From: Chaetoderma sp. LZ-2023a
Taxonomy: Eukaryota > Mollusca > Caudofoveata > Chaetodermatida > Chaetodermatidae
Direction: 5' to 3'
Length of the DNA: 64,000 nt
Assembly (NCBI GenBank): GCA_034401795.1
Contig: CM067374.1
Span: 99,172,860-99,236,859 of the forward strand
Shown one piece after another: positions 1-64,000 of the stretch. The translations under genes and the position numbers were made by a program. Each line of letters begins with the position of its first letter. The first letter of the stretch is position 1. The notes beneath the pieces are model-generated. The model worked only from the letters and a program-made list of their open reading frames with translations, was not told where the DNA came from and ran no database searches.

Positions 1-89
1 AATCAAATTAATTTCAAAGTATTCTACTGACTAAGTTCTATATCCTAAAGAATATACTTTATTTTTATATTTGTTGGTGAAAGGGTTAA
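1..89. repeat. Family J MITE, right end (cut by window edge)
   Basis: The segment begins with a hairpin arm like the one in families A and J and ends in GGTGAAAGGGTTAA. That end is the reverse complement of the TTAACCCTTTCACC start seen at 3168. TTAA ends suggest a piggyBac-type non-autonomous element. Confidence 0.5.
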
Positions 90-353
90 AGGACATTTTC
101 TCATTCCTGATTTGTAAAATGTTACGTGGGCGGACACCCGACCCGGACTCCCCGATTTGGGGAGCATGTAGAAATTGTTATGCTTTTACCAATCAAGTTG
201 ATCATATCCAAATGAAAGCTCTTATCAACATTGTTTTCAAAATGTGCATCTGCCGTACTTCTAGTGATTCTGTAACGATTAATGTCTTGAAACTTGGGAG
301 TATGGTTAGAGGTTATAAGGAATTAACTGTTATATTCTCATTGTGTGTAGTCG

Positions 354-575
354 TGGAGGATAACATCATAATCAATTATGTCATGAATGACTTGGCTAAG
401 TTCATCATGAACGCTTAATTGATGACGGACTAAGCTTTTTTGTGCGAATTGTACGTCTACAATTTAATAAACATTCTGTTGAATATTTTGAAACTAATTT
501 GACTGGGAAAGCGTGGGTGGAGCTTAGCTAAAGATGGGCAGGACATAGCTAAAACTGAATTTCTCCATTGCCAAA
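354..575 (-). repeat. Family A MITE, internally deleted
   Basis: Reverse-orientation copy. The CRE-like arm (AATCAATTATGTCATGAATGA) comes first, then GTTGAATATTTTGAAAC, then the GGTGGAGCTTAGCTAAAGAT arm. The second half of the central hairpin is missing, so the stem cannot form. The stretch 90-353 holds no feature I recognise. Confidence 0.6.
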
Positions 576-689
576 TAAATGTTGTGCTTTAAAATAAAAG
601 ACAGAAAGAAAATGAGTTAAAGCTTTTGTTTCATTCTTAGTCGCTAGATGTTCCTTCCTAATGCATCCTTTCTACTTCATTGGCAAACC

Positions 690-905
690 GTGTGCACCAT
701 AAAATGGCTTCAGCAGTCATCTTGCAAAAATGTACATTTGCAGACCAATAGAAGACTATTTTTGAAAATTTACAAGTGGAATACCTGGCTCAATATGACC
801 CAGTCATTCCAATGGTAAATTTTCAAAAAGAGTTGGTCCGCAAATGGATATTTTTATGAGAAAATTTAATTTTATTAGCAAATTTAACTGTTAAAGGGTT
901 ATAAG
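690..905. repeat. Family B palindromic MITE
   Basis: Carries the family core GCAGACCAATAGAAGACTATT, a diverged GAAAATTTAC..GTGGAAT..CTGGCTC stem and its inverse, and a right end TTAAAGGGTTA. Confidence 0.65.
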
Positions 906-1018
906 GAAGAAGGACTCGAAGATTTCGAACTAAGCGATTTACTAACTAAGGAAGTGTATACCAACACATGTGTCTTTAAGTGTCTGGCTGCTGCTAGCCA
1001 CCAGACAATAATTTCAAT

Positions 1019-1125
1019 GGGTAATATCTCTGGACCTGCTGAATATTTTGAAAATAATCTGACTGAAAGTTGTTGGTGGCTTCAACAACTTTCACTCAAA
1101 TTGTTTTCAAAATATTCAACATATC
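1019..1125. repeat. Degenerate hairpin element
   Basis: Sequence from 'ctggacctgctgaatatttt' to 'ttttcaaaatattcaac' is a mutated copy of the perfect hairpin at 18807-18895. Part of the stem around the loop has been lost. The stretch 1126-1639 shows nothing I recognise. Confidence 0.6.
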
Positions 1126-1639
1126 CAGATTTAATATATATGTAGTCTGCAGAAATTCAGCGGGCAGACAGTTAACCAATCAGAGGCATGTCGCTGTAGC
1201 AATTTATCCCAGTAAGAAATTTCTGCACTGAACAAAGTTTTATGAAGTCCACGCTTTCTATGAAATGTAAATTCTTGTATTTCGGTGTTCGTTAACATAT
1301 CTGTGACATTTTCATCCTTTCCTTTCCCGAAACTGTATTATTCAACAGCATTAACTGATGCTAGTACATGTCTGTTTACAATCGGCTTTGTATGTTTTTG
1401 TTTTCAAAAGAACTACAATTATAGGAATGTGGGTTGAGAGAATTCGTGAAGATATATACATGCGCTTCTTTTGTACATGTATGTGTGCAAATCTACGCTC
1501 AACTGCTGGCTACCGGAAATAACTTACGAGTTAATTTTCATGCAACCTATCATTGACCTTGTGATGCGCTTTTAATTTTGCTTAACGAACATAGAAACTA
1601 TTTGTTCAGTTGTACCATATGCTGTGGTCTGCGACATAA

Positions 1640-1868
1640 AGGATTAAAAATATTGTGTAAAGTGTTTTGGAATGACACTTTCCATTTTCAGGTCAAGAGA
1701 AGACCATTTTGTTGGAATTTCTCGACTGGAATTACTGGCTCCGTAACTGAGCGAGTCATTTCAGTGATAAATTTTCAAAAATAGTCTTCTATTGTCCGGC
1801 AAATGGACATTGACTAATGAAAACTCTTGGTGTGTTCTTGACCAATCTTGACCATTAAAGGGTTAAAG
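1640..1868. repeat. Family B MITE
   Basis: Contains GTCAAGAGAAGACCATTTT, a diverged TGACTGGCTC-type palindrome, AATTTTCAAAAATAGTCTTC, and a right end CCATTAAAGGGTTAA. It lies just upstream of the first zinc-finger exon, inside the presumed intron. Confidence 0.65.
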
Positions 1869-1932
1869 AATTAAATAAAGAATTAAATACAACAGGTCAA
1901 TGTTGATCCTTGTTAATCGCTTTTCTTTGCAG

Positions 1933-2579
1933 CTTGGCCCAAGAATACTGGTCATAGAATTACATTCACGGGGCTGAAGCATCAGGCGTCACAATTCTTA
2001 AGCCGTCGCACTGGATATAAAAGTAGATCATTGGATGTCCAAAAAGCTAGATCCAGGACAAAATTACCTGCTCATTTACGAGTCCTTCAAAAGCCAGTGG
2101 GATCAGGTGAAACGCGATCAAAAGACACAAAGTTCTTGTGTCCGTATTGTCAACGAAATGATTTTGGATCTACAGAATTCTCAACACATATCATAGAACA
2201 TTTGGACAGGACTGCCAGAAGTTTTACATGCATAGTTTGCGGATCTGTGATAAATGAACTTTGGAACTTTATTCGACACACACGTGGTCATTCAGCACAG
2301 ATGAAAAGACGATTTGAGTGTGATTTGTGTGGTCGGTCATTTAACCGAAGCGATAGTTTAAGAAGACATGAGTGGGCATTGCATAAAATAAAACTTCCTT
2401 TATTATCTTTAATGCCATCAAATACCCAGACAATGGCACCGCTGCCAAATACAGCTCCTCAGTCACTGACTATAGATGAAACATTTCCAGTGGAGGAAAC
2501 TCTCTACTCAACTTCTGATGCACAGCTTGAATCTGAAGAAATGTTCTTACCCTGGGATGTTGCTGACACTGGCTCTTAA
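1933..2579 (+). CDS. Terminal exon with three C2H2 zinc fingers (copy 1)
   Basis: This is a terminal coding exon of a DNA-binding zinc-finger protein, presumably nuclear. The 3' splice site is the pyrimidine-rich tract ending TTTGCAG at 1932. The frame is open from there to the TAA at 2577-2579. Two bases (CT) complete a split codon, so entry is phase 1, and 214 residues follow. From the first whole codon, the fingers lie at about residues 69-89, 99-119 and 129-150. Each reads C-x2-C-x12-H, ending H-x3-H, H-x3-H and H-x4-H. A basic stretch precedes them and a 60-residue Ser/Thr/Glu-rich tail follows. No credible start codon or 5' exon is nearby, so it must be spliced to upstream exons. Exons at 12193 and 35410 share the architecture. 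The stop codon coincides with the TTAA end of a family B MITE. The upstream partner, for example a BTB exon, is unknown. Confidence 0.85.
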
Positions 2580-2785
2580 TCCTGTAACTCTCATATCAGC
2601 CAAAACCGCCTTCTGCAGTGGTCTTGAGAATTGTCGATTTGCAGACCAAGAGAAGACTATTTTTGAAAATTTACCACAGGAATGACTGGCTCTTAATTAA
2701 AAATGTCTTCTTGGTCTGCAAATCAACATTTTCTATGAGGAAATCGAAGTTTTGTCGAACAATTTCAAGTTTTATATGGTTAAAT
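2576..2785. repeat. Family B MITE abutting the stop codon of zinc-finger exon 1
   Basis: Starts TTAATCCTGTAAC, matching the family start TTAACCCTTTAAC, and ends GGTTAA. The internal GCAGACCAAGAGAAGACTAT core is present, with the centre shortened. Its TTAA end includes the TAA stop at 2577-2579, so any 3' UTR here begins in MITE sequence. Confidence 0.65.
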
Positions 2786-2984
2786 CATTTGATCAATTCT
2801 CTGCTTAGTTATCTTGAGCATATCACAAATTCACAAGTCTCAGTCATGCTCTTGATGTAATGTAGATGTATGTACAAACGGAATGTTTCCTTGCTCGGAA
2901 TTATGCCTCCAGCCTGTGAACTTGTGGTATTCTACACAATGTGTGTTAATTTAACACTGCTAGTCATGAGTAGTCGAGAAAATC

Positions 2985-3115
2985 TCAATATTCATTTGCA
3001 TGCCAAGAGAAGACTATTTAAAAATAGTTTTCCACTGGAATCACTGACTCGGTTACAAAGCCAGGCATTCCAATGACAAATTTTCAAAAATTGTCTTGGC
3101 CTGCAACTATATTCC
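2985..3115. repeat. Family B MITE fragment
   Basis: Contains GCCAAGAGAAGACTATTT, a diverged CCACTGGAATCACTGACTCGG stem half and the partner half CATTCCAATGACAAATTTTC. The termini are worn. Confidence 0.5.
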
Positions 3116-3167
3116 CGAAGCTATAAACTACAGAAGCCATTTTGGCCAGTTTCACCATTTCCAAGTG

Positions 3168-3278
3168 TTAACCCTTTCACCGACATATCCCTGAAAAGTA
3201 TTCTTTACGATATAAAAAGTATTCTGTTGAATATTTTGAAATTAATTTAACTGGGAGCCGTTGCTGCCTAAGGGTTAA
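3168..3278. repeat. Family J short MITE with TTAA ends
   Basis: Runs from TTAACCCTTTCACC to AAGGGTTAA. The interior carries GTTGAATATTTTGAAATTAA and TGGGAGCCGTTGCTGCC, the same hairpin arm as in family A. About 110 bp long, with only one arm of the hairpin. Confidence 0.55.
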
Positions 3279-4027
3279 GTAAATCAGACATCAGACTTTG
3301 GTGAAAGCTGACGCTAGCGGCTAGACATGTGCTGGAAATTAGATATTATTTTCCGAACTATATAATACCTGCCCTTGTAGATAATACTATGTGTCAAAGA
3401 TCTCAAACAAGTTCCCATGTAATGTCAAAATTATTAACAGGGTTTAAAATTTTGATACTGCATTGGAACCAGTTTCTGTTTCTCTTCATATATAAACAGA
3501 ATGAATATTATCCTATAGCCGCTTGTCAATTCTGCATCCAAATAGTCCTGTCATTACAGATACCTCTGATAAGTATGACTAATTAGAATGAGTCTCTGTT
3601 TGTCAATTTTTTTACATTTCTGACAAAGCAGGCGCCATGTCGTAATGATGTGTCACACTTAAAAATTTCCTTAACATAATGCTGACAATATTATGAACTT
3701 ACATGTATTTATATGGAATTATATTAATGGCATAATAGAAATACAATTAATATTCATTAAAATATATACAATTTGTCTTTCTGGCATGTAGCAGATCCAT
3801 TGACTCGAATAGATACTGTGCAAAATTCCACATCTTTATGCATTCTCGTATTGTAGAATGTTTGGAGGACATTCCTGCACCGTAAAATATGTCAATCGGG
3901 AAATCCCTCGGTCACATCAGAATATGTTGTCCTCCATGTAATATGACCGTACCAATTTAGTACCACTGGATTTGTATAGAGTAAATGGAACCCACTGATA
4001 TAATGTCTCCGGTATTAAGTCACAGGT
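3279..4027. other. Non-coding stretch, nothing recognised
   Basis: AT-rich intronic or intergenic DNA. I see no long frame with domain signal and no family A-J core. Confidence 0.5.
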
Positions 4028-4915
4028 TTTTGTCGCCTACGAAGCAGAAAGCGAGACATGTCACTTTTCTGCCGGCAATGGCGTCAGCAATGTTAAGTTT
4101 TTGCATTTAGCAAAACTTCTCAGCTTATATTTCAGGATCAATTAATCCTATTACAACTAAACTTGGCTATGTGGTTGTTGTCTCGCCTGCGAAGCAGTAA
4201 GCAAGACACATGTGTCACTTTTCCGATGCGTCAACAATGTTAAGTTTTTGCGTTTAGCAAAACTTCTCGGCTTATATTTCTGGATCAATTAATCCTATTG
4301 CAACTAAACTTGGCTGTGTGTTTGCATATATTGTTAGGATGTGGCATGATGATACTGAGGTCACAAGGTCACGGTCACTGTGACCTTGATACAAAACACT
4401 GGGTTTTTTCAATGTTAAGTTTTTGCGTTTAGCAAAACTTCTTGGCTTGTCTTTCATGATTGGTTTATCCCCTATAGAACTAAACTTGGATACATTATTA
4501 CCTATAATGTTAGGAAGCAGCATGTTGACACTGAAGTCACAGTCATGGTCAAAGTTTTTAGGCTTAACAAATCTTATCATATTATATTTCGGGATTGCTT
4601 AACCCTAATGGAGCACAACTTAGGTAAATGGTTGCTTATGCCAAGAGGATACAGGATGGTGACATGGAGGTCACCAGGTCAAAGGTCAAGGCCATTCTCA
4701 TATTGCTATTTGACCTCTGCTTTTTCAACTTTAAGTTTTTCCATTCAGCAAATCATTTATATTTTAGGATTGGTTAATCCTATTGGAACCAAACTTGAAT
4801 ACATTGGTATCTATAATGTTAGGAAGCATGATAACACAGAGGTCGCAAGCTGAAAGGTCACTGTGACAAACAGGAGACAGACGAGACATTTAATTCCGCA
4901 GAATTTTTGTTGTGA
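4028..4915 (+). repeat. Family D repeat, compound copy
   Basis: Two starts of the type TCGCCTACGAAGCAG..GCGAGACA are seen at about 4035 and 4183. They are followed by repeated GTTAAGTTTTTGCRTTTAGC and 'CCTATT..ACTAAACTTGG' modules. The end is AGACGAGACATTTAATTCCG. At least four related internal units recur, so it is a compound or tandem copy. No protein is encoded. Confidence 0.65.
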
Positions 4916-4957
4916 TTATGTCTCCCCATCCCCCCACCCCACACTATAAATATATTA

Positions 4958-4962
<5 letters not shown>

Positions 4963-5014
<52 letters not shown>
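4963..5014. repeat. (TA)n microsatellite
   Basis: About 26 uninterrupted AT dinucleotides. Confidence 0.95.
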
Positions 5015-5023
<9 letters not shown>

Positions 5024-5429
5024 TAGCATTTGATTTTTGTCTGTGTTTGCCTGCGTGTTTGGGCTGATATCTCCATTTCTACTGAAGAAAAACTCAAACT
5101 TATTTGGAGGCTACACATGGGTATCTTGATACCCATTGTCTGCTGTTCACCAAACTACGATGGAAGGTTGCCTTCGTGAGTCCGAAGAACAATATACAAT
5201 TTTGGGGGAGTATTTAAGTAACGTTTACTGTCTTAATGACTCAATTACAAAAATTTAGTTGCTTGTAAAAATGTTAGTGAACTGAAGAGATCATTACCAA
5301 GCTTAAGTTGTTTGTTTCCCTTGTGTTTCCGACGAACTTGCTTCTTGAATCAATGGTCAAGGTTGCTGACCCAACTTTGGAAATTGTGTTGCTGTGGATG
5401 CATTCTGTGCTCAGCTACAATCACTACAG

Positions 5430-5900
5430 AGCGTGACTTACTGGATCCAGTCTGGAGACTGAAATACTGGGCACCAGTACCTCTATGGTGCGGGCTGTAT
5501 CAGCGGTGTCCGCTACTGGATCCAATTTTGCAGGCTGGCAGCCATCCAATGGGATCTCGTACTAGATCAAATGCAAGGCGAGTCCTAAGCTAGAAGGCAT
5601 GGTGATTACCTCTTGTTCTGTTCCCTGGGCAGCCATGGCAACAACTGCAGGAAGGCTTTCTATTAGGATATAATACCCTGCCGGTCCCACCCATTTGCAA
5701 TGCATCAGTGTCAAAGGGACACCGCTCAATGTGCAATCGGTGTCAAAGGGACACCGTTCAATCAACATTCGTTGCAACAGGACACCAAGAGGTGCCCCAT
5801 TTGAGGAAAATGGGACACCAGAATAACAACCGGTGTAGGATCAACGGTGTAGGGACACCGGGGATCTGGCCGGTGTCCAGGCGACATGGTTTAAAAGGTT
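5430..5900. repeat. Segment rich in GGACACC/GGTGTCC motifs
   Basis: More GC-rich than its surroundings. GGGACACC or its complement recurs irregularly, mainly between 5690 and 5890, along with paired CTGGATCCA motifs near 5440 and 5515. Open frames here are cysteine-rich by chance and match no domain I know. It may be part of a degraded repeat. Confidence 0.35.
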
Positions 5901-6020
5901 TTAAAAAATCAGTCTGACGCCTAATCACAGCAAGTACTCAGCTTATGGTTGCCAAGATTCAATTGAAGATAACCCACATCAGCTGAAGACGTACATGTAG
6001 TTATCATCCTTCTTAATATA

Positions 6021-6392
6021 TAGGAATCCAGTCTCGGTCAAGTGTGTGATGTCATAATCAAATACGGCACAAGTAGTCTGACGTCGCAATTGAAATACAT
6101 CATGAATGGCATATCTAAGTTCATCAGGAACTCTTAGTAGTCCGTCATGTGTACAAATTGTATGTCTACTACTTAATAACCATTCTGTTGAATATTTTGA
6201 AATTAATTTGATGGGCCGCTGTTGCAACAGCACCCAGTCAAATTAGTTTCAAAATATTCAACAACTTACCTGTATATTTTTCTGGAAATTGCAATTCAGA
6301 GACTTCAGGGTTCGATAGATCCCAACACGGGCAAATCATGGGTTGAGCTTAGCTAAAGATTGGCGGGCCATAGCTAAAGATGGATTCATCTA
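6021..6392 (-). repeat. Family A MITE, near full length
   Basis: Runs from TAGGAATCCAGTC to ATGGATTCATCTA. The order is CRE-like arm (TGATGTCATAATCAAATA), central hairpin with a GCTGTTGCAACAGC core, then TTACCTGTATATTTTTCTGG and the GGTTGAGCTTAGCTAAAG arm. Confidence 0.75.
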
Positions 6393-7009
6393 TTGTGCCA
6401 AAGTTCCTGATTGAACACGTTGAATAATGAGTCACCCTGGATTCATTGTGATGTGCGGCGTCGCTATACACTGCGACTTTCATAAATAACTTGCTATTGA
6501 TGATATCATTATCAAAAATAACCGTCAATTGGTGAATCTAGTACCGGTACATTGTCATGTCAATGCCAGTCTATTGTCATCTATACAGGGGTTCGGTGTG
6601 TAAAGGGATTATTAAAAGAGCATCCTGAAAATATTTTGAAGATAATAATTTTTAGGAAATAACTACTTATTGGACAAGATTATTTCACAAAAATGTAATC
6701 ATTCAGTATATGCAAAACATGGCTTCTCGGATATCAAATTTTCAAATATCGTAGGATTCTTTTTCGTGTTTAGCGGGCGTGGATTATTTTTTTGATCGCG
6801 GATCACAAAACGTAACAATTTGGTGTTATTGCATCCTGTACATGCCTTCTACTTGTTGGCACAGAGTGCTGAAAACTTTAACGCTTTCTGAACTGTTATA
6901 TTCTCTGGGATTCGAAGAATGTATGTTGTTCAAACATTGACCATAAAGGTTTACGTTATCCTCACAGGTAAAGTGCTGAGTTTGAGATTAGGCAGTGTGG
7001 CAAGTGGTG
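6393..7009. other. Non-coding stretch, nothing recognised
   Basis: AT-rich with no supported gene or repeat core. Confidence 0.45.
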
Positions 7010-7136
7010 ATTCGTGATGATCCAAGTGTTTGCGACAAGCATTGAGTTTGTTCAAGAGGGCCTTTGAAACTGCCCAGCAGTTGTATAACATTATTGAGAC
7101 ACAGGCAGCTTCATATAGATGCACCTTGAGTTTCAT
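7010..7136 (-). pseudogene. LINE reverse-transcriptase relic (thumb region)
   Basis: The minus-strand translation reads KLKVHLYEAACVSIMLYNCW and continues AVSKALLNKLNACRKHL. This resembles the post-catalytic 'K-x-YEACVVS-x-LLYNC-x-W..LLKKLD' segment of non-LTR retrotransposon reverse transcriptases. Only about 40 residues are recognisable. No FADD box or 3' tail is nearby. Confidence 0.5.
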
Positions 7137-7479
7137 GGGAATTTAAGAGGTGTAAATTCACAATTTAGAGGCCTGGAAAGCAAGGTTTCCTTTCACACAA
7201 AGATTTGCAATGTCAGTAGAACAGCAGAAATGTGAACCCAAGATGCTGCGCTTCCTTCACTTCGTCTCAGACCGAAGTAAGGTACACATGTGTGAGCTCG
7301 GTTTTGGCTTTATTTATGAAGAGGTTTGTGGCTTTAAGCTGTTTTGCTGCTATTGGAAGCATTTCATCAATGGGACCCTTTTTTCATCGATGAAATTAAC
7401 ATCAACAGCATACCCCATTTCTAGTGGCATATGTAGCTTGGATATTGGAAGATTGGATTCTCGAATAGATGGTAGCTGC

Positions 7480-7560
7480 AGTAACCCAACAGACCTATAT
7501 ATAAATTTTCAAAGGTAGTCTTCTCTAGGCCTGTAAATCGACTAGCGGCTCATCCGGGTT
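7480..7560. repeat. Family B fragment
   Basis: Carries ATAAATTTTCAAAGGTAGTC followed by CTGTAAATCGACT, the right half of a worn family B palindrome. Confidence 0.4.
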
Positions 7561-7754
7561 AATTTCAAACACAGCATATGGCAGATGTTTTGTCATGTAA
7601 ATTCTCGATTTTTTCAGATTTCCCGGATGTTTCTTTGATTTTCCAGATTTTTTCCCAGTAACACACCTAATGTGGTGGAATCCTAATTTATAGTAGCAAT
7701 CTGAGCAAAATCGGACCAGTAGTTACTGAGATATACACAAATCCAGAATTTGAT

Positions 7755-8097
7755 CTGATTAAATACAGATGCCAGAAGAAAGTGGGCATCACCACAGAGA
7801 GGCGAGGAGACAGCATCCACTCGTTTGATAGACTGAAGCAAGTGATCATCTTCAGACTCCGGTTAGGCAACTGCAGACTGAATGCCCACCCACATCCACA
7901 GACGAAGGTTACTCTCGACAGCTTCCTGTCCATCTGGCACACTATCCCAAACAGTAGAGCATATACTACAAGATTGGCCCCTCTTAGATGAGCTACGTAG
8001 AATGACATGCTCGCGACCTATAGCTTTAAATGAAAAACTCTGGGGCCATGCTGCACAACTCACCATAACAGCCGATTTCATCATAGACAGTACTTAA
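7755..8097 (+). pseudogene. LINE 3'-terminal ORF relic with frameshift
   Basis: The first frame gives IFRLRLGNCRLNAHPH. A frame change near 7890-7910 leads to a second frame with SCPSGTLSQTVEHILQDWPL and then LWGHAAQL..TADFI. This matches the C-terminal region of LINE ORFs that normally reads 'FRLRTGHCRLNAHL..CPCG..QTVEHVLQDCPL..LWG'. Two expected cysteines are lost (CPSG, QDW). It is a broken, probably inert fragment. The upstream reverse transcriptase is absent. Confidence 0.65.
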
Positions 8098-8442
8098 TAT
8101 TCAATTGTGATTGCAAAGCCAATTATATGTGAAAGCAGAAAAAGAATAATCCGATCTTGATCCGAATTCTGTTATCCTGATCATGGACAATGTCTGGAAA
8201 TCCTCTTGCACTACAAAATTCCTTCTTTGTGTTAAAATCTGAATGAAATCTGATCAATAGTTTTTTTGATACAGCTCTGGACACACAGACAGACCTACAT
8301 ACAGACAGATCTGATTCCAGTTAACATCTTCCCCTTTACGGGGCAAGGGTAAATGTATAGTGAACAGATTATTACAGCTTAATATGTTATAGCTGAAGCA
8401 CATTCGTTAGTGTGTGTCATTGTTAATGTTTAGAATTATGGA

Positions 8443-8620
8443 ATGAGACCTTTACCTCAGGGATTTTGGTGGATAATCTTGCTGTCTACGACAACATCTT
8501 CCACCAAATTTGTTGACAAATGAACACCAGTTATCTTTTAATTTAATTGGAAAATTAAACATTTTGACATCAGTGGTAGTGGTTAAAGGTGATACATACA
8601 AGAGGACCTGGTATATCATA
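8443..8620. repeat. Family C palindromic MITE
   Basis: Left arm 'gataatcttgctgtctacga' and right arm 'caacatcttccaccaaattt' flank the centre. Then come ACACCAGTTATCTTTTAATT, TTGACATCAGTGGTAGTGG and TTAAAGG. Related copies lie at 8885, 21296 and 62815. Confidence 0.55.
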
Positions 8621-8721
8621 CCTGTAAAGGCATATAGAAAGGGCAATTTGATTGTTTGAAGGAAGCAATATGCATTTTATTTGATCTAAGATTTAAGATA
8701 AATTGCATCCTTTTGTGAGAG

Positions 8722-8884
8722 AGGGAACTATAATTTTAGCTATACTCTGCCCATTCTTAGGTAAGCTCCGCCTGCTTTGTACATGTCTGTTTGAATCGGT
8801 TTTAACAAACCGCAGAATCTCAATTTCAAGTGAACTATATACAGTTCTCGTTAAATTAGTTTCAAAATATTCAGCAGAATGTTT
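8722..8884 (+). repeat. Family A MITE, left part only
   Basis: Begins GAGGGAACTATAATTTTAGC. It keeps the CATTCTTAGGTAAGCTCCGCC arm and part of the hairpin, and is interrupted by the family C copy that starts at 8885. Confidence 0.6.
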
Positions 8885-9098
8885 ATTAACTCTGACCACT
8901 CTGATGTCAATATTCTATCTTTTACTGTGTGTCAATAGCGATGGTATGGGTGTACAATTTTCAACAATTTGTTGGACGATGTTGCTGTGTACGACAGCAC
9001 CATCATCCACCAAATTTGTTGAAAAATGTACACCAGTTTAATATCTTTAAATCTAATTTGAAGATTTTTAATTTTGACATCAGAGTGGTACGGGTTAA
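8885..9098. repeat. Family C palindromic MITE
   Basis: Runs from TTAACTCTGACCACTCTGATG to ATCAGAGTGGTACGGGTTAA with a palindromic centre (TTTTCAACAATTTGTTGGA paired with CCACCAAATTTGTTGAAAAA). It is nested in or next to the truncated family A copy. Confidence 0.65.
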
Positions 9099-9446
9099 TT
9101 TGTAAATTCACCAAAGAGATTCAATCCAGACACATTTGTGACAGATCTTTACCACCTTTACCAGACCTACCTCATTTTGATTGTGACGTCAGAAAACAAA
9201 CGGTGTATTTGATTATGATGTAAGATACTTGACATGCTTGAGAGGTAGATCAGACCCATCTATTGTAAGAGTAGAAGTTTTTGTTGACTTGACATATAAT
9301 ATATAATTATATAATCCTACAGCTTTAATCCAAAATAGTAATTATTGTTGCAAAATATTCATTTTCCATGCACAAATATAAAGATTATTTCGATAGTTGA
9401 TCTGGTTTACAATCGGGTACATTGGCAAAATGTAACATTGGCCTCA
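9099..9446. other. Non-coding stretch
   Basis: AT-rich. One TGACGTCA motif lies near 9184. Otherwise nothing is recognised. Confidence 0.4.
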
Positions 9447-9630
9447 ATGGATGAATCCAGTTTTAGCTATGCCCCACTCATCTCTATCTAAGCTCCACCA
9501 AAGCTTTGCCCCGTTGGAATCTTTCGATCCATGTACTCTCTGAATATCAATTTCCAGAAAACTATACAGGTAAGCTGTTGACGATTTTGAAACGAATTTA
9601 ACTGGGTGTTGTTGCTGCATGTGGGTATGA
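9447..9630 (+). repeat. Family A MITE, left half
   Basis: Begins GATGAATCCAGTTTTAGCTA. It keeps CTAAGCTCCACCAAAGC and ACTATACAGGTAAGCTGTTG, then loses similarity inside the hairpin. Confidence 0.65.
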
Positions 9631-10385
9631 ACATGACAAATCGTAAATTTCAGTTGGCCAATGTATTGCATGCTGGGTAGCATTGCACACTGGGTAAATA
9701 GAACAGAAATCAAAAGCAGCTCATATCTCGGTGAAAAGTGTCTATTTAATGGGACACAAGAACTTTAACCTTCATTCACTACTAAGTCGTTTTTGTTTTG
9801 GAACCGGCTTGCTGCAGAGTTAGGTTCCATGAATGTCATATGCGCTAATGCGCTATGTCATCTAAAAGGTTTTGCAATTATTCCAAATGAACCAGTAGTT
9901 GTATTTACGGTTGAAAGCAGCATGCCAGTGACCTACTTGAAACCCTGCTTGCCTCTGACATGCATGTTTCTGCCTCTCTGACATGCCTGTTTCTGACACT
10001 GCTGCTGCCCTCTCTGACACTATAGGCTCACCGTCATGAGACGTTTTTAGATGTACATTGTCCTTAAAATGTATGTTCAGTATTGGAATGGAGTCTGTCA
10101 TTGGTTCTGCAAGTGGGGATTAACTATAAAACTATCAGAAGCAACTTTATAAAAGCATCAGTCCCTTCAAAAGACCTTCATCAATGATAGCTTGGAGACA
10201 TTTATCGCCTACATAAAGAAAATTATTTAATTCGATACATTATCAACAAACTGACAGCCAAGTAATAAGGAAAAATTAGTAACTCTCCCTGGAGCTTTCA
10301 TGATCTCGGTTATTTCTTCAGCAGATAAATCATCCAGGGATCGGGACCAAGATTTTTTGGAAATGTAACTGCAAAGTGTTTTAGA
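9631..10385. other. Non-coding stretch with a short degenerate tandem repeat
   Basis: At about 9950-10020 a motif of the form TCTGACATGC..TGTTTCTG recurs with CTCTGACA. The rest shows nothing I recognise. Confidence 0.4.
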
Positions 10386-10815
10386 GCATTCCATTTCTGG
10401 CTATGCCCCGTCCCTTTGTAGCTTAGCTCCATCCATGCTTTGTCTTTGTTGGTATCGATCGAACTCTGGATTCCCAGAATCCCAATATCAAGTAACTATA
10501 CAGGTAAGCTGTTGAATATTTTGAAATACAGGTAATCTGTTGAATATTTTGAAACTAATTTGACTGTGAGCTGTTGTTGCTTATGGCAACAACAGTTCCC
10601 AGTCAAATTGGTTTCAAAATATTCAAGCGACTATTAAATCCTTGTAGTAAAGACATATACAATTCGTACACTTGATGGACTGTTCAATGTTCATGATGGA
10701 GCTAGATACATCATTCATTACACATTTTGATTGTGACATCAGCCAACATAACAAGTGACGTAATTGATTATAAATGATGTCATTACTTGAGTGACAAATT
10801 AGATTACACATTGCT
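10386..10815 (+). repeat. Family A MITE with a partly duplicated hairpin arm
   Basis: The left arm is present, then ACAGGTAAGCTGTTGAATAT and, again, ACAGGTAATCTGTTGAATAT. This is a direct duplication of about 32 bp at the hairpin base. The GCTGTTGTTGCttatgGCAACAACAG loop region and the GTGACATCAGCC arm follow. Confidence 0.7.
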
Positions 10816-11009
10816 TTATTGCCCTTATCTTTTCTGAATACAGTAAGTTTGGATCAAACCTGATCAGCCGATGAAAACAATGATTACTTTGAAATCTGGC
10901 TACACAGCCATCACATCAAAAAGTTAGTGATCATGTATGTGTGTGTGCGTGCGTGCATTACTGACTATCTAGTTGATTAAATACGCATTACTGCTTCAAA
11001 TATGTTAAC

Positions 11010-11245
11010 CGTTTAACACACAAACTGGCTATAAATGACTTTTGTAGTGGTCTTTATAAATGTCTATTTGCAGACCAAGAGAAGATTATTTTTGAAAATG
11101 TGTCAATGGAATGAATGGCGCAATAACTGGGCCAGTCATTCCAGTGGTAAATTTCCAATATAATCACCTCTTGATCTGCAAATCGACATTTTCTATCAGA
11201 AAATTGAAACCTCTGGAAAATTTTTATGGTTAAATGGTTAGCTGA
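11010..11245. repeat. Family B MITE
   Basis: Starts GTTTAACACACAAACTGGC. It contains GCAGACCAAGAGAAGATTAT, a stem around GAATGGCGCAATAACTGGGCC, and CTTGATCTGCAAATCGACAT. Confidence 0.65.
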
Positions 11246-11369
11246 AATGGAATGATAACCTTTCTCACATAGAATTCTGAAGAGCCCAGTTTCAGTTACC
11301 TCAGTATAAAATCTGTTAAATATCTTGTAAGCAGCTTGACTGAAAATTGAAGTAACACTGTAACACTCA

Positions 11370-11655
11370 AGCCAACCAAAAACAGCTTCTGTAGTAATCT
11401 TGAGAAAAGTCCATTTATAAACCAAGAGAAGAGTATTTTTGTAAATTTACCATTCTTCCCCAAACCTAGTGCAACACCGGCGGCCATCTTGTATTTCGGA
11501 TCATCGTCGATTTCCATAGGTTTCTTCCCCAGACCTAGTCTAACCACCCTATGAAGTGGTAAATTTAAAAAAGTACTCTTGGTCTGAAAATGGACATTTT
11601 CTATGACAAAATAGATATTTTCTTGAAAAAATTTGAGGGGTATTGTGTTAAACAT
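11370..11655. repeat. Family B MITE interrupted by a foreign segment
   Basis: The outer halves match family B (AACAGCTTCTGTAGTAATCT, ACCAAGAGAAGAGTATTTT, CTCTTGGTCTGAAAATGGAC). The usual central palindrome is replaced at about 11455-11550 by a segment containing CGGCGGCCATCTTGTATTTC, a family E-like motif. Confidence 0.6.
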
Positions 11656-12192
11656 ATTATCTTCAGCATTGGTTGCAAAAACAAACTTCCATATAGGGAA
11701 TGTCTCTATGCAAACTATGATAAGAATATTCTTGAAAACATAGTACTAGAATGACTGGTTGTCTTACAGAGCCCTTCATTCCAGCTGTAGATTTTTTTTA
11801 ATATTATTTTTCTCTGCACGTGGGCATTTTACATCAGAGGTTTTGGTCAGCTTAACAGGTAAATAGTTAAGTGAAATTGCTTTCAAAATAATGAACATCA
11901 TTGGAATTATTATATATTTGACTTAATCATTAGTAGATATCAAATATGATACAGGAGGGCACAACTTAATGCACAGTTATTAATATTTATAACAATCACC
12001 TTTAACAGCAGTTTTATCAGCTAACCTGTATTCCAATGCATGTCCTAACTGCTGCTATGTTTCTGGTTGTTTATGTTTTGGATTTTTTAAAGATTCCAAA
12101 AAACCTAACTTAAATATGTACCTATGTTTGTGACTGTATTTGGTATGGGACACTATGAGTACTACCCTTCGTCTTTTCTCTCTTTGTTGCAG
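11656..12192. other. Presumed intron before zinc-finger exon 2
   Basis: AT-rich. A worn family B fragment lies at about 11700-11880. The stretch ends in the pyrimidine tract and TTGTTGCAG acceptor at 12192. Confidence 0.5.
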
Positions 12193-12749
12193 TCTTGAGC
12201 AGCGGCAGCCAGTTCTCAGGATGTTCATTCTCTGGTTTGGATTACTCATTTCTCTGTGCCGTCGAAGACGATGATGATGACCCTTTGAATAACAATGATG
12301 ATGAAGATGACGATATTCTTAAAACTTCAATAGAAGAAGCTGTTGATCAGACAAATTTAAACGAGATGTACAAATGCATATTCTGTAATTTCAGTTGTAA
12401 GGGCCCGTCTGCGATATCTCGACACATGTACAACCATGCTGATAAATCAGCTGACCTGCATATTTGTCCCATGTGCAATGCCGTTCTTAAAACCGTCCGT
12501 AACTTCACCCGGCACTGTATGAGTCACCTGACGCAAGCCAGGAATATGTATCGATGCAAGATCTGTTCTCAGGGTTTCACCCGTCACGACAATCTCAAGA
12601 AACATATTCGACAGCGGCATTTTGGTGAACAACCACTTTTTACCTCAGCACCTACCCAAGTCCCCCTGAAAACCCCAATAGGAAATTCCCAAGCATTAAC
12701 ACGTAGAAAGCCGCGCAAAGGCAATGCAACTAAATGGCCATCATTTTGA
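12193..12749 (+). CDS. Terminal exon with three C2H2 zinc fingers (copy 2)
   Basis: This is a terminal exon of a probable nuclear DNA-binding protein. The acceptor TTTGTTGCAG ends at 12192. Two bases (TC) complete a split codon (phase 1), and 184 residues follow to the TGA at 12747-12749. A strongly acidic Asp/Asn-rich segment lies at about residues 24-40. The fingers are at 61-81, 91-111 and 121-142. Cys and His spacing is C-x2-C-x12-H throughout, ending H-x3-H, H-x3-H and H-x4-H, with 9-residue linkers. The third finger has the contact helix R-H-D-N-L-K-K. The tail is short and basic (RRKPRKG). It resembles the 35410 exon most closely: both share NxxRHCMxH in finger 2 and RxDNLK in finger 3, and both have an Asp run before finger 1. 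No in-frame 5' exon is nearby. It is either an alternative last exon or part of a paralogous gene. I favour the former. Confidence 0.85.
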
Positions 12750-12750
12750 T

Positions 12751-12835
12751 AATCATTTATGAAATTCTTTATCATTTATTATATTTATTTATTATCTTAT
12801 TTATTTGTATTTCTATTTATTAAGTATGACTTTAT
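12751..12835 (+). promoter_or_regulatory. AU-rich 3' UTR segment
   Basis: Immediately after the stop codon, several ATTTA pentamers occur within 85 bp, including overlapping TATTTATTTATT. This resembles class I/II AU-rich mRNA-destabilising elements. No AATAAA lies in this segment. A simple AT-rich tract remains possible. Confidence 0.35.
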
Positions 12836-13162
12836 TAGTTGATTGATTTAAGGCGTTCAATGCTTACCCTTATTGAGTGCATCGGCGGCCATCTCTGCTG
12901 AACCATTAGTGTCCTACTTTTCTACTGACTACTGTTCATTTTGATCATTGAGTTACTGAAAGTTTCGTGTCTAAACTAGCGGCAACTTACAGAAGCTCGA
13001 TGTTCAAAGTCTTGCTTATATGATGCAAAATCTGGCCAGAAAAGTGGAGTAAGAGCTCACTAAACATAATCTGATTTAGGCACTAGTCCTTATAAATCGG
13101 GTATATTATGTTTTGATTCAACTTCCCTCATATGTAGTAAGAATAGTTAGGCTAGTCTATGT
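12836..13162. other. Non-coding stretch, nothing recognised
   Basis: No repeat core or reading frame of interest. Confidence 0.45.
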
Positions 13163-13380
13163 TTAACCCTTTCATGACGAAACCGGCCACAGCCAGCCTT
13201 TGTAATAGTCTTGAGGAATGTCCATTTGCAGGGCAAGAGAATACTATTTTTGAAAATTTACCACTGAAATGACTGGCTTGATAACCGAGCCTGACTGGCT
13301 CGATAATCGAGCCACTCATTCCAGTGATAAATTTTCAAAAATAGTCTTATTTTGACCTGAAAATGGACATTCAATGGGCA
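13163..13380. repeat. Family B MITE
   Basis: Starts TTTAACCCTTTCATGACG. The central stem is GAATGACTGGCTCGATAACC with its inverse and an extra internal duplication of the TGACTGGCTCGATAA unit. Confidence 0.7.
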
Positions 13381-13435
13381 TATATTTTGAATTGCCAAAT
13401 TCATCCACTAAAGCATTAAGCTGCTCTGCATAGCC

Positions 13436-13676
13436 TTTAACCCTTTAACACTCATGTCAGCCAAAAACAGCCTTTGCAGTGGTCTTCAGAAATGTCCATT
13501 TGTAGACCAAGAGAAGAGTTTTTGAAAATTTACCACTGGAATGACTGGCTCGATAACCGAGCCAGTCATTCCAGTAATAAATTTTCAAAAATACCCATCT
13601 CTTGGTCTGCGAATGGACATTTTCTAGGAGAAAATTTAAATTTTCTTTAACAAATTCAAGGGCTACAGGGTTAAAC
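13436..13676. repeat. Family B MITE, best-preserved copy
   Basis: Ends are TTAACCCTTTAACACTC and CTACAGGGTTAA, so TTAA flanks a CCCT..AGGG terminus. The order is AGCCAAAAACAGCC, AATGTCCATTTGTAGACC, AAGAGAAGAG, then the palindrome TACCACTGGAATGACTGGCT and its inverse, then TCTTGGTCTGCGAATGGACA. TTAA targeting with CCC termini is typical of piggyBac-type non-autonomous elements. This assignment is inference. Confidence 0.75.
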
Positions 13677-13748
13677 CAGCAATTAGTTTTTCTTAACCCT
13701 TCAAAACTTACAAACAGGAATGACAATTTATTCTTTTTGATGTATGGA

Positions 13749-13890
13749 CTATTCTGTTGATTATTTTGAAACTAACTTGACATGGAGATGTTGCTGCCAT
13801 AAGCAGCAACAGGTTTCAGTCAAATTAGTTTTAAAACATTCAACAGCGTATCTGTATATTTTCTTGTCATTGAGAGACTGAATTTTCATG
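13749..13890 (-). repeat. Family A hairpin core
   Basis: GTTGATTATTTTGAAACTAA, then GTTGCTGCCataagCAGCAAC, the inverse arm, and TATCTGTATATTTTCTTG. Both outer arms are missing. Confidence 0.6.
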
Positions 13891-14082
13891 GGCTAACCAT
13901 CACTGGTGGCATATTGTCCTGTAAATTGGGATATTTTCAATGATAAAAGGAGAACACACTATTCAAAATTTTAATGGTCAAAATTGGTGTAGAAAGTAGA
14001 AATTTGTCATTGCTAAATATGGATTTTGCATCAGTGATTCTATGAATTTCTAAACACATCAATTTTGGAATCTACTGGGTAA

Positions 14083-14392
14083 GGCCCGCTTTCCACGCAA
14101 GTGATATCGCCCATGGAAATGCGTGTGTTAATGCCGAAATAAGAGGAAATCTGAGTATTTCCATGTACGTGATAATGCACGCGACCATTCGTCGCACACG
14201 ATGAATGCTCGCATGCATTATCGCGTACATAGAAATGTACTCATATATTTCCTATTATTTCAACTTTAGCGTGTGTGATATCACTTACACAGAAAGCTGA
14301 CATAACAAGCCCCATTCTGTGTTAATCCTGCATGCATAGAAATATATATATATATACGCTCGTGAAAATGTGTACATGGAAAGCCTGTTTAA
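14083..14392. repeat. Imperfect foldback (long inverted-repeat) element
   Basis: The left arm from GCTTTCCACGCAAGTGATAT through GATAATGCACGCGACCATTC is inverted on the right as GAATGCTCGCATGCATTATC to GATATCACTTACACAGAAAGC. A further outer copy of the end (ATGGAAAGCCTG) lies at about 14378-14390. No coding potential. The family is unrecognised. Confidence 0.5.
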
Positions 14393-14719
14393 TGGTCCAA
14401 ACATTGAAGTTTAAAATGGTCCACACACTTCACTACTACCGTTTTTACGCTGGTACCAATTTATAATCGTGGCTGTAGCGATGCAAGGAGGAGACAAAGG
14501 CTAGATTGAGCACGTTTCCAATGAAGATGGGATGATTCACGATTGTGGTGCAAACACGTTTCAACGGTTAATTAATGTAGAGTGTTGGCCACAGTGTCGA
14601 GGGGTAGGGGGTTGGTGGGTGGGGATGGGGTGGTGGTGGGTGTTGTTGATATCCATCATATCATAGGCCAAGCTTTGGATGGACTACCAATGAAGGAACC
14701 CAGGTTTTCAGCCATTCAG
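14393..14719. other. Non-coding stretch with a G-run tract
   Basis: At 14601-14640 repeated GGGG/GGG runs separated by 1-6 bases form a potential G-quadruplex on the + strand. The rest is unrecognised. Confidence 0.45.
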
Positions 14720-15012
14720 ATGATGTCATAATCAATTAAGTCACATGTAGGCTGACATCATAATCAATTACATTATGAATGACGCGATTTAGTCTGTCAT
14801 AAATGCTTAATAGTCCGTCTAGTTGTACAAATTGTATGTCTACTGTTTAGTAAATATTCTGTTGAATATTCAACTGCTTACCTGTATACTTTTCTGGAAA
14901 TTGAGTTTCGGAGAGTGCAGGGATCGATCGATCGATCCCAACACAGGCGAAGCATGAGTGGAGCTTTGCTAGAGATATGCGGGGCATAGCTAAAACTGGA
15001 TTCCTCCATATG
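14720..15012 (-). repeat. Family A MITE lacking one hairpin arm
   Basis: Contains repeated GACATCATAATCAATTA, then ATTCTGTTGAATATTCAACTGC, where the hairpin has collapsed to a few bases. GGGATCGATCGATCGATCCC, TGAGTGGAGCTTTGCTAGAG and an end CTGGATTCCTCCAT follow. Confidence 0.7.
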
Positions 15013-15059
15013 GTTCGCTCTAAGTCATGTATAAACAACAAATAAATAGCTGAATTTCA

Positions 15060-15330
15060 ATTTGACAACACCAAGCCGCCTCCTAATTTCTCTTGATCGG
15101 CAAATGGATATGTTTCAAGAACACTGCAGACACCTTATTGGCTGGATGGACCATTAAACGGTTGCGCTTCTATCTGAGATTAAACTTCATCCAAGTACAG
15201 TATCTAATTTTAAGTCAATCACACAGGTGTATATTTTGATAATAACTTGAATGGAACGCATTGTTGCCTATCATTGGGTTCCAGTGAAATTAATCTCAAA
15301 ATATTTCACTGCGTATATCTGTTCTTGTAA
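15060..15330. repeat. Worn family B and hairpin fragments
   Basis: TTTCTCTTGATCGGCAAATG and ACCATTAAACGGTTG resemble the right half of family B. At about 15225-15320, ATTTTGATAATAACTTGAATGG and AGTGAAATTAATCTCAAAAT form a degenerate family A-type hairpin. Confidence 0.4.
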
Positions 15331-15554
15331 ATAATTTCTAAATTCTTAATTGCAAGAACGGCGATGAAATGACAATATCTAGGGGTAAAAAATACATGTG
15401 GTGTCATGTGAATATACAGATATTACGGGCAGAGTCCCAATTTAAAAGTTGATGAGTGGCATGATCAGACCATCATTGCTTTCCTAGAGTTTTCTTTTCA
15501 TGAAGAGACCTAGAGTTGTTTTTATTCTTGAAATTCTGATGTCTTAATTTCAAG

Positions 15555-15700
15555 ACAATTATACAGGAAAGTTGTTGAATATTTTGAAACTAATTTGACT
15601 GGAGCCATTGCTGCCATGTTCCTTGTCAAATTAGTTTCAAAATATTCAAAAGAATATTCTTTGCGTCAAAGAATTATTCATTTCTCTACGGGTTAACAGT
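15555..15700. repeat. Family J/A hairpin with a GGGTTAA end
   Basis: ATTATACAGGAAAGTTGTTG, then the arm pair GAAACTAATTTGACTGG and TGTCAAATTAGTTTC, ending CTCTACGGGTTAAC. Confidence 0.5.
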
Positions 15701-15752
15701 TTAAATTACATATTCATTAATATTGTTTACTCAATAGTTTTCATCCTGTCAT

Positions 15753-16095
15753 AATGGACCTTTCCAGTTTTAGCCATGCCCCGCCCATCTCTATCTAAGC
15801 TCCACCCACACCTCGCTCGTGTTGGGACCGATCGATCTCTGAACTTCCCGGCTATCAATTTCCAGAAAACTATACAGGTAAGCTGTTGAATATTTTGAAA
15901 CTAATTTAACTGGTGGGTGCTGTTGCCGCCTATGGCAGAAACAGTGCCCAGTCAAATTAGTTTTAAAATATTCAACAGAATGTTTCTTAAATAGCAAAAA
16001 CATGCAATTCGTACAACTATTCAGCATTAAAGATGGGATTCAATCATACATGTCTTGTAGTTGATTATGACGTCATATGATTGAGTGAGGAAATG
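15753..16095 (+). repeat. Family A MITE, near full length
   Basis: Starts ATGGACCTTTCCAGTTTTAG. It has the CATCTCTATCTAAGCTCCAC arm, ACAGGTAAGC, a well-kept hairpin, and the GATTATGACGTCATATGATT arm. Confidence 0.75.
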
Positions 16096-16130
16096 GATAC
16101 ATGAATTATAATATTGTTGATCAACACATT

Positions 16131-16645
16131 GAGTCAAGTTCGATTCTGGAACAATAGTTAACTATAGTTAACTGGACAATCAACATTGAAATAGATAACT
16201 AGCTAATTAACTATAGTTGACTGACTGCCCGAGCTCTATCGCAAATAGTTAGCTCAAAATATGTGTTAAATTCAAAATGGCAGATAACCCTCGCTTGCCA
16301 CTGTTAAATGCACATAAACTTGTAAATAGTTCCCTAACTAATGGAATTTTGATGAAATTATGGTGTCCTACAGTATATCAATGTTCCCAAGGCATAATCC
16401 CTTCCCACTTTATCAGCTGTTGCCACTTGTTGACGTTTACTTGTACCAAGATACCAATTTTCATAGGCCACCAGAACATAATTTTATTCCTACGGAATAT
16501 TTAACCGAGACTAGTACCCAGCTCCAAATATTCTGCAATGGTAATTCAATAGGCAATCAGTTACTGCCTAACTATAGGTAATCATTCATCATTCGATTCA
16601 CATAGCCAATGTGCTTGATCAGTAAACAAACTAACTGACAGGTTG
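16131..16645. repeat. Family I element, copy 1
   Basis: Starts GAGTCAAGTTCG followed by repeated TAGTTAACTATAG motifs, then TTCAAAATGGC. The middle parallels the copy at 17876. The right end is worn. Confidence 0.5.
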
Positions 16646-17875
16646 TTTTTTTAGCAAATCGCACATAACTTTAGATGACGAGTGGAATTTGTATATCTAG
16701 ATACACAATACAATAGGAAATGGTAAAAGATAAAGAAATGTCATGTGTTCAGATTATGTATGTTGTTGTTGTTGAATGATTTCAAAGTAATATGCTGGCC
16801 GTGACAAAATGGCAGAACAATGGCATTATCAGTTGTCCTTAATTTTGTGTGTCTTCTGATTATTTTAATCCTTTCAATCCTACAGACCACATATGCCGCA
16901 CATTTCAAAATCTATAACAATTATTCTGTTTGATATCTTGAAAGTTATAACTTGAATGGACGATGTTGCTGTATAAAGATAAAAGAAGCAACAGCTTCCA
17001 GAGTATTGCATGACAGTGTATTGTATATTGGCCTTATCTATCATAATTGACTAAGTTCTGACATGAGAACATGCAATTTGGATGTAGGAGGTGAAAGACC
17101 AATACAGCTATTACCTTGTTAACATTTAGTGAGTAGAGATTTTGGTGCTGTTTGCACGGTGGAAATTAAATATTTTGATTCCTAAATACACGAAATAGAT
17201 TAAAAGCATTTTATTATGTCACTATCATTCGACAAGTCGTTTACATTATATATTAATGCCATTCTATGGATGACAAAGCTCAACATGACATCGATTTGAT
17301 CAAACTTAGCATGACAAAAACGACACAAAATCTGCTCTACAATATAACTCGAAAATCTCAATACGAAAGTGAAAATTATTGGAAGGTATAAGATGTGGGA
17401 AAAATTATTTTCGCATTGCTATTTTTTCTGACATTCAAAGTACCATATAAATTCAGTTAAGTTCAGCAGCTATTTGAAGGTAATGTAACACAATTATTGA
17501 TTTTGGTCATGGAATTCAGGCTGTACTCTTATTTAAATATTTCACCAAAAAAACATTTAGCATTTTATAACCCTTTACAAAACTGATTGTTGTGCATATC
17601 AAAGTGCGCCAAGAATAGTAAATCAGTTGCATATCGCTAATTATTTCCAATGAAAAAGGCACATTTTTCAATGCCATATTGCGACACAACTACGGTAGTA
17701 TAAATCGGTCTGTCTCAAATAATTTAAAAAAATTGACAAAGTTGCCTATTTCACAACTGGAGCGTGCTCACACACTTGTGTTATGATGTATGTGAATATA
17801 CACATTCTTGTTAATTAAAACATGGGAAATGAATATTTTTTGGATTTTTATTTGTGACTCCACTTGTATAAATCA
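16646..17875. other. Non-coding stretch
   Basis: AT-rich. A weak hairpin remnant lies near 16915-17010 (TTGATATCTTGAAAGTTATA with GAAGCAACAGCTTCC). Otherwise nothing is recognised. Confidence 0.45.
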
Positions 17876-18350
17876 GAGTCAAGTTCGAATGGGTAACCAT
17901 AGTTAACTTAGACAACAACTGAACTTGAAATAGTTGGCTAGCTAGTCAACTAGTCGACTGAGCTTCACGAAATTTGAGTAAGTTTCAAAATGTCGTACAC
18001 CCCCACGCTTGACACAAATATTTGCATATAAAAGTGTAAATATTTCACTAATAACATAGGTTTGATAAACTTATACATTTCTATTGTATGTTAAAGTTCC
18101 CAAGACCTACTTCCTTCTCACTTTATCTGATATGGATGTTTTTTGACGTCTTAGTAGACAGAAATACCAATTTTCATAAATGGATTAATCGAGACTGCTA
18201 CCTGTCTCCAAAATTTCTGCTATAGTAATTCAATGGGAAATCTGGTACCAACGAACTATAGTCGACTAAACAGAGTTGGCTTTTGCCTAGCAACTGCACA
18301 TGTTCAGTAACCCAGCAAACTGACTATAGTTATCCAACCGAACTTGACCC
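17876..18350. repeat. Family I element with terminal inverted repeats, copy 2
   Basis: Left end GAGTCAAGTTCGAATGGGTA. The reverse complement of the right end reads GGGTCAAGTTCGGTTGGATA. These form an imperfect inverted repeat of about 30 bp. Subterminal TAACTATAG/TAGTTAAC motifs and a TTTCAAAATG module are shared with 16131-16645. Non-coding MITE-like element of about 475 bp. Confidence 0.6.
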
Positions 18351-18806
18351 GGGCTGTCAGTCGGTCATAGCTACCTAACATGCCTAAGGCACTACTATAA
18401 CACATCACACATGTTTCCCTTCTACAAGCAACATCCCCCTGAAATCGATAATGTCATGACTGTATGTTGAAACATTGTCACCTCTTTCTTGTCGAGCTAT
18501 CTTAATTCCATCTCTCCCGGTTTAGTTTGGCTGTTTCAATTAAGCTATTTATGAATACAGGTCATTATTCTGATAAAATGTTACTGAAAGTTGTTGCTGG
18601 CTTAGGGATCAACATCTTTGAATAAATTCTTTTTAAAATAACGAGCCCGATTTTAGCACTAGAATGTAGCAGATACATAGGGATCACATATGACGACATG
18701 ATTATTGAGATGATTTATGTTGCCACTTCATCATGTAAAGTTGCTTATCTGTCTGACTGCTGCAAACCACTAAATGATAAATTCAATGAGCAATAACTCT
18801 GGACCT
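18351..18806. other. Non-coding stretch, nothing recognised
   Basis: Ordinary AT-rich DNA leading to the hairpin at 18807. Confidence 0.4.
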
Positions 18807-18895
18807 GCTGAATATTTTGAAAACAATTTGACTGAAAGTTGTTGGTGGCTTAGCCACCAACAACTTTCAGTCAAATTGTTTTCAAAATATTCAGC
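18807..18895. repeat. Perfect 43-bp inverted repeat with 3-base loop
   Basis: GCTGAATATTTTGAAAACAA and onward to TTGGTGGC is followed by TTA and then its exact reverse complement. No stem mismatch was found by eye. The stem is related to the hairpin arms of families A and J and to the worn copy at 1019-1125. Confidence 0.9.
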
Positions 18896-19919
18896 TAGTC
18901 AAAAGTTAAATCCCATGGAAAATGTAGTCTGCAAAAAGCCTCAGGCTCATGAAATTTGGATGTCTATGTAGGAATAGAAAGAAGCCTATCAATATGAGTC
19001 ATAATAAATTGTTTATTTTGTATGTGAAATATCATATTTTCAACAGATGACAGTTAATAAACTATATTTATATCAATATTTAAAATTATATAATTAGCTG
19101 TACATAATATATTAGCTCATTGCTTTTGTGTTTATTATTATGTTTTTTATTAACATATTATTATGTCTAGAGTTTTTTATATATAGCTATTTTATGGCAA
19201 GGAAGAATTTTGACATGGATTCAAGAATCTATTTGTGTAGAGATTCGTGAGATGTACCTGTGTGAAATTCGTGCAAGAATTGGCAGGTAATTTGATAAAT
19301 AAGATAAGAAAATATTTATTAATAAACCAGTTACATTATTTTTAGTTGTGACTCGCAACTATTATTTGTAAGTTTGTCAGTCTCAAATCTTTGACATTTC
19401 TGGCAAAGCTGCCTATGTCACAACTACATAGTATTTCACACATGTTCACAATATAATCCAACTATTTTCAAGTTATCAATGTAGATGTATATTACACAAT
19501 AACATATGTTTCTAGACTGATTCTCTGCTGTTTTGTGGAGAGTATCTGGCAGAATTCATGTAATTCTTCCCTTGTAAGAAGCAAGCCGTCTTTGATAGCA
19601 TTTGCAATTTGTCTTTGTTTACAGTACATTGTTGTTGTTATTTTATTTAATTCTTGTAATGTTTCATTATTAATAAGTATAATTTGTGTTTGCAGTGGAA
19701 TTAGAATAATATTTAATCCGATGTCTGTATTGGCTATCTAAGCATTAATACCTCTGATATTGACTCAGCACATCTATTGTGTTATGTGTACGGAGCCCGA
19801 CTGCCGTATAAATAATCCCAATTAGCTATTATCTACATATTAAAGCCTGATGCCATCCCATGACTTATATAAATTAAAGCGTAGTTACTGTGAATTTAGC
19901 TTATTTTAATAAGCTCGTT
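18896..19919. other. Non-coding stretch, nothing recognised
   Basis: Very AT-rich with no supported gene. Confidence 0.45.
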
Positions 19920-21290
19920 GCTTATCCATGCTGATGGCGCATTTGTTCGACCAGTGGTGTATGTAATCTGTGTCCAGTCTGCGTAGACATAGGGATCACT
20001 CATTCCAGTGACGTCGATGTCATCGCCACTAATGGGTTTTGTCTCGCCTACAAAGCGAGATGTAGGGATCGCTAATTCTGGCGTCGGTGTCATTCATATT
20101 TGTACTTTTGGTTAAAGTTTTTAAATCAATTTATTTTTCAACAATGGCTCATTCGATTTAAATAAAACTTTACTGAAGTAATCTATACTATGCAAGGATG
20201 CAAGCAGCATGACAATAGTTTTCATTTTTGGGGAATTTTTACTATTTCTTTCATGGTTTTGGACGTAGTATTTTGTCATGTACCTTTGGTTACGGTTTTT
20301 TGTTTGCCTTGTAACTCAACAATGTTCATTCCGATTTCAATGAAACTTTACAGACGAGTTCTATGTAATACAGGGATGTGACCTGCATCATTACTGTTTA
20401 GATTTTCGAGAACTTTTACTTTCTCTCGCTGTTGAACTTTGACCCTTTCATGGGGTTTTTTTTTAATATTTTTTTATGGGCCATTATATTTCAACAGTTG
20501 CTCACTGGATGTCAACAACATTTTACAGCAGTGTTATATACTATGCAGGGGTAAAATCTGCATCATTAAATGTAATCCGCATCATTAAATGTACCAATTT
20601 CATTCCAAATTCTGCAGGCTTTTTTCAGTTTTGGTTGGACTTGAATATTTTTCAAGTTTTTTAGGTTAACGTTTTTAAATCTTATTATTATTCAAGAATA
20701 TTCCGTGAAGAAATGAAAAAAATGACTGGGTAGTAAGTGTCCAGTGGAATAATCATGTGTTATATGATGATGCCATCTTTGTTGCCTGCATATAAATGCT
20801 CATAACAGGAAACATGGAATACGTAAAGAGAGTTTATCGCCTATTAATGATGTATTAAATCCTGATTTGTGTCTATCTGCAGCCAATTCACATTCCCCTA
20901 ATAGTGATATATTTGGGGCCCGGGGTGGGGGATATGCCCTCTTCTGATGGCTCTTGTTTCATTAAGTTTTGCAATTTACCTTATTCAATCTTTGTTCATT
21001 AGGTTTCAATGAAACTACACAAATTGTATATGCCATGCAGTGAAATGATGCAGTGATGAAATCACGATCGTCACTAGTTTGAATTTTTTGGTACTTTTCC
21101 TCTTTGCGATCGTGGACTAAGGTGTTTTTCATGCTTTTTGCAGATTCAATGTATTATTCAACAAAGCTTCTTCAGACTTCAATGATTGTGTTTTTATGTG
21201 CTCTTGTTAGTCAACAATGGCTTTTTGGATTTTAATGAAACTTTACAAGGGTGATCTCATCCCATTCAAACTGTAACAATAGTAGTTTGA
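19920..21290 (+). repeat. Family D start fused to family F units
   Basis: TTTTGTCTCGCCTACAAAGCG lies near 20037. It is followed by several units each containing a 'CAACAATGGCTCATTCGATTT' / 'AATGAAACTTTACAG' core, at about 20140, 20320, 20500, 21000 and 21220. A TATGCCCTCTTCTGATGGCT..CTTGTTTC module near 20933 recurs near 34245. Non-coding. Confidence 0.5.
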
Positions 21291-21295
21291 TTTTT

Positions 21296-21440
21296 TTAAC
21301 TCTTACCACTTTGATGTCAAACTTAAGTTAAAAAATTAAATTAAAAGATGAACTGGTATTCATTTTTCAACAAATGTGGTGGAAGATGGTGCTGTAACAT
21401 CTTCCATCAAAATTGTTGAAAAATGTACACCAGATTATTC
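21296..21440. repeat. Family C palindromic MITE
   Basis: TTAACTCTTACCACTTTGATG, then TTCAACAAATGTGGTGGAAG with its inverse CTTCCATCAAAATTGTTGAA, then TGTACACCAGATTATTCTTT. The right end is shortened. Confidence 0.6.
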
Positions 21441-22001
21441 TTTAGAAGCACCGAGATGCAACTCTTCTCTGAACGTGCTTGACTGATTGCATCATTAAGA
21501 TCAAAAGGTGATCCATGTGTGTCCAAGAGAGCGTGGATAGGTATCTAGTTTTAAAAACCTTCAATCGCTGTAGGGATCGAGCTCAGATGTGAAAAATATG
21601 ATTAGAGATTATTTATGGGCGTGGAAGTTTATTCAAGTAACGTTGATAGACTGCCTTTAAACAATCAAAATTTACCTCTTGTTCATTGTTGCACAATTGT
21701 TATACAAGACTTCTGTTTATACATAGGCTGTGTGTCATGCCGAATACTAATTTAACACAGAATCTGATTGTGTTGGAAGAGTTTCAAGGACAAATGTTTG
21801 ATTGTATGTTTAGTTGCTATGACAAAGACTTACCTACCTAGGTGTTATGAAACCATTGTATCCCAATGTACTACCCTTTTACAATTTGTGTCTTGTTTGA
21901 TCATTGTTTAACTTATTTAATTAATTTGGTACTTTGTTTCGATATCAATTGTACTTTGTGTTAAGCATAATCATAAATTGTGGTTTATATCATGTAATTT
22001 G
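21441..22001. other. Non-coding stretch, nothing recognised
   Basis: No gene or known repeat core. Confidence 0.4.
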
Positions 22002-22004
22002 GAT

Positions 22005-22079
<75 letters not shown>
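22002..22079. repeat. (TA)n microsatellite
   Basis: About 38 AT dinucleotides with one interruption. It abuts the family A copy that begins at 22083. Confidence 0.95.
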
Positions 22080-22081
<2 letters not shown>

Positions 22082-22082
22082 A

Positions 22083-22440
22083 TTCACCTTTCCAGTGTCC
22101 ATATATCAGCTGACGTCATAATCAGCTAAGCGCGTGTAGAATAACATTATAATCAATTACATCATAAATGATTCTATTTGGCCCATCTTTAACTCTTAAT
22201 AGTCCGACACGTACGAATTGTATGCCTCTACTATTTAATAAATATTGTGTTTGATAGTTTGAAACTAACTTGACTGGATGCTCAGTCAAATTAGTTCCAA
22301 AATATTCAATAGCTTACCTGTGTGGTTTTCTGGAAGTTGATAGTCAGAGAGTTCGGAATAGATTTATCCCAGCACGAGCGAGGTGTAGGTGGAGCTTAGC
22401 TAGTGATGTGTGGGACATAGCTAACACTGGAAAGGTCATT
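22083..22440 (-). repeat. Family A MITE, full length, CCTTTCC-ended subtype
   Basis: Begins TCACCTTTCCAGTGTCC and ends AACACTGGAAAGGTCATT. The interior has CAGCTGACGTCATAATCAGC, a shortened hairpin, GCTTACCTGTGTGGTTTTCT and AGGTGGAGCTTAGCTAGTG. Confidence 0.75.
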
Positions 22441-22669
22441 GTTTGGGTTATTGTATCTCTATTGAAATGTTTTCACATGTGACATATTGTCTTGCCTTCA
22501 GATATGATATTAAAGCTAGCATACAGTAATTCAGTGCCATAATATGATGCTTATTGTGGTCACTTTGTGTCCTAAGGATTGTATTTTTAGCCCATCTGGC
22601 CCATTCATCGTCTGTTCTAAACCCATCAAATCGTACCTCCTTAACAGTTTGACTAATCTGAACCAAATC

Positions 22670-23145
22670 CTATGATTTTAGGCTCCATAGCTAGATTCAG
22701 AATTTTGATTGGTCGATTTTTAGGATAGATTTTATGTAAAATTTACCAAAAATTGTCAAAACGCATCTCATTAGTCACTACGAATGTCAAACAAATTTGC
22801 AAGAACGACCATATTGTGGCAGGCTTCAGAATTTATATTTAAACTTTTTGTGTGAAAATCTGAGATTTTGTGAACAATTTATCAGAAATTGTCAAAGTGC
22901 ATCTCCTCCTTAAGTAGCGGCTTGGTGTATTTCAACCGAATTTAGCTAGAAGCACCCTATGGTGTACGATCCAGAACTTCTATGTGATTGATCAATGTTT
23001 TGGTTTGAAATTCTTAGATTTTTAAAGAAATTTAGTGGAAATTGTCATCTGACTACCTCCCCTGAGCCACTTGTTGGATTTCAACCAAACTTGGGTTCAG
23101 AAATTCTAGAATTTATAAGCATTTTCTGGAAATTCCTTGAAAAGC
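22670..23145. repeat. Family E repeat units
   Basis: Recurrent 'TTTCAACC(G/A)AA..T', 'TTGATTGGTCGATTTTTAGG', 'AGAACTTCTATGTGATTGAT' and 'GAAATTGTCATCTGAC' modules are shared with 40375, 59280 and 60220. Non-coding. Confidence 0.45.
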
Positions 23146-23465
23146 CATACCCCGTTATCAGTGCATTCACTATGCCCCATTATTAGAGCAGTGGCCATGC
23201 CCCATTATCAGGGCATTCACCATTATCTTGGCATTCACTGTGCCCCGTTATCGTGGCATTCTGATTCACTGTGCCCCGTTATCATGGTGTTTGCCATGCC
23301 CCTTTATTGGGCCAATGAACATGCCCCATTATCAGTGGGTTTGCCATAGCCTGGGGTGCTCGCCATGCTCATTTATCAGGGCATGTATTCCTGTGCCCAA
23401 TTATCGGGCGTTTATTGTTATCAGGGCATTGACCATATCCCATTATCAGGGCATTTGTTATGGTA
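23146..23465. repeat. Degenerate minisatellite
   Basis: About a dozen imperfect units of roughly 22-30 bp built on CCCCATTATCAGGGCATTCAC and variants. Spacing is irregular and units drift, so this is not a CRISPR array. Confidence 0.75.
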
Positions 23466-23599
23466 TGTGTCAAAATATCAAATTCGGACACAAAAGTTTG
23501 TTTTATAGCAAGCCATTGTCTACTAGGCTTAAACTATTATTCAAATTAATTAATTGATTTCCTGCTTCCTTACTTTACTACGACAAAACTCAGACAATG

Positions 23600-23790
23600 A
23601 TGCCGTAACCATTTCACTGATATATTCCCCACATCTCTTTCAAGGTAATCAGACATTAAAACTGTTGAATACTCTGCAATTAATTTTTCTGGAAGCCATT
23701 GATGTCTACGCCTTAATTTGACAAGATTCAACAGAATAAGTTATATCATAAAGAATTTACTTTTCCAGTGATTTCTCTGCGAAAAGGTTA
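23600..23790. repeat. Family J-like MITE, worn
   Basis: GTAACCATTTCACTGATATA, ACTGTTGAATACTCTGCAAT, GGAAGCCATTGATGTC, then AAGATTCAACAGAATAAG and TCATAAAGAATTTACTTTTC. These parallel 1-89 and 26440. Confidence 0.45.
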
Positions 23791-24003
23791 CGGTTGTGAT
23801 GCCAGTTGACGTGATTTCATTTGAAGTGGCAGCTGGATGATGAACGTATGCTTGATTGACCGCTCAAGTCCATGGCGTGGTTATTAGACAGCACAAATAC
23901 AGTAGGAGTAGTATTGAAGATAGCCTCTGGTAAAGCTTCATGTCCCCAATATAGGAAGGGGATATTTCATTCGGTGATGTGTTTCTGTCTTGCTGTGTCA
24001 TTG

Positions 24004-24056
24004 CGTGCATGTGTGTTCGTGCGTGCGTGTGTGTGTGTTCGTGCATGTGTGTGTTT
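24004..24056. repeat. (GT)n-rich microsatellite
   Basis: Interrupted GTGT/GCGT repeat. Apparent Cys/Val/Arg-rich reading frames on both strands come from it. Confidence 0.8.
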
Positions 24057-24429
24057 CTGTCCAGTGATGTATCTAACAAAAAACGGCGGAATCGATTTGG
24101 CTCAAATTCTAACAAGAAATGTTGCCATATAAAAAAGAATTTCCATACTTTGTCTATTTAAAAAAGTGATCAGAATTTTATCAAATTCTAGACCTGTGGA
24201 TAGCTCGGAAACTGCTGGTCCGATTTGACTTAAACTTTAACACAAAAAATGTTGTTACGGTAAGCTACTATTAACAAAAGTCGGTCTTGATAATACAGTT
24301 AAACCCCAGAAAAATCTGTAATTAAAGAAAGAAAACGTGACACATGTGGGTATGCAAACTCTGATTGCGCAAATTCTAAAATTAGTTTTGCTTTTGTGAG
24401 CGTGCGCACTATACAGTAGTTGTCAAGGT
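24057..24429. other. Non-coding stretch, nothing recognised
   Basis: Two faint copies of 'GGTCCGATTTGACTTAAA'-like text, otherwise unrecognised. Confidence 0.35.
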
Positions 24430-24948
24430 TTTTATCTCGCCGGCGAAGCATAAAGCAAGACATATATATCAATTTTCCGATGGCAATGACTGTCAACAAT
24501 GTTAGATTTTTGCGTTTGCCTATACGGTTAGGAAGCAGCATGATGATAATGATGTCACAAGATCAAATATCAACGTCACCGTGACTTTGACACAAAACTG
24601 TTTTTTCAACGTTAAGTTGTTACGTTTTCATGCGTTTCAAAACCTCTCAGGTTGTATTTCAGGATCGGTTAATCTTTGCTACGTGCTTGCCTGTACTGTT
24701 AGCAAGCAGCATGATGATAATGCGGTCACAAGGTTGCCTTCATGCAAAACTGGGGGTTTTCAATGTTAACTTTTTGCATTTAGAACAATATTCCAGGATC
24801 GGTTAATCCTATAGCAGCTAACCCTGGCTACATCGTCGCCTATGTTGTTAAGAAGCAGCATGATGATAATGAGGTAATACGGTTAAAGGTCAAGTTCACT
24901 GACAACGTGGAGGCAGACGAGACATTTAATTCCTTGGAATTCTTGTTT
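24430..24948 (+). repeat. Family D repeat, full copy
   Basis: Starts TTTATCTCGCCGGCGAAGCA and ends GACGAGACATTTAATTCCTT. The interior has repeated GTTAGGAAGCAGCATGATGA and AGGATCGGTTAATC modules matching 4028-4915. Confidence 0.65.
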
Positions 24949-25340
24949 TATTTAGATCTAGGACATTCTTACATCCTTGACCACAGTCAGATGTCAATAT
25001 TGCAGCACTTATATTTTGAATTACGCTAGCTATTCCTTGATATCATTATTATTTCCTTCAACCGTAACATACTCTTTTTCATATTTTATAAATATATATA
25101 TATATATATAACTATATCTATATATTTATTGTTTGAGTTGTGCCAATGAAAGGTAAAAATAAAGTTTAAACTAAATATGTTCGTGTTGTGTGATTTATAT
25201 TTGTTTGGATAATATGATAGTATAATTCTGGAATGTTAAATGAGAACTGTCATGTAATATCAGGATCCTGCGTTCTAATGAGTTAAGACATGAGACATAC
25301 TGAATAATCTTAATAGGCTTTCACTGATTGCTGTTGCTGT
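24949..25340. other. Non-coding stretch with short (TA)n
   Basis: A TA run at about 25088-25110. Nothing else is recognised. Confidence 0.45.
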
Positions 25341-25550
25341 TCAACCCTTTGATAAACAAGATTCGTCAAGAAAATCAAATTTTTTAATCTATGTCCATAT
25401 GACATCCGGGAAAATCTTATTTTTTGGGAAATTTACCATTGACATGACTGGCTCGCTTACCAAGCCGGACATGCCTTTTGTAATTTCTTTAATAGTCGTA
25501 TTTTAACATTTCACGAGGCCATAAAAGGAGCCGATTCTGGTCGACTTAGC
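25341..25550. repeat. Family B MITE, worn
   Basis: TCAACCCTTTGATAAACAAG, then TTGACATGACTGGCTCGCTT with the inverse half ACCAAGCCGGACATG. Confidence 0.5.
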
Positions 25551-25608
25551 CAACAGGGTGTTTATATAGCCTAATTACATAACTAACAGCTACAGCTATG
25601 CCATGTGC

Positions 25609-26164
25609 TTAGCACATTAACGGCCAAAGCTGCCAAAACCAGCATCTACAGTCATCTTAAGAAGTGTCCCTAATAGCAAGCAAACTTTGGCTCAACGTTT
25701 ACCACTACGTTTGGCCAACGTAGTTTTTTGCTCATCAGCCAAACATTGGCCCAACCTTGGAAATAAGTTATTGGTCCAACGTTGAGCCAACGGGCATAGA
25801 TCTATGAAAATGTTTCAAATAGCACACAGAGAGCATAATTTAACAATTTAAAAATTAAAATTTTAATATTTTGTTTGATTTAATGTGAAATTTCCAATGC
25901 TGGCCCAACGTTGGCAAACAAGTGATACAGCCAACATTGTAATTCCAACTGCGATCTGCCTACCTGTTTCCAACGTTGACCCAACGTTTACATGTTATCA
26001 TGGGTTTCTTTGTAGGCTAAAATATAAATTTTTTTAAATTATCCGCTGGAATAACTCTCGGTTGCCAAGCTAGTAATTTCAGAATTTTTCTCTCCTGCAA
26101 TTTGTCATTCACTATGCAAAAACTTTAATTTCCTTGACCAATCTTGACCATGAATACGTTAACC
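25609..26164. repeat. Family B MITE carrying a nested CCAACGTT repeat
   Basis: Outer parts read ACGGCCAAAGCTGCCAAAAC, TACAGTCATCTTAAGAAGTG on the left and CTTGACCATGAATACGTTAA on the right. The interior, about 25672-26010, is a different repeat with many CCAACGTT/AACGTTGG motifs on both strands. Confidence 0.55.
25672..26010. repeat. CCAACGTTGG-rich palindromic insert
   Basis: Motifs such as GGCTCAACGTTTACC, GGTCCAACGTTGAGCCAACG, GGCCCAACGTTGGCAAAC and CAACGTTGACCCAACG recur in both orientations around an AT-rich centre. It appears inserted into the surrounding family B element. Confidence 0.55.
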
Positions 26165-26439
26165 AGATTCACATTCTACTTGATCAAGCAATATGAACAA
26201 TATACGTTCTGTTTGGAAGATCAGTCTATCGTTGAATGGCCATGTCTAAAATGTGTCTCCCTATTTTCAAATGATGGGCGGGTCTTCCAGTATAGAGAAG
26301 AATCAAACTGAAAATAAGAATCGTGGATTCCTGCGGAGAATACGAGACACGAATGATAGAGGAGTGTGTGATCGGAGGACATCGTCATATGGATGATAGT
26401 GACCCTTTCCCCAGATGCCATTTTCATTTTCACAGGAAA

Positions 26440-26517
26440 ACTTAAAATATTCAACAGACTAAGTTTAATATCGTAAAGAATATACTATTTCAGGGCTGTG
26501 TGGGTGAAGGGGTTAAT
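26440..26517. repeat. Family J right end
   Basis: AAAATATTCAACAGACTAAG, TCGTAAAGAATATACTATTT and GGGTGAAGGGGTTAA, matching 1-89. Confidence 0.5.
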
Positions 26518-26589
26518 CGTAAGCCTGCGCAATCCTTCCTGCAGAATGCACCCTTCCTGTCTGGCTCCGTCTTGCCACGTGCATCACTG

Positions 26590-26970
26590 GCAAGGGAATG
26601 GACCGTTCCGGTTTTTAGCCATACCCCGCCCATCTCTAGCTAAGCTCCACCCACACCCCACTCGTGTTGGGATCGATCGATCTCTGAACACCCTGACTAT
26701 CAATTTCCAAAAAACTACACAGGTAAGCTATTGAATATTTTGAAACTAATTTGCCTGGGCGCTGTTGCTGCCTAAGGCAGCAACAGCGCCCAGTCAAATT
26801 AGTTTCAAAATATTCAACAGCATGTTTATTAAATAGCAAAGAATTACAAAGACATACAATTTATACAACTTGGACTCTTGAGATTTGATGACGGTCTATA
26901 TGGAACCCTTTGTGACGTCATCATACACGCGCTGAGCTGATTATGACGTCATACGAGGTCAGGTGATGGA
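26590..26970 (+). repeat. Family A MITE with near-perfect central hairpin
   Basis: Starts GGGAATGGACCGTTCCGG. The stem GTTGCTGCC-TAA-GGCAGCAAC extends outward through CGCTG/CAGCG and AGTTTCAAAATATTCAA to about 40 bp per arm. The right arm has two TGACGTCA motifs, near 26903 and 26945. Confidence 0.8.
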
Positions 26971-27104
26971 TGGATGGATGGTGTTTGTGTAGAATTCACG
27001 ATCCTTCCTTTACTGATTTGGTCTTACCACAAATGTCAGATTAATTTGCAAGTGCACAGAGCACTCCTGATCAAATAGTGTAAGGCGCATGAATAGACGT
27101 ACAT

Positions 27105-27430
27105 GTTGAGATAAGTCCGTCATAAAGATGGCAATAGTCTGTCACTAAAGTGTTTGAATTGCATGTATGTCTTTGAATTAATAAACATTTTGTTGAATAT
27201 TTTACGGTAATTTAACTTGGAGCCCTGGCTGCCATGCAACAGCCTCAAGTCAAATTAGGTTCAAAATAGTCAACAGCGTCCTTGTTTTGTTACCTTGCAA
27301 TTGAGATTCTGAAAATTAAGCAATGAAAAGTTACAATGTGTTACAACGGGTACAAACACGTTTGCAATGTTGGCGAAGCTTGGCAAAAGATGGCCTGGCG
27401 TAGCTAGAAATATCTCACTAGAAATAGCTC
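27105..27430 (-). repeat. Family A MITE, diverged
   Basis: GTCCGTCATAAAGATGGCAA, TTTTGTTGAATATTTTACGG, CAAGTCAAATTAGGTTC, then GGCGAAGCTTGGCAAAAGAT at the distal arm. Confidence 0.6.
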
Positions 27431-27565
27431 ACTCTATTGTCTGTGAAATATTTGCTGAAGGTATTCCCCATTGCAAGAGCAACGTGAAGACGTCATCCAC
27501 GGTGGTCTGATGGTAATTATTCTTGAATGACATCAATGCTTGTTAGAAATCATGTTAATAATTAC

Positions 27566-28044
27566 CCCTTTAATGGTCAAACTGGCCTCTGCAGTGGTCT
27601 TGAGGATTGTCCATTTTATGACAATGAAAAACTATATTTGCAGGTTTAGACAACCGTTTCCCCATCTGTAATAACTGTTCAAAATAGTTTTCCAGTGGCC
27701 TGCAATTAATCCGAAAACGGCAGATTGTCATAGTTTGCAGATTTAGAAAAAAAATTTTTAAAACCTTTTTCCCTATTGAACACAAGCCTGTAATAAGTGT
27801 TCAAACTATGACAATCCACTGTTCTCGGATGAATTACGTTGTATAATATACAGACTGAAAAAGGCCGATTTTGCACACCAGGGCGCTCTGGAAAGTTTTC
27901 CCTATTGAACGCTGGAATGCCTGGCTCAAGGACCAAGCGAGTTATTTGAGTACACTTTCAAAAAATGGTATGGACCTGCAAATGGACATTCACTCGGCAA
28001 AATTTTAATTTCTTTTACAAATCTTTACCATTAATGGGTTAGCT
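27566..28044. repeat. Family B MITE with internally duplicated middle
   Basis: Outer parts match family B (ATGGTCAAACTGGCCTCTGC, GGACCTGCAAATGGACATTC, CCATTAATGGGTTA). The interior holds two units each containing 'GTAATAA.TGTTCAAA' with 'TTTTCCCTATTGAAC' or 'TTTCCCCATCTGTAA', arranged partly as inverted copies. Confidence 0.5.
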
Positions 28045-28819
28045 ATTAACAATGATTATGCAAATAAATAATAGCACACACTGCTTCGACGTGTTGTGCC
28101 TATATGGAATTCTTTAGATGTTAATAGTCTGTCTGTTGCAAAACTTCTATAAAGAGTCTTGTCAGGGAAACCATACAACACAATCCACACTATCTGCCTA
28201 GTAGTTCAACTAGTTTAAAAAACCCAAAAAGCTTCCATCACTTCTGTGGGTGCTCCAAATTATTAGATTATTATCGTCACTCGACAACAACATATGTATG
28301 GCTTGAAATTTACTTGGATGATCCACGAGTCATTCATTAGCAAGCAGGGTTGGTGATCAGTAAATTATGCAAGCCCTAATGATAACCTTATAGAGTTGGC
28401 TGAATCAATTCATTGATCCCTTTAATGGTCAAGGCGGGGTTGGGGTGGGTGGGGACGTGTTGGTCTTGTGAAATATCATGCTATTTTTGAAAATTGACCA
28501 CGAATGACTGGCTCAAGGAACATTAACATAGTTAACTTAATTAGTTATGATGTCTTTTATGGGTTTCGAATACAAATTGTTACTAGCTTACGGGCATGGT
28601 CTATAATAAATACACCTTTTGATGTAGGCCTATTTTAAGAAAATACCTTCCCACCATGGCATGGCTCTCAACTCTGATTGCTGTTTAGCATGCACAGTAA
28701 GGCTAAGCGTGATCTGTATTTCTTTAATATTAAGGTCTGATACAGCACACTTTAGACGTTTATATGACGGTCTAAGATCATAATCTTATTGGATTCATAC
28801 ATTAGCAGAAAGCTAAGAC
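28045..28819. other. Non-coding stretch with a family B fragment
   Basis: The fragment at about 28425-28515 (TTTAATGGTCAAGGCGGGG, GACCACGAATGACTGGCTC) is a piece of family B. The rest is unrecognised. Confidence 0.45.
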
Positions 28820-29168
28820 AATTCACCTTTCCATCATATGACGTCATAATCAACTACGTGATGTGTAGAATGACATTATAATGAATGATGTCGATAAGTA
28901 CGTCAGGAACGCATATTTGAAGACGGTCTATACGTTGTTAGACAAATTGTATGCCTTTACTATTTAATAAATATTCTGTTGAATATTTTGCCATAGGCAG
29001 CAACAGCACCAAGTCAAATTAATTACAAAATATTCAACCGCTTCCCTGTATAGTCTTCAGGAAATTGATAGTTAGGGCATTCGGGGATCGATCAATCCCA
29101 GCACGGCGAGGTGTGGGTGGAGCTTAGCTAGTGCTGTGCGGGGCATAGCTAAAAATGGAAAGGTCAAT
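28820..29168 (-). repeat. Family A MITE, full length, CCTTTCC-ended subtype
   Basis: Begins TTCACCTTTCCATCATATGA and ends AAAAATGGAAAGGTCAATT. One hairpin arm is shortened. GGGATCGATCAATCCCAGCA and GGTGGAGCTTAGCTAGTGCT are present. Confidence 0.75.
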
Positions 29169-29327
29169 TATATACGCAGTTATGTATTAGTTTTATAACG
29201 GAAAATTGTATCGAGTTAATTGAATAATTATATGTTTAAGGCACACCATAATGCCCGCTTGAATTGCTGAAATTTGGTACACGGGTGTATTTTAAATATG
29301 CTATTAAAATTTTCAAAAATAAAAAGT

Positions 29328-29378
29328 AATAAATTGAAAAATTGATTTGAAAAATTGATTTGAAAAATTGATTTGAAA
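29328..29378 (+). repeat. Short tandem repeat, 14-bp unit
   Basis: Three to four copies of GAAAAATTGATTT. Confidence 0.8.
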
Positions 29379-29479
29379 GGTTTTCACAGCATTCGTCGCA
29401 GAATGTCCTTTATAACATATTCAAAATCCGGCGTTGATGGACTTTTCTATATGCAAATTAGCTAATTAGTATATTGAAC

Positions 29480-30350
29480 ATTGGATTTCCTCCAATTTTA
29501 TGTGTCAGGGCAACCATATAAAATGCACTTTTTGTGCTGGATCTGTTACAACGGTGATACTAGTACCTAAATTGTCATATATATTCCCCTTGAGGCATCT
29601 GTTGAGAAAAAAGATTAACAACTTGAAAATCCAACATGGCCGCCATTTTTCCAGTTGGCCGTCAGGCAGAAACAATTATGTGACTACGAAGCGTCTAGGA
29701 AGCTTATTTCTACTATTTCTGAGCTTCTTGGTGGAAAAGGTGCGTGGAGTGTAAGAATAAAGATAGTTCCTTGCATTAGTAGTCAATCACGTTATGTAGA
29801 TGGATTAAGAGCACTGATACTCCCTACATACCAGCCTATAATCTATTTCTTAGACCGTAAAGGTGATATGAGTACCCAAATTGGCCTATATATTCCCCTT
29901 GTATGAGCTCTTGAGTAAAAGACATTAGCAACTTGAAAATTCAATTAGGTCGTAAATTTTCAAGATGGCCGCCATCGATAACCTAAAATAACTTTTTGCC
30001 TTAGAATTTTAACGAATTGTCCCATCTGGATAATTTAACTGGTTATTTCCATATTTTTGACTACGTAGAAACTGATTATGTAACTGCGAACCATCTAAGA
30101 TGCTTATTTCTATCATTTTCTGAGCTTCTTGGTGGAAAATAGTATTTGCTTAAAATGATGTTTTTCCTGTATTTCACTGTATTGTGCTCAAGCCTAAGAA
30201 TTGAAGCACTTGGTTTTGTTGGTGTTGTGTAAGAATAAAGGCATTTCCTTGCATTTGGCAGTCAACCAAGTCATCTAGATGGATTAAGAGCGATGATGCT
30301 CGCTACATATTCACCTATCATCTATTTCTTAGATCATAAAAGTGGTGTCA
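29480..30350 (+). repeat. Large-unit tandem repeat
   Basis: The block 'GAGCTTCTTGGTGGAAAA..GTAAGAATAAAG..CCTTGCATT..GTCAA..TAGATGGATTAAGAGC..ATCTATTTCTTAGA' occurs at about 29717-29850 and 30120-30335. 'ACCTAAATT..TATATATTCCCCTTG' with 'CAACTTGAAAATCCA' occurs at about 29565 and 29875. The unit is a few hundred bp. It contains 'ATGGCCGCCAT' motifs like family E. The small open frames are not conserved between units, so they are not genes. Confidence 0.6.
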
Positions 30351-31019
30351 TATCAGGTATGTAGTGTTTCATGGATAAATAGACATAAATAGACATCATA
30401 AGCTAGAAGTCCAAGACAAAAATTTAACAAATTTCAAAGGCGCTACTGTTTAGCAAGACAACTAAATAAATACGAAGCTAAGTGCAGTCAACCATGTCTA
30501 TAACATCCATTTCTCTTTGGTGACGTAACGCAATGTCTCTTTAAAGTTGCACTATGGTAAGCGCTTAGTAATATGACCGGTCACATGTGTTTAGTAACCC
30601 CGATGGTCTATACATTTTCTGTTATAGACAGGTATGACGGTTCCTGTTACAATGGTATAATATCATCAGCATCTCGGTAGTCAGTACTGTGGCACTCTCC
30701 ACAAGCAGTGACACGTTGTACGCCATTCTACCGATTCACTGTAGCAGCCTTTCCATGACCATAGTACATGATGTGATATAACAACCACCCCGTGCATGGT
30801 CAGCATGGATAAATATGATATTGTCTGTGACAATATTTCCTGCCTCTTTCTTACACTCGCGCATATTGCAACTTTCTTACAAGCGCAAATATTGCACAAT
30901 TTGACTCCATGCAGGTCAGTGGTTTGCCTCTGGCTTTACCAGGCAGATGGCGCGCTCTGAGCATTGATTTAGGTGGAAATGAAAGGCCAAGTGACCTTAT
31001 GCTATGGCTGGCGACGGTC
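30351..31019. other. Non-coding stretch, nothing recognised
   Basis: Two 'GCGC/AAATATTGCA' motifs near 30860-30895. No supported gene. Confidence 0.4.
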
Positions 31020-32207
31020 CGTCGTCTATCAACTTGTCCTTTAAACGACTTCTTCTCGAGAACCACTGAGCTGATTTCAATTATATTTTGTCAGGAAGAA
31101 TTCTTAGGGAATGGGGGATCCAGGTTTGATCAAATGACGCCGATCGGCCAAGATGGCTGGCGGCCATCTTGGATTTCGGCCGATTTTAGGAAACGTCTTT
31201 AAAAATCTTTTCCGAAACCACTTGGGGAATCGATTCAAAACTCATGAAACATCATCTAGGGCAAGAGGTAAGCCAAGTTTGTTCAAGAGGACTTGCTTGA
31301 CCAAATAGTTCGGTGGCCATCTTCGATGACCTAGTTTTCCCCAAAACGATTTCTCCAGGGATCAGGCTGAAATTTGGGAGATATGATTAAGGACTAAGGG
31401 CCATTAAAGTTTGTTCAAGGAAAGTTGATCCGCCGTGGGTCAATCAAAATGTAGTGTGTTTGGCGGCCATATTTGATTTTTTTATTTGATGGATTTTGAA
31501 GCCGAAATTGGTTTTATATATTTTTTTGGGTATTCTGAGATCAATTTGCCAATTTCGAAACTGTCGGATAACCGGTTTGGCGGCCATCTTGGATTATTTT
31601 CGTTCCAAAAACTCCCATACTAAAGCAATAGGAAAGTTAAAATGTCTTCTCGAGAAGTACTAGACAGATTTCAATTATATTTAGCAGGAAGCATCCTTAG
31701 GGCATAGGGAGCCAAGTTTGTTCAAATGAATCCGATCGGCCAATTTCGTCAGCGGCCATCTTGGATTTCGGCCGATTTTAGAAAACATCTTTAAAAATCT
31801 CCAAAACCACTTGGAGGAATCAATTCAAAATGCATGAAATAGCATCTAGGGCAAGAGCTGCACCAAGTTTTTTCAAGGGAACTTGATTGGCTAAATGGTT
31901 TGGCGGCCATCTTGGATAACCTATTTTTTGCCAAAGCAACTCCGGAACCACTGAGCAGATTGGGCCGAAATTTGGGAGATATGATTAGGCACTGAGCGCC
32001 ATTAAAGCTTATTCAAGGAAAGGAGCTACGTCAAAAACATGTCGCAGTGGACCAATCAAAATGTAGCATGTTTGGCGGCCATATTAGACTTGCAAAATTG
32101 TCCATAAACTCATTTAAAAAAGACTACTCCTAAACCACCCACCAACAATTTTAACAAAAATTTAGTGCTCCAGGTGAGCGACACAGGCCCCTTGGGCCTC
32201 TTGTAAT
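31020..32207 (+). repeat. Two tandem units of a 'GGCGGCCATCTTGGATT' repeat
   Basis: The unit starting 'TTCTCGAGAA..ACTGAGCTGATTTCAATTAT' lies at about 31050 and again at about 31645. Each contains CATCTTGGATTTCGGCCGAT, 'AACATCATCTAGGGCAAGAG', 'AATTTGGGAGATATGATTA' and 'TCAATCAAAATGTAG'. It ends near 32170-32205 in a 'GGTGAGCGACACAGG' / 'CCTTGGGCCTCTTGT' tail that I associate with dispersed mollusc repeats. Non-coding. Confidence 0.6.
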
Positions 32208-32524
32208 TATCTCAATGTGGGAAGGTATATTAGTACTAGATCTAGCAAATTCCCTCTAGCACCGTTCTAACCCTAATTTAAAGCCCTACTGTTTCATGTT
32301 TATCTTCTCAACTAATCTCTCATGTCATCATCATCATCATTATCATCTGTTGCGACGTTGGAGGCCCGTACATGGCCTATTGTTGATCTCAAGTTCTTAC
32401 ATTATACCTTTGGATGCGCAGTGTGCTAATAATGGTTGTAGTAGGTTACGTTGGTTTTATTTTATTTTTTTATCCTTTTTTATCCCCCCCCCCACCCCTG
32501 GGTTTGGAAGACGGTGGGATATAG
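32208..32524. other. Non-coding stretch with a C-run
   Basis: A run of about nine C followed by ACCCC near 32486-32500, and an ATC-rich run near 32325-32345. An open frame across it has low-complexity composition and no domain. Confidence 0.45.
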
Positions 32525-34170
32525 CGATCAGCATGTCCGTCCTTCTGTCCCCCGTCTTGTCAACGCAACTCTTAGAGGTCTCAATGGATCAACTTAAAAT
32601 TTCGTCTACATTATCAGTATCATGTGCGGATGTGCATGTGCTTTTTTCGTGTCCGAAACATTGTTCATTACAGAGTTATCCCCCTTTATATATATCTGAA
32701 AGCCGATACATAAACTGCATTGCCAATCATTTCTTGTCAAGGCAACTCCTCCTACAGGTCTCAATGGATTAGCTTAACATTTTGTCAACATTATCAGTAT
32801 CATGTGCGGATGTGCATGTGCTTTTTTCGCGACCGAAAATTTGTTCATTATAGAGTTATCCCCCTTTAAATATCTTAAAGCCAATACGTAAACTTCATTG
32901 CCAATCATTTCTTGTCAACGCAACTCCTCCTACAGTTTAGCTCCGATTCTTTTGAAAATTGGTACGTGTTATCATTACCACGTGTAGCTGTGCATGTGGT
33001 ACCTGTACGTCCATCCATCTGTCCAAAATGTATGTATGTTCGTCTGTCAGTCCATCCATCTCTGACAATCATTTCTTCTCAACGCAACTCCTCCTAGAGG
33101 TCTCAAGGGATTAACTTAAAATCTTGTCAACATTATCAGTATCATGTTCAGATGTGCATGTGCTTTTTTTGCGACCGAAAAATTGTTCATTACAGAGTTA
33201 TCCCCCTCTAAATACCTTAAAGCCAATACATAAACTGCATTGCTAATCATTTCTTGTCAACACAACTCCTACAGTTCGGCTCCGATACTTTTGAAAATGG
33301 CTGCGTGTTATCATTACCAAGTGTAGGTGTGCATGTGCTATCCGTGTACCTGTACGTCCACCCGTCTGTCCAAAATGTATTTATGTCCGTCTGTCAGTCC
33401 ATCCATCTCTGACAATCATTTCTTGTCAACGCAACTCCTCCTAGAGGTCTCAATGGATTAACTTTAAATTTTGTCCACATTATCAGTATCGTGTGTTATC
33501 CGTATACCCGTATGTCCATCTGGCTGTCCAAAATGGATGTATGTCTGTCAGTCAGTCCATCCATCGCTGACAATCATTTCTTGTCAACGCAACTCCTCCT
33601 CCTAGAGGTCTCAATGGATTAACTTTAACTTTTGTCCGCATTATCAGTATCATGTGCAGATGTGCATGTGCTTTTTTCGCGGCCAAAAAAGTTTTCATTA
33701 CAGAGTTATCACCCTTTAAATATCTTAATGCTGATACATAAACTGCATTGCCAATCATTTGTCAACGCAACTCCTACAGTTTAGCTGCAATTCTTTTGAA
33801 ACCTGGTAAGTGTTATCATTATGACATGAAGATGTGCATGTGCTATCCGTATACTTGTACATCCATCCATCTGTCCAAAATGTATGTTCGTCTGTCGGTC
33901 CATCCTTGTCAATGCAACTCCTACAGTTTAGTTACAATTCTTTTGAAACATGGTAAATCTAGTCATTACCATCCGAAGATGTGCATGTGCTTTTTTCGCG
34001 GCCAGAAAATTATTCATTAAAGCGTTATCTCCCTTTAAATACTTTTAAGCCGATATATAAACTGCAGTACCAATCATTTCTTGTCAACACAACTCCTACA
34101 ATTTAACTGTGATTCTATTGAAACTTATTACGGATTCTCATTACCACTTGAAGATGTGCATGTGCTATCC
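32525..34170 (+). repeat. Family G array: alternating modules
   Basis: Module 1 (CATTATCAGTATCATGTGCG, GATGTGCATGTGCTTTTTTC, TTCATTACAGAGTTATCCCC) begins near 32608, 32788, 33130 and 33638, with shorter variants. Module 2 (CTCCTACAGTTTAGCTCCGA, TTATCATTACCA, GTCCATCCATCTGTCCAAAA) alternates with it. Both are joined by AATCATTTCTTGTCAACGCA. At least eight module copies are visible. Non-coding. Confidence 0.75.
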
Positions 34171-34202
34171 GTATGTATGCTTATCTGAAATGTTTGGATT
34201 CG

Positions 34203-34242
34203 GTGGTGTGTGCGTGCGTGCGTGCGTGCGTGTGTGTGTGTG
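34203..34242. repeat. (GTGC)n/(GT)n microsatellite
   Basis: GTGC tetranucleotide run followed by GT run. Confidence 0.85.
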
Positions 34243-34450
34243 ATATGCCGTCTTCTGATGGCTCTTGTTTCTTTTCTCTTTTTGTGCAGTAGGGTGTATA
34301 ATTTAGTGATATTGACATATGTACTATTTACAAATGTACATATTTACATCATATGTACAGTACAACTCCGAAACAACTTAAAGCATGCTTCCAAAACAAA
34401 AACAGAAACATGTTATTACTAGTAAGCAATGGTCTGTTGAATAATTTGAA

Positions 34451-34792
34451 CCTAATGGACCTTTCCATTTTAGCCATGCCCCGCTCATCTCTAGCTAAGC
34501 TCCACCCACACTTCGATCGTGTTGGGATCGATCGATCTCGGAACTCACTGACTATCAATTTCCAGAAAACTATCAAGGTAAGCTGTTGAACATCGCCCAG
34601 TCAAATTATTTTCAAAATATTCAACAGCAAGTTTATTAAATAGTAAAGACATACAATTCTTACAACGTGTCGGACTATTAAGAGTTAAAGACGGTCCATA
34701 TAGACTCATTTATGACGTAACGTGTATGACGTCATCCTACACGCCGCTTAGCTGATTGTGACGTCATTACTCTAGAAAGGTCCATTGGATTC
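34451..34792 (+). repeat. Family A MITE, full length with matching ends
   Basis: Left end AATGGACCTTTCCATTTTAG. The right end is AGAAAGGTCCATT, its inverse over about 12 bases. It keeps CATCTCTAGCTAAGCTCCAC, ACTATCAAGGTAAGCTG, a shortened hairpin, and two TGACGTCA motifs (34727, 34759). Confidence 0.8.
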
Positions 34793-34891
34793 TTCCAATG
34801 GGCTTGTTAAGTATGACGTCACTGCGCGTGATTCGTAACCCGATGTGTGTATTTTGCTTTATTTCGTCATAAGTACGTGTTTATGACGTCA
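34727..34891. promoter_or_regulatory. Cluster of four TGACGTCA (CRE-like) sites
   Basis: Perfect TGACGTCA palindromes begin at 34727, 34759, 34814 and 34884. The first two lie inside a family A MITE. TGACGTCA is the canonical CREB/ATF bZIP site. Regulatory function is inference. The cluster sits about 520 bp upstream of zinc-finger exon 3. Confidence 0.4.
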
Positions 34892-35409
34892 TCATTTGTT
34901 GTTAAACAAAAACATTGTTTTGTGTATTTAGCAATCGATCTGAACCCGGGAATACGTCATCCATAAAATTAGGTTCACAATATTAAACAGTGTGGGTTAT
35001 TTTGTCTTGGAAACATTTTTCTGAGCTGTGTTGTAATTTATGAATTTTCTAGTTTCAAGATATGTCAACAAATCTCAGTCAGATTGCTCTTAAATTCGAC
35101 CAGCATTCTATTCTCAAATCTATGATCATGCGCGTTGTACACTGCATTAAATTAAATCCTTCATAGACTCGGCAAATCTTTTGGAATATAATGTCACTTG
35201 CTTCTTTCATTGTCTTTTCCTCACATAATTTGTTGTTGGTGTTGTACTGTGTGCTTTCAGTTTTTATATTTTTATTAAGGCCGTTATGTTAATGTTTTCT
35301 AGTATGTAATTTGATTAAAAACTGATTTTGTGTTTTATATCTCGGCGCATGGTCGCAGGTTATCATTAGCTTCATGTTAGTGACATCAGCTTCTCAATTC
35401 TTGTTTCAG

Positions 35410-35888
35410 TTGACCTGTCTTTGCAAGTTGCTCTACCATCCTCAGTAACCGACGTATTCCTTACATCTGAAGAACAGGCTGCAGAATCAAGGCTAAACTT
35501 GTCCCAACAAGGTCAACTGCAGAAAAATGTTAGACAAGGACAAATTATGAGAGTAACACGTGACTCTGGAAGGCTGGACCTGTTGGGTGATGACGATGAT
35601 GACACTGGTCTTGGCATATATTGTGTACTGTGTAGTGATACTTGTTCGTCACTCTCAGATATGAAAAGCCACGTCACCAGCCATGTCCAGGGATTAACAG
35701 CGCCATACCAGTGCCCATATTGCGGATCAGTGGTCGCACGCTTCTCTAACATGGTCAGACATTGTATGGGACATATTAGTGCCAGCGCCCAACATCGTCA
35801 AATCTGCCATGTCTGTGGCAGTGGCTTTACTCGGAAAGATAATCTTAAAACTCACATGAGGATAAAACATGGCATTCACTTTACATGA
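35410..35888 (+). CDS. Terminal exon with three C2H2 zinc fingers (copy 3)
   Basis: This is a terminal exon of a probable nuclear DNA-binding protein. The acceptor TTCTTGTTTCAG ends at 35409. Two bases (TT) complete a split codon (phase 1), and 158 residues follow to the TGA at 35886-35888. The N-terminal 65 residues are Gln/Ser-rich, followed by an Asp run (about 59-64). The fingers are at about 71-91, 101-121 and 132-153. The third has the contact helix R-K-D-N-L-K-T. Cys and His spacing equals that of the exons at 1933 and 12193, except for one extra residue before finger 3. The protein ends four residues after the last histidine. An AATAAA signal occurs only seven bases after the stop. 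No start codon context or nearby 5' exon was found. It is best read as an alternative last exon joined to upstream constant exons. A retained paralogue is the other possibility. Confidence 0.85.
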
Positions 35889-35894
35889 AAAAAC

Positions 35895-35900
35895 AATAAA
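35895..35900 (+). terminator. Candidate poly(A) signal for zinc-finger exon 3
   Basis: AATAAA directly downstream of the TGA at 35888. It implies an unusually short 3' UTR if used. The context is AT-rich, so chance occurrence is possible. Confidence 0.4.
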
Positions 35901-35919
35901 TATATATCTATACCTCTAA

Positions 35920-36307
35920 TAGAGGAATCCACTTTTATCTATGCCCCGCGCATCTCTAGCTAAGGTCCATCCATGCTTTGCCCGTGTTGGGATTGATCAA
36001 ACACTGAGCTCTCTGATTCTCAATGTCCAGAAAACTATACAGGTAAGTTGTTGAATACTTTGAAACTAATTTGGCTGGATGCTGCAGTTGCTGTCATAAT
36101 ATTCATTATGAGGGTCATTCAAAATATTCAACAGAATCGTTATTAAATAGTAGAGATAGCCTACAATTTGTATAACTTGACGGACTATTACGTATTTATG
36201 ACGGACTTAGATATGCCATTCATGAAGTATTTGATTGTGACGTCAGCTTAACTGTGACGTAATTGATTACAACATCATATACTTGACTGACAGACTGGAT
36301 TCCTCTA
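35920..36307 (+). repeat. Family A MITE, reference copy with terminal inverted repeats
   Basis: Left end TAGAGGAATCCA and right end TGGATTCCTCTA are exact inverse copies, consistent with TA target duplications around GAGGAATCCA. Order: GCATCTCTAGCTAAGGTCC arm, GTGTTGGGATTGATCAAACA, TATACAGGTAAG, hairpin arm GTTGAATACTTTGAAACTAA, partner arm, CAATTTGTATAACTTGACGG, then TGACGTCAGC..TGACGTAATTG. No protein is encoded. Probably mobilised by a Tc1/mariner-type transposase, which is inference. Confidence 0.8.
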
Positions 36308-36323
36308 TGATATATATATATAT

Positions 36324-37842
36324 ACTGAACCAAAAAAGCTTAGCAACACTGAGAATATTACTGTATAAATGGTATTTAACAAAAACAATAAATTGATTCA
36401 AATATATTATTTAATTGATAGGTCATTTTCCAATTTGAACAACAGTCTCTTGTTACTGTAATGCCAGCATCGCGCCTTTAACACGGCATCATTCAACGGA
36501 AGGGGCCAATCTAAATAATGACACTGAGCTGTCAATACCGGTTGTGACATGCGCGCGCATTAACCACCGCCGTACATCGCTTTCTCATGCTTCGAATTAA
36601 GCACCTGATGTCACGAAGAGGAATCGCATCCCATTCCTGGAGCAGTGCAGCTTCCAGCTCCCGCACGTTGTGAAGATGTGGATGGTTCTCACGCACCATA
36701 CGGCCAAGAGTGTCCCACACGTGTTCGATAGGAGACAGGTCCGGTGATCGCGCTGGCCAGTCCAACACCGAAACGTTGTTAGCCTCAAGGAAATCACTGG
36801 TGACCATAGCTGAATGAGAACGGGTGTTGTCTTGCTGGAACATAAAGTCTGCATGATGCTGCATAAAAGGGATGACAACAGGGGCGACAACTTCTTCACA
36901 GGAACGTTGAGCCGTTAAATTTCCGCGAATCACAATAAGATCTGTTTTGCCATTTTCATGGATTCCAGCCCACACCATGACACTGCCGCCACCGAATCTG
37001 TCATGCTAAATGATGTTGGCTGCATCATACCGTTCTCCTAAACGTCGCCAAACCCATTGCCTACCATCCGCCACATCCACACAAAACCTCGACTCATCAC
37101 TGAACAAAACGTGGCTCCATTGTTGAGCACGCCACCGCTGATGAGTTCTTGCCCATGCAAACCGATTCTCGATGTGACGCTCTGTAAGCGGAACAGCAAC
37201 AAGTGGACGACGGGAATGCAGTCCAGCATCATGGAGTCTGTTTCGCACATTTTGTGCATGCACTGTAGTGCCGGTAGCGGTGTGCAAATTACGGGACAGC
37301 CGCGGCGCAGTCTCAAACCTGTGATGTCGTGATGACGTCACTAAGTAGCGGTCTTCTTGTGGTGTTGTTGCTCTCGGTCTGCCAGATCGTGGTCGGTCAT
37401 TAACATGTCCAGTTTCCTGCTCACGTTGGCGGAGACGGGAAATGGTTGAGGCGTGAATATTAAAATGTCGAGCAACATCGCGAACGCTCTGCCCAGCAGC
37501 GAGTCTTCCCATTGCTTCACGGCGCTGATTTTCGGGTAGCCCTGGGTGGCGGCCCATGTTCGGTAGGGTAAACTTTTAAGCGTTTTCTGTTAACGTTCGT
37601 TATCTGCTTTTGCAATATGGTGAATTTTCGCCTTCGCTACCCGCCAATGTGGGCCAGTGCATGAAAAATGTAATTTCACATGCCGTAAGCGTGCGGCCGA
37701 GAAATGCAAGAAATGATTTGCATTTCTTCATGATCAGCGAGACATTACATTGACGATACATGCCTGCAAATTTGGTTATAAATGGACGCATAGTTTTAAT
37801 ACAACAAACCAAACTTCACTGTTGCTAAACTTTTTTGGCTCA

Positions 37843-37844
<2 letters not shown>
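36324..37844 (-). mobile_element. Tc1-like DNA transposon, almost intact
   Basis: About 1.52 kb with terminal inverted repeats. The left end reads ACTGAACCAAAAAAGCTTAG. The inverted right end reads ACTGAGCCAAAAAAGTTTAG, followed on both sides by CAACA. It sits between (TA)n tracts, matching the TA target of Tc1/mariner elements. It encodes one minus-strand transposase frame with a single internal stop. The small number of defects suggests recent activity of the family. Confidence 0.9.
36532..37557 (-). pseudogene. Tc1-type DD34E transposase with one nonsense codon
   Basis: The frame runs 342 codons, the usual Tc1 length. Residues 1-60 hold a helix-turn-helix (AAGQSVRDVARHFNIHASTI) followed by a second paired-like helix region and a GRPR-type motif (SGRPRATT). 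The catalytic triad is Asp154 (LFSDESRF), Asp243 (FQQDNTRSH) and Glu278 (LSPIEHVWD), with 34 residues between the last two. A TAG at 37006-37008 interrupts the frame before HDRFGGGSVMVWAG. It could arise by one base change from CAG. Otherwise the frame is open to the terminal stop at 36532. The function would be cut-and-paste transposition at TA sites. As it stands the product is truncated before the second Asp, so this copy is probably not autonomous. Confidence 0.9.

Positions 37845-37925
<81 letters not shown>
37845..37925. repeat. (TA)n microsatellite
   Basis: About 40 TA dinucleotides abutting the right end of the Tc1 element. A shorter run (36309-36323) abuts the left end, so the element probably inserted into one tract. 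Confidence 0.95.
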
Positions 37926-37928
<3 letters not shown>

Positions 37929-38189
37929 TCTCTATTCTAGTGTGTTGGACCATGAGAGATGCTTTTGCTATAAACGTGTCATTCAATTCCTATTTACACT
38001 GTAGCTGGTAGCTGCGTGCTCTATAGAAAAGTTAATCCTGGTAATGTGACGCCATTAACTTGTAAATAACGTAGTGTATAATATAATAATACCATCTTTG
38101 TCAGATAGCACTTTTGTTTATTTTTGTCTAGCCCATAGTTAAGTGTAGGATCTCCACATGTCCGGTGTACAACAAGAATTAGGTAAATG
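37926..38189. other. Non-coding stretch, nothing recognised
   Basis: AT-rich. Confidence 0.4.
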
Positions 38190-39480
38190 TTAAAATTTGT
38201 CAATGGACATTTAATTCACTAAGGATGTATTCGATCTTAATCAAACTTTACAGATTTGACCATTACAATCATTGCATCTGGTCTCCATCTTAATTGAAAT
38301 AATTTTCAAATTGTTTCCATATTTTTATGGGGTTTTGACTTATTTTGCTACACGAATTGGCTAAATGTTAAATGTGCATATTCACACTAGAATGCTTGAA
38401 AATAAAATTGTTACAATTGTATACTTTTAGAGATTGTGAGACTAGATATAAAGAAACGAAAGAAATTTTATACACAATAATGGTTTCGTTATGTAAAAAT
38501 TAATATTATTTTCTTTAAGTTGTGAAATTGAATTATAGATACGTGCCCCTATTTCAACGACACAACTAAAATTTTATTAATTTATATGGAATGAAATCAT
38601 CTTTTGTTAAGATTCATTTTGTTTCTTTACATTGAGGTATACAATTTAAGCTTCTATAAATAATTTTATTTTAAATCATTCTGGTGTGAATGTGCCCCTG
38701 TTACGTTTTTCAATGGGCATTTAATTCATCAATGGTTTATCCGATGTCAATAAAACTGTACAGATTTGTTCTACGCCATCATTGCATCCAGTCTCCATCA
38801 TAATTCCATGGTTTGGACTTAGAATATATCTGTGTGATATATATCCGGCTTAAGCCAGGATTTAGAAGAATGTTAAAGTTTTTCAGTTGTCATTTAATCA
38901 ATTTAAGTGCTTATCCAATCTCATTAAAACTTTGCAGCTTTGTTTTATATTCAGCCTACATGATAATAAATATCATTTAAAAAAATTGTTTTCCATATTT
39001 TTACTAGGTTTGAACTTAGTTTATTTTAAAGCACAGAATGTGTAGAATGTTAGTTTTTCAATCGTGTTTTAATTTATCAAGCCTTGATAAATTAAAACAC
39101 GATTGAAAAACCTTAACATTCTACACATTATGTGCTTATAAAATAAACCAAGTTCAAAGGGCTTATTCGATCCCAACGAAACTTTACAGATTTGCCCTAT
39201 ATCAGCATTGGATTCAGTTTACAGCAAAAGTTAAATGATTTTAAAGCTGTTTTCGATACTTTGACATGGTTTGGACTTTGTTTATTTCTTCTGCGATTTG
39301 TCTCCTTTTCAATAATTAGAATGTTAGATTTTTTCAATAGACATTTGATATATCAAGGAGTATACTTTTTTAAGAAATCGTGTTTTTTGCTACACTGCAT
39401 CACATCAAGTGTGATATGTGGAAAAACTAATGGGATTGTGCACAGTCCATCTAGTTAAAAATATTCAGAAGATGAGGGTT
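38190..39480 (+). repeat. Family F tandem units
   Basis: Units containing 'CAATGG(A/G)CATTTAATTCA', 'TTATCCGATGTCAATAAAACT', 'TACAGATTTGTTCTA' and 'CATCATTGCATC(C/T)AGTCTCC' start near 38200, 38710, 38885 and 39155, with a fragment near 39335. They are about 180-500 bp apart. They match modules at 20140-21290 and 45000-45330. Non-coding. Confidence 0.6.
39009..39158. repeat. Near-perfect 150-bp palindrome
   Basis: TTTGAACTTAGTTTATTTTA through GTTTTAATTTATCAAG is followed, after one base, by its reverse complement ending TAAACCAAGTTCAAA. Each arm is about 74 bp with only a handful of differences and essentially no loop. It lies inside the family F array and looks like an inverted duplication of one unit. 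Confidence 0.85.
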
Positions 39481-40374
39481 AAATATCACTCACATTCTTT
39501 TCCCATGGCCAAACCTTTGGCACGCAGATATCTTGAAAACAATTTGATTTATCCAAGTGAGAATCAATATCAAATCAATTATATTTAGAACCATCGGAGC
39601 AAAAATTTATTTTCCATGTCCATTTTGCAAACTAAAAATGAACTTTTCTAGACAAAAGGGGTTCATTTCTAGCAAAACCTAACTGTGTTAATTTTGATCA
39701 AAATGGGATGCTTGGGTAGTTACCAATATGTATTAGATACTATCTATCTAATATTGTCCATTGGACTTATATGATTGAGGCAAGTTCCTTTCTGCTAGAA
39801 ACAAAATTTGCTAGCTTTAATGCCACATTGTTGACCTTGATACAAAGGGATGCCTTTAACCTCTGACACCTTAGGCATAGTTGCAATTCAATCTTTTTCC
39901 TTACGGTCGTGACCGTGACCATAAAGCGGTGATTTGACTGTAATGGATTTCATGGTGGCACTTCTAATATGCCCATTGAATTTCTAAGGCCAATTGGTCT
40001 GCATTTCTACTAAAATGAAAGCGGGTAATGTTGACACCAAAACAAAATTTGGTACTCTAAGGATAACTTTCTAGTCAGGTATGGTTCTAATCCGATAAAA
40101 ATAGTCATGCTTGCAATTCCAAGATCCATGCTGAAAATTCCCATACATTTCCTATGGGGATTTTTGGCACAGTAAATTCGATATTATGAAAACCCGGAAC
40201 AAATTACAAATTCTTATGAATAGCACCTGATTCTTCAATGGGTAGTCGAAGTGGACCAAGTTTGACGCTGATCATATACGAAAACTGATCTAATACAAAA
40301 GAAAGACCCAGTAAGAAAATTCTAATATTAAATAATTATTATTTATATTACGTATTCGGCTGATTTCAAACCAT
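39481..40374. other. Non-coding stretch, nothing recognised
   Basis: No gene. A CGGTCGTGACCGTGACC palindrome near 39904 is the only local oddity. Confidence 0.4.
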
Positions 40375-40945
40375 ACGTACATAGTCTTCCAAACTTAAAT
40401 CTGCTTGGTAAATTTTTCCGCTGGTCATCTTAGATTTTCCAATGATTTATAGGAAATCTGTTAAAAGATTATGCCTCATTCACTTATTGGGCGCTTTCAA
40501 CAAAACTCGACTGAAGTAGCCTATCATCATAGGCTACCAAATTTGTATACAGAAATATGAGTGATCAATTGTTTCGATGGCCATCTCGAATTTTCCTCAA
40601 AAAAATTGGGAAATTGGACAAAGGAGTGCTCCTCATTAACTTTTTTGCAGATTTCAACCAAACTTTGATGGCATGGCCATGTGGTTGTAGGGGTCCAGAC
40701 TTATATACAGAAATATGATTGGTCAACCATCTTGATTTTCCAAACATTTCAGGAAATTTGTTAAAAGACTTCATTAACCATTTGGTAGATTTCAAACAAA
40801 CTTTGATGGAAGGACCATATGGGCACGTGATTTCGAACGTGTAGACAGAAATCTCTCAGCTGGTATCTTGGACTTTCCAAACATGTATGCTAAATCTGTT
40901 AAGCCTCATTCACTGATTGCCCAATGTCAACCAAACTTAGTTTCA
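40375..40945. repeat. Family E units in tandem
   Basis: Three units share 'TTTCAA(A/C)C.AACTTTGATGG', 'GTATACAGAAATATGA' and 'GG(A/C)CATCTTG..TTTTCC' followed by 'AAATTTGTTAAAAGACT'. They resemble 22670, 59280 and 60220. Confidence 0.55.
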
Positions 40946-41999
40946 AAATATTCAACAGCTTGACTGTATGACTGCTTTTACACTACATGGCCAAACTCGA
41001 TAAGACACCTGTATGATTGAGTGCATGCATCGAGACAGGAGGTGTATATTTTTTTATGATTGGTTGATAAGAATATAATGGCTGCCTTCATAGACTGGAT
41101 AATTTATCAACATTTAGCTATTAAAGCATCAATATCTTTCTTTGAATGCATGGTAAAAAGTAAAGCAATAACAGACATATTTATGTCCATCGCATATAGT
41201 ATCACCTCCATAGATAGAGATGAGGTGAGGTTTCCTTTAACTGTTTAGCTTGGGTCTGACGGAATTGGTAGTGGAATCAATGATAATTGAAGATCCAATA
41301 TGGCTTCCAGTCACTGGTGACAATCTTGAAAATTGATTTCTGAATGGTATTATGTTTTTTCGGATTGAGTTCAAACTTTATAAATACATTGAACTAGGGA
41401 AAGAGCAGATACATCTGGAAATTGTGAATATTTATTGGAAATCGAGTATGGCTACATGCTACCGGAAGTCGTCTTGAAGAAGAGATTCCATGTGATATGT
41501 CCACGAAGCTGTGCCTCATGTCACATTCTACTTGTTTTTTTACCTCGATTCATACTCATGGTTGGGGAGGGGTTATGAGCTATTTACAAGACTCCTGTTA
41601 AGTTATTATCAAAAGCTTTCAGGAATTGCTGTGTTGAAAGTGCGATTCTATTTATCAGGGATCAAAATGATTAACTTTGTCAGTTTCCAGCTAGGTGAAC
41701 CATAGTTAGTATTTGGAGTGTCAAACAGGTGTAAGATAGCTACCAGTAGATACAAATAGTATGCACTCAAATTCTGATGAAATATAGTCATGTCTGTCTG
41801 CCACTCTGGTTTCTACACATATCTTTCTCTATATGTGTGTTTGCTAAAGCAGATCGTCATCATCAGTAATGGTTTGAAGTTTAATCATGATTAAAATACA
41901 GCAAATTGACCTGTAGCAAATAGAATGAAGTTAGCGACGACAGATTTTTAATCCTTTAGTGGGCAGGATTGGTTAGGAAGTTAACAATGTGTTTGTAGT
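40946..41999. other. Non-coding stretch, nothing recognised
   Basis: Open frames of up to about 64 codons occur but lack domain signal and splice context. Confidence 0.45.
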
Positions 42000-42165
42000 C
42001 GTGGTTCATTTGCAGGTCAAGAGATTATTTCCTCAAACTTAGACATTGTTAAGTTGGTCAGTCACTGCAGTAGTAAATTTGCAAACGTAGTTTTATCATG
42101 AACTACGTGGACAGTTCTTGAGAACACTGCAGAAACATGTTGGCTGACCTGTCCGTTAAATGACT
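42000..42165. repeat. Family B fragment, diverged
   Basis: GTGGTTCATTTGCAGGTCAAG and GAGATTATTTCCTC are followed by CAGTCACTGCAGTAGTAAAT and TTGGCTGACCTGTCCGTTAA. Confidence 0.4.
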
Positions 42166-42437
42166 AACCTACAATAAGTTGTTGTTTATTGCATAATAAA
42201 TGTTAATAATGATGTGCATAACTGCGTACTGTTTTTCAGTGATTTTAGATTATAGTGAACACTAACTGGATACTGTATTTACTTTACAAATTTTACCATT
42301 GTGTAACAGATACAGTACCGCGCATGGGGAAACATTGATGGAGTCCAGATGTCTGTTGCTCAGGTGGACCATCAGTCGGCACTGCCATCCAAAATGATTT
42401 TACTACATGTATCTCTTGATAAACTGTACATGTACTC

Positions 42438-42745
42438 ATAATGGAGTATCTGACGTCATAATCAAATGTTAGCTGACGTCACAATCAAAATGACATTGCT
42501 TCATCACGAACAACAAAAGGTTTGTCACTAAAGCATACGGCGTGTATGTCTTTAATGAATTTATGAGTTAATATACATTCTGTTCAATATTTAAAAACTA
42601 ATTTGCCTGGGAGCTGTGGCTTTCATAAGCATATGCAAAACACCCTCAGTAAAATTAATTTCAAAATATTCGACAGCTTACTTGTATGTTTATCTTTGTT
42701 TAACATGTGTAAAAGATGGGCGGCACATAACTAGAAATTGATCCC
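42438..42745 (-). repeat. Family A MITE
   Basis: ATAATGGAGTATCTGACGTC and a second TGACGTCACAATCAAAATG, then ATTCTGTTCAATATTTAAAA, CTGGGAGCTGTGGCTTTC, the partner arm and AAGATGGGCGGCACATAACT. Confidence 0.65.
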
Positions 42746-42795
42746 TCGATTTGTGTAGGTCAAAGAAATGTACATATAGATCTTTAGAAGCGGTA

Positions 42796-42796
<1 letters not shown>

Positions 42797-42847
<51 letters not shown>
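42797..42847. repeat. (AAT)n microsatellite
   Basis: About 16 ATA/AAT trinucleotides. Confidence 0.95.
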
Positions 42848-42848
<1 letters not shown>

Positions 42849-42880
42849 TGGTCAGTCAAATGCAGGAAATTGCTTTTCAG

Positions 42881-43047
42881 AACATCTCAAATTTTCGAAC
42901 CATCCACATGTGACTTCCCAAATTTCGTTGCCCTATGTCGTTGAGCAAATTGGAGCTAAACTGTATCACCGAGCGTCAGTTAGTGCTGAAGAAGTGACCG
43001 AGTTGGTCACGAAAGCTACACTCAAACAATTTGTACATCCCGGAGAG
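42881..43047 (+). CDS. Candidate internal exon, unknown function
   Basis: A TGCTTTTCAG acceptor ends at 42880. Two bases (AA) complete a split codon (phase 1, as in the zinc-finger exons), and 55 codons stay open to GAG at 43047, followed by GTAACT. The peptide reads HLKFSNHPHVTSQISLPYVV, then EQIGAKLYHRASVSAEEVTE, then LVTKATLKQFVHPGE. It has protein-like composition but no family I recognise. If the donor is real, it leaves in phase 0. That would fit the second, internal acceptor (TTTCCAG, ending 58957) of the exon at 58947. Without the donor the frame stops 12 codons later. It could also be chance or a retrotransposon scrap. Confidence 0.35.
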
Positions 43048-43229
43048 GTAACTAATTTTTCCTTATTATGTATCACATCTGTTTAAGACCTAACCAGCGT
43101 TTTGCTTCTACATGATCTAGATAGTTTAACCACAAACATTATATCGGAATGGTATCTGTTTGGAATTCAATAAGACAATTGCTAGAAGAATCAGATAACC
43201 TCTCTTGATACGTTTGCAGATCATGGCGG

Positions 43230-43740
43230 TCAGTAGCAGATCCTGCTTTTTCTCCATGTTGATCGAAGTCTGTGTTGGTGGATGGGGGTCTGAGATATTT
43301 TTAGCTGCAGATAGCAGCTCAATAACGAGCCATGTCTCTTAGTTGGTCGGTCAGAGCTTTTCGAAAACAGTAATCAAACTTGAGGGGAAAGGTTGCTGCG
43401 GAGTCCTGAGGATGTGTGATAAATTTGGGGTCAATAAGTCAATGGTCAAAACCACGATGACGATTAAAATTATTATTTTGATAACTGTGAGTCTGAAAGA
43501 CATGTATTTGTCAATAACTCTGGTTCCACTGTGGAGATCTTGACCCGACTTGGTGGAATGTTGTAGCAGAGAACCCGAGGATGTGTGATAAATTTGGGGT
43601 CAAATATGAAGATCACAGTGACACAAGTACAAATTTTTGTAAGTACGAATGACACCAGCATTGCACAAATTTGTGCTTGTTTACATATGAAAATCGTTTA
43701 AACAGGTCGTGCGGCTAGCAGTTCAATAAACTATGATGTC
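43230..43740 (+). repeat. Unit duplicated in tandem
   Basis: GAGGATGTGTGATAAATTTG followed by GGGTCAA occurs near 43407 and again near 43577. Flanking text of the type 'CTCAATAA..TATGATGTC' and 'AAAACCACGATGACG' / 'AAGATCACAGTGACA' is also paired. Non-coding. Confidence 0.45.
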
Positions 43741-44039
43741 ATTTAGTTTAGTTTGTTCGTTCGTTCATTCATCAGTCATTCCCAAAAGCCTATTCCGGCC
43801 TGTAGTTTCAAGAGTCTTAAGTAATCATACCCGGTGGATGCATGTATTGTAGGTCATGGTATATAGCTCGCCCACAGCTACCGAGATTATATCAACCTTG
43901 TTGAAAATTAGATGCTTTGAGAAGCGATTTCCTGCATTCACAATGATAGAAAGGAAGTGGGAGGTGTTCCAACCTCTATACCCATCCGTCCTAGATTTTG
44001 CATAAAAGTTTGTCTAGAGGTGCAGCATAAGAGGGGATA

Positions 44040-44740
44040 TTAGTTGACTTCGGCTTTCCCCAGAGAACCATTCTGAGGCCACTGTTGTTCCTCTGTCACA
44101 GAAATGATTTGCCAAGGTCTGTCACCTCACAAGTTCCTCTGTTTGCAGTGTACCTTCTCTACCATGAGGTAATACTCAAGCTGGTCAGACCATGCTACAA
44201 AATTACGTTTCTGCCTTGGAAACCTGGGCAATGAAATGGGGTGGGGTGGGGTGGGGAAGGGGGGTGGGGGTGTACTTCAGCACGAATAATTTGGCAGTAT
44301 ACGTGGTAAATGCCACTTCATGTATAGCTTAGATAAATTTATCCTAAAGCATGTAGAAAGTAATCCATATGTAGGCATGTTCTTATCTCCCAGGAGCTTA
44401 AATGGGAACAACATATCACAGCTACTATCAGAAAAGCAACAATTACCCTAGGCTTCTTGCACAAAAATCTCAGAAACTTCGCAAAGGACTGCAAGGTGAC
44501 TGCCTATCTTGCCCTAGTTCGGCGATGTTAATGGAATAAAGATCAGTTGCGTGGAACCCTCATCTCAAACTAGACATTGGCCGCTTAGACTGTCTCAAGC
44601 CAGATAAAGCCCAGATTTATCATGCACGACTATTGCTCCAGCCAACCGGACTGTGTCACACATATGCTATGCGAACTAACTCCACCGCCATCGCAAGACT
44701 CGCAAATATATGCTTCTGGAATTCCTATATAACGTTATCG
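44040..44740 (+). pseudogene. LINE reverse-transcriptase relic (CR1/Rex-like)
   Basis: Frame-shifting + strand pieces read GFPQRTILRPLLFLCHRNDL, SVTSQVPLFAV, then WALKWG-like text, FLSPQELKWEQHITATIRKA, TLGFLHKNLRNFAKDCKVTA and YLALVR, then RLDCLKPDKAQIYHARLLLQ. These follow the order of a non-LTR reverse transcriptase from the 'GVPQGTVLGPLLF' box through the FADD region to 'TLGFLRRNL..YLALVR'. The FADD box has lost both aspartates. A G-run tract at about 44238-44270 has expanded within it, where the 'WG-x-F' part would continue. Inert relic. Confidence 0.7.
44238..44270 (+). other. Potential G-quadruplex tract
   Basis: Five or more runs of four to six G separated by one or two bases. Confidence 0.5.
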
Positions 44741-44933
44741 ATGGGTCAGTATCGGTGATGTTACCTTAACAGTTCATTGAACCAGAACAAACAGGTAAAA
44801 GATAAATCAGAGCATCCAATAGACAGAAAATTTATTTTGGCAGTGAAAATGTCATGAAAAATCGCATTATAATAGGTCTTAATCATTCTAACGTGCTCCA
44901 TTCAAATACTGCCCAATTTAGAATTCCAGTTTT

Positions 44934-45345
44934 GTCTCGCCTGCGAAGCACTATTTCCGGCGTCGGCGTCATTGGTGCAGTTTCTGTTAAGATTTTTTTT
45001 TTAATCAACTTATTTTTCAACACTGGCTAATCCGATCTCAATGAAATTTTACAGAAGTAATCTATACTATACAGGGATATGATCTACATAACAAGACATT
45101 TAATTTTGTGGCATTTTAACTATTTTTTTCACCGTTTTGGACTTGAACTTTTTTCATGTATTTTGCCAGTGCAGTTTTGGTTACGGTTTGTAAAACGATA
45201 TTTGCACCCACAAGGCGTTATCGGATTTCAGTAAAACTTCACAGATTTGTTCTATACCATGTTTAGTACTAGCCCACATCAAAAGGAAATTGATTTTCAA
45301 ATTTTTTCAATATTTTTTTTGGTGTTTAGACTTTGATAATTTTAG
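44934..45345 (+). repeat. Family D start with family F units
   Basis: TTTTGTCTCGCCTGCGAAGC then GGCGTCGGCGTCATTGG. Units with CAACACTGGCTAATCCGATC, AATGAAATTTTACAGAAGTA and GTAAAACTTCACAGATTTGT follow. The same D-F arrangement as at 19920 suggests one composite family. Confidence 0.55.
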
Positions 45346-45530
45346 GCCTGATTTGATTTAAACAGGGTTTATTTTTTAATCTATGTGGGAGCACAATAAG
45401 ACATGTCTTATGAGCGTGTCTCCCACTTACATACAAATAAATATATTACATTAAATAAATCAAGAGGCGAATAATAATATTGCCAACTGTCACAACAGTA
45501 ATAACAACAATAACATTATTAATAATAGTA

Positions 45531-45618
45531 ATAATAATAATAAGAAGTAGAAGAAGAAGAGGAAGAAGAAGAAGGAGGAGTTAGAAGAGGAGGAGGAGGA
45601 GGAGGAGGAGGAGGAGAG
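45531..45618 (+). repeat. AAT/AAG/AGG purine-rich microsatellite
   Basis: AAT units grade into AAG and then GAG units, giving about 85 bp of almost pure purine on the + strand (possible triplex-forming tract). Confidence 0.85.
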
Positions 45619-45826
45619 ATGTTGTAGGTAGCCTAATGATGACAGGATAAAATCTTCAGGAGAAGGAGAAAAGCATGGTTTGACGAATCACAAGGCGGTA
45701 TTAGGAGAAAGGAGCTCGATGTGCTGTAGTCACCGGCGCTGGTCCACACTGCATGGCCATCCAGAAACTTCTGCGGCTATGGATTTGTCGACACAATCCA
45801 TGAGTGGTGTTTGAAATTACTATAGG

Positions 45827-47702
45827 TCATTTAAACCGACAGGTGTCAGTAATATATTGACATAGAATGGTGGAAACCGTGATGTTTAATTCTACATCAA
45901 CGTCGGCACGGCCATATAAAAGTTGTTGTGTGGTTAGTGTTGTTGAGGAGATTTGGTTGGAGGCAAGCTCATTTACAAAGGTGGCTCTTTGTTCATTAAA
46001 AAGTGGACAGTAAAAAAGGTAATGTTTAACAGATTCATCAGGATGGCCGCAGGCGCAGCTGGCAGAGTCAGAGAGGAAGTTATCGAATAGATGTCTATTT
46101 AATCCACTACAGCCATTACGAAGCCTACTTAAACATATATTAGCCACTCTTGAGCCGACGTAATACCACGGAGGGGGACTGGGAATACGGGACATTGCTC
46201 TTAGTTTGGTCTTGAATTCCGGTAGAGTATTAGACATAGTGACAGGGGCTGGAAGGGTGTTCCAGGCACGTGCTGTTGCTGTGAAAGAATTTGAGCGTCG
46301 GATATTGTAGGGATTACGTGCTAATATCAGTGGAGGGAGATAATCAGTCAAGGCCTCGCTCGTCATCCCATTGACAATTTTGTAAAACATGACTAATCTG
46401 TGAATTTCTCGTCGGTGGGAAAGTGTTTCTATGCCAGTTTCTATATACAAATCTTCGATGTGGGCACTACGGTGTCACTCCACTAATTGTCCTAAGAGCG
46501 TCCTTTTGTACGTCTTCTAGTCTGTTAACAAGATATTGTGGTAAATTATTCCAGACAGCATCTGCATATTCCAGCGATGGCCTAATAAAGCTTGTATACA
46601 TGATTTCGAGGCATTCGCGGTCTAAGATATATTTTAGTCCTTTGATTAATGAAAGCTTGAGCTGGGCATTTGCTATTATACTTTCCACATGGTTGTGCCA
46701 ATGACCGTTATTGTTGAACGTGATACCAAGGTGTTTATGATGGGTGGATGGAACTATTTCAGAATTTTTTTAATTTATTGGAAAAACGGTAGGATCTCTG
46801 CGTAGAGAAATAAATAGGGACGTTGTTTTGGAAGCATTAAATTCGACTAGCCATGTGTTTGCTCAATGGGTCATTACTTGCAGATCATGGTCAACAGAAG
46901 GTGCGTGGTCTTCTAAGTTATCTGACATCACATAAAGGCATGTATCATCAGCAAATAGTCTGATATTGTTTAGTATGTCATTGGGCATATCATTAATAAA
47001 TACTAAGAAAAGTAGTGGCCCAAGAACGGAGCCTTGTGGCACACCAGCATGTAATCGAAGCAACGTAGATTCGTAACCATTTATAACTACTCGCTGGTAG
47101 CGATTATGAAGGTAACTTTCAAACCATAAAAGTAGATTTCCTGCGATGCTAAATTGTTTGAGGTTCTGTAGGAGGCCACGATGCCACACTCGGTCAAATG
47201 CTTTCGAAATGTCGAAAAATAAGAACAGTACTTCTTTTTGTTCATCTAGAGCTTTGGCGATATCTGTATATATTCCTAATAGTTGATTTACTGTAGAATG
47301 TGAAGGAAGAAAGCCAGACTGATATGGAGTGATGCTATCTCTAATGTGGTTGTAAACGTATTTAAAAACAGTTCTTTCCATGACTTTGCTAAGACAACTC
47401 AAGAGAGATATTGGGCGGTAGTTTGTGCACGAGTCCCTTTCCCCCTTTTTAAAAATTGGAGTTACATTGGCAATTTTCCAGGAGGTGGGAAATTTTGAAT
47501 TTATGAGTCAGTAATTGAAGAAACGTGCTAGAATTGGAGCTAGAATTTCTTTACTCATGACTAATAGTTTAGGACTTAGTCTGTCGGGACCGACAGCTTT
47601 TGAGGTATCCAGCTTAGAAAGTATATCTAGAACGTCTTGAGTCGTTATTGTGATCATATTTAAAAAGTGTTCTGTATATAGGGATAAAGGGGGTAAGTCC
47701 AC
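45827..47702 (-). pseudogene. LINE reverse transcriptase and C-terminal domain, broken
   Basis: N-terminal fingers: LDTSKAVGPDRLSPKLL near 47600. Motif A: FFDISKAFDRVWH. Motif B: GVPQGSVLGPLLFLVFINDM. Motif C: RLFADDTCLYV, with both catalytic Asp retained. After that, ANAQLKLSLIKGLKYILDRE and FIRPSLEYADAVWNNLPQYL are in another frame, then a C-terminal piece with RNGCSGLNRHLF and CACGHPDESVKHYLFYCP. The pieces lie in at least three open segments (47702-47508, 47402-46863, 46688-46467, then 46450-45827) separated by stops or shifts. It would copy LINE RNA at the target site. Confidence 0.85.
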
Positions 47703-48179
47703 ATTTGACTCATCAATTGTGGCAACACTTGAAAAATAGTCATTTAAAAGATTAGCCTTTTAAATAAAGTCATAGGTAAATGCGCCGTCACCATGTTTTA
47801 AGGGGGGTATATCGCCAAAATGGGAGTTAGTATCAAACAAAAAGGACTTGCTCAACTTCCACCACAATTTGGAACCTGTGCGTCCATTTTAAATTTTTTT
47901 CTGCCAGTTTGATTTTGAATTCTTGTTTGGCTGTCAGAACTAAGGTGTTGACCGAATTTCTTCATTTCTTAAAATTTGCAAGGTCCTGTTCTTGTTTGGT
48001 TTTCCTTGCTTTCTTATACAGTTTTTCTCTAATTCTCATCTCGTGTCTAGTTTTGCTAGACATCCAGGCTTTATCATCTGGGTGGATGGTGACTGATTTG
48101 TTTGGTATGCTAGCATTGGCTGCATTAGTAATATTTGTAGTAATCGTTTGGCATCAGCTATCGACATCATGATCGGCGG

Positions 48180-48935
48180 AAAGGGTACTCCACGGAGCAT
48201 TAGATATGTGGTTTCTAAATTTCACCCAGGCAGCCTTTGCGTAATCCCATATATGACGCTTGCATGATTTCCGTTTGGGTATGCAGGATGTTATGGCCAT
48301 ATGTACTGGGGTATGATCGCTACAAAAAGGTGCAAGAACGCCACTATCTTTGACAAGCCTAATATTGTTAATTATAATATGGTCAAGTAATGTATTCGAA
48401 ATAGGGCGGGTTGGTTCTGTTATTAGCTGATAGATGCCAAAACTGGTAATAATATCGCGTAGGTAGTGGTTTGTCGTACTAAGGAGATCATCATTTAGGT
48501 CCCCCAGTAAGAGAATGTTTTATTCGGGTTTAAATCGCGGACGTTTTCTATGTTATCGGAAATGATTTGCCATTTATAGACATCAGTATTGGGTGGTCGA
48601 TAAATTACACACATTAGCAGCTCTGGTCGATCATAAATTTCTATCCAGATCATTTCAATACTAGTAGATTCATATTCAAAACGGCGAGTAGCGGCGATGT
48701 TATTGGCTATATAGACGCATACTCCGCCCCATACTTGCTGACGGTCCCTTCGATATGGCTCTTGGAAGCCTTGAAGTGTAATAGTGTCATTGTTTACGTT
48801 TTGTGTAAGGTGGCTTTCTGTGATTGCAATGATGTTAAAATTAGACAAGTTTGCTTCGACAAGATGGATTTTATCTTTGAGAGCGCAAACATTAAGATGG
48901 ACAATAGAGAGATCACTACTGTGTATGGGGCCGGG
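48180..48935 (-). pseudogene. LINE AP-type endonuclease domain, frameshifted
   Basis: SIVHLNVCALKDKIHLVEAN, FNIIAITESHL (catalytic Glu of the TE motif), GGVCVYIANNI and CVIYRPPN are in one frame to about 48512. After a frameshift, LLGDLNDDLLS and, near 48305-48325, SDHTPV (the terminal SDH motif) follow. This is the order of EEP/APE endonucleases of CR1/Jockey elements. It nicks target DNA to prime reverse transcription. Disabled here. Confidence 0.8.
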
Positions 48936-49160
48936 ATTAGACTGCTAATGAAAGGAGCATGTAAATTATTATTATATTAGTCACATTATTCAGGTAGTAC
49001 AGTGGACAAGATAGTAACTGGGCAATGTAAATTGCGAGAGAGACACTTACAATTCTCCATATGTTCGGTGATATATTTTGGCGACCTATGGATTTTGGAG
49101 GGTTGCCAGTCAAACATACCTATAGCCGCACGGTAATGAGCTAGATCATTATCCATTGTC

Positions 49161-49929
49161 AATTATGTATAAATTCCAAGGCCATATGCGCGTGCGGCAG
49201 AATAAGAAGCATAGGCGCAGGTGAAAAGCACAAAGAGCTCCAGAGATAATAACAAGAAAGTGTTGAAAATTAAGAAAGAAAAAGAGTAGAAGAACGGAAT
49301 ACAGGAAAAGATAATATATACAAGACATTGGAAATTTCTAGTATCTACAAAAGACGCGTTTTGGGACGGTGTTGGGACTGTCTACAGCGGTCACCTTGTG
49401 GTCAATCAAAATTGATTTCTAAAGACAGTGGTCAGTGAATAAAAAAACCCACCTCTGCAACCGATGGCGGCTCGTCTGGACGTGTTTGCTTACAGCACAC
49501 GACCTGAGAAACCACCATTTTGGCCTTTCGGGTTGATGTCAGCTGTAGACAGGCTCGACTACGATAGCAAAGTGTCGCTCTGGACAACAGTCGAAATTCT
49601 GCATAATATAAATTTGAATTAATTTTGTGGAATAATATACGCATTTTTGATAATGTGGTTTTATAATATGTTTTCTCTATATTTTGGATACGCAGGCAGT
49701 AGACATTTTAAAATATTACACAATAAATACATTAATTACAAACATGATTCATAAATAATCATGTGGAGTAGGCGTATCGTTTACCAACAGGGTACTATTA
49801 TGATAAATGCAAACACAATTATGCGATAAAATAAATCAATTTACCAGTTCGATAAATAATTAGGCATGTTCGTGCGAATGAGCAGATGAATAATATAATT
49901 AAGTAGATTGTATAATCAATAAAAACACA
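49161..49929. other. Non-coding stretch
   Basis: AT-rich. A somewhat GC-richer patch lies at 49440-49610 with an open minus frame of 70 codons. No domain or splice support. Confidence 0.4.
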
Positions 49930-50031
49930 CGCACGGCGTGCGCACATACGTACCGACACACTCACGCACGCATACGTACCCGCCCACGCACACGAACCCG
50001 CCCACACACTCCCGCACGCACACACGCTCAG
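49930..50031. repeat. CA/CG-rich degenerate microsatellite
   Basis: Many CACGCACACG-type repeats. Open frames across it are low-complexity. Confidence 0.75.
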
Positions 50032-50059
50032 GCCTAATTTGCATCCCGGTTATATGTAT

Positions 50060-50400
50060 TATGCTGTGGTTAAGGTTTTTTCAAATGACAATTTAATCAG
50101 CAAAGACTTGCTTTTGAAACTTGAAACCATGGGGATGATTATACATATGGGCAAGGATGTGCGTGACACTTTTGGCATTTCGGTATGACCACAGGGGTAC
50201 GGCCCTAGGGGGGGCGGACTCTGGGTAAAAAATTATACAACTGGTCATGTCACACATCATTTTCAAGCCAATGACGAGTAGACTAAAGTACAAGGAATTA
50301 TTTTGATCTTGGGTCAAACAGGGTAGGGGGGCGGGGTCAAAAGTGGGCACCAATCGATTGTAATGTAACCATTTCACATCCAAATATGTATTATGCTGAT
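50060..50400. repeat. Repeat unit N, copy 1
   Basis: ATGTCACACATCATTTTCAA, GCCAATGACGAGTAGACTAA, GTGGGCACCAATCGATTGTA and ACCATTTCACAT recur in the same order at 51160-51365 and partly at 51400-51600. Confidence 0.55.
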
Positions 50401-50494
50401 TGTTTTTGAAAATGTTTCTTCTTTTTTTTCATACTATGAACTGTGCGTATGTTTGGACCATTTGCCTTTCGGTTAGCCCCAGGGTGCCAGTTGT

Positions 50495-50760
50495 AATCGT
50501 CAGTGTGTCAGTATATCAGACATGTGAAAGCTGGTCTGCTAACCTGAGACTTTTGTCCTGGCGCTGTGGTCCAGTGGAAAGATGTCTGGTTGCTGATGCT
50601 ATGCAGAGTTGCAGTATGGCGGTTCGATCCCCCCCCCCCCCCCGACCGGGAGATGGTGATCAACAAATTAAACTAATGGGTGCATGGCTGTCGGCTGGTT
50701 AGCGCATGGAAATTGAAGCCGCACGTTGCCAGTGCGTCAATAAAATAAAAATACATATAC
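50495..50760 (+). mobile_element. tRNA-derived SINE, copy 1
   Basis: A tRNA-like head at about 50560-50650 has an A box (TGGTCCAGTGG) and a B box (GGTTCGATCCC), the two internal promoter elements of RNA polymerase III. A body with GGGTGCATGGCTGTCGGCTG follows, ending GTCAATAAAATAAAAATACA. A 14-base C run sits just after the B box. It lacks a clean tRNA fold, so it is a SINE and not a functional tRNA gene. Confidence 0.7.
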
Positions 50761-50848
50761 TGCCAGAGCCGTGATGGAGTCAGAGTACAATAGGCTTAAA
50801 TGCCAAGGATTGAATCGTGGCAGGTGCATCCACAGATAGTCCCATATG

Positions 50849-51110
50849 AATCGTCAGTGTGTCAGTATATCAGACATGTGAAAGCTGGTCTGCTAACCTG
50901 AGACTTTTGTCTTGGCGCGGTGGTCCAGTGGAAAGATGTCTGGTTGCTGATGCTATGCGGAGTTGCAGTATGGCGGTTCGATCCCCCGGCCGGGAGATGG
51001 TGATCAACAAATTAAACTAATGGGTGCATGACTGTCGGCTGGTTAGGACATGGAAATTGAAGCCGCACGTTGCCAGTGCATCAATAAAATAAAAATACAT
51101 ACATACATAT
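50849..51110 (+). mobile_element. tRNA-derived SINE, copy 2
   Basis: Almost identical to copy 1 and offset by 354 bp, starting AATCGTCAGTGTGTCAGTAT and ending CATCAATAAAATAAAAATAC with ATAC repeats. The A and B boxes are intact (50922-50975). The spacer between copies (CAGAGCCGTGATGGAGTCAG and onward) is unique, consistent with a segmental tandem duplication. Confidence 0.7.
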
Positions 51111-51128
51111 ATACAGGTAAGCTATTTG

Positions 51129-51665
51129 CTATCTTCTGATAGCTCTTGTGCAATTTTGGTATGACACCAGGGGTATGGCCCTGTGGGTGGGAAATGTGGG
51201 TAAAGAATTAAATTTCTTCAAAGTTGTCATGTCACATATCATTTTGAAGCCAATGATGAGTAGACTACATTTTAATCTTGTGTCAAACTGAGGGTATGGG
51301 GCAGGGTCGAAAGTGGGCATCAATCGATTGTAAGGCAACTCCTCCTAGACCATTTCACATGGAAACTTGAAACTTTCGCTATGATTTGACATATGGCCAG
51401 GGATGTGCATGACACATTGGAATTTTGATATCATCCCCAGGGGAAATGGTGGGAAGAAAATAATTTTTATCAAATGTGGTCATGTCACATATCATTTTGA
51501 AGCTTGTAGTTAGTAAACTACAGTCCAACAAAATGTGTTGTTCTTGAGTCAATCTGAAGGCAGTGGCCAATGGTCTAATGGGCAATCTAATTCTATATAT
51601 GTACATGACTTGGACATTATTTTTTTGCAGCATATTTAGTCCTGGGCAGACCGGGTCATGCAGCA
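51129..51665. repeat. Repeat unit N, copies 2 and 3
   Basis: CATGTCACATATCATTTTGA, with GAAGCCAATGATGAGTAGAC in copy 2, or GAAGCTTGTAGTTAGTAAAC in copy 3. GTGGGCATCAATCGATTGTA and TCAAACTGAGG/TCAATCTGAAGG are shared. The SINE pair lies between copies 1 and 2. Confidence 0.55.
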
Positions 51666-51699
51666 GCCGGATCCTGCAGTAACTTAAAAATGTGAGATA

Positions 51700-51910
51700 T
51701 TGGTATCTTCTGATATCTCTTGTTTCATGTTTGTTTTGTTGTAGTTTTTTTTATGGACCACTCATTTTCAACAATGGCTCACCAGATATCAACAACAAAA
51801 TTTCAGCAGAGTTATATACTATGCAAGAGTACTATCTGCATCATTACTAGTTTCATTTTGAAAAAATTTTCAAGATCAGATTATCCGCAGTTTGGTAAAA
51901 AATGTCCACG
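51700..51910 (+). repeat. Family F fragment
   Basis: ATCTTCTGATATCTCTTGTT, TTTCAACAATGGCTCACCAG, TATCAACAACAAAATTTCAG, ATACTATGCAAGAG. Matches 20470-20560. Confidence 0.55.
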
Positions 51911-52514
51911 TTCGATTGGTTACACTTGTTTGTTGGTGCATTACTGAATATGTGTATTACAAACCATGCTAAGTTTGCTTATCCAATCAACACTATCCAT
52001 GCCTTTACAGGCGAGACATTGTACGCTTCAGCATTCTTGTATTCTGAAGTCTTTGGATGGAACCACCTGGAAGATAGACGCGTCACTTCTAAATCAACTG
52101 GTGTTTATAAATCCAAACTCAGTGCCTGTTATTGGGCATAGATTGTATTTTTTTTGTGCTGCTCAACCTCCATTGCATCTATGCAGTGTTAGATTAGTTG
52201 GAGAAAACTGATTGCAGATGAAGGTCGGTTCCGGTCATTTCAGTTGCCGACAACAACCACTCATGATTACTATCATATACACCATTACACCATTTAAGCG
52301 GAGACAATGTATTGAATTTCCGCTTTTCTTCTCTATATTGCTGATGACGCATTAAGGGCTGATCTGGCTGAATGGTGAAGCATATTTTGTTTATCAGCTT
52401 AATCTTTGACTTGTTGTTTTAGTACTTCATGCAATCTGTCTTAATGGTGTGTCGGTAGTAAATTAAATGATTCAAGTCTGTAAATTTTTGTCCGGTTGAT
52501 CGAATGCTTTACTC
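51911..52514. other. Non-coding stretch, nothing recognised
   Basis: Open frames of about 80 codons show no domain. Confidence 0.4.
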
Positions 52515-52710
52515 ATTTAATGGGTGGTCAAGCAAGACAAAACCATCCTCTTCTGTTTTTTAAAATATACCACGAGAACGCCTGGTTCGTTAACTGAGCA
52601 AGTCATACCAGTGGTAAATTTTAAAAAAAGTTCATGGCCTGCACATAGGCATACAATAAACAAATATTTGTGCTTGGCTTGGCCAAATTGAGACCTGGTT
52701 AAAGGAAAAC
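52515..52710. repeat. Family B MITE, worn
   Basis: ATTTAATGGGTGGTCAAGC, CACGAGAACGCCTGGTTCGT, TAACTGAGCAAGTCATACCA, GTGGTAAATTTTAAAAAAAG, GGCCTGCACATAGGCAT. Confidence 0.5.
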
Positions 52711-52904
52711 TCACACGTCGTATTGAACTGATCGATCCTACCATAGATTCCATCTTAATCATTTCCAGGCACATTTCCATTTCTCTATCACAATAACTTG
52801 CTTTTCAACATCACATTAATGTTGATTAGTTGGTTTCATCATTAACCGATAGTGTATGCTACCATCTAGGTAAACATGCAACACATTCCTTATGATACAG
52901 TAAT

Positions 52905-53010
52905 TGCCCTATTTGATATTTTGAATCTAATTTGACTGGAAGCTGTTGGTGTCTAAAGTAGCATCACTTTCCCGTCAAACTGGTTTTAAAATGCAACAGC
53001 TTACCTGTGT
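52905..53010. repeat. Family A/J hairpin remnant
   Basis: TTTGATATTTTGAATCTAAT, GACTGGAAGCTGTTGGTGTC, then CCCGTCAAACTGGTTTTAAA and CAGCTTACCTGTGTTG. Confidence 0.5.
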
Positions 53011-54239
53011 TGTTCAGGGTTTACCATTTCCGAGGAAATACTAGGGGATTGTGGAATACCAGGAAATATTGAGACATGCTTAGACACCATGGTTATTTAT
53101 TATGCTTCGGAAAACACTGCCAGGCATTAGTAAATATGACCTGCATGTATATAGAATGATTATTAAGTGAGTGAAAGGAGAGTGTGTTTGTAGACAAATA
53201 AAATAATACATCTGACATATGCATAAGTTGCAAACCTATAAATAGTATGAATGATCTGTTTGGATAAGGATAGAGAAATTAGTCTTCTAACTGCTAAAGC
53301 AATACTCCCGGTACATCAGATAAAGCTGAACATTCACTGAAATAGCAATACACTTTTGATAAGGTATGACTGGATTTTCTTAAGAAATGACTATCTGTTT
53401 AGGTCAGTATGCCCAATTACATGCATCTACCCAGTACCCATTATTAAAAGACTCGTATAGAGAGCCTTTGACTACTGTTACAACATGAAATGTAAGCGTA
53501 CTACTACAGTTTTTACCCACTGCTCTCTGCTTGCTTATATAACAAATGATAGTGATTAAATTCACTCAGTGGGATATCATTATCTCCAATGAATACTGGC
53601 TTGAATGAATACTTCATTCTGCAGTCGCAGGCATATCATTTTAATTGCTATTTAAATCTGAAATCTGCATTATATTTAGAATGAATGCGTTGATCAGTTC
53701 ATTCATTCTGTCCCCAATTACACCGCTTCCTGTCCTTCCATTGTGAGAGAAATATCACACATGTATGACAACCACCATAGTTTGATAATTTCTGCCTAGA
53801 TGTCCATTTAAATTAAGTTTGGTTGGATATTCACGAAAATATACTAATATTAATGGATTTGCATTTGATGTCACTATATACAGCATACTAATACAATTCT
53901 AATGTATTATAAGGCCTAACAGTTTAAGTCAACTATATATAGCATGAATGTTGCTTAATATTTTGAAATTTTTTGGCTGGAAGCTATTGCAGCCTCTAGG
54001 AAAATTGGTTTAATGCATTAAAAGGCATGTGTTGCATCTACTATGTAGTACAGTTGTATTATGTAGGGTTGAAACGGTTATTGATATGCTATGACGTGTG
54101 TGTGTTGCAGATTTGTCCTATTTTACCCTGTATTATATATGCGTGTGTATATTGGCGCTGATTAATAGATAAAGGCTATTTAGTTTGAAATCTACCATTT
54201 GTTATGAGTATTACCCACTTATTAGAGTATATCCCAGTT
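53011..54239. other. Non-coding stretch, nothing recognised
   Basis: AT-rich. A trace of a hairpin arm near 53950-54000. Confidence 0.45.
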
Positions 54240-55610
54240 TTTCACCGCTTAATTAGTGGCAATCCTGATATGGTTGCTTTGACATCGCACTTCTACCGCC
54301 AGTGTGCGGTACGTTGGGGCGAGGCTGCTGGTTAGCTGCATATCTTGGGGTTGCGGATCCAGTGATGTGCGTTGCCAGATTATACAAAGACTGACTTCTA
54401 GAGCCGGTGGAACGTTCATGTTCCAGTGGGGTCGTGTGACCATCGCCGCGTAAGTTGAACCCAGAGTCTCATCCTCGCTATTGGTGTCACCATTGTGTGA
54501 CAGTCCCCCTGTTCCATTTAGGGTAGGGACATAATTAAATACATACAATAATTAAAACATAGCAATCAAACAATGGTACTCGTCTGCTGCTACAAGAGAG
54601 AAGTCAAGTAAATAGGGTCAAGTTGATGACTCGTCATCATGGTCCTCGCCAGAGATATCTCATAGAGCAATGGAGTCCTAACGCGGCTACTTAGCAAGTT
54701 TAATATAAACCATATTAACCCCTAACACAAACATCATTTGTTGCGAGAGGAAAGTGCTTCGTGCGGGCCTCCGTCACAGGAAAATGCCTGCAACGACGAA
54801 GCGGAGGAAGACAGATGGCAAAAAGGGCCACTCTTGTTCAAACTATGCTATGTAAAAGAGTAAACCTAGAGAAAGTATAAGTTTAATGTGATGCACGCTG
54901 TATTAGGTGAAGATGAGGTGGGTGATTTCCACAGAATTCAACACCATCCATCATCTTATGTAAGTTCAAAGATACTGAATTAGTTGTTGCCGCTTTATTT
55001 ATGCGGCCCTTCTGCTAGATCCTATCCTAACATTTAGTTTTTGGGTCCAGATCTAGGTTAAGCCGCAAATGGCAGTGTAAGCTAACTATCTTTAACATAT
55101 AAGCCTGACAGGCGAGAATGCTCGGTGACCGTATGGTCACCCTACGGAGCATCCCCCTCAGTTAGACAGCATGCAGAAATACCATGAGGTGAAAGCTCCG
55201 GAATCATATAGCGATTCCGTTACCATCGCATCACGATCACACATAACAGTACAAGGATAAGTCACAGTACATAAGCATAAGCTCAAGATGAAAATTAATA
55301 ATGCGGATGCATTCTGGCGGATCACAAGATGAGATGCACCGCATAGCTCGTGACTGCAGTCAAAAAGTCTAAAGTTGAACACAACATTTGTTCCACTGGT
55401 CGGCGTGGTATGGCAGATCTGGCGAGTTATCCATCGAGCACATCACTCGCCCTACATACTCTGACGAGCTTACATCGTGGCCAACAGGCCACTCATGACG
55501 TCACAGCTGGAGCACCACAGCCAATCAGCGAACAAGCTACAGAGGCTGGCAAGTGATCAAGTGACACGCTATCGTACCCTGAATGTATGCATGCGCTAAG
55601 CCGATGGAGT
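54240..55610. other. Block of different composition, unidentified
   Basis: Richer in CG and in mixed sequence than its surroundings. It includes GGTGACCGTATGGTCACC near 55123 (a palindrome) and GAAGCGGAGGAAGACAGATG. Open frames reach about 99 codons on the minus strand (54249-54548) and 74 (55158-55382) without recognisable domains. It may be a fragment of a larger transposon or a young insertion. Confidence 0.35.
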
Positions 55611-56439
55611 TGTATATTTTGAAAGGAATTTGCTGGTTTAATTAAAGATAACTCGGCCATTTCAGGACCGATTTTAAAATGGTAAAAAGATTTGGAATCC
55701 TCGTTTCATGATCGAGTCCAAGAATGACGAGAAAAGTATAATTTAAAGGAATTACATGTACCAACTCTGTACAAAATATGATGCAACCCTCTCGTATATG
55801 GCTTCATACACACGTACTGTCCTACCCAGGGGGGAGGGGGTTCATGCTTGGAACGTACCCGGCCCACCCGTTCCATACCCAGACGTGCTGGGAAGGTTCA
55901 TACCTGACCGGTCGATCCACGCTACAGCATCTGGAGCTGGAGATAAAAATTATTGTTTTGATTTGTCTCAAATTTTAACGCAGCAAAAGATCTTACTATG
56001 ATAGACGATTTCCAGACTTTGACCGTTGTGCAGATAATATACCTGAATATTCGGGATCTATGGATGTCTCCGAAACTACTGGTCTTGTAATCTCTGCTCA
56101 TGTTGCATATTTTTCTTTATTGTTGGCATTCTGTGGTGAGGTGATAGTGCAACAATTGGGCAATTTGATGATTTAGTTGAGTTTCATTAAAATTTATAGT
56201 TTTTATATTTGCTAAGAAACAATTATCATCACAATCACAATATAATATCAACATCACGATAAATCTATTATCATCTATGTCTTTCTGTATCATTTACTAC
56301 TTGCTTTAGCTAACCAATGCTGACTGTTTAAAAAGGAATCCTTCTGACTATTGTCAATGCTTCACCTAGCAATTCCATATTCCAGCTCAAGTAGGAAACT
56401 ATAACTAATCAAGATCAACGTCTGTTTTCATCAGTATTC
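55611..56439. other. Non-coding stretch, nothing recognised
   Basis: A phrase 'AAAATTATTGTTTTGATTTGTCTCAAATTTTAACG' near 55942 resembles text near 24100 and 24230, suggesting a dispersed repeat. Confidence 0.35.
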
Positions 56440-58080
56440 ACTCTAAAGTGTTATCCATGTTGAAAAGGATGGTAAGTTGTACATTTCCAGGCAATACCTT
56501 GTGGTACACTAAACAGATTTGAACCAAATTCGGAATACAACTTAAGACTAGAAAGGTGGATGTCAGGTTCCTGTTCCGTTAGTTTTGGTTATTATTACGC
56601 TTATTTGAGTTATTACACCTGAAGAATACAAACTGTGGTAATTCGTTAATTTCTGTGCAATAACCTTAGTTAGACTCAGTGACGGGTCCAGGGGAGGATG
56701 TATGGGGTGCGCACACATACCTTCTCTATGTAGGTTCCATTTTTGCAACAACGGATTTTGATTTATTTTGTAACAAACGTGTAAACTATTGGCTAACTAG
56801 GCACTCTTGGGGTGGGATACATGCTTTGTTGACAGTGTGTGCTGCATAAATCCTCCTTTCTTATAAATAATCATAAAATCTCCACAAATTGTCCCTGGTG
56901 TGTAGGCCTACAAGATTACACTGCATCATGACTCATGAGGTCTAATCCACGCGCACTGTTATTAACAGAATGGTGGATCCAGATGGGATACACACCGCAC
57001 CTCATGCATGAGTGCGCTTCCCTGCCTAGTGTGCCCTTTAAGCTCCCGCAGCTACACATATTCAAATAAAGTTCCAGTTAATATTAACTGCGAAAAGCAT
57101 GAATTCATCTCTGATAGCAGCTAAATTTAATTAGTTCTCCAGGGTAGGAGGGCGGAGAATTAAGAATCCAGAAACAACACCCTTTCCACAACTATCTGGA
57201 GGGTGAACAAGTGGGAGAGCGACACCCTTCCATGACCCATCACATGGATCAGCCTTTGTCTGGCTGCACCACTGCTGGATCCACCCCTGAGACTAAACAG
57301 ATTTGAGCTACATTCAAAATATTGCTTAATATCAGTACACTGGTGCCATGTTCATGTTCCATTTGTTTTCACCAATATTTACCGGGGTCATTCTGCTTGA
57401 AGAGTTATTTTCTTTTAAAATGATGGTTAATCAGGTTTCGTGGGAAAGTCAGCTGAATGTTCTAGTGAAAACAGACTATAAACCCTACATATATCTATAC
57501 CTATAGGCCCTACCCATTAATATAGTCGTTTCCAGACAATAACTTGATAGACTAAACAGATTTATAGCAAGTTAAGTATATAGCTTAATACTTGACAGGT
57601 ACAGATCAACTTCATGTTCCATAAAGTTAATATTTGCATTTATTGCACGTTAAAAATACAAACTTTGGTAATTTGTTCATTTTCAATGCAATAACTTGAG
57701 CTCGACCAAATAGATTTGAACCGTGTTCGGAAGAAAGCTTAATGCTTAATGCGTAGGTTGAGTTTAAATATGTGCAAGAAAAATGCAATCTTCCATAATT
57801 TGTTTGTTTTTAGGTAATAGCTTGTGTTAAACTAAACAGATTTGAGCCGCATTCAAGATATCGCTCAGTGTTATTGATGATGATGTCTAGTTCATATTTT
57901 CGATATTTTTTGTTAATATTTGCCAGAGCTATTCCCTTTGAAGCATTATTGTCATTGAAAAGATGGTTAATTTGCTAATTTCTGAGCAATAATGTGTGGT
58001 AAACTAAGCCAGGTTTGAACCAAATTCAAAATATAACTTAATACTATATGTGGATTTCCAGCAATAACTTAAGGTATGTT
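56440..58080 (+). repeat. Family H units
   Basis: Units with 'AATA(C/A)CTTGTG(G/T)TA(C/A)ACTAAACAGATTTGA', 'CATTC..AATAT(T/C)GCT(T/C)A', 'GTTCATGTTCCAT', 'AATATTT(A/G)CC' and 'GGTTAATTTG' recur near 56490, 57290, 57540, 57690 and 57820. Unit length is about 150-250 bp, with unrelated sequence between the first and second. Non-coding. Confidence 0.55.
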
Positions 58081-58092
58081 GGACTAGTGAAG

Positions 58093-58377
58093 TTATGCTA
58101 TTATTTGTATAGTCAGGTCGATGAATGCAATGCAATCACTGACATATTCAAAACTAATAACATGGTCCAAGAGCCTTGGTCCGACTACGGAGCCTAAACC
58201 TAGGTATGTGGCATGTTTTTGCTCCATGAGTACTAGCTTATGACCTGTCTGAAGTTGCTGCTCCGAGTGGGTAGCTACTTTAGTCTCTTGAATGCATGTA
58301 ATATCGATGTTATAGTGTTCACAGTCTGCACCTAAGGTTTGCCTCTTTGATGTTGCAGTTAGACCATTACATTCCAT
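58093..58377 (-). pseudogene. LINE endonuclease relic (RTE-like)
   Basis: The minus strand reads WNVNGL-like 'MECNGLTATSKRQTLGADCE', then HYNIDITCIQETKV, GHKLVLMEQKHATYLGLGSV, VGPRLLDHVISFEYVSDCIA and FIDL. The IQETK segment matches the catalytic Glu motif of AP-type endonucleases in RTE-like LINEs. The remainder of the element is missing. Confidence 0.65.
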
Positions 58378-58619
58378 GTAGCTATGGTAAGCTCCTGGGA
58401 AGATTGCGTCGTCTGAGGATGTCGATCACAATTTCTAGTTTGAAGAAGGGTAGACATAATCAGAGCTGCCTCTGTATGCAGATGTCAGCCCGCAATCGTT
58501 GAAAGATAGATGTGTGATTTCTTTATATACAGTTAATTTCCCCAGATGAAATGACTCATACAGTACGTGCCAACAGATTACCATCTTTCTAACTTTTTAA
58601 TGTTGAAGCTTTCTCAAGA

Positions 58620-58815
58620 AAATTGAAATTCTTTCTTTTTCAATGTCCATTTGCTCATCAACAGAAGACTATTTTTAACACTTATTATCGGAATGACTCG
58701 ATTGTCGAGCTAGATATTCCAATTCTAATTTTTTTAATGTCTTCTTTACCTATAAATGGGCATTTATCAAAACCATTGTTGTCTGTGGTTGGCTAACTTT
58801 GTCATTAAAGGGTAA
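58620..58815. repeat. Family B MITE
   Basis: TTCAATGTCCATTTGCTCAT, CAACAGAAGACTATTTTTAA, GGAATGACTCGATTGTCGAG, CATTTATCAAAACC and TCATTAAAGGGTAA. Confidence 0.55.
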
Positions 58816-58946
58816 AAGACCAGTAGATTATCTTTCGAGCAGTTTTAAGTGCTCAGATATGTTGTACTAGGTAGGATGAGATTTTCCATAAAGAGATTCC
58901 AGAATAGATAAATGTTATTGATCTCTGTTAGTGTTCTGTTATACAG

Positions 58947-59039
58947 GTGATTTCCAGTCTGAATTAAATGATTCAGAGTTTATCCAGATGAGCGGAGTTG
59001 TGAAGAGATCTACTAAGTGGTCAGTCAAGAAGTTTACAG
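58947..59039 (+). CDS. Internal exon: N-terminal part of Crypton-derived recombinase-like domain
   Basis: This 93-nt exon lies between GTTCTGTTATACAG (acceptor, ending 58946) and ACAG|GTAAGT (donor at 59040, a consensus match). It is phase 1 on both sides: two bases, 30 codons, one base. The peptide reads DFQSELNDSEFIQMSGVVKR then STKWSVKKFT. The 'TKW-[AS]-V-x-x-F' segment is the hallmark start of the DUF3504/Crypton-derived domain in KCTD1-, ZMYM- and QRICH1-type proteins. Its last base G joins AC of the exon at 61797 to give Asp, making KKFTDWAKREG, the expected 'F-x-D-W' continuation. A second acceptor (TTTCCAG, ending 58957) would give an 82-nt phase-0 entry, so alternative use is possible. 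Confidence 0.75.
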
Positions 59040-59279
59040 GTAAGTCGCTATGGCTAGTCCTCCAAATAAAGCATGTCACCATCGGCACACAAATACAAAA
59101 ATAAATCTTTATTTATATATTAGGACTCTAGAGAGCTACAGTGAGAAGAGGGTATGTTAATATCTGTAAGTATTGTGTCTGAAAAAGCCCATTAAATTGA
59201 TTAGCATATTTTCATGTATCTTTGTAGATTTTGGAAATGATGCATTTACTTTTTATTCGTATTATTATGATTCCAATTA

Positions 59280-59640
59280 GTGGGTGTTCAAACGATATGG
59301 TGATGAAAATCTATACAGATATTTAATTGGCCATTTGTTGGTGTGGCCATCTTGGATCTCCAGCAATGTCCATAACCGTTTCGTGAATTTAGATCTGATA
59401 GTTCAATGTTTTGCAGCCTGAAATCTGATAGTTCAGTGTTTTTGCAGAAAATGTCCAGGAAATTGCTTAAAAGACTGCTCATTAACCAATGGTTAGATTT
59501 CAATCGAACTTGGCTGACAAGATCCTATGGCGGTAGGGTTTGGAATTTCTGTACAAAAATTTGATTGTTTGATATTGTATTGGCCATCTTGGATTTTCAA
59601 AAATGTCCAGAAACTAACCGCTGAGCCGACTTCAATGAAA
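59280..59640. repeat. Family E units
   Basis: GGTGTGGCCATCTTGGATCT, AAAATGTCCAGGAAATTGCT, TAACCAATGGTTAGATTTCA, then ACAAAAATTTGATTGTTTGA and GGCCATCTTGGATTTTC. These lie in the intron between the two recombinase-domain exons. Confidence 0.6.
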
Positions 59641-60219
59641 TAGGCCTTTCCCACATTAGTGTATTTTGGGATGATACCTTCCCAGAATGCATTGCACACA
59701 CCACACCTGGCTGGTATACATGATAGCCGAAGCGCAAACAGCAATACTTTACTATTGGAATCAGATACAGCGCATTTTAAACAGTTTATATGAAGAATTA
59801 ATTTCATAATATTATCGAAGTCATACATCATTGGAAAGCTGTATTCGTTTTTATAGTTTTGTAAAATTTAATACAGTTGATTGTAATTTTAAAGTAGCCC
59901 CTATTGCCCACTAGATTTAATGAATCTAGGTATAATGGTGTAATTTATATACGCAAACAATTTTACAAAAACATTAATAATATTAATAATGCATTAATTT
60001 TAGGCAATTGAATGCGCTTTACAATGGTGTATGATTTAAATAATATAGTGATTTTAGTTTATCATATGAAGGGTTTAAATTGCGGTGTATTTTAGTGCAA
60101 TAGTAACTCAATGCAGGTCAGCTGCATGTTGGTGGCATTACCAGCCAGCAGTTCTGCTCTGACCATTGATTTATGGGAATACCGGCATAATGACATCAAT
60201 GTGGGAAAGGTGTATTCGA
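59641..60219. other. Intronic stretch, nothing recognised
   Basis: AT-rich. 'AATGCAGGTCAGCTGCATGT' and 'GCTCTGACCATTGATTTATG' near 60112-60175 resemble 30908-30970, suggesting a shared dispersed repeat. Confidence 0.4.
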
Positions 60220-60760
60220 CTGCTATATCTCTGGCCTTCTAGCCTCAGAAGATCTGTACAGAAATTTGATTGGTCAATTGTTTGGCGGCCATTTGGGATT
60301 TCAGAAAATGTCCATGAAATTATTTTTTAAATGACTCGTTAACAGCTGGGTTGATTTCAAGCATATTTGGATGGAACCATATTGTGCCAGGCTTCAGAAC
60401 TTCTATGGAAATCTTTGATTGGTCAGTTTGCTTGGTGGTCATCTGGTTTTTATGCAGGCTTCAGAGGTTATATGAAAAAGTCGTATTGCTAAATTTTTGT
60501 TATATCTTTTATTTGGAATTTAAATAAATGCTTAAAAGAACATTTCTCATTAACCTGATTACAAACTGTTACTCTAACTGTTTGGCTGATTTCAACCAAA
60601 TGTGGCTGAAATAACAAGAGGGTGAGTGGCTTCATGACTTCTATAAAGAAATTTGATTGGTCAATTAATTAATTGTCATTCTGAAATATTCATTAATGGA
60701 AAAGAAACCGAAATTCCAGATAATTCTGAGTCACCTACCTGCCATTTTATGACTTTGTCC
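60220..60760. repeat. Family E units
   Basis: CAGAAATTTGATTGGTCAAT, TTGTTTGGCGGCCATTTGGG, GATTTCAAGCATATTTGGAT, GTGCCAGGCTTCAGAACTTC, then a second unit ending AAGAAATTTGATTGGTCAAT. Confidence 0.6.
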
Positions 60761-61278
60761 TTTTGACAATCGCATCAATGCATATTTTTACACCCAAGAG
60801 CAAACATCTAAGTTTGATCTATATCTCGAGATATCACGCTGCACACCGACTGCCAACCAGACAGACATGGTTATTACAATTGGTTCACAACATTTCAAGG
60901 AAAGACCATTCATAGCTCAAGTTCTCTCCCATGCATACATTTGATAGTGACGACTAACAGTGAGCGCTATACAGATTGTCATAGTTATCAGAGTGTAGTT
61001 ATCATTTGATACTTACCTATGTTATGGCTCATGGGCCATGTTGTAAGACCAGTAAAACACTCAAATGTATCTGAAGCAATTTTTCCACAGCTAACTGAGC
61101 ACGTTCATCTTTACCGTTCATAAATCGGGTTTCACTGTGGCTAAATTGCATATTTTGAAATTAATGTGTGTGACAGCTGTTGCTGCTTTTAGCATCAACA
61201 GTGTTCAGACAAGTTCATTTTGAAAATAATCAGCATTTGAACTATACCACTTCTTCCATATTACATGGTGGTTATTAA
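60761..61278. other. Intronic stretch with a hairpin remnant
   Basis: GCTGTTGCTGCttttaGCAtCAACAG near 61170-61200 is a worn family A-like hairpin core. The rest is unrecognised. Confidence 0.45.
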
Positions 61279-61663
61279 GAGAGGAACCCATTTTAGCTAT
61301 GTCCTGCGAATTTCCAGATGAAAACCAGCCACTTTGTACGCCTGTTGGAATCGATTTAGATACTTTGAGCCATGAATTCACAGAATCCCAATTACAAGGT
61401 AATTATACAAATAAGCTGTTGAATGCTTTGAAAGGAATTTGATTAGGGGCCATCACTCCCTATGGCAGCAACATATCAAATTATTTTCAAAATATTAAAA
61501 ACAAGGTTTATTGAATTCCAAATTCATCAAAGACACACAATTTATACACTTTCATGACACCTTTTTTGATTTTCATGGCAGAGCTGTCATTTTAATTGTA
61601 ACATCAGCTAACACGAAGCATGTGGTTATGACATCAGACCTTGTGACAAACCAGATCCCTCTA
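61279..61663 (+). repeat. Family A MITE, full length
   Basis: Starts AGAGGAACCCATTTTAGCTA and ends AACCAGATCCCTCTA. Between them are GGTAATTATACAAATAAGCTG, hairpin arms, CACACAATTTATACACTTTC and ATGACATCAGACCTTG. It sits about 130 bp upstream of the terminal exon. Confidence 0.7.
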
Positions 61664-61796
61664 TTGACAACCTCTTGTCTTGAGGCATTCTACTAAACAA
61701 TAGAATGTGATCTGTCTTGGAGTGAGCTGTGGTAGCAAAGGATGGGGCAGACAAGTAGATATAAATCTTATTCTATAGGCCATTTGTTATTTTCAG

Positions 61797-62653
61797 ACTG
61801 GGCAAAGAGAGAAGGGATTGAGTTGAATTTATCAACTGTCGGTTCAACACAACTTGCTTTGCTTCTTTCAAATTTTTTCATCTCAGTTCGTGGCAATGAT
61901 GGCTCTAATCTATCAACATTTTCTTGTAACAGCATCCACCGAGGTATAGTACGTTACTTGAAATTGACACGGCCCGATATTGACTTTCATGATGAAGCAT
62001 TCCAAGAAGCAAATATGTCTATCAGAGGTCTGATCCGTGGGTTCTCAGACACTCGAACTGGTACAGAAGCTGAGATCTCTGCAGATGACATCGCCCGATT
62101 GCAGATATATTTCAGCAATTATCAAAGTCCACGAAAACTGCAAGACTTTGTACTGTTCATGTTTTATTATTCTTCTGGTGCATATACCATTACAGAATTG
62201 TACAAGATGACCAAATCTTCTTTTAAGATATCTGATGGTAAAACAGGAAGCTTGATTATGAGCAGTCAAGATGCAGAAAAGAAGAAAAGAACTTTAAAGT
62301 CAATAGTTTCTGGTCCTGCTGCTTTATTCTTGATCAGCCAAATTTCGGGAAAGAAGAAAGGATCCGTGGCAGTAAAGATCAGAGGCCAGCAACCTCTTAA
62401 TCCTAATGTAAACTTCCTGGATGTGTATCAGTTATACCTATCAAAGTTACACGATGGCAGTCCATGGCTGTTTCAGCGCGTCAATACCACACGTACATTT
62501 GAAGATGGAGTTTGGTACAAACAAGAGCCATTAGGCCTGAATTCCATTGGTGGTTTTATGGCAGCATTATCAAGAAGGGCATGCCTTTTGAAGATCTATT
62601 CTAATTCAAGCATTCGGTCAACTTATGTAAATAATACTCGAACAAAGAAGTAA
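61797..62653 (+). CDS. Terminal exon: Crypton-derived (DUF3504, tyrosine recombinase-like) domain
   Basis: The acceptor TTGTTATTTTCAG ends at 61796. Two bases (AC) complete a split codon (phase 1), and 284 residues follow to the TAA at 62651-62653. Early residues DWAKREGIELNLS continue the TKW..F segment of the 58947 exon. A helical core follows, with LLSNFFISVRGNDGSNLSTF and SIHRGIVRYLKL, the 'F-x-x-E-x-R..DG..Y..sL..i..gi-x-RYL' pattern of Crypton-derived proteins. Near the end, WYKQEPLGLNSIGGFMAALS and KIYSNSSIRSTYV correspond to the family's 'WYKNQPLGVN..YTNHSIRAT'. The His of the HxxR motif is Ser here, and the usual GLRG box I arginine is not evident (YYSSGAYTITELYKM). It is therefore likely a domesticated domain acting in DNA or protein binding, not a recombinase. 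An ATG at 61742 lies upstream of the acceptor and is probably intronic. Confidence 0.8.
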
Positions 62654-62814
62654 ACTCTACTGTGCTAAATTATCATGTTAGCTGTTTTTTCAAACAGACT
62701 TATTCTGTTGCTGAGACCTGTTAATGCCTATATTAACACCACGTTTTAGCAACTTTGTTCTCAAAATGTCACAGATTCAATAAGTTTATTCAGGTTTTAG
62801 CTTTCGAGTTTCGC

Positions 62815-63000
62815 CCCCTCCCATACTCAAGCCAAATGGTTAGTTAAAAGAAATACTGGCGTACATTTTGGAAACAATGTTGCTGAAACATATTGCTTCC
62901 ATGGACACCATCACCTTTATAGTTTTATTGTTTATAAAGTGAACACCAGTTATCATAAGAGAATTGAGTTTAAGATGATTTCCATGCTCAGAGTTAGTAG
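62815..63000. repeat. Family C MITE, diverged, in the 3' UTR region
   Basis: GTTAGTTAAAAGAAATACTG, GCGTACATTTTGGAAACAAT, GTGAACACCAGTTATCATAA, GAGAATTGAGTTTAAGATGA. About 160 bp past the stop codon at 62653. Confidence 0.45.
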
Positions 63001-64000
63001 GAACATCACTATGAAATTGAATTGAACACTGCAATATATATTTGATGTTTTTATTATATGTGATATGTTTGAACGTTTAAGTAACGTAGTTTTCAGTATT
63101 CCGTGGTACTGGTTGGCATGTTATGAAGCAAGATGTTGTGGGTTTATTGAAATATGTGTGCTAAATTAACACTACGTGCAGATTTTATTCTTCAGATAAA
63201 AGTTTCTTTGTACAGACCTGAGTTTGTAGAATCAATACAGATGTGCTTTTTGGTTGACATCAATGCTAAAACAAATCAGTACATTAATTGAGACAACTTA
63301 CTAATTTTCATGGAGTACATTGGATTAAAATGCCCATATATATGCAGACAACGATCTGATCATTTGTTTACAAAGTTTTGTCTTGTTATCTTCCAATACA
63401 TGTTTAAATTAATGAACATGTTTTGTTTTTTCTTATAATCTTGTTTATTATTTTAACATTGCTTGCTGAAATTGTATAATAGCAGTCCCTGAGTCATTGC
63501 ACAAAACAAATGTACTTAATAGTCAGCAGTGATAGATATAATATAAAGAGAAATCTATAGATGATTATGGTCCGGTTGTATATAAGTTATATTAAAGTTG
63601 AAGTGCCACATTAACTTTATGATAAATTGATACCAATATTTGCTTATTTTCAGTAACTAAATATTAGGATTCCAGGTATTACCACGTTTGAACAAGACAA
63701 AGCTATTTAAGCTAGATCTTGAGCCGCTCAATTAATAAGATCTTGTTTTAGACAGACTAACAGTATACCGTACACAACAACGCTTTCAACAGAAAAAGTA
63801 AAGCTGTGTATTGAGATCACAAACGAGAATTAGATTTCAATAAAAACGCCAAACTTAAAGGTGTTTATCATATTTTATAAATTTAAAAAATTTGACAAAT
63901 TTCCCAAATTCTATCACTGTTAAGATTTCAGGTAAATTCAGGAATTTTGACACCCTATAAAATCATGGTGTGACATCATCTTGTGAATTAGCTTGATATC
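63001..64000 (+). other. Probable 3' UTR and downstream DNA
   Basis: AT-rich with no coding signal. Candidate polyadenylation hexamers are ATTAAA near 63590 and AATAAA at 63839-63844. Either could serve the terminal exon ending at 62653. Confidence 0.35.

Follow-up and report, generated by a model that had tools for sequence, protein, structure and literature searches.

Tandem terminal zinc-finger exons behind a shared front: a probable array of alternative tails with an undescribed constant region

Results

The window, a stretch of 64,000 nucleotides (C16:99172860-99236859 of a 2.44 Gb assembly), carries three terminal exons on the + strand, which lie, counted from its first base, at 1933..2579 (214 codons), 12193..12749 (184 codons) and 35410..35888 (158 codons). 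Each has cag immediately on its 5′ side and two lead bases before its reading frame, which a stop codon closes (at 2579, 12749 and 35888), exactly as the original prediction had placed them. On C16 they start at 99174792, 99185052 and 99208269. They are tails 12, 13 and 14 of an array of 14, and the stop of tail 14, the last that was found, is directly followed by an AATAAA on the same strand (35895..35900), a candidate poly(A) signal.

Every exon encodes three C2H2 fingers on the + strand, at 2139..2384 in tail 12 (starts 2139, 2229, 2319), 12375..12620 in tail 13 (starts 12375, 12465, 12555) and 35622..35870 in tail 14 (starts 35622, 35712, 35805). A regular-expression scan of both strands of the window found nine well-formed fingers, all within these exons, and four further pattern matches that were not finger-like. 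The predicted identity of finger spacing was borne out: the His spacings are x3, x3 and x4 in each exon, and the first linker between fingers has 9 residues throughout, followed by a second of 9 residues in exons 1 and 2 and of 10 in exon 3. The tails resemble one another along all three fingers (BLASTP E 5e-19 to 1e-14 in a single comparison), with an overall identity of 26-35%, and the Pfam families above cut-off in them are all zinc-finger types. The tramtrack structure came up as well, though well below many generic C2H2 matches, and a ttk-specific finger type was rejected. The AlphaFold2 model of tail 13 contains three fingers, with a pLDDT of about 88-92 in fingers 1 and 2 and about 72 in finger 3, and a helix at residues 101-116 that extends from finger 2 into the linker toward finger 3; because the model was built on an alignment of three sequences and has a mean pLDDT of 63.6, we trust it for the fingers only.

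The splice sites, phase and ORF length of these exons exceed chance. Ranked by a home-made, ad hoc score, their acceptors are 9th, 2nd and 21st among 3356 + strand AG sites, and when ORFs were read from every acceptor scoring >=4 (36 on each strand), the three exons proved to be the longest on the + strand (214, 184 and 158 aa), all in one phase. In 20 Markov-simulated windows the longest acceptor-led ORF had 122 aa, and none reached 150 aa. The prediction had also held that the exons lack a credible start codon. This is true of exon 1, which has no in-frame ATG before its fingers, and mostly true of the other two, each with a single such ATG (in exon 2 at 12366, directly before finger 1; in exon 3 at 35547, with A at -3). 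As far as tested, no other convincing exon lies between them: Pfam searches of read-through translations in the three + strand frames over 1-59.6 kb (cut-offs E 0.01 or 0.05) returned nothing besides C2H2 fingers, at a modest sensitivity, as the known fingers themselves fell just below the cut-offs in long frames. Rfam and ARAGORN found nothing in the window. A cag/GTAAGC motif (10504, 9570, 15878, 26723) was considered as an exon border and discarded, as it belongs to a dispersed repeat.

The original prediction that more tails may lie beyond the window proved correct. The 264 kb formed by C16:98972860-99172859 and the window contain 14 three-finger ORFs, all on the + strand and all ending in a stop; 11 lie upstream of the window, whose exons are the last three. 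Neighbouring tails are 2.1 to 25 kb apart, and three recent copies (99153596, 99156166, 99158286) are 75-81% identical. The best acceptor has two lead bases in 13 of the 14, the exception being the first tail (99102750), where it is in another phase. With six tails from other arrays added (20 distinct tails, from 22 rows minus two duplicates), the best acceptor has two lead bases in 19 of the 20; three of the 20 have weak acceptors (scores 1.1-1.9). A search for a shared intronic selector in the 300 bases upstream of 13 acceptors gave no 7-9-mer above control. The DNA that holds the arrays is rich in repeats.

The same strand holds, some 85 kb before the window, a linker exon (C16:99087230-99088189, 960 bases, + strand). 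Its acceptor has two lead bases and its donor is in phase 1, compatible with the tails; as both of its borders have one phase, leaving it out would preserve the reading frame. It derives from a 371 aa + strand ORF upstream of the first tail, chosen by eye, which is neither repeat-like nor finger-bearing. As a genome query it returned nine relatives at E<=0.1, giving ten copies in all, each starting with APKWI[KR]DYSMS, 852-1029 bases long and bearing an [IV]K[KR]E site of the sumoylation type. All ten agree in phase: the top-scoring acceptor leaves two lead bases, and the top-scoring in-frame donor is in phase 1. Exon ends were placed at a donor close to where the ORF ends; for three copies this was a choice by eye against a donor with a higher score, which was likewise in phase 1.

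A further 3.2 kb upstream lies an N-terminal exon, the N-exon (C16:99083999-99084203, + strand), with 68 whole codons and a phase-1 donor. It was chosen by eye for its strong splice sites from a ranked list in which it stood 13th by score, and its coding score is negative. It has 36 matches in the genome including itself, 35 of them below E 1e-3; conservation lies mainly in residues 19-68, the other matches being 39-96% identical over the matched part, and four of the 36 contain stop codons. Each of the ten linker exons follows an N-exon of its own strand at a distance of 1.2-21.5 kb. An upstream first exon with a start codon was looked for and not found, and a candidate with an ATG at C16:99078124-99078204 is a weak guess.

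Neither constant exon matched Pfam at E<=10 or NCBIfam at E<=0.1. Against the PDB the N-exon gave one weak match (E 0.05, 23 residues) and nothing meaningful, and the linker exon none. A joined isoform had no relative in the protein database at E<=0.1 (7994 scored), and tail 14 none at E<=1e-5 (14 candidates), nulls that say little because this database seems poor in animal proteins. The prediction had pointed to a BTB or other constant exon upstream on the + strand; the constant exons are there, in the linker exon and the N-exon, whereas a BTB is not. A BTB model found 77 matches in the genome and none within any array, in an exon-by-exon search that could miss a BTB split over short exons. 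With no Pfam match in the constant exons either, BTB was rejected as the constant domain.

With tail 13 as query, the genome gave at least 118 matches, 84 behind an N-exon and 34 scattered, 30 of the latter in ORFs over 300 aa. Tail counts are lower bounds, as each tail search scored its best 150 candidates. Three tail queries, pooled without the 34 scattered matches of the tail 13 search, yielded 110 places. For 101 of these, an N-exon precedes the tail on its own strand at a distance of up to 300 kb, and when the strand of the tails is flipped this holds for one; by our own arithmetic, keeping the scattered matches would give 101 of 143. The tails, at least 101, stand behind 11 N-exons, with at least 31 and 8 on C9, 15, 14, 6, 6 and 1 on C16, 6 and 5 on C11, and 8 and 1 on C6, and the distance between an N-exon and the last of its tails reaches 252 kb. 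No linker was detected at five of the 11 tail-bearing N-exons, so that all three parts occur together at six loci. Beyond the C16 locus described here, five loci have N-exon, linker and tails, five have N-exon and tails, and four have N-exon and linker; among the best 150 candidates per search, no tails were detected behind 25 of the 36 N-exon matches and four of the ten linkers. Tails like that at 99102750 (class II) occur at three C16 loci, each of which has them on the side of the constant exons, with the class I tails farther away (1 then 13; 11 then 4; 3 then 3).

The eight closest tail pairs have dN/dS of 0.17-0.53 (one pair with dS above 2); these tails are therefore kept as protein, and the values show purifying selection on the closest pairs. 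Some tails may have decayed. Nine of the 84 array matches in the tail 13 search have a stop in the matched stretch; eight of these were matched again by another tail query, within limits that differ slightly and enclose no stop, and C9:20239165 has a stop in the other tail query only. The DNA-contact quartets of 19 tails include 17 distinct ones in finger 1, 15 in finger 2 and 13 in finger 3, and two contacts are near-fixed, Arg at position +6 of finger 2 (19 of 19) and at position -1 of finger 3 (18 of 19). By the usual recognition rules, this suggests that the target sites may share a core, perhaps of adjacent G's set by these two Arg residues, and vary in their flanks.

Discussion

The window exons very probably close a series of 14 alternative terminal exons that belong to a single + strand gene at about 99.084-99.209 Mb of C16. 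The proposal of shared 5′ exons with swappable zinc-finger tails is strongly supported at the genome level by the linker exon and the N-exon, which lie upstream on the same strand in compatible phase, and by the recurrence of the arrangement at 11 loci, six of them with a linker. Order, strand, phase and conservation are read directly from the DNA, and the splicing that we infer from them would run as follows. Transcription would start upstream of the N-exon, the phase-1 donor of the constant exons would be spliced to one tail per transcript, and the transcript would be cleaved after the chosen tail. The resulting proteins would have one front and different three-finger DNA-binding ends. The front would consist of the conserved stretch of about 50 residues, the APKWIKDYSMSM motif and a Ser/Thr/Pro-rich linker with a sumoylation-type site. 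By analogy with BTB in lola, the likeliest role of the front is association with itself or with partners, which is a guess; if this is so, one locus would yield transcription factors with common partners and different target DNA.

Alternatively, the exons could belong to neighbouring but independent zinc-finger genes that each have a promoter and a short 5′ exon. Vertebrate KRAB-zinc-finger clusters are built in this way, every gene having its own front exons and many fingers, and they share with the arrays a tandem multiplication of C2H2 exons whose contact residues vary. The spacing of 2.1-25 kb between tandem tails could hide short first exons, and an in-frame ATG precedes finger 1 in exons 2 and 3; exon 1, however, has none, a single N-exon stands before up to 31 tails (or more), and 19 of the 20 tails share an acceptor phase that fits the linker donor. 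The arrays also differ from KRAB clusters in having one front each (11 N-exons for at least 101 tails) and tails of three fingers. That each tail has a short, unrelated front exon of its own is conceivable, and we regard separate genes as highly improbable overall. A second possibility keeps the same parts and makes the tails separate transcription units that are trans-spliced to the constant exons, as happens in part in lola and mod(mdg4). There is Drosophila precedent for this (PMC4667647 and PMC1947980), and arrays of up to 252 kb might favour it, yet the tails, unlike some of mod(mdg4), have the same orientation as their N-exon (101 of 110, against one when strands are flipped), and the regions upstream of the 13 acceptors examined have no motif in common. 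Trans-splicing seems improbable, and ordinary cis-splicing is the simplest route, given that an array has nearly all its tails on the same strand.

A different question is what alternative tails on a common front would be for. Rather than a developmental set of isoforms, they might be a fast-changing repertoire for silencing repeats, like KRAB-zinc-finger proteins. Tandem gain of tails, including the three recent copies, the differing contact quartets (17, 15 and 13 distinct among 19) and the repeat-rich surroundings of the arrays agree with such a role; against it stand the mere three fingers per tail, contacts that are in part nearly fixed, dN/dS below 1 in all eight closest pairs and an N-exon with no KRAB or other known domain. 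We consider repeat silencing a minority possibility.

Our best reading is a gene family with alternative terminal zinc-finger exons, a lola-like working and an undescribed constant region, and the family is probably lophotrochozoan. According to PMC1947980, Drosophila lola joins common 5′ exons, which encode a BTB domain, to alternative 3′ exons, most of them zinc-finger exons; the tails have one or more C2H2/C2HC fingers, three isoforms are fingerless and there are at least 20 isoforms in all. The genomic arrangement described here is similar, with shared exons at the 5′ end and, behind them, several alternative terminal finger exons in matching phase. It differs in that no BTB was found, the tails found hold three fingers, and at least 101 of them are spread over 11 loci rather than belonging to one gene. 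The original comparison with lola-type genes thus stands for the way of working and fails for identity: because the exon-by-exon search gave no BTB match in any array, the C16 locus is not a lola homologue. Drosophila mod(mdg4) (PMC4667647) likewise has one common 5′ exon region and many alternative 3′ ends (at least 31). Its front is a BTB, its tails are mostly FLYWCH and some of its variable exons lie on the opposite strand, whereas here we found no BTB, the three window tails are C2H2 without FLYWCH, and 101 of the 110 tail matches are on the strand of an upstream N-exon, against one when strands are flipped. In Crassostrea oysters, which are lophotrochozoans, transcription-factor genes have expanded in tandem, but the clusters are of whole BTB genes of similar structure (PMC12111275) and not of one front with alternative tails.

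A literature search, over titles and the starts of abstracts and with thin coverage of subscription papers, returned no such array outside insects, and the cases of swappable zinc-finger tails that it found were insect BTB genes. Somewhat short of an even chance, we would go further and see an undescribed, probably lophotrochozoan system convergent with lola and mod(mdg4), in which a new N-terminal association domain (about 35 copies) would be alternatively spliced to at least 101 zinc-finger tails and the mixing of isoforms by way of that common domain would give cells combinatorial DNA-binding identities. If the principle operates on an unrelated front, at 11 loci with at least 101 tails and apparently outside arthropods, it would have arisen more than once, and a handful of genes could supply roughly a hundred distinct gene switches. 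The N-exon falls outside Pfam and has nothing meaningful in the PDB, yet it is conserved between loci. Exact exon coordinates now allow testing of how one transcript picks one tail of up to 31 (or more).

One small observation concerns lineage. The microRNA miR-1992 is lophotrochozoan. Two snail microRNAs from PMC7328434, miR-1985 (exact search) and miR-1984 (<=1 mismatch), were not found in the genome, and the mature sequence of miR-1992, given in the same paper, is present there in two exact copies.

Divergence and possible copying of the constant exons

The N-terminal constant exon (N-exon) of the window's own locus (C16:99083999) shares 85–96% identity over about 50 residues with the N-exons at C16:98484039, 98634941 and 98388010, whereas the linker exons of these loci, the second constant exon, were only 33–34% identical to its own where they were found. 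The N-exon may be under strong constraint or subject to gene conversion. Three further linker exons, near-identical to one another, lie at C6:30.95–31.45 Mb, each paired with an N-exon match that holds stop codons; genome-wide searches for the zinc-finger tail exons detected none belonging to these three copies, which may be recent copies or decaying loci.

Mobile elements and repeats

Upstream of the own-locus N-exon, a series of large ORFs (C16:about 99.055–99.069 Mb) looks, by eye, like a Maverick/Polinton element. A short way past tail 14, the last terminal exon in the window, is the insertion of a Tc-type transposase, carried by two adjoining ORFs (36532–37575, − strand; Pfam HTH_Tnp_Tc3_2 and DDE_3). 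ORF pieces resembling reverse transcriptase and endonuclease by eye (45827–48944, − strand) look like a broken LINE; the single piece examined had no Pfam match. Near the window end, a 305-residue ORF (61736–62653, + strand), preceded by an exon-like stretch ending in GT (about 61300–61398), matched nothing in Pfam or NCBIfam, and by eye its translation recalls the Crypton-derived DUF3504 type.

Many of the window's copies of a partly palindromic dispersed repeat (713–901, 1681–1811, 2576–2787, 2987–3104, 11005–11795 and 13186–13678) lie near tails 12 and 13, the two preceding terminal exons. The repeat may have aided exon duplication, or may merely have inserted there. A tandem repeat of 2.2 copies of a 342-base unit occupies 32724–33495.
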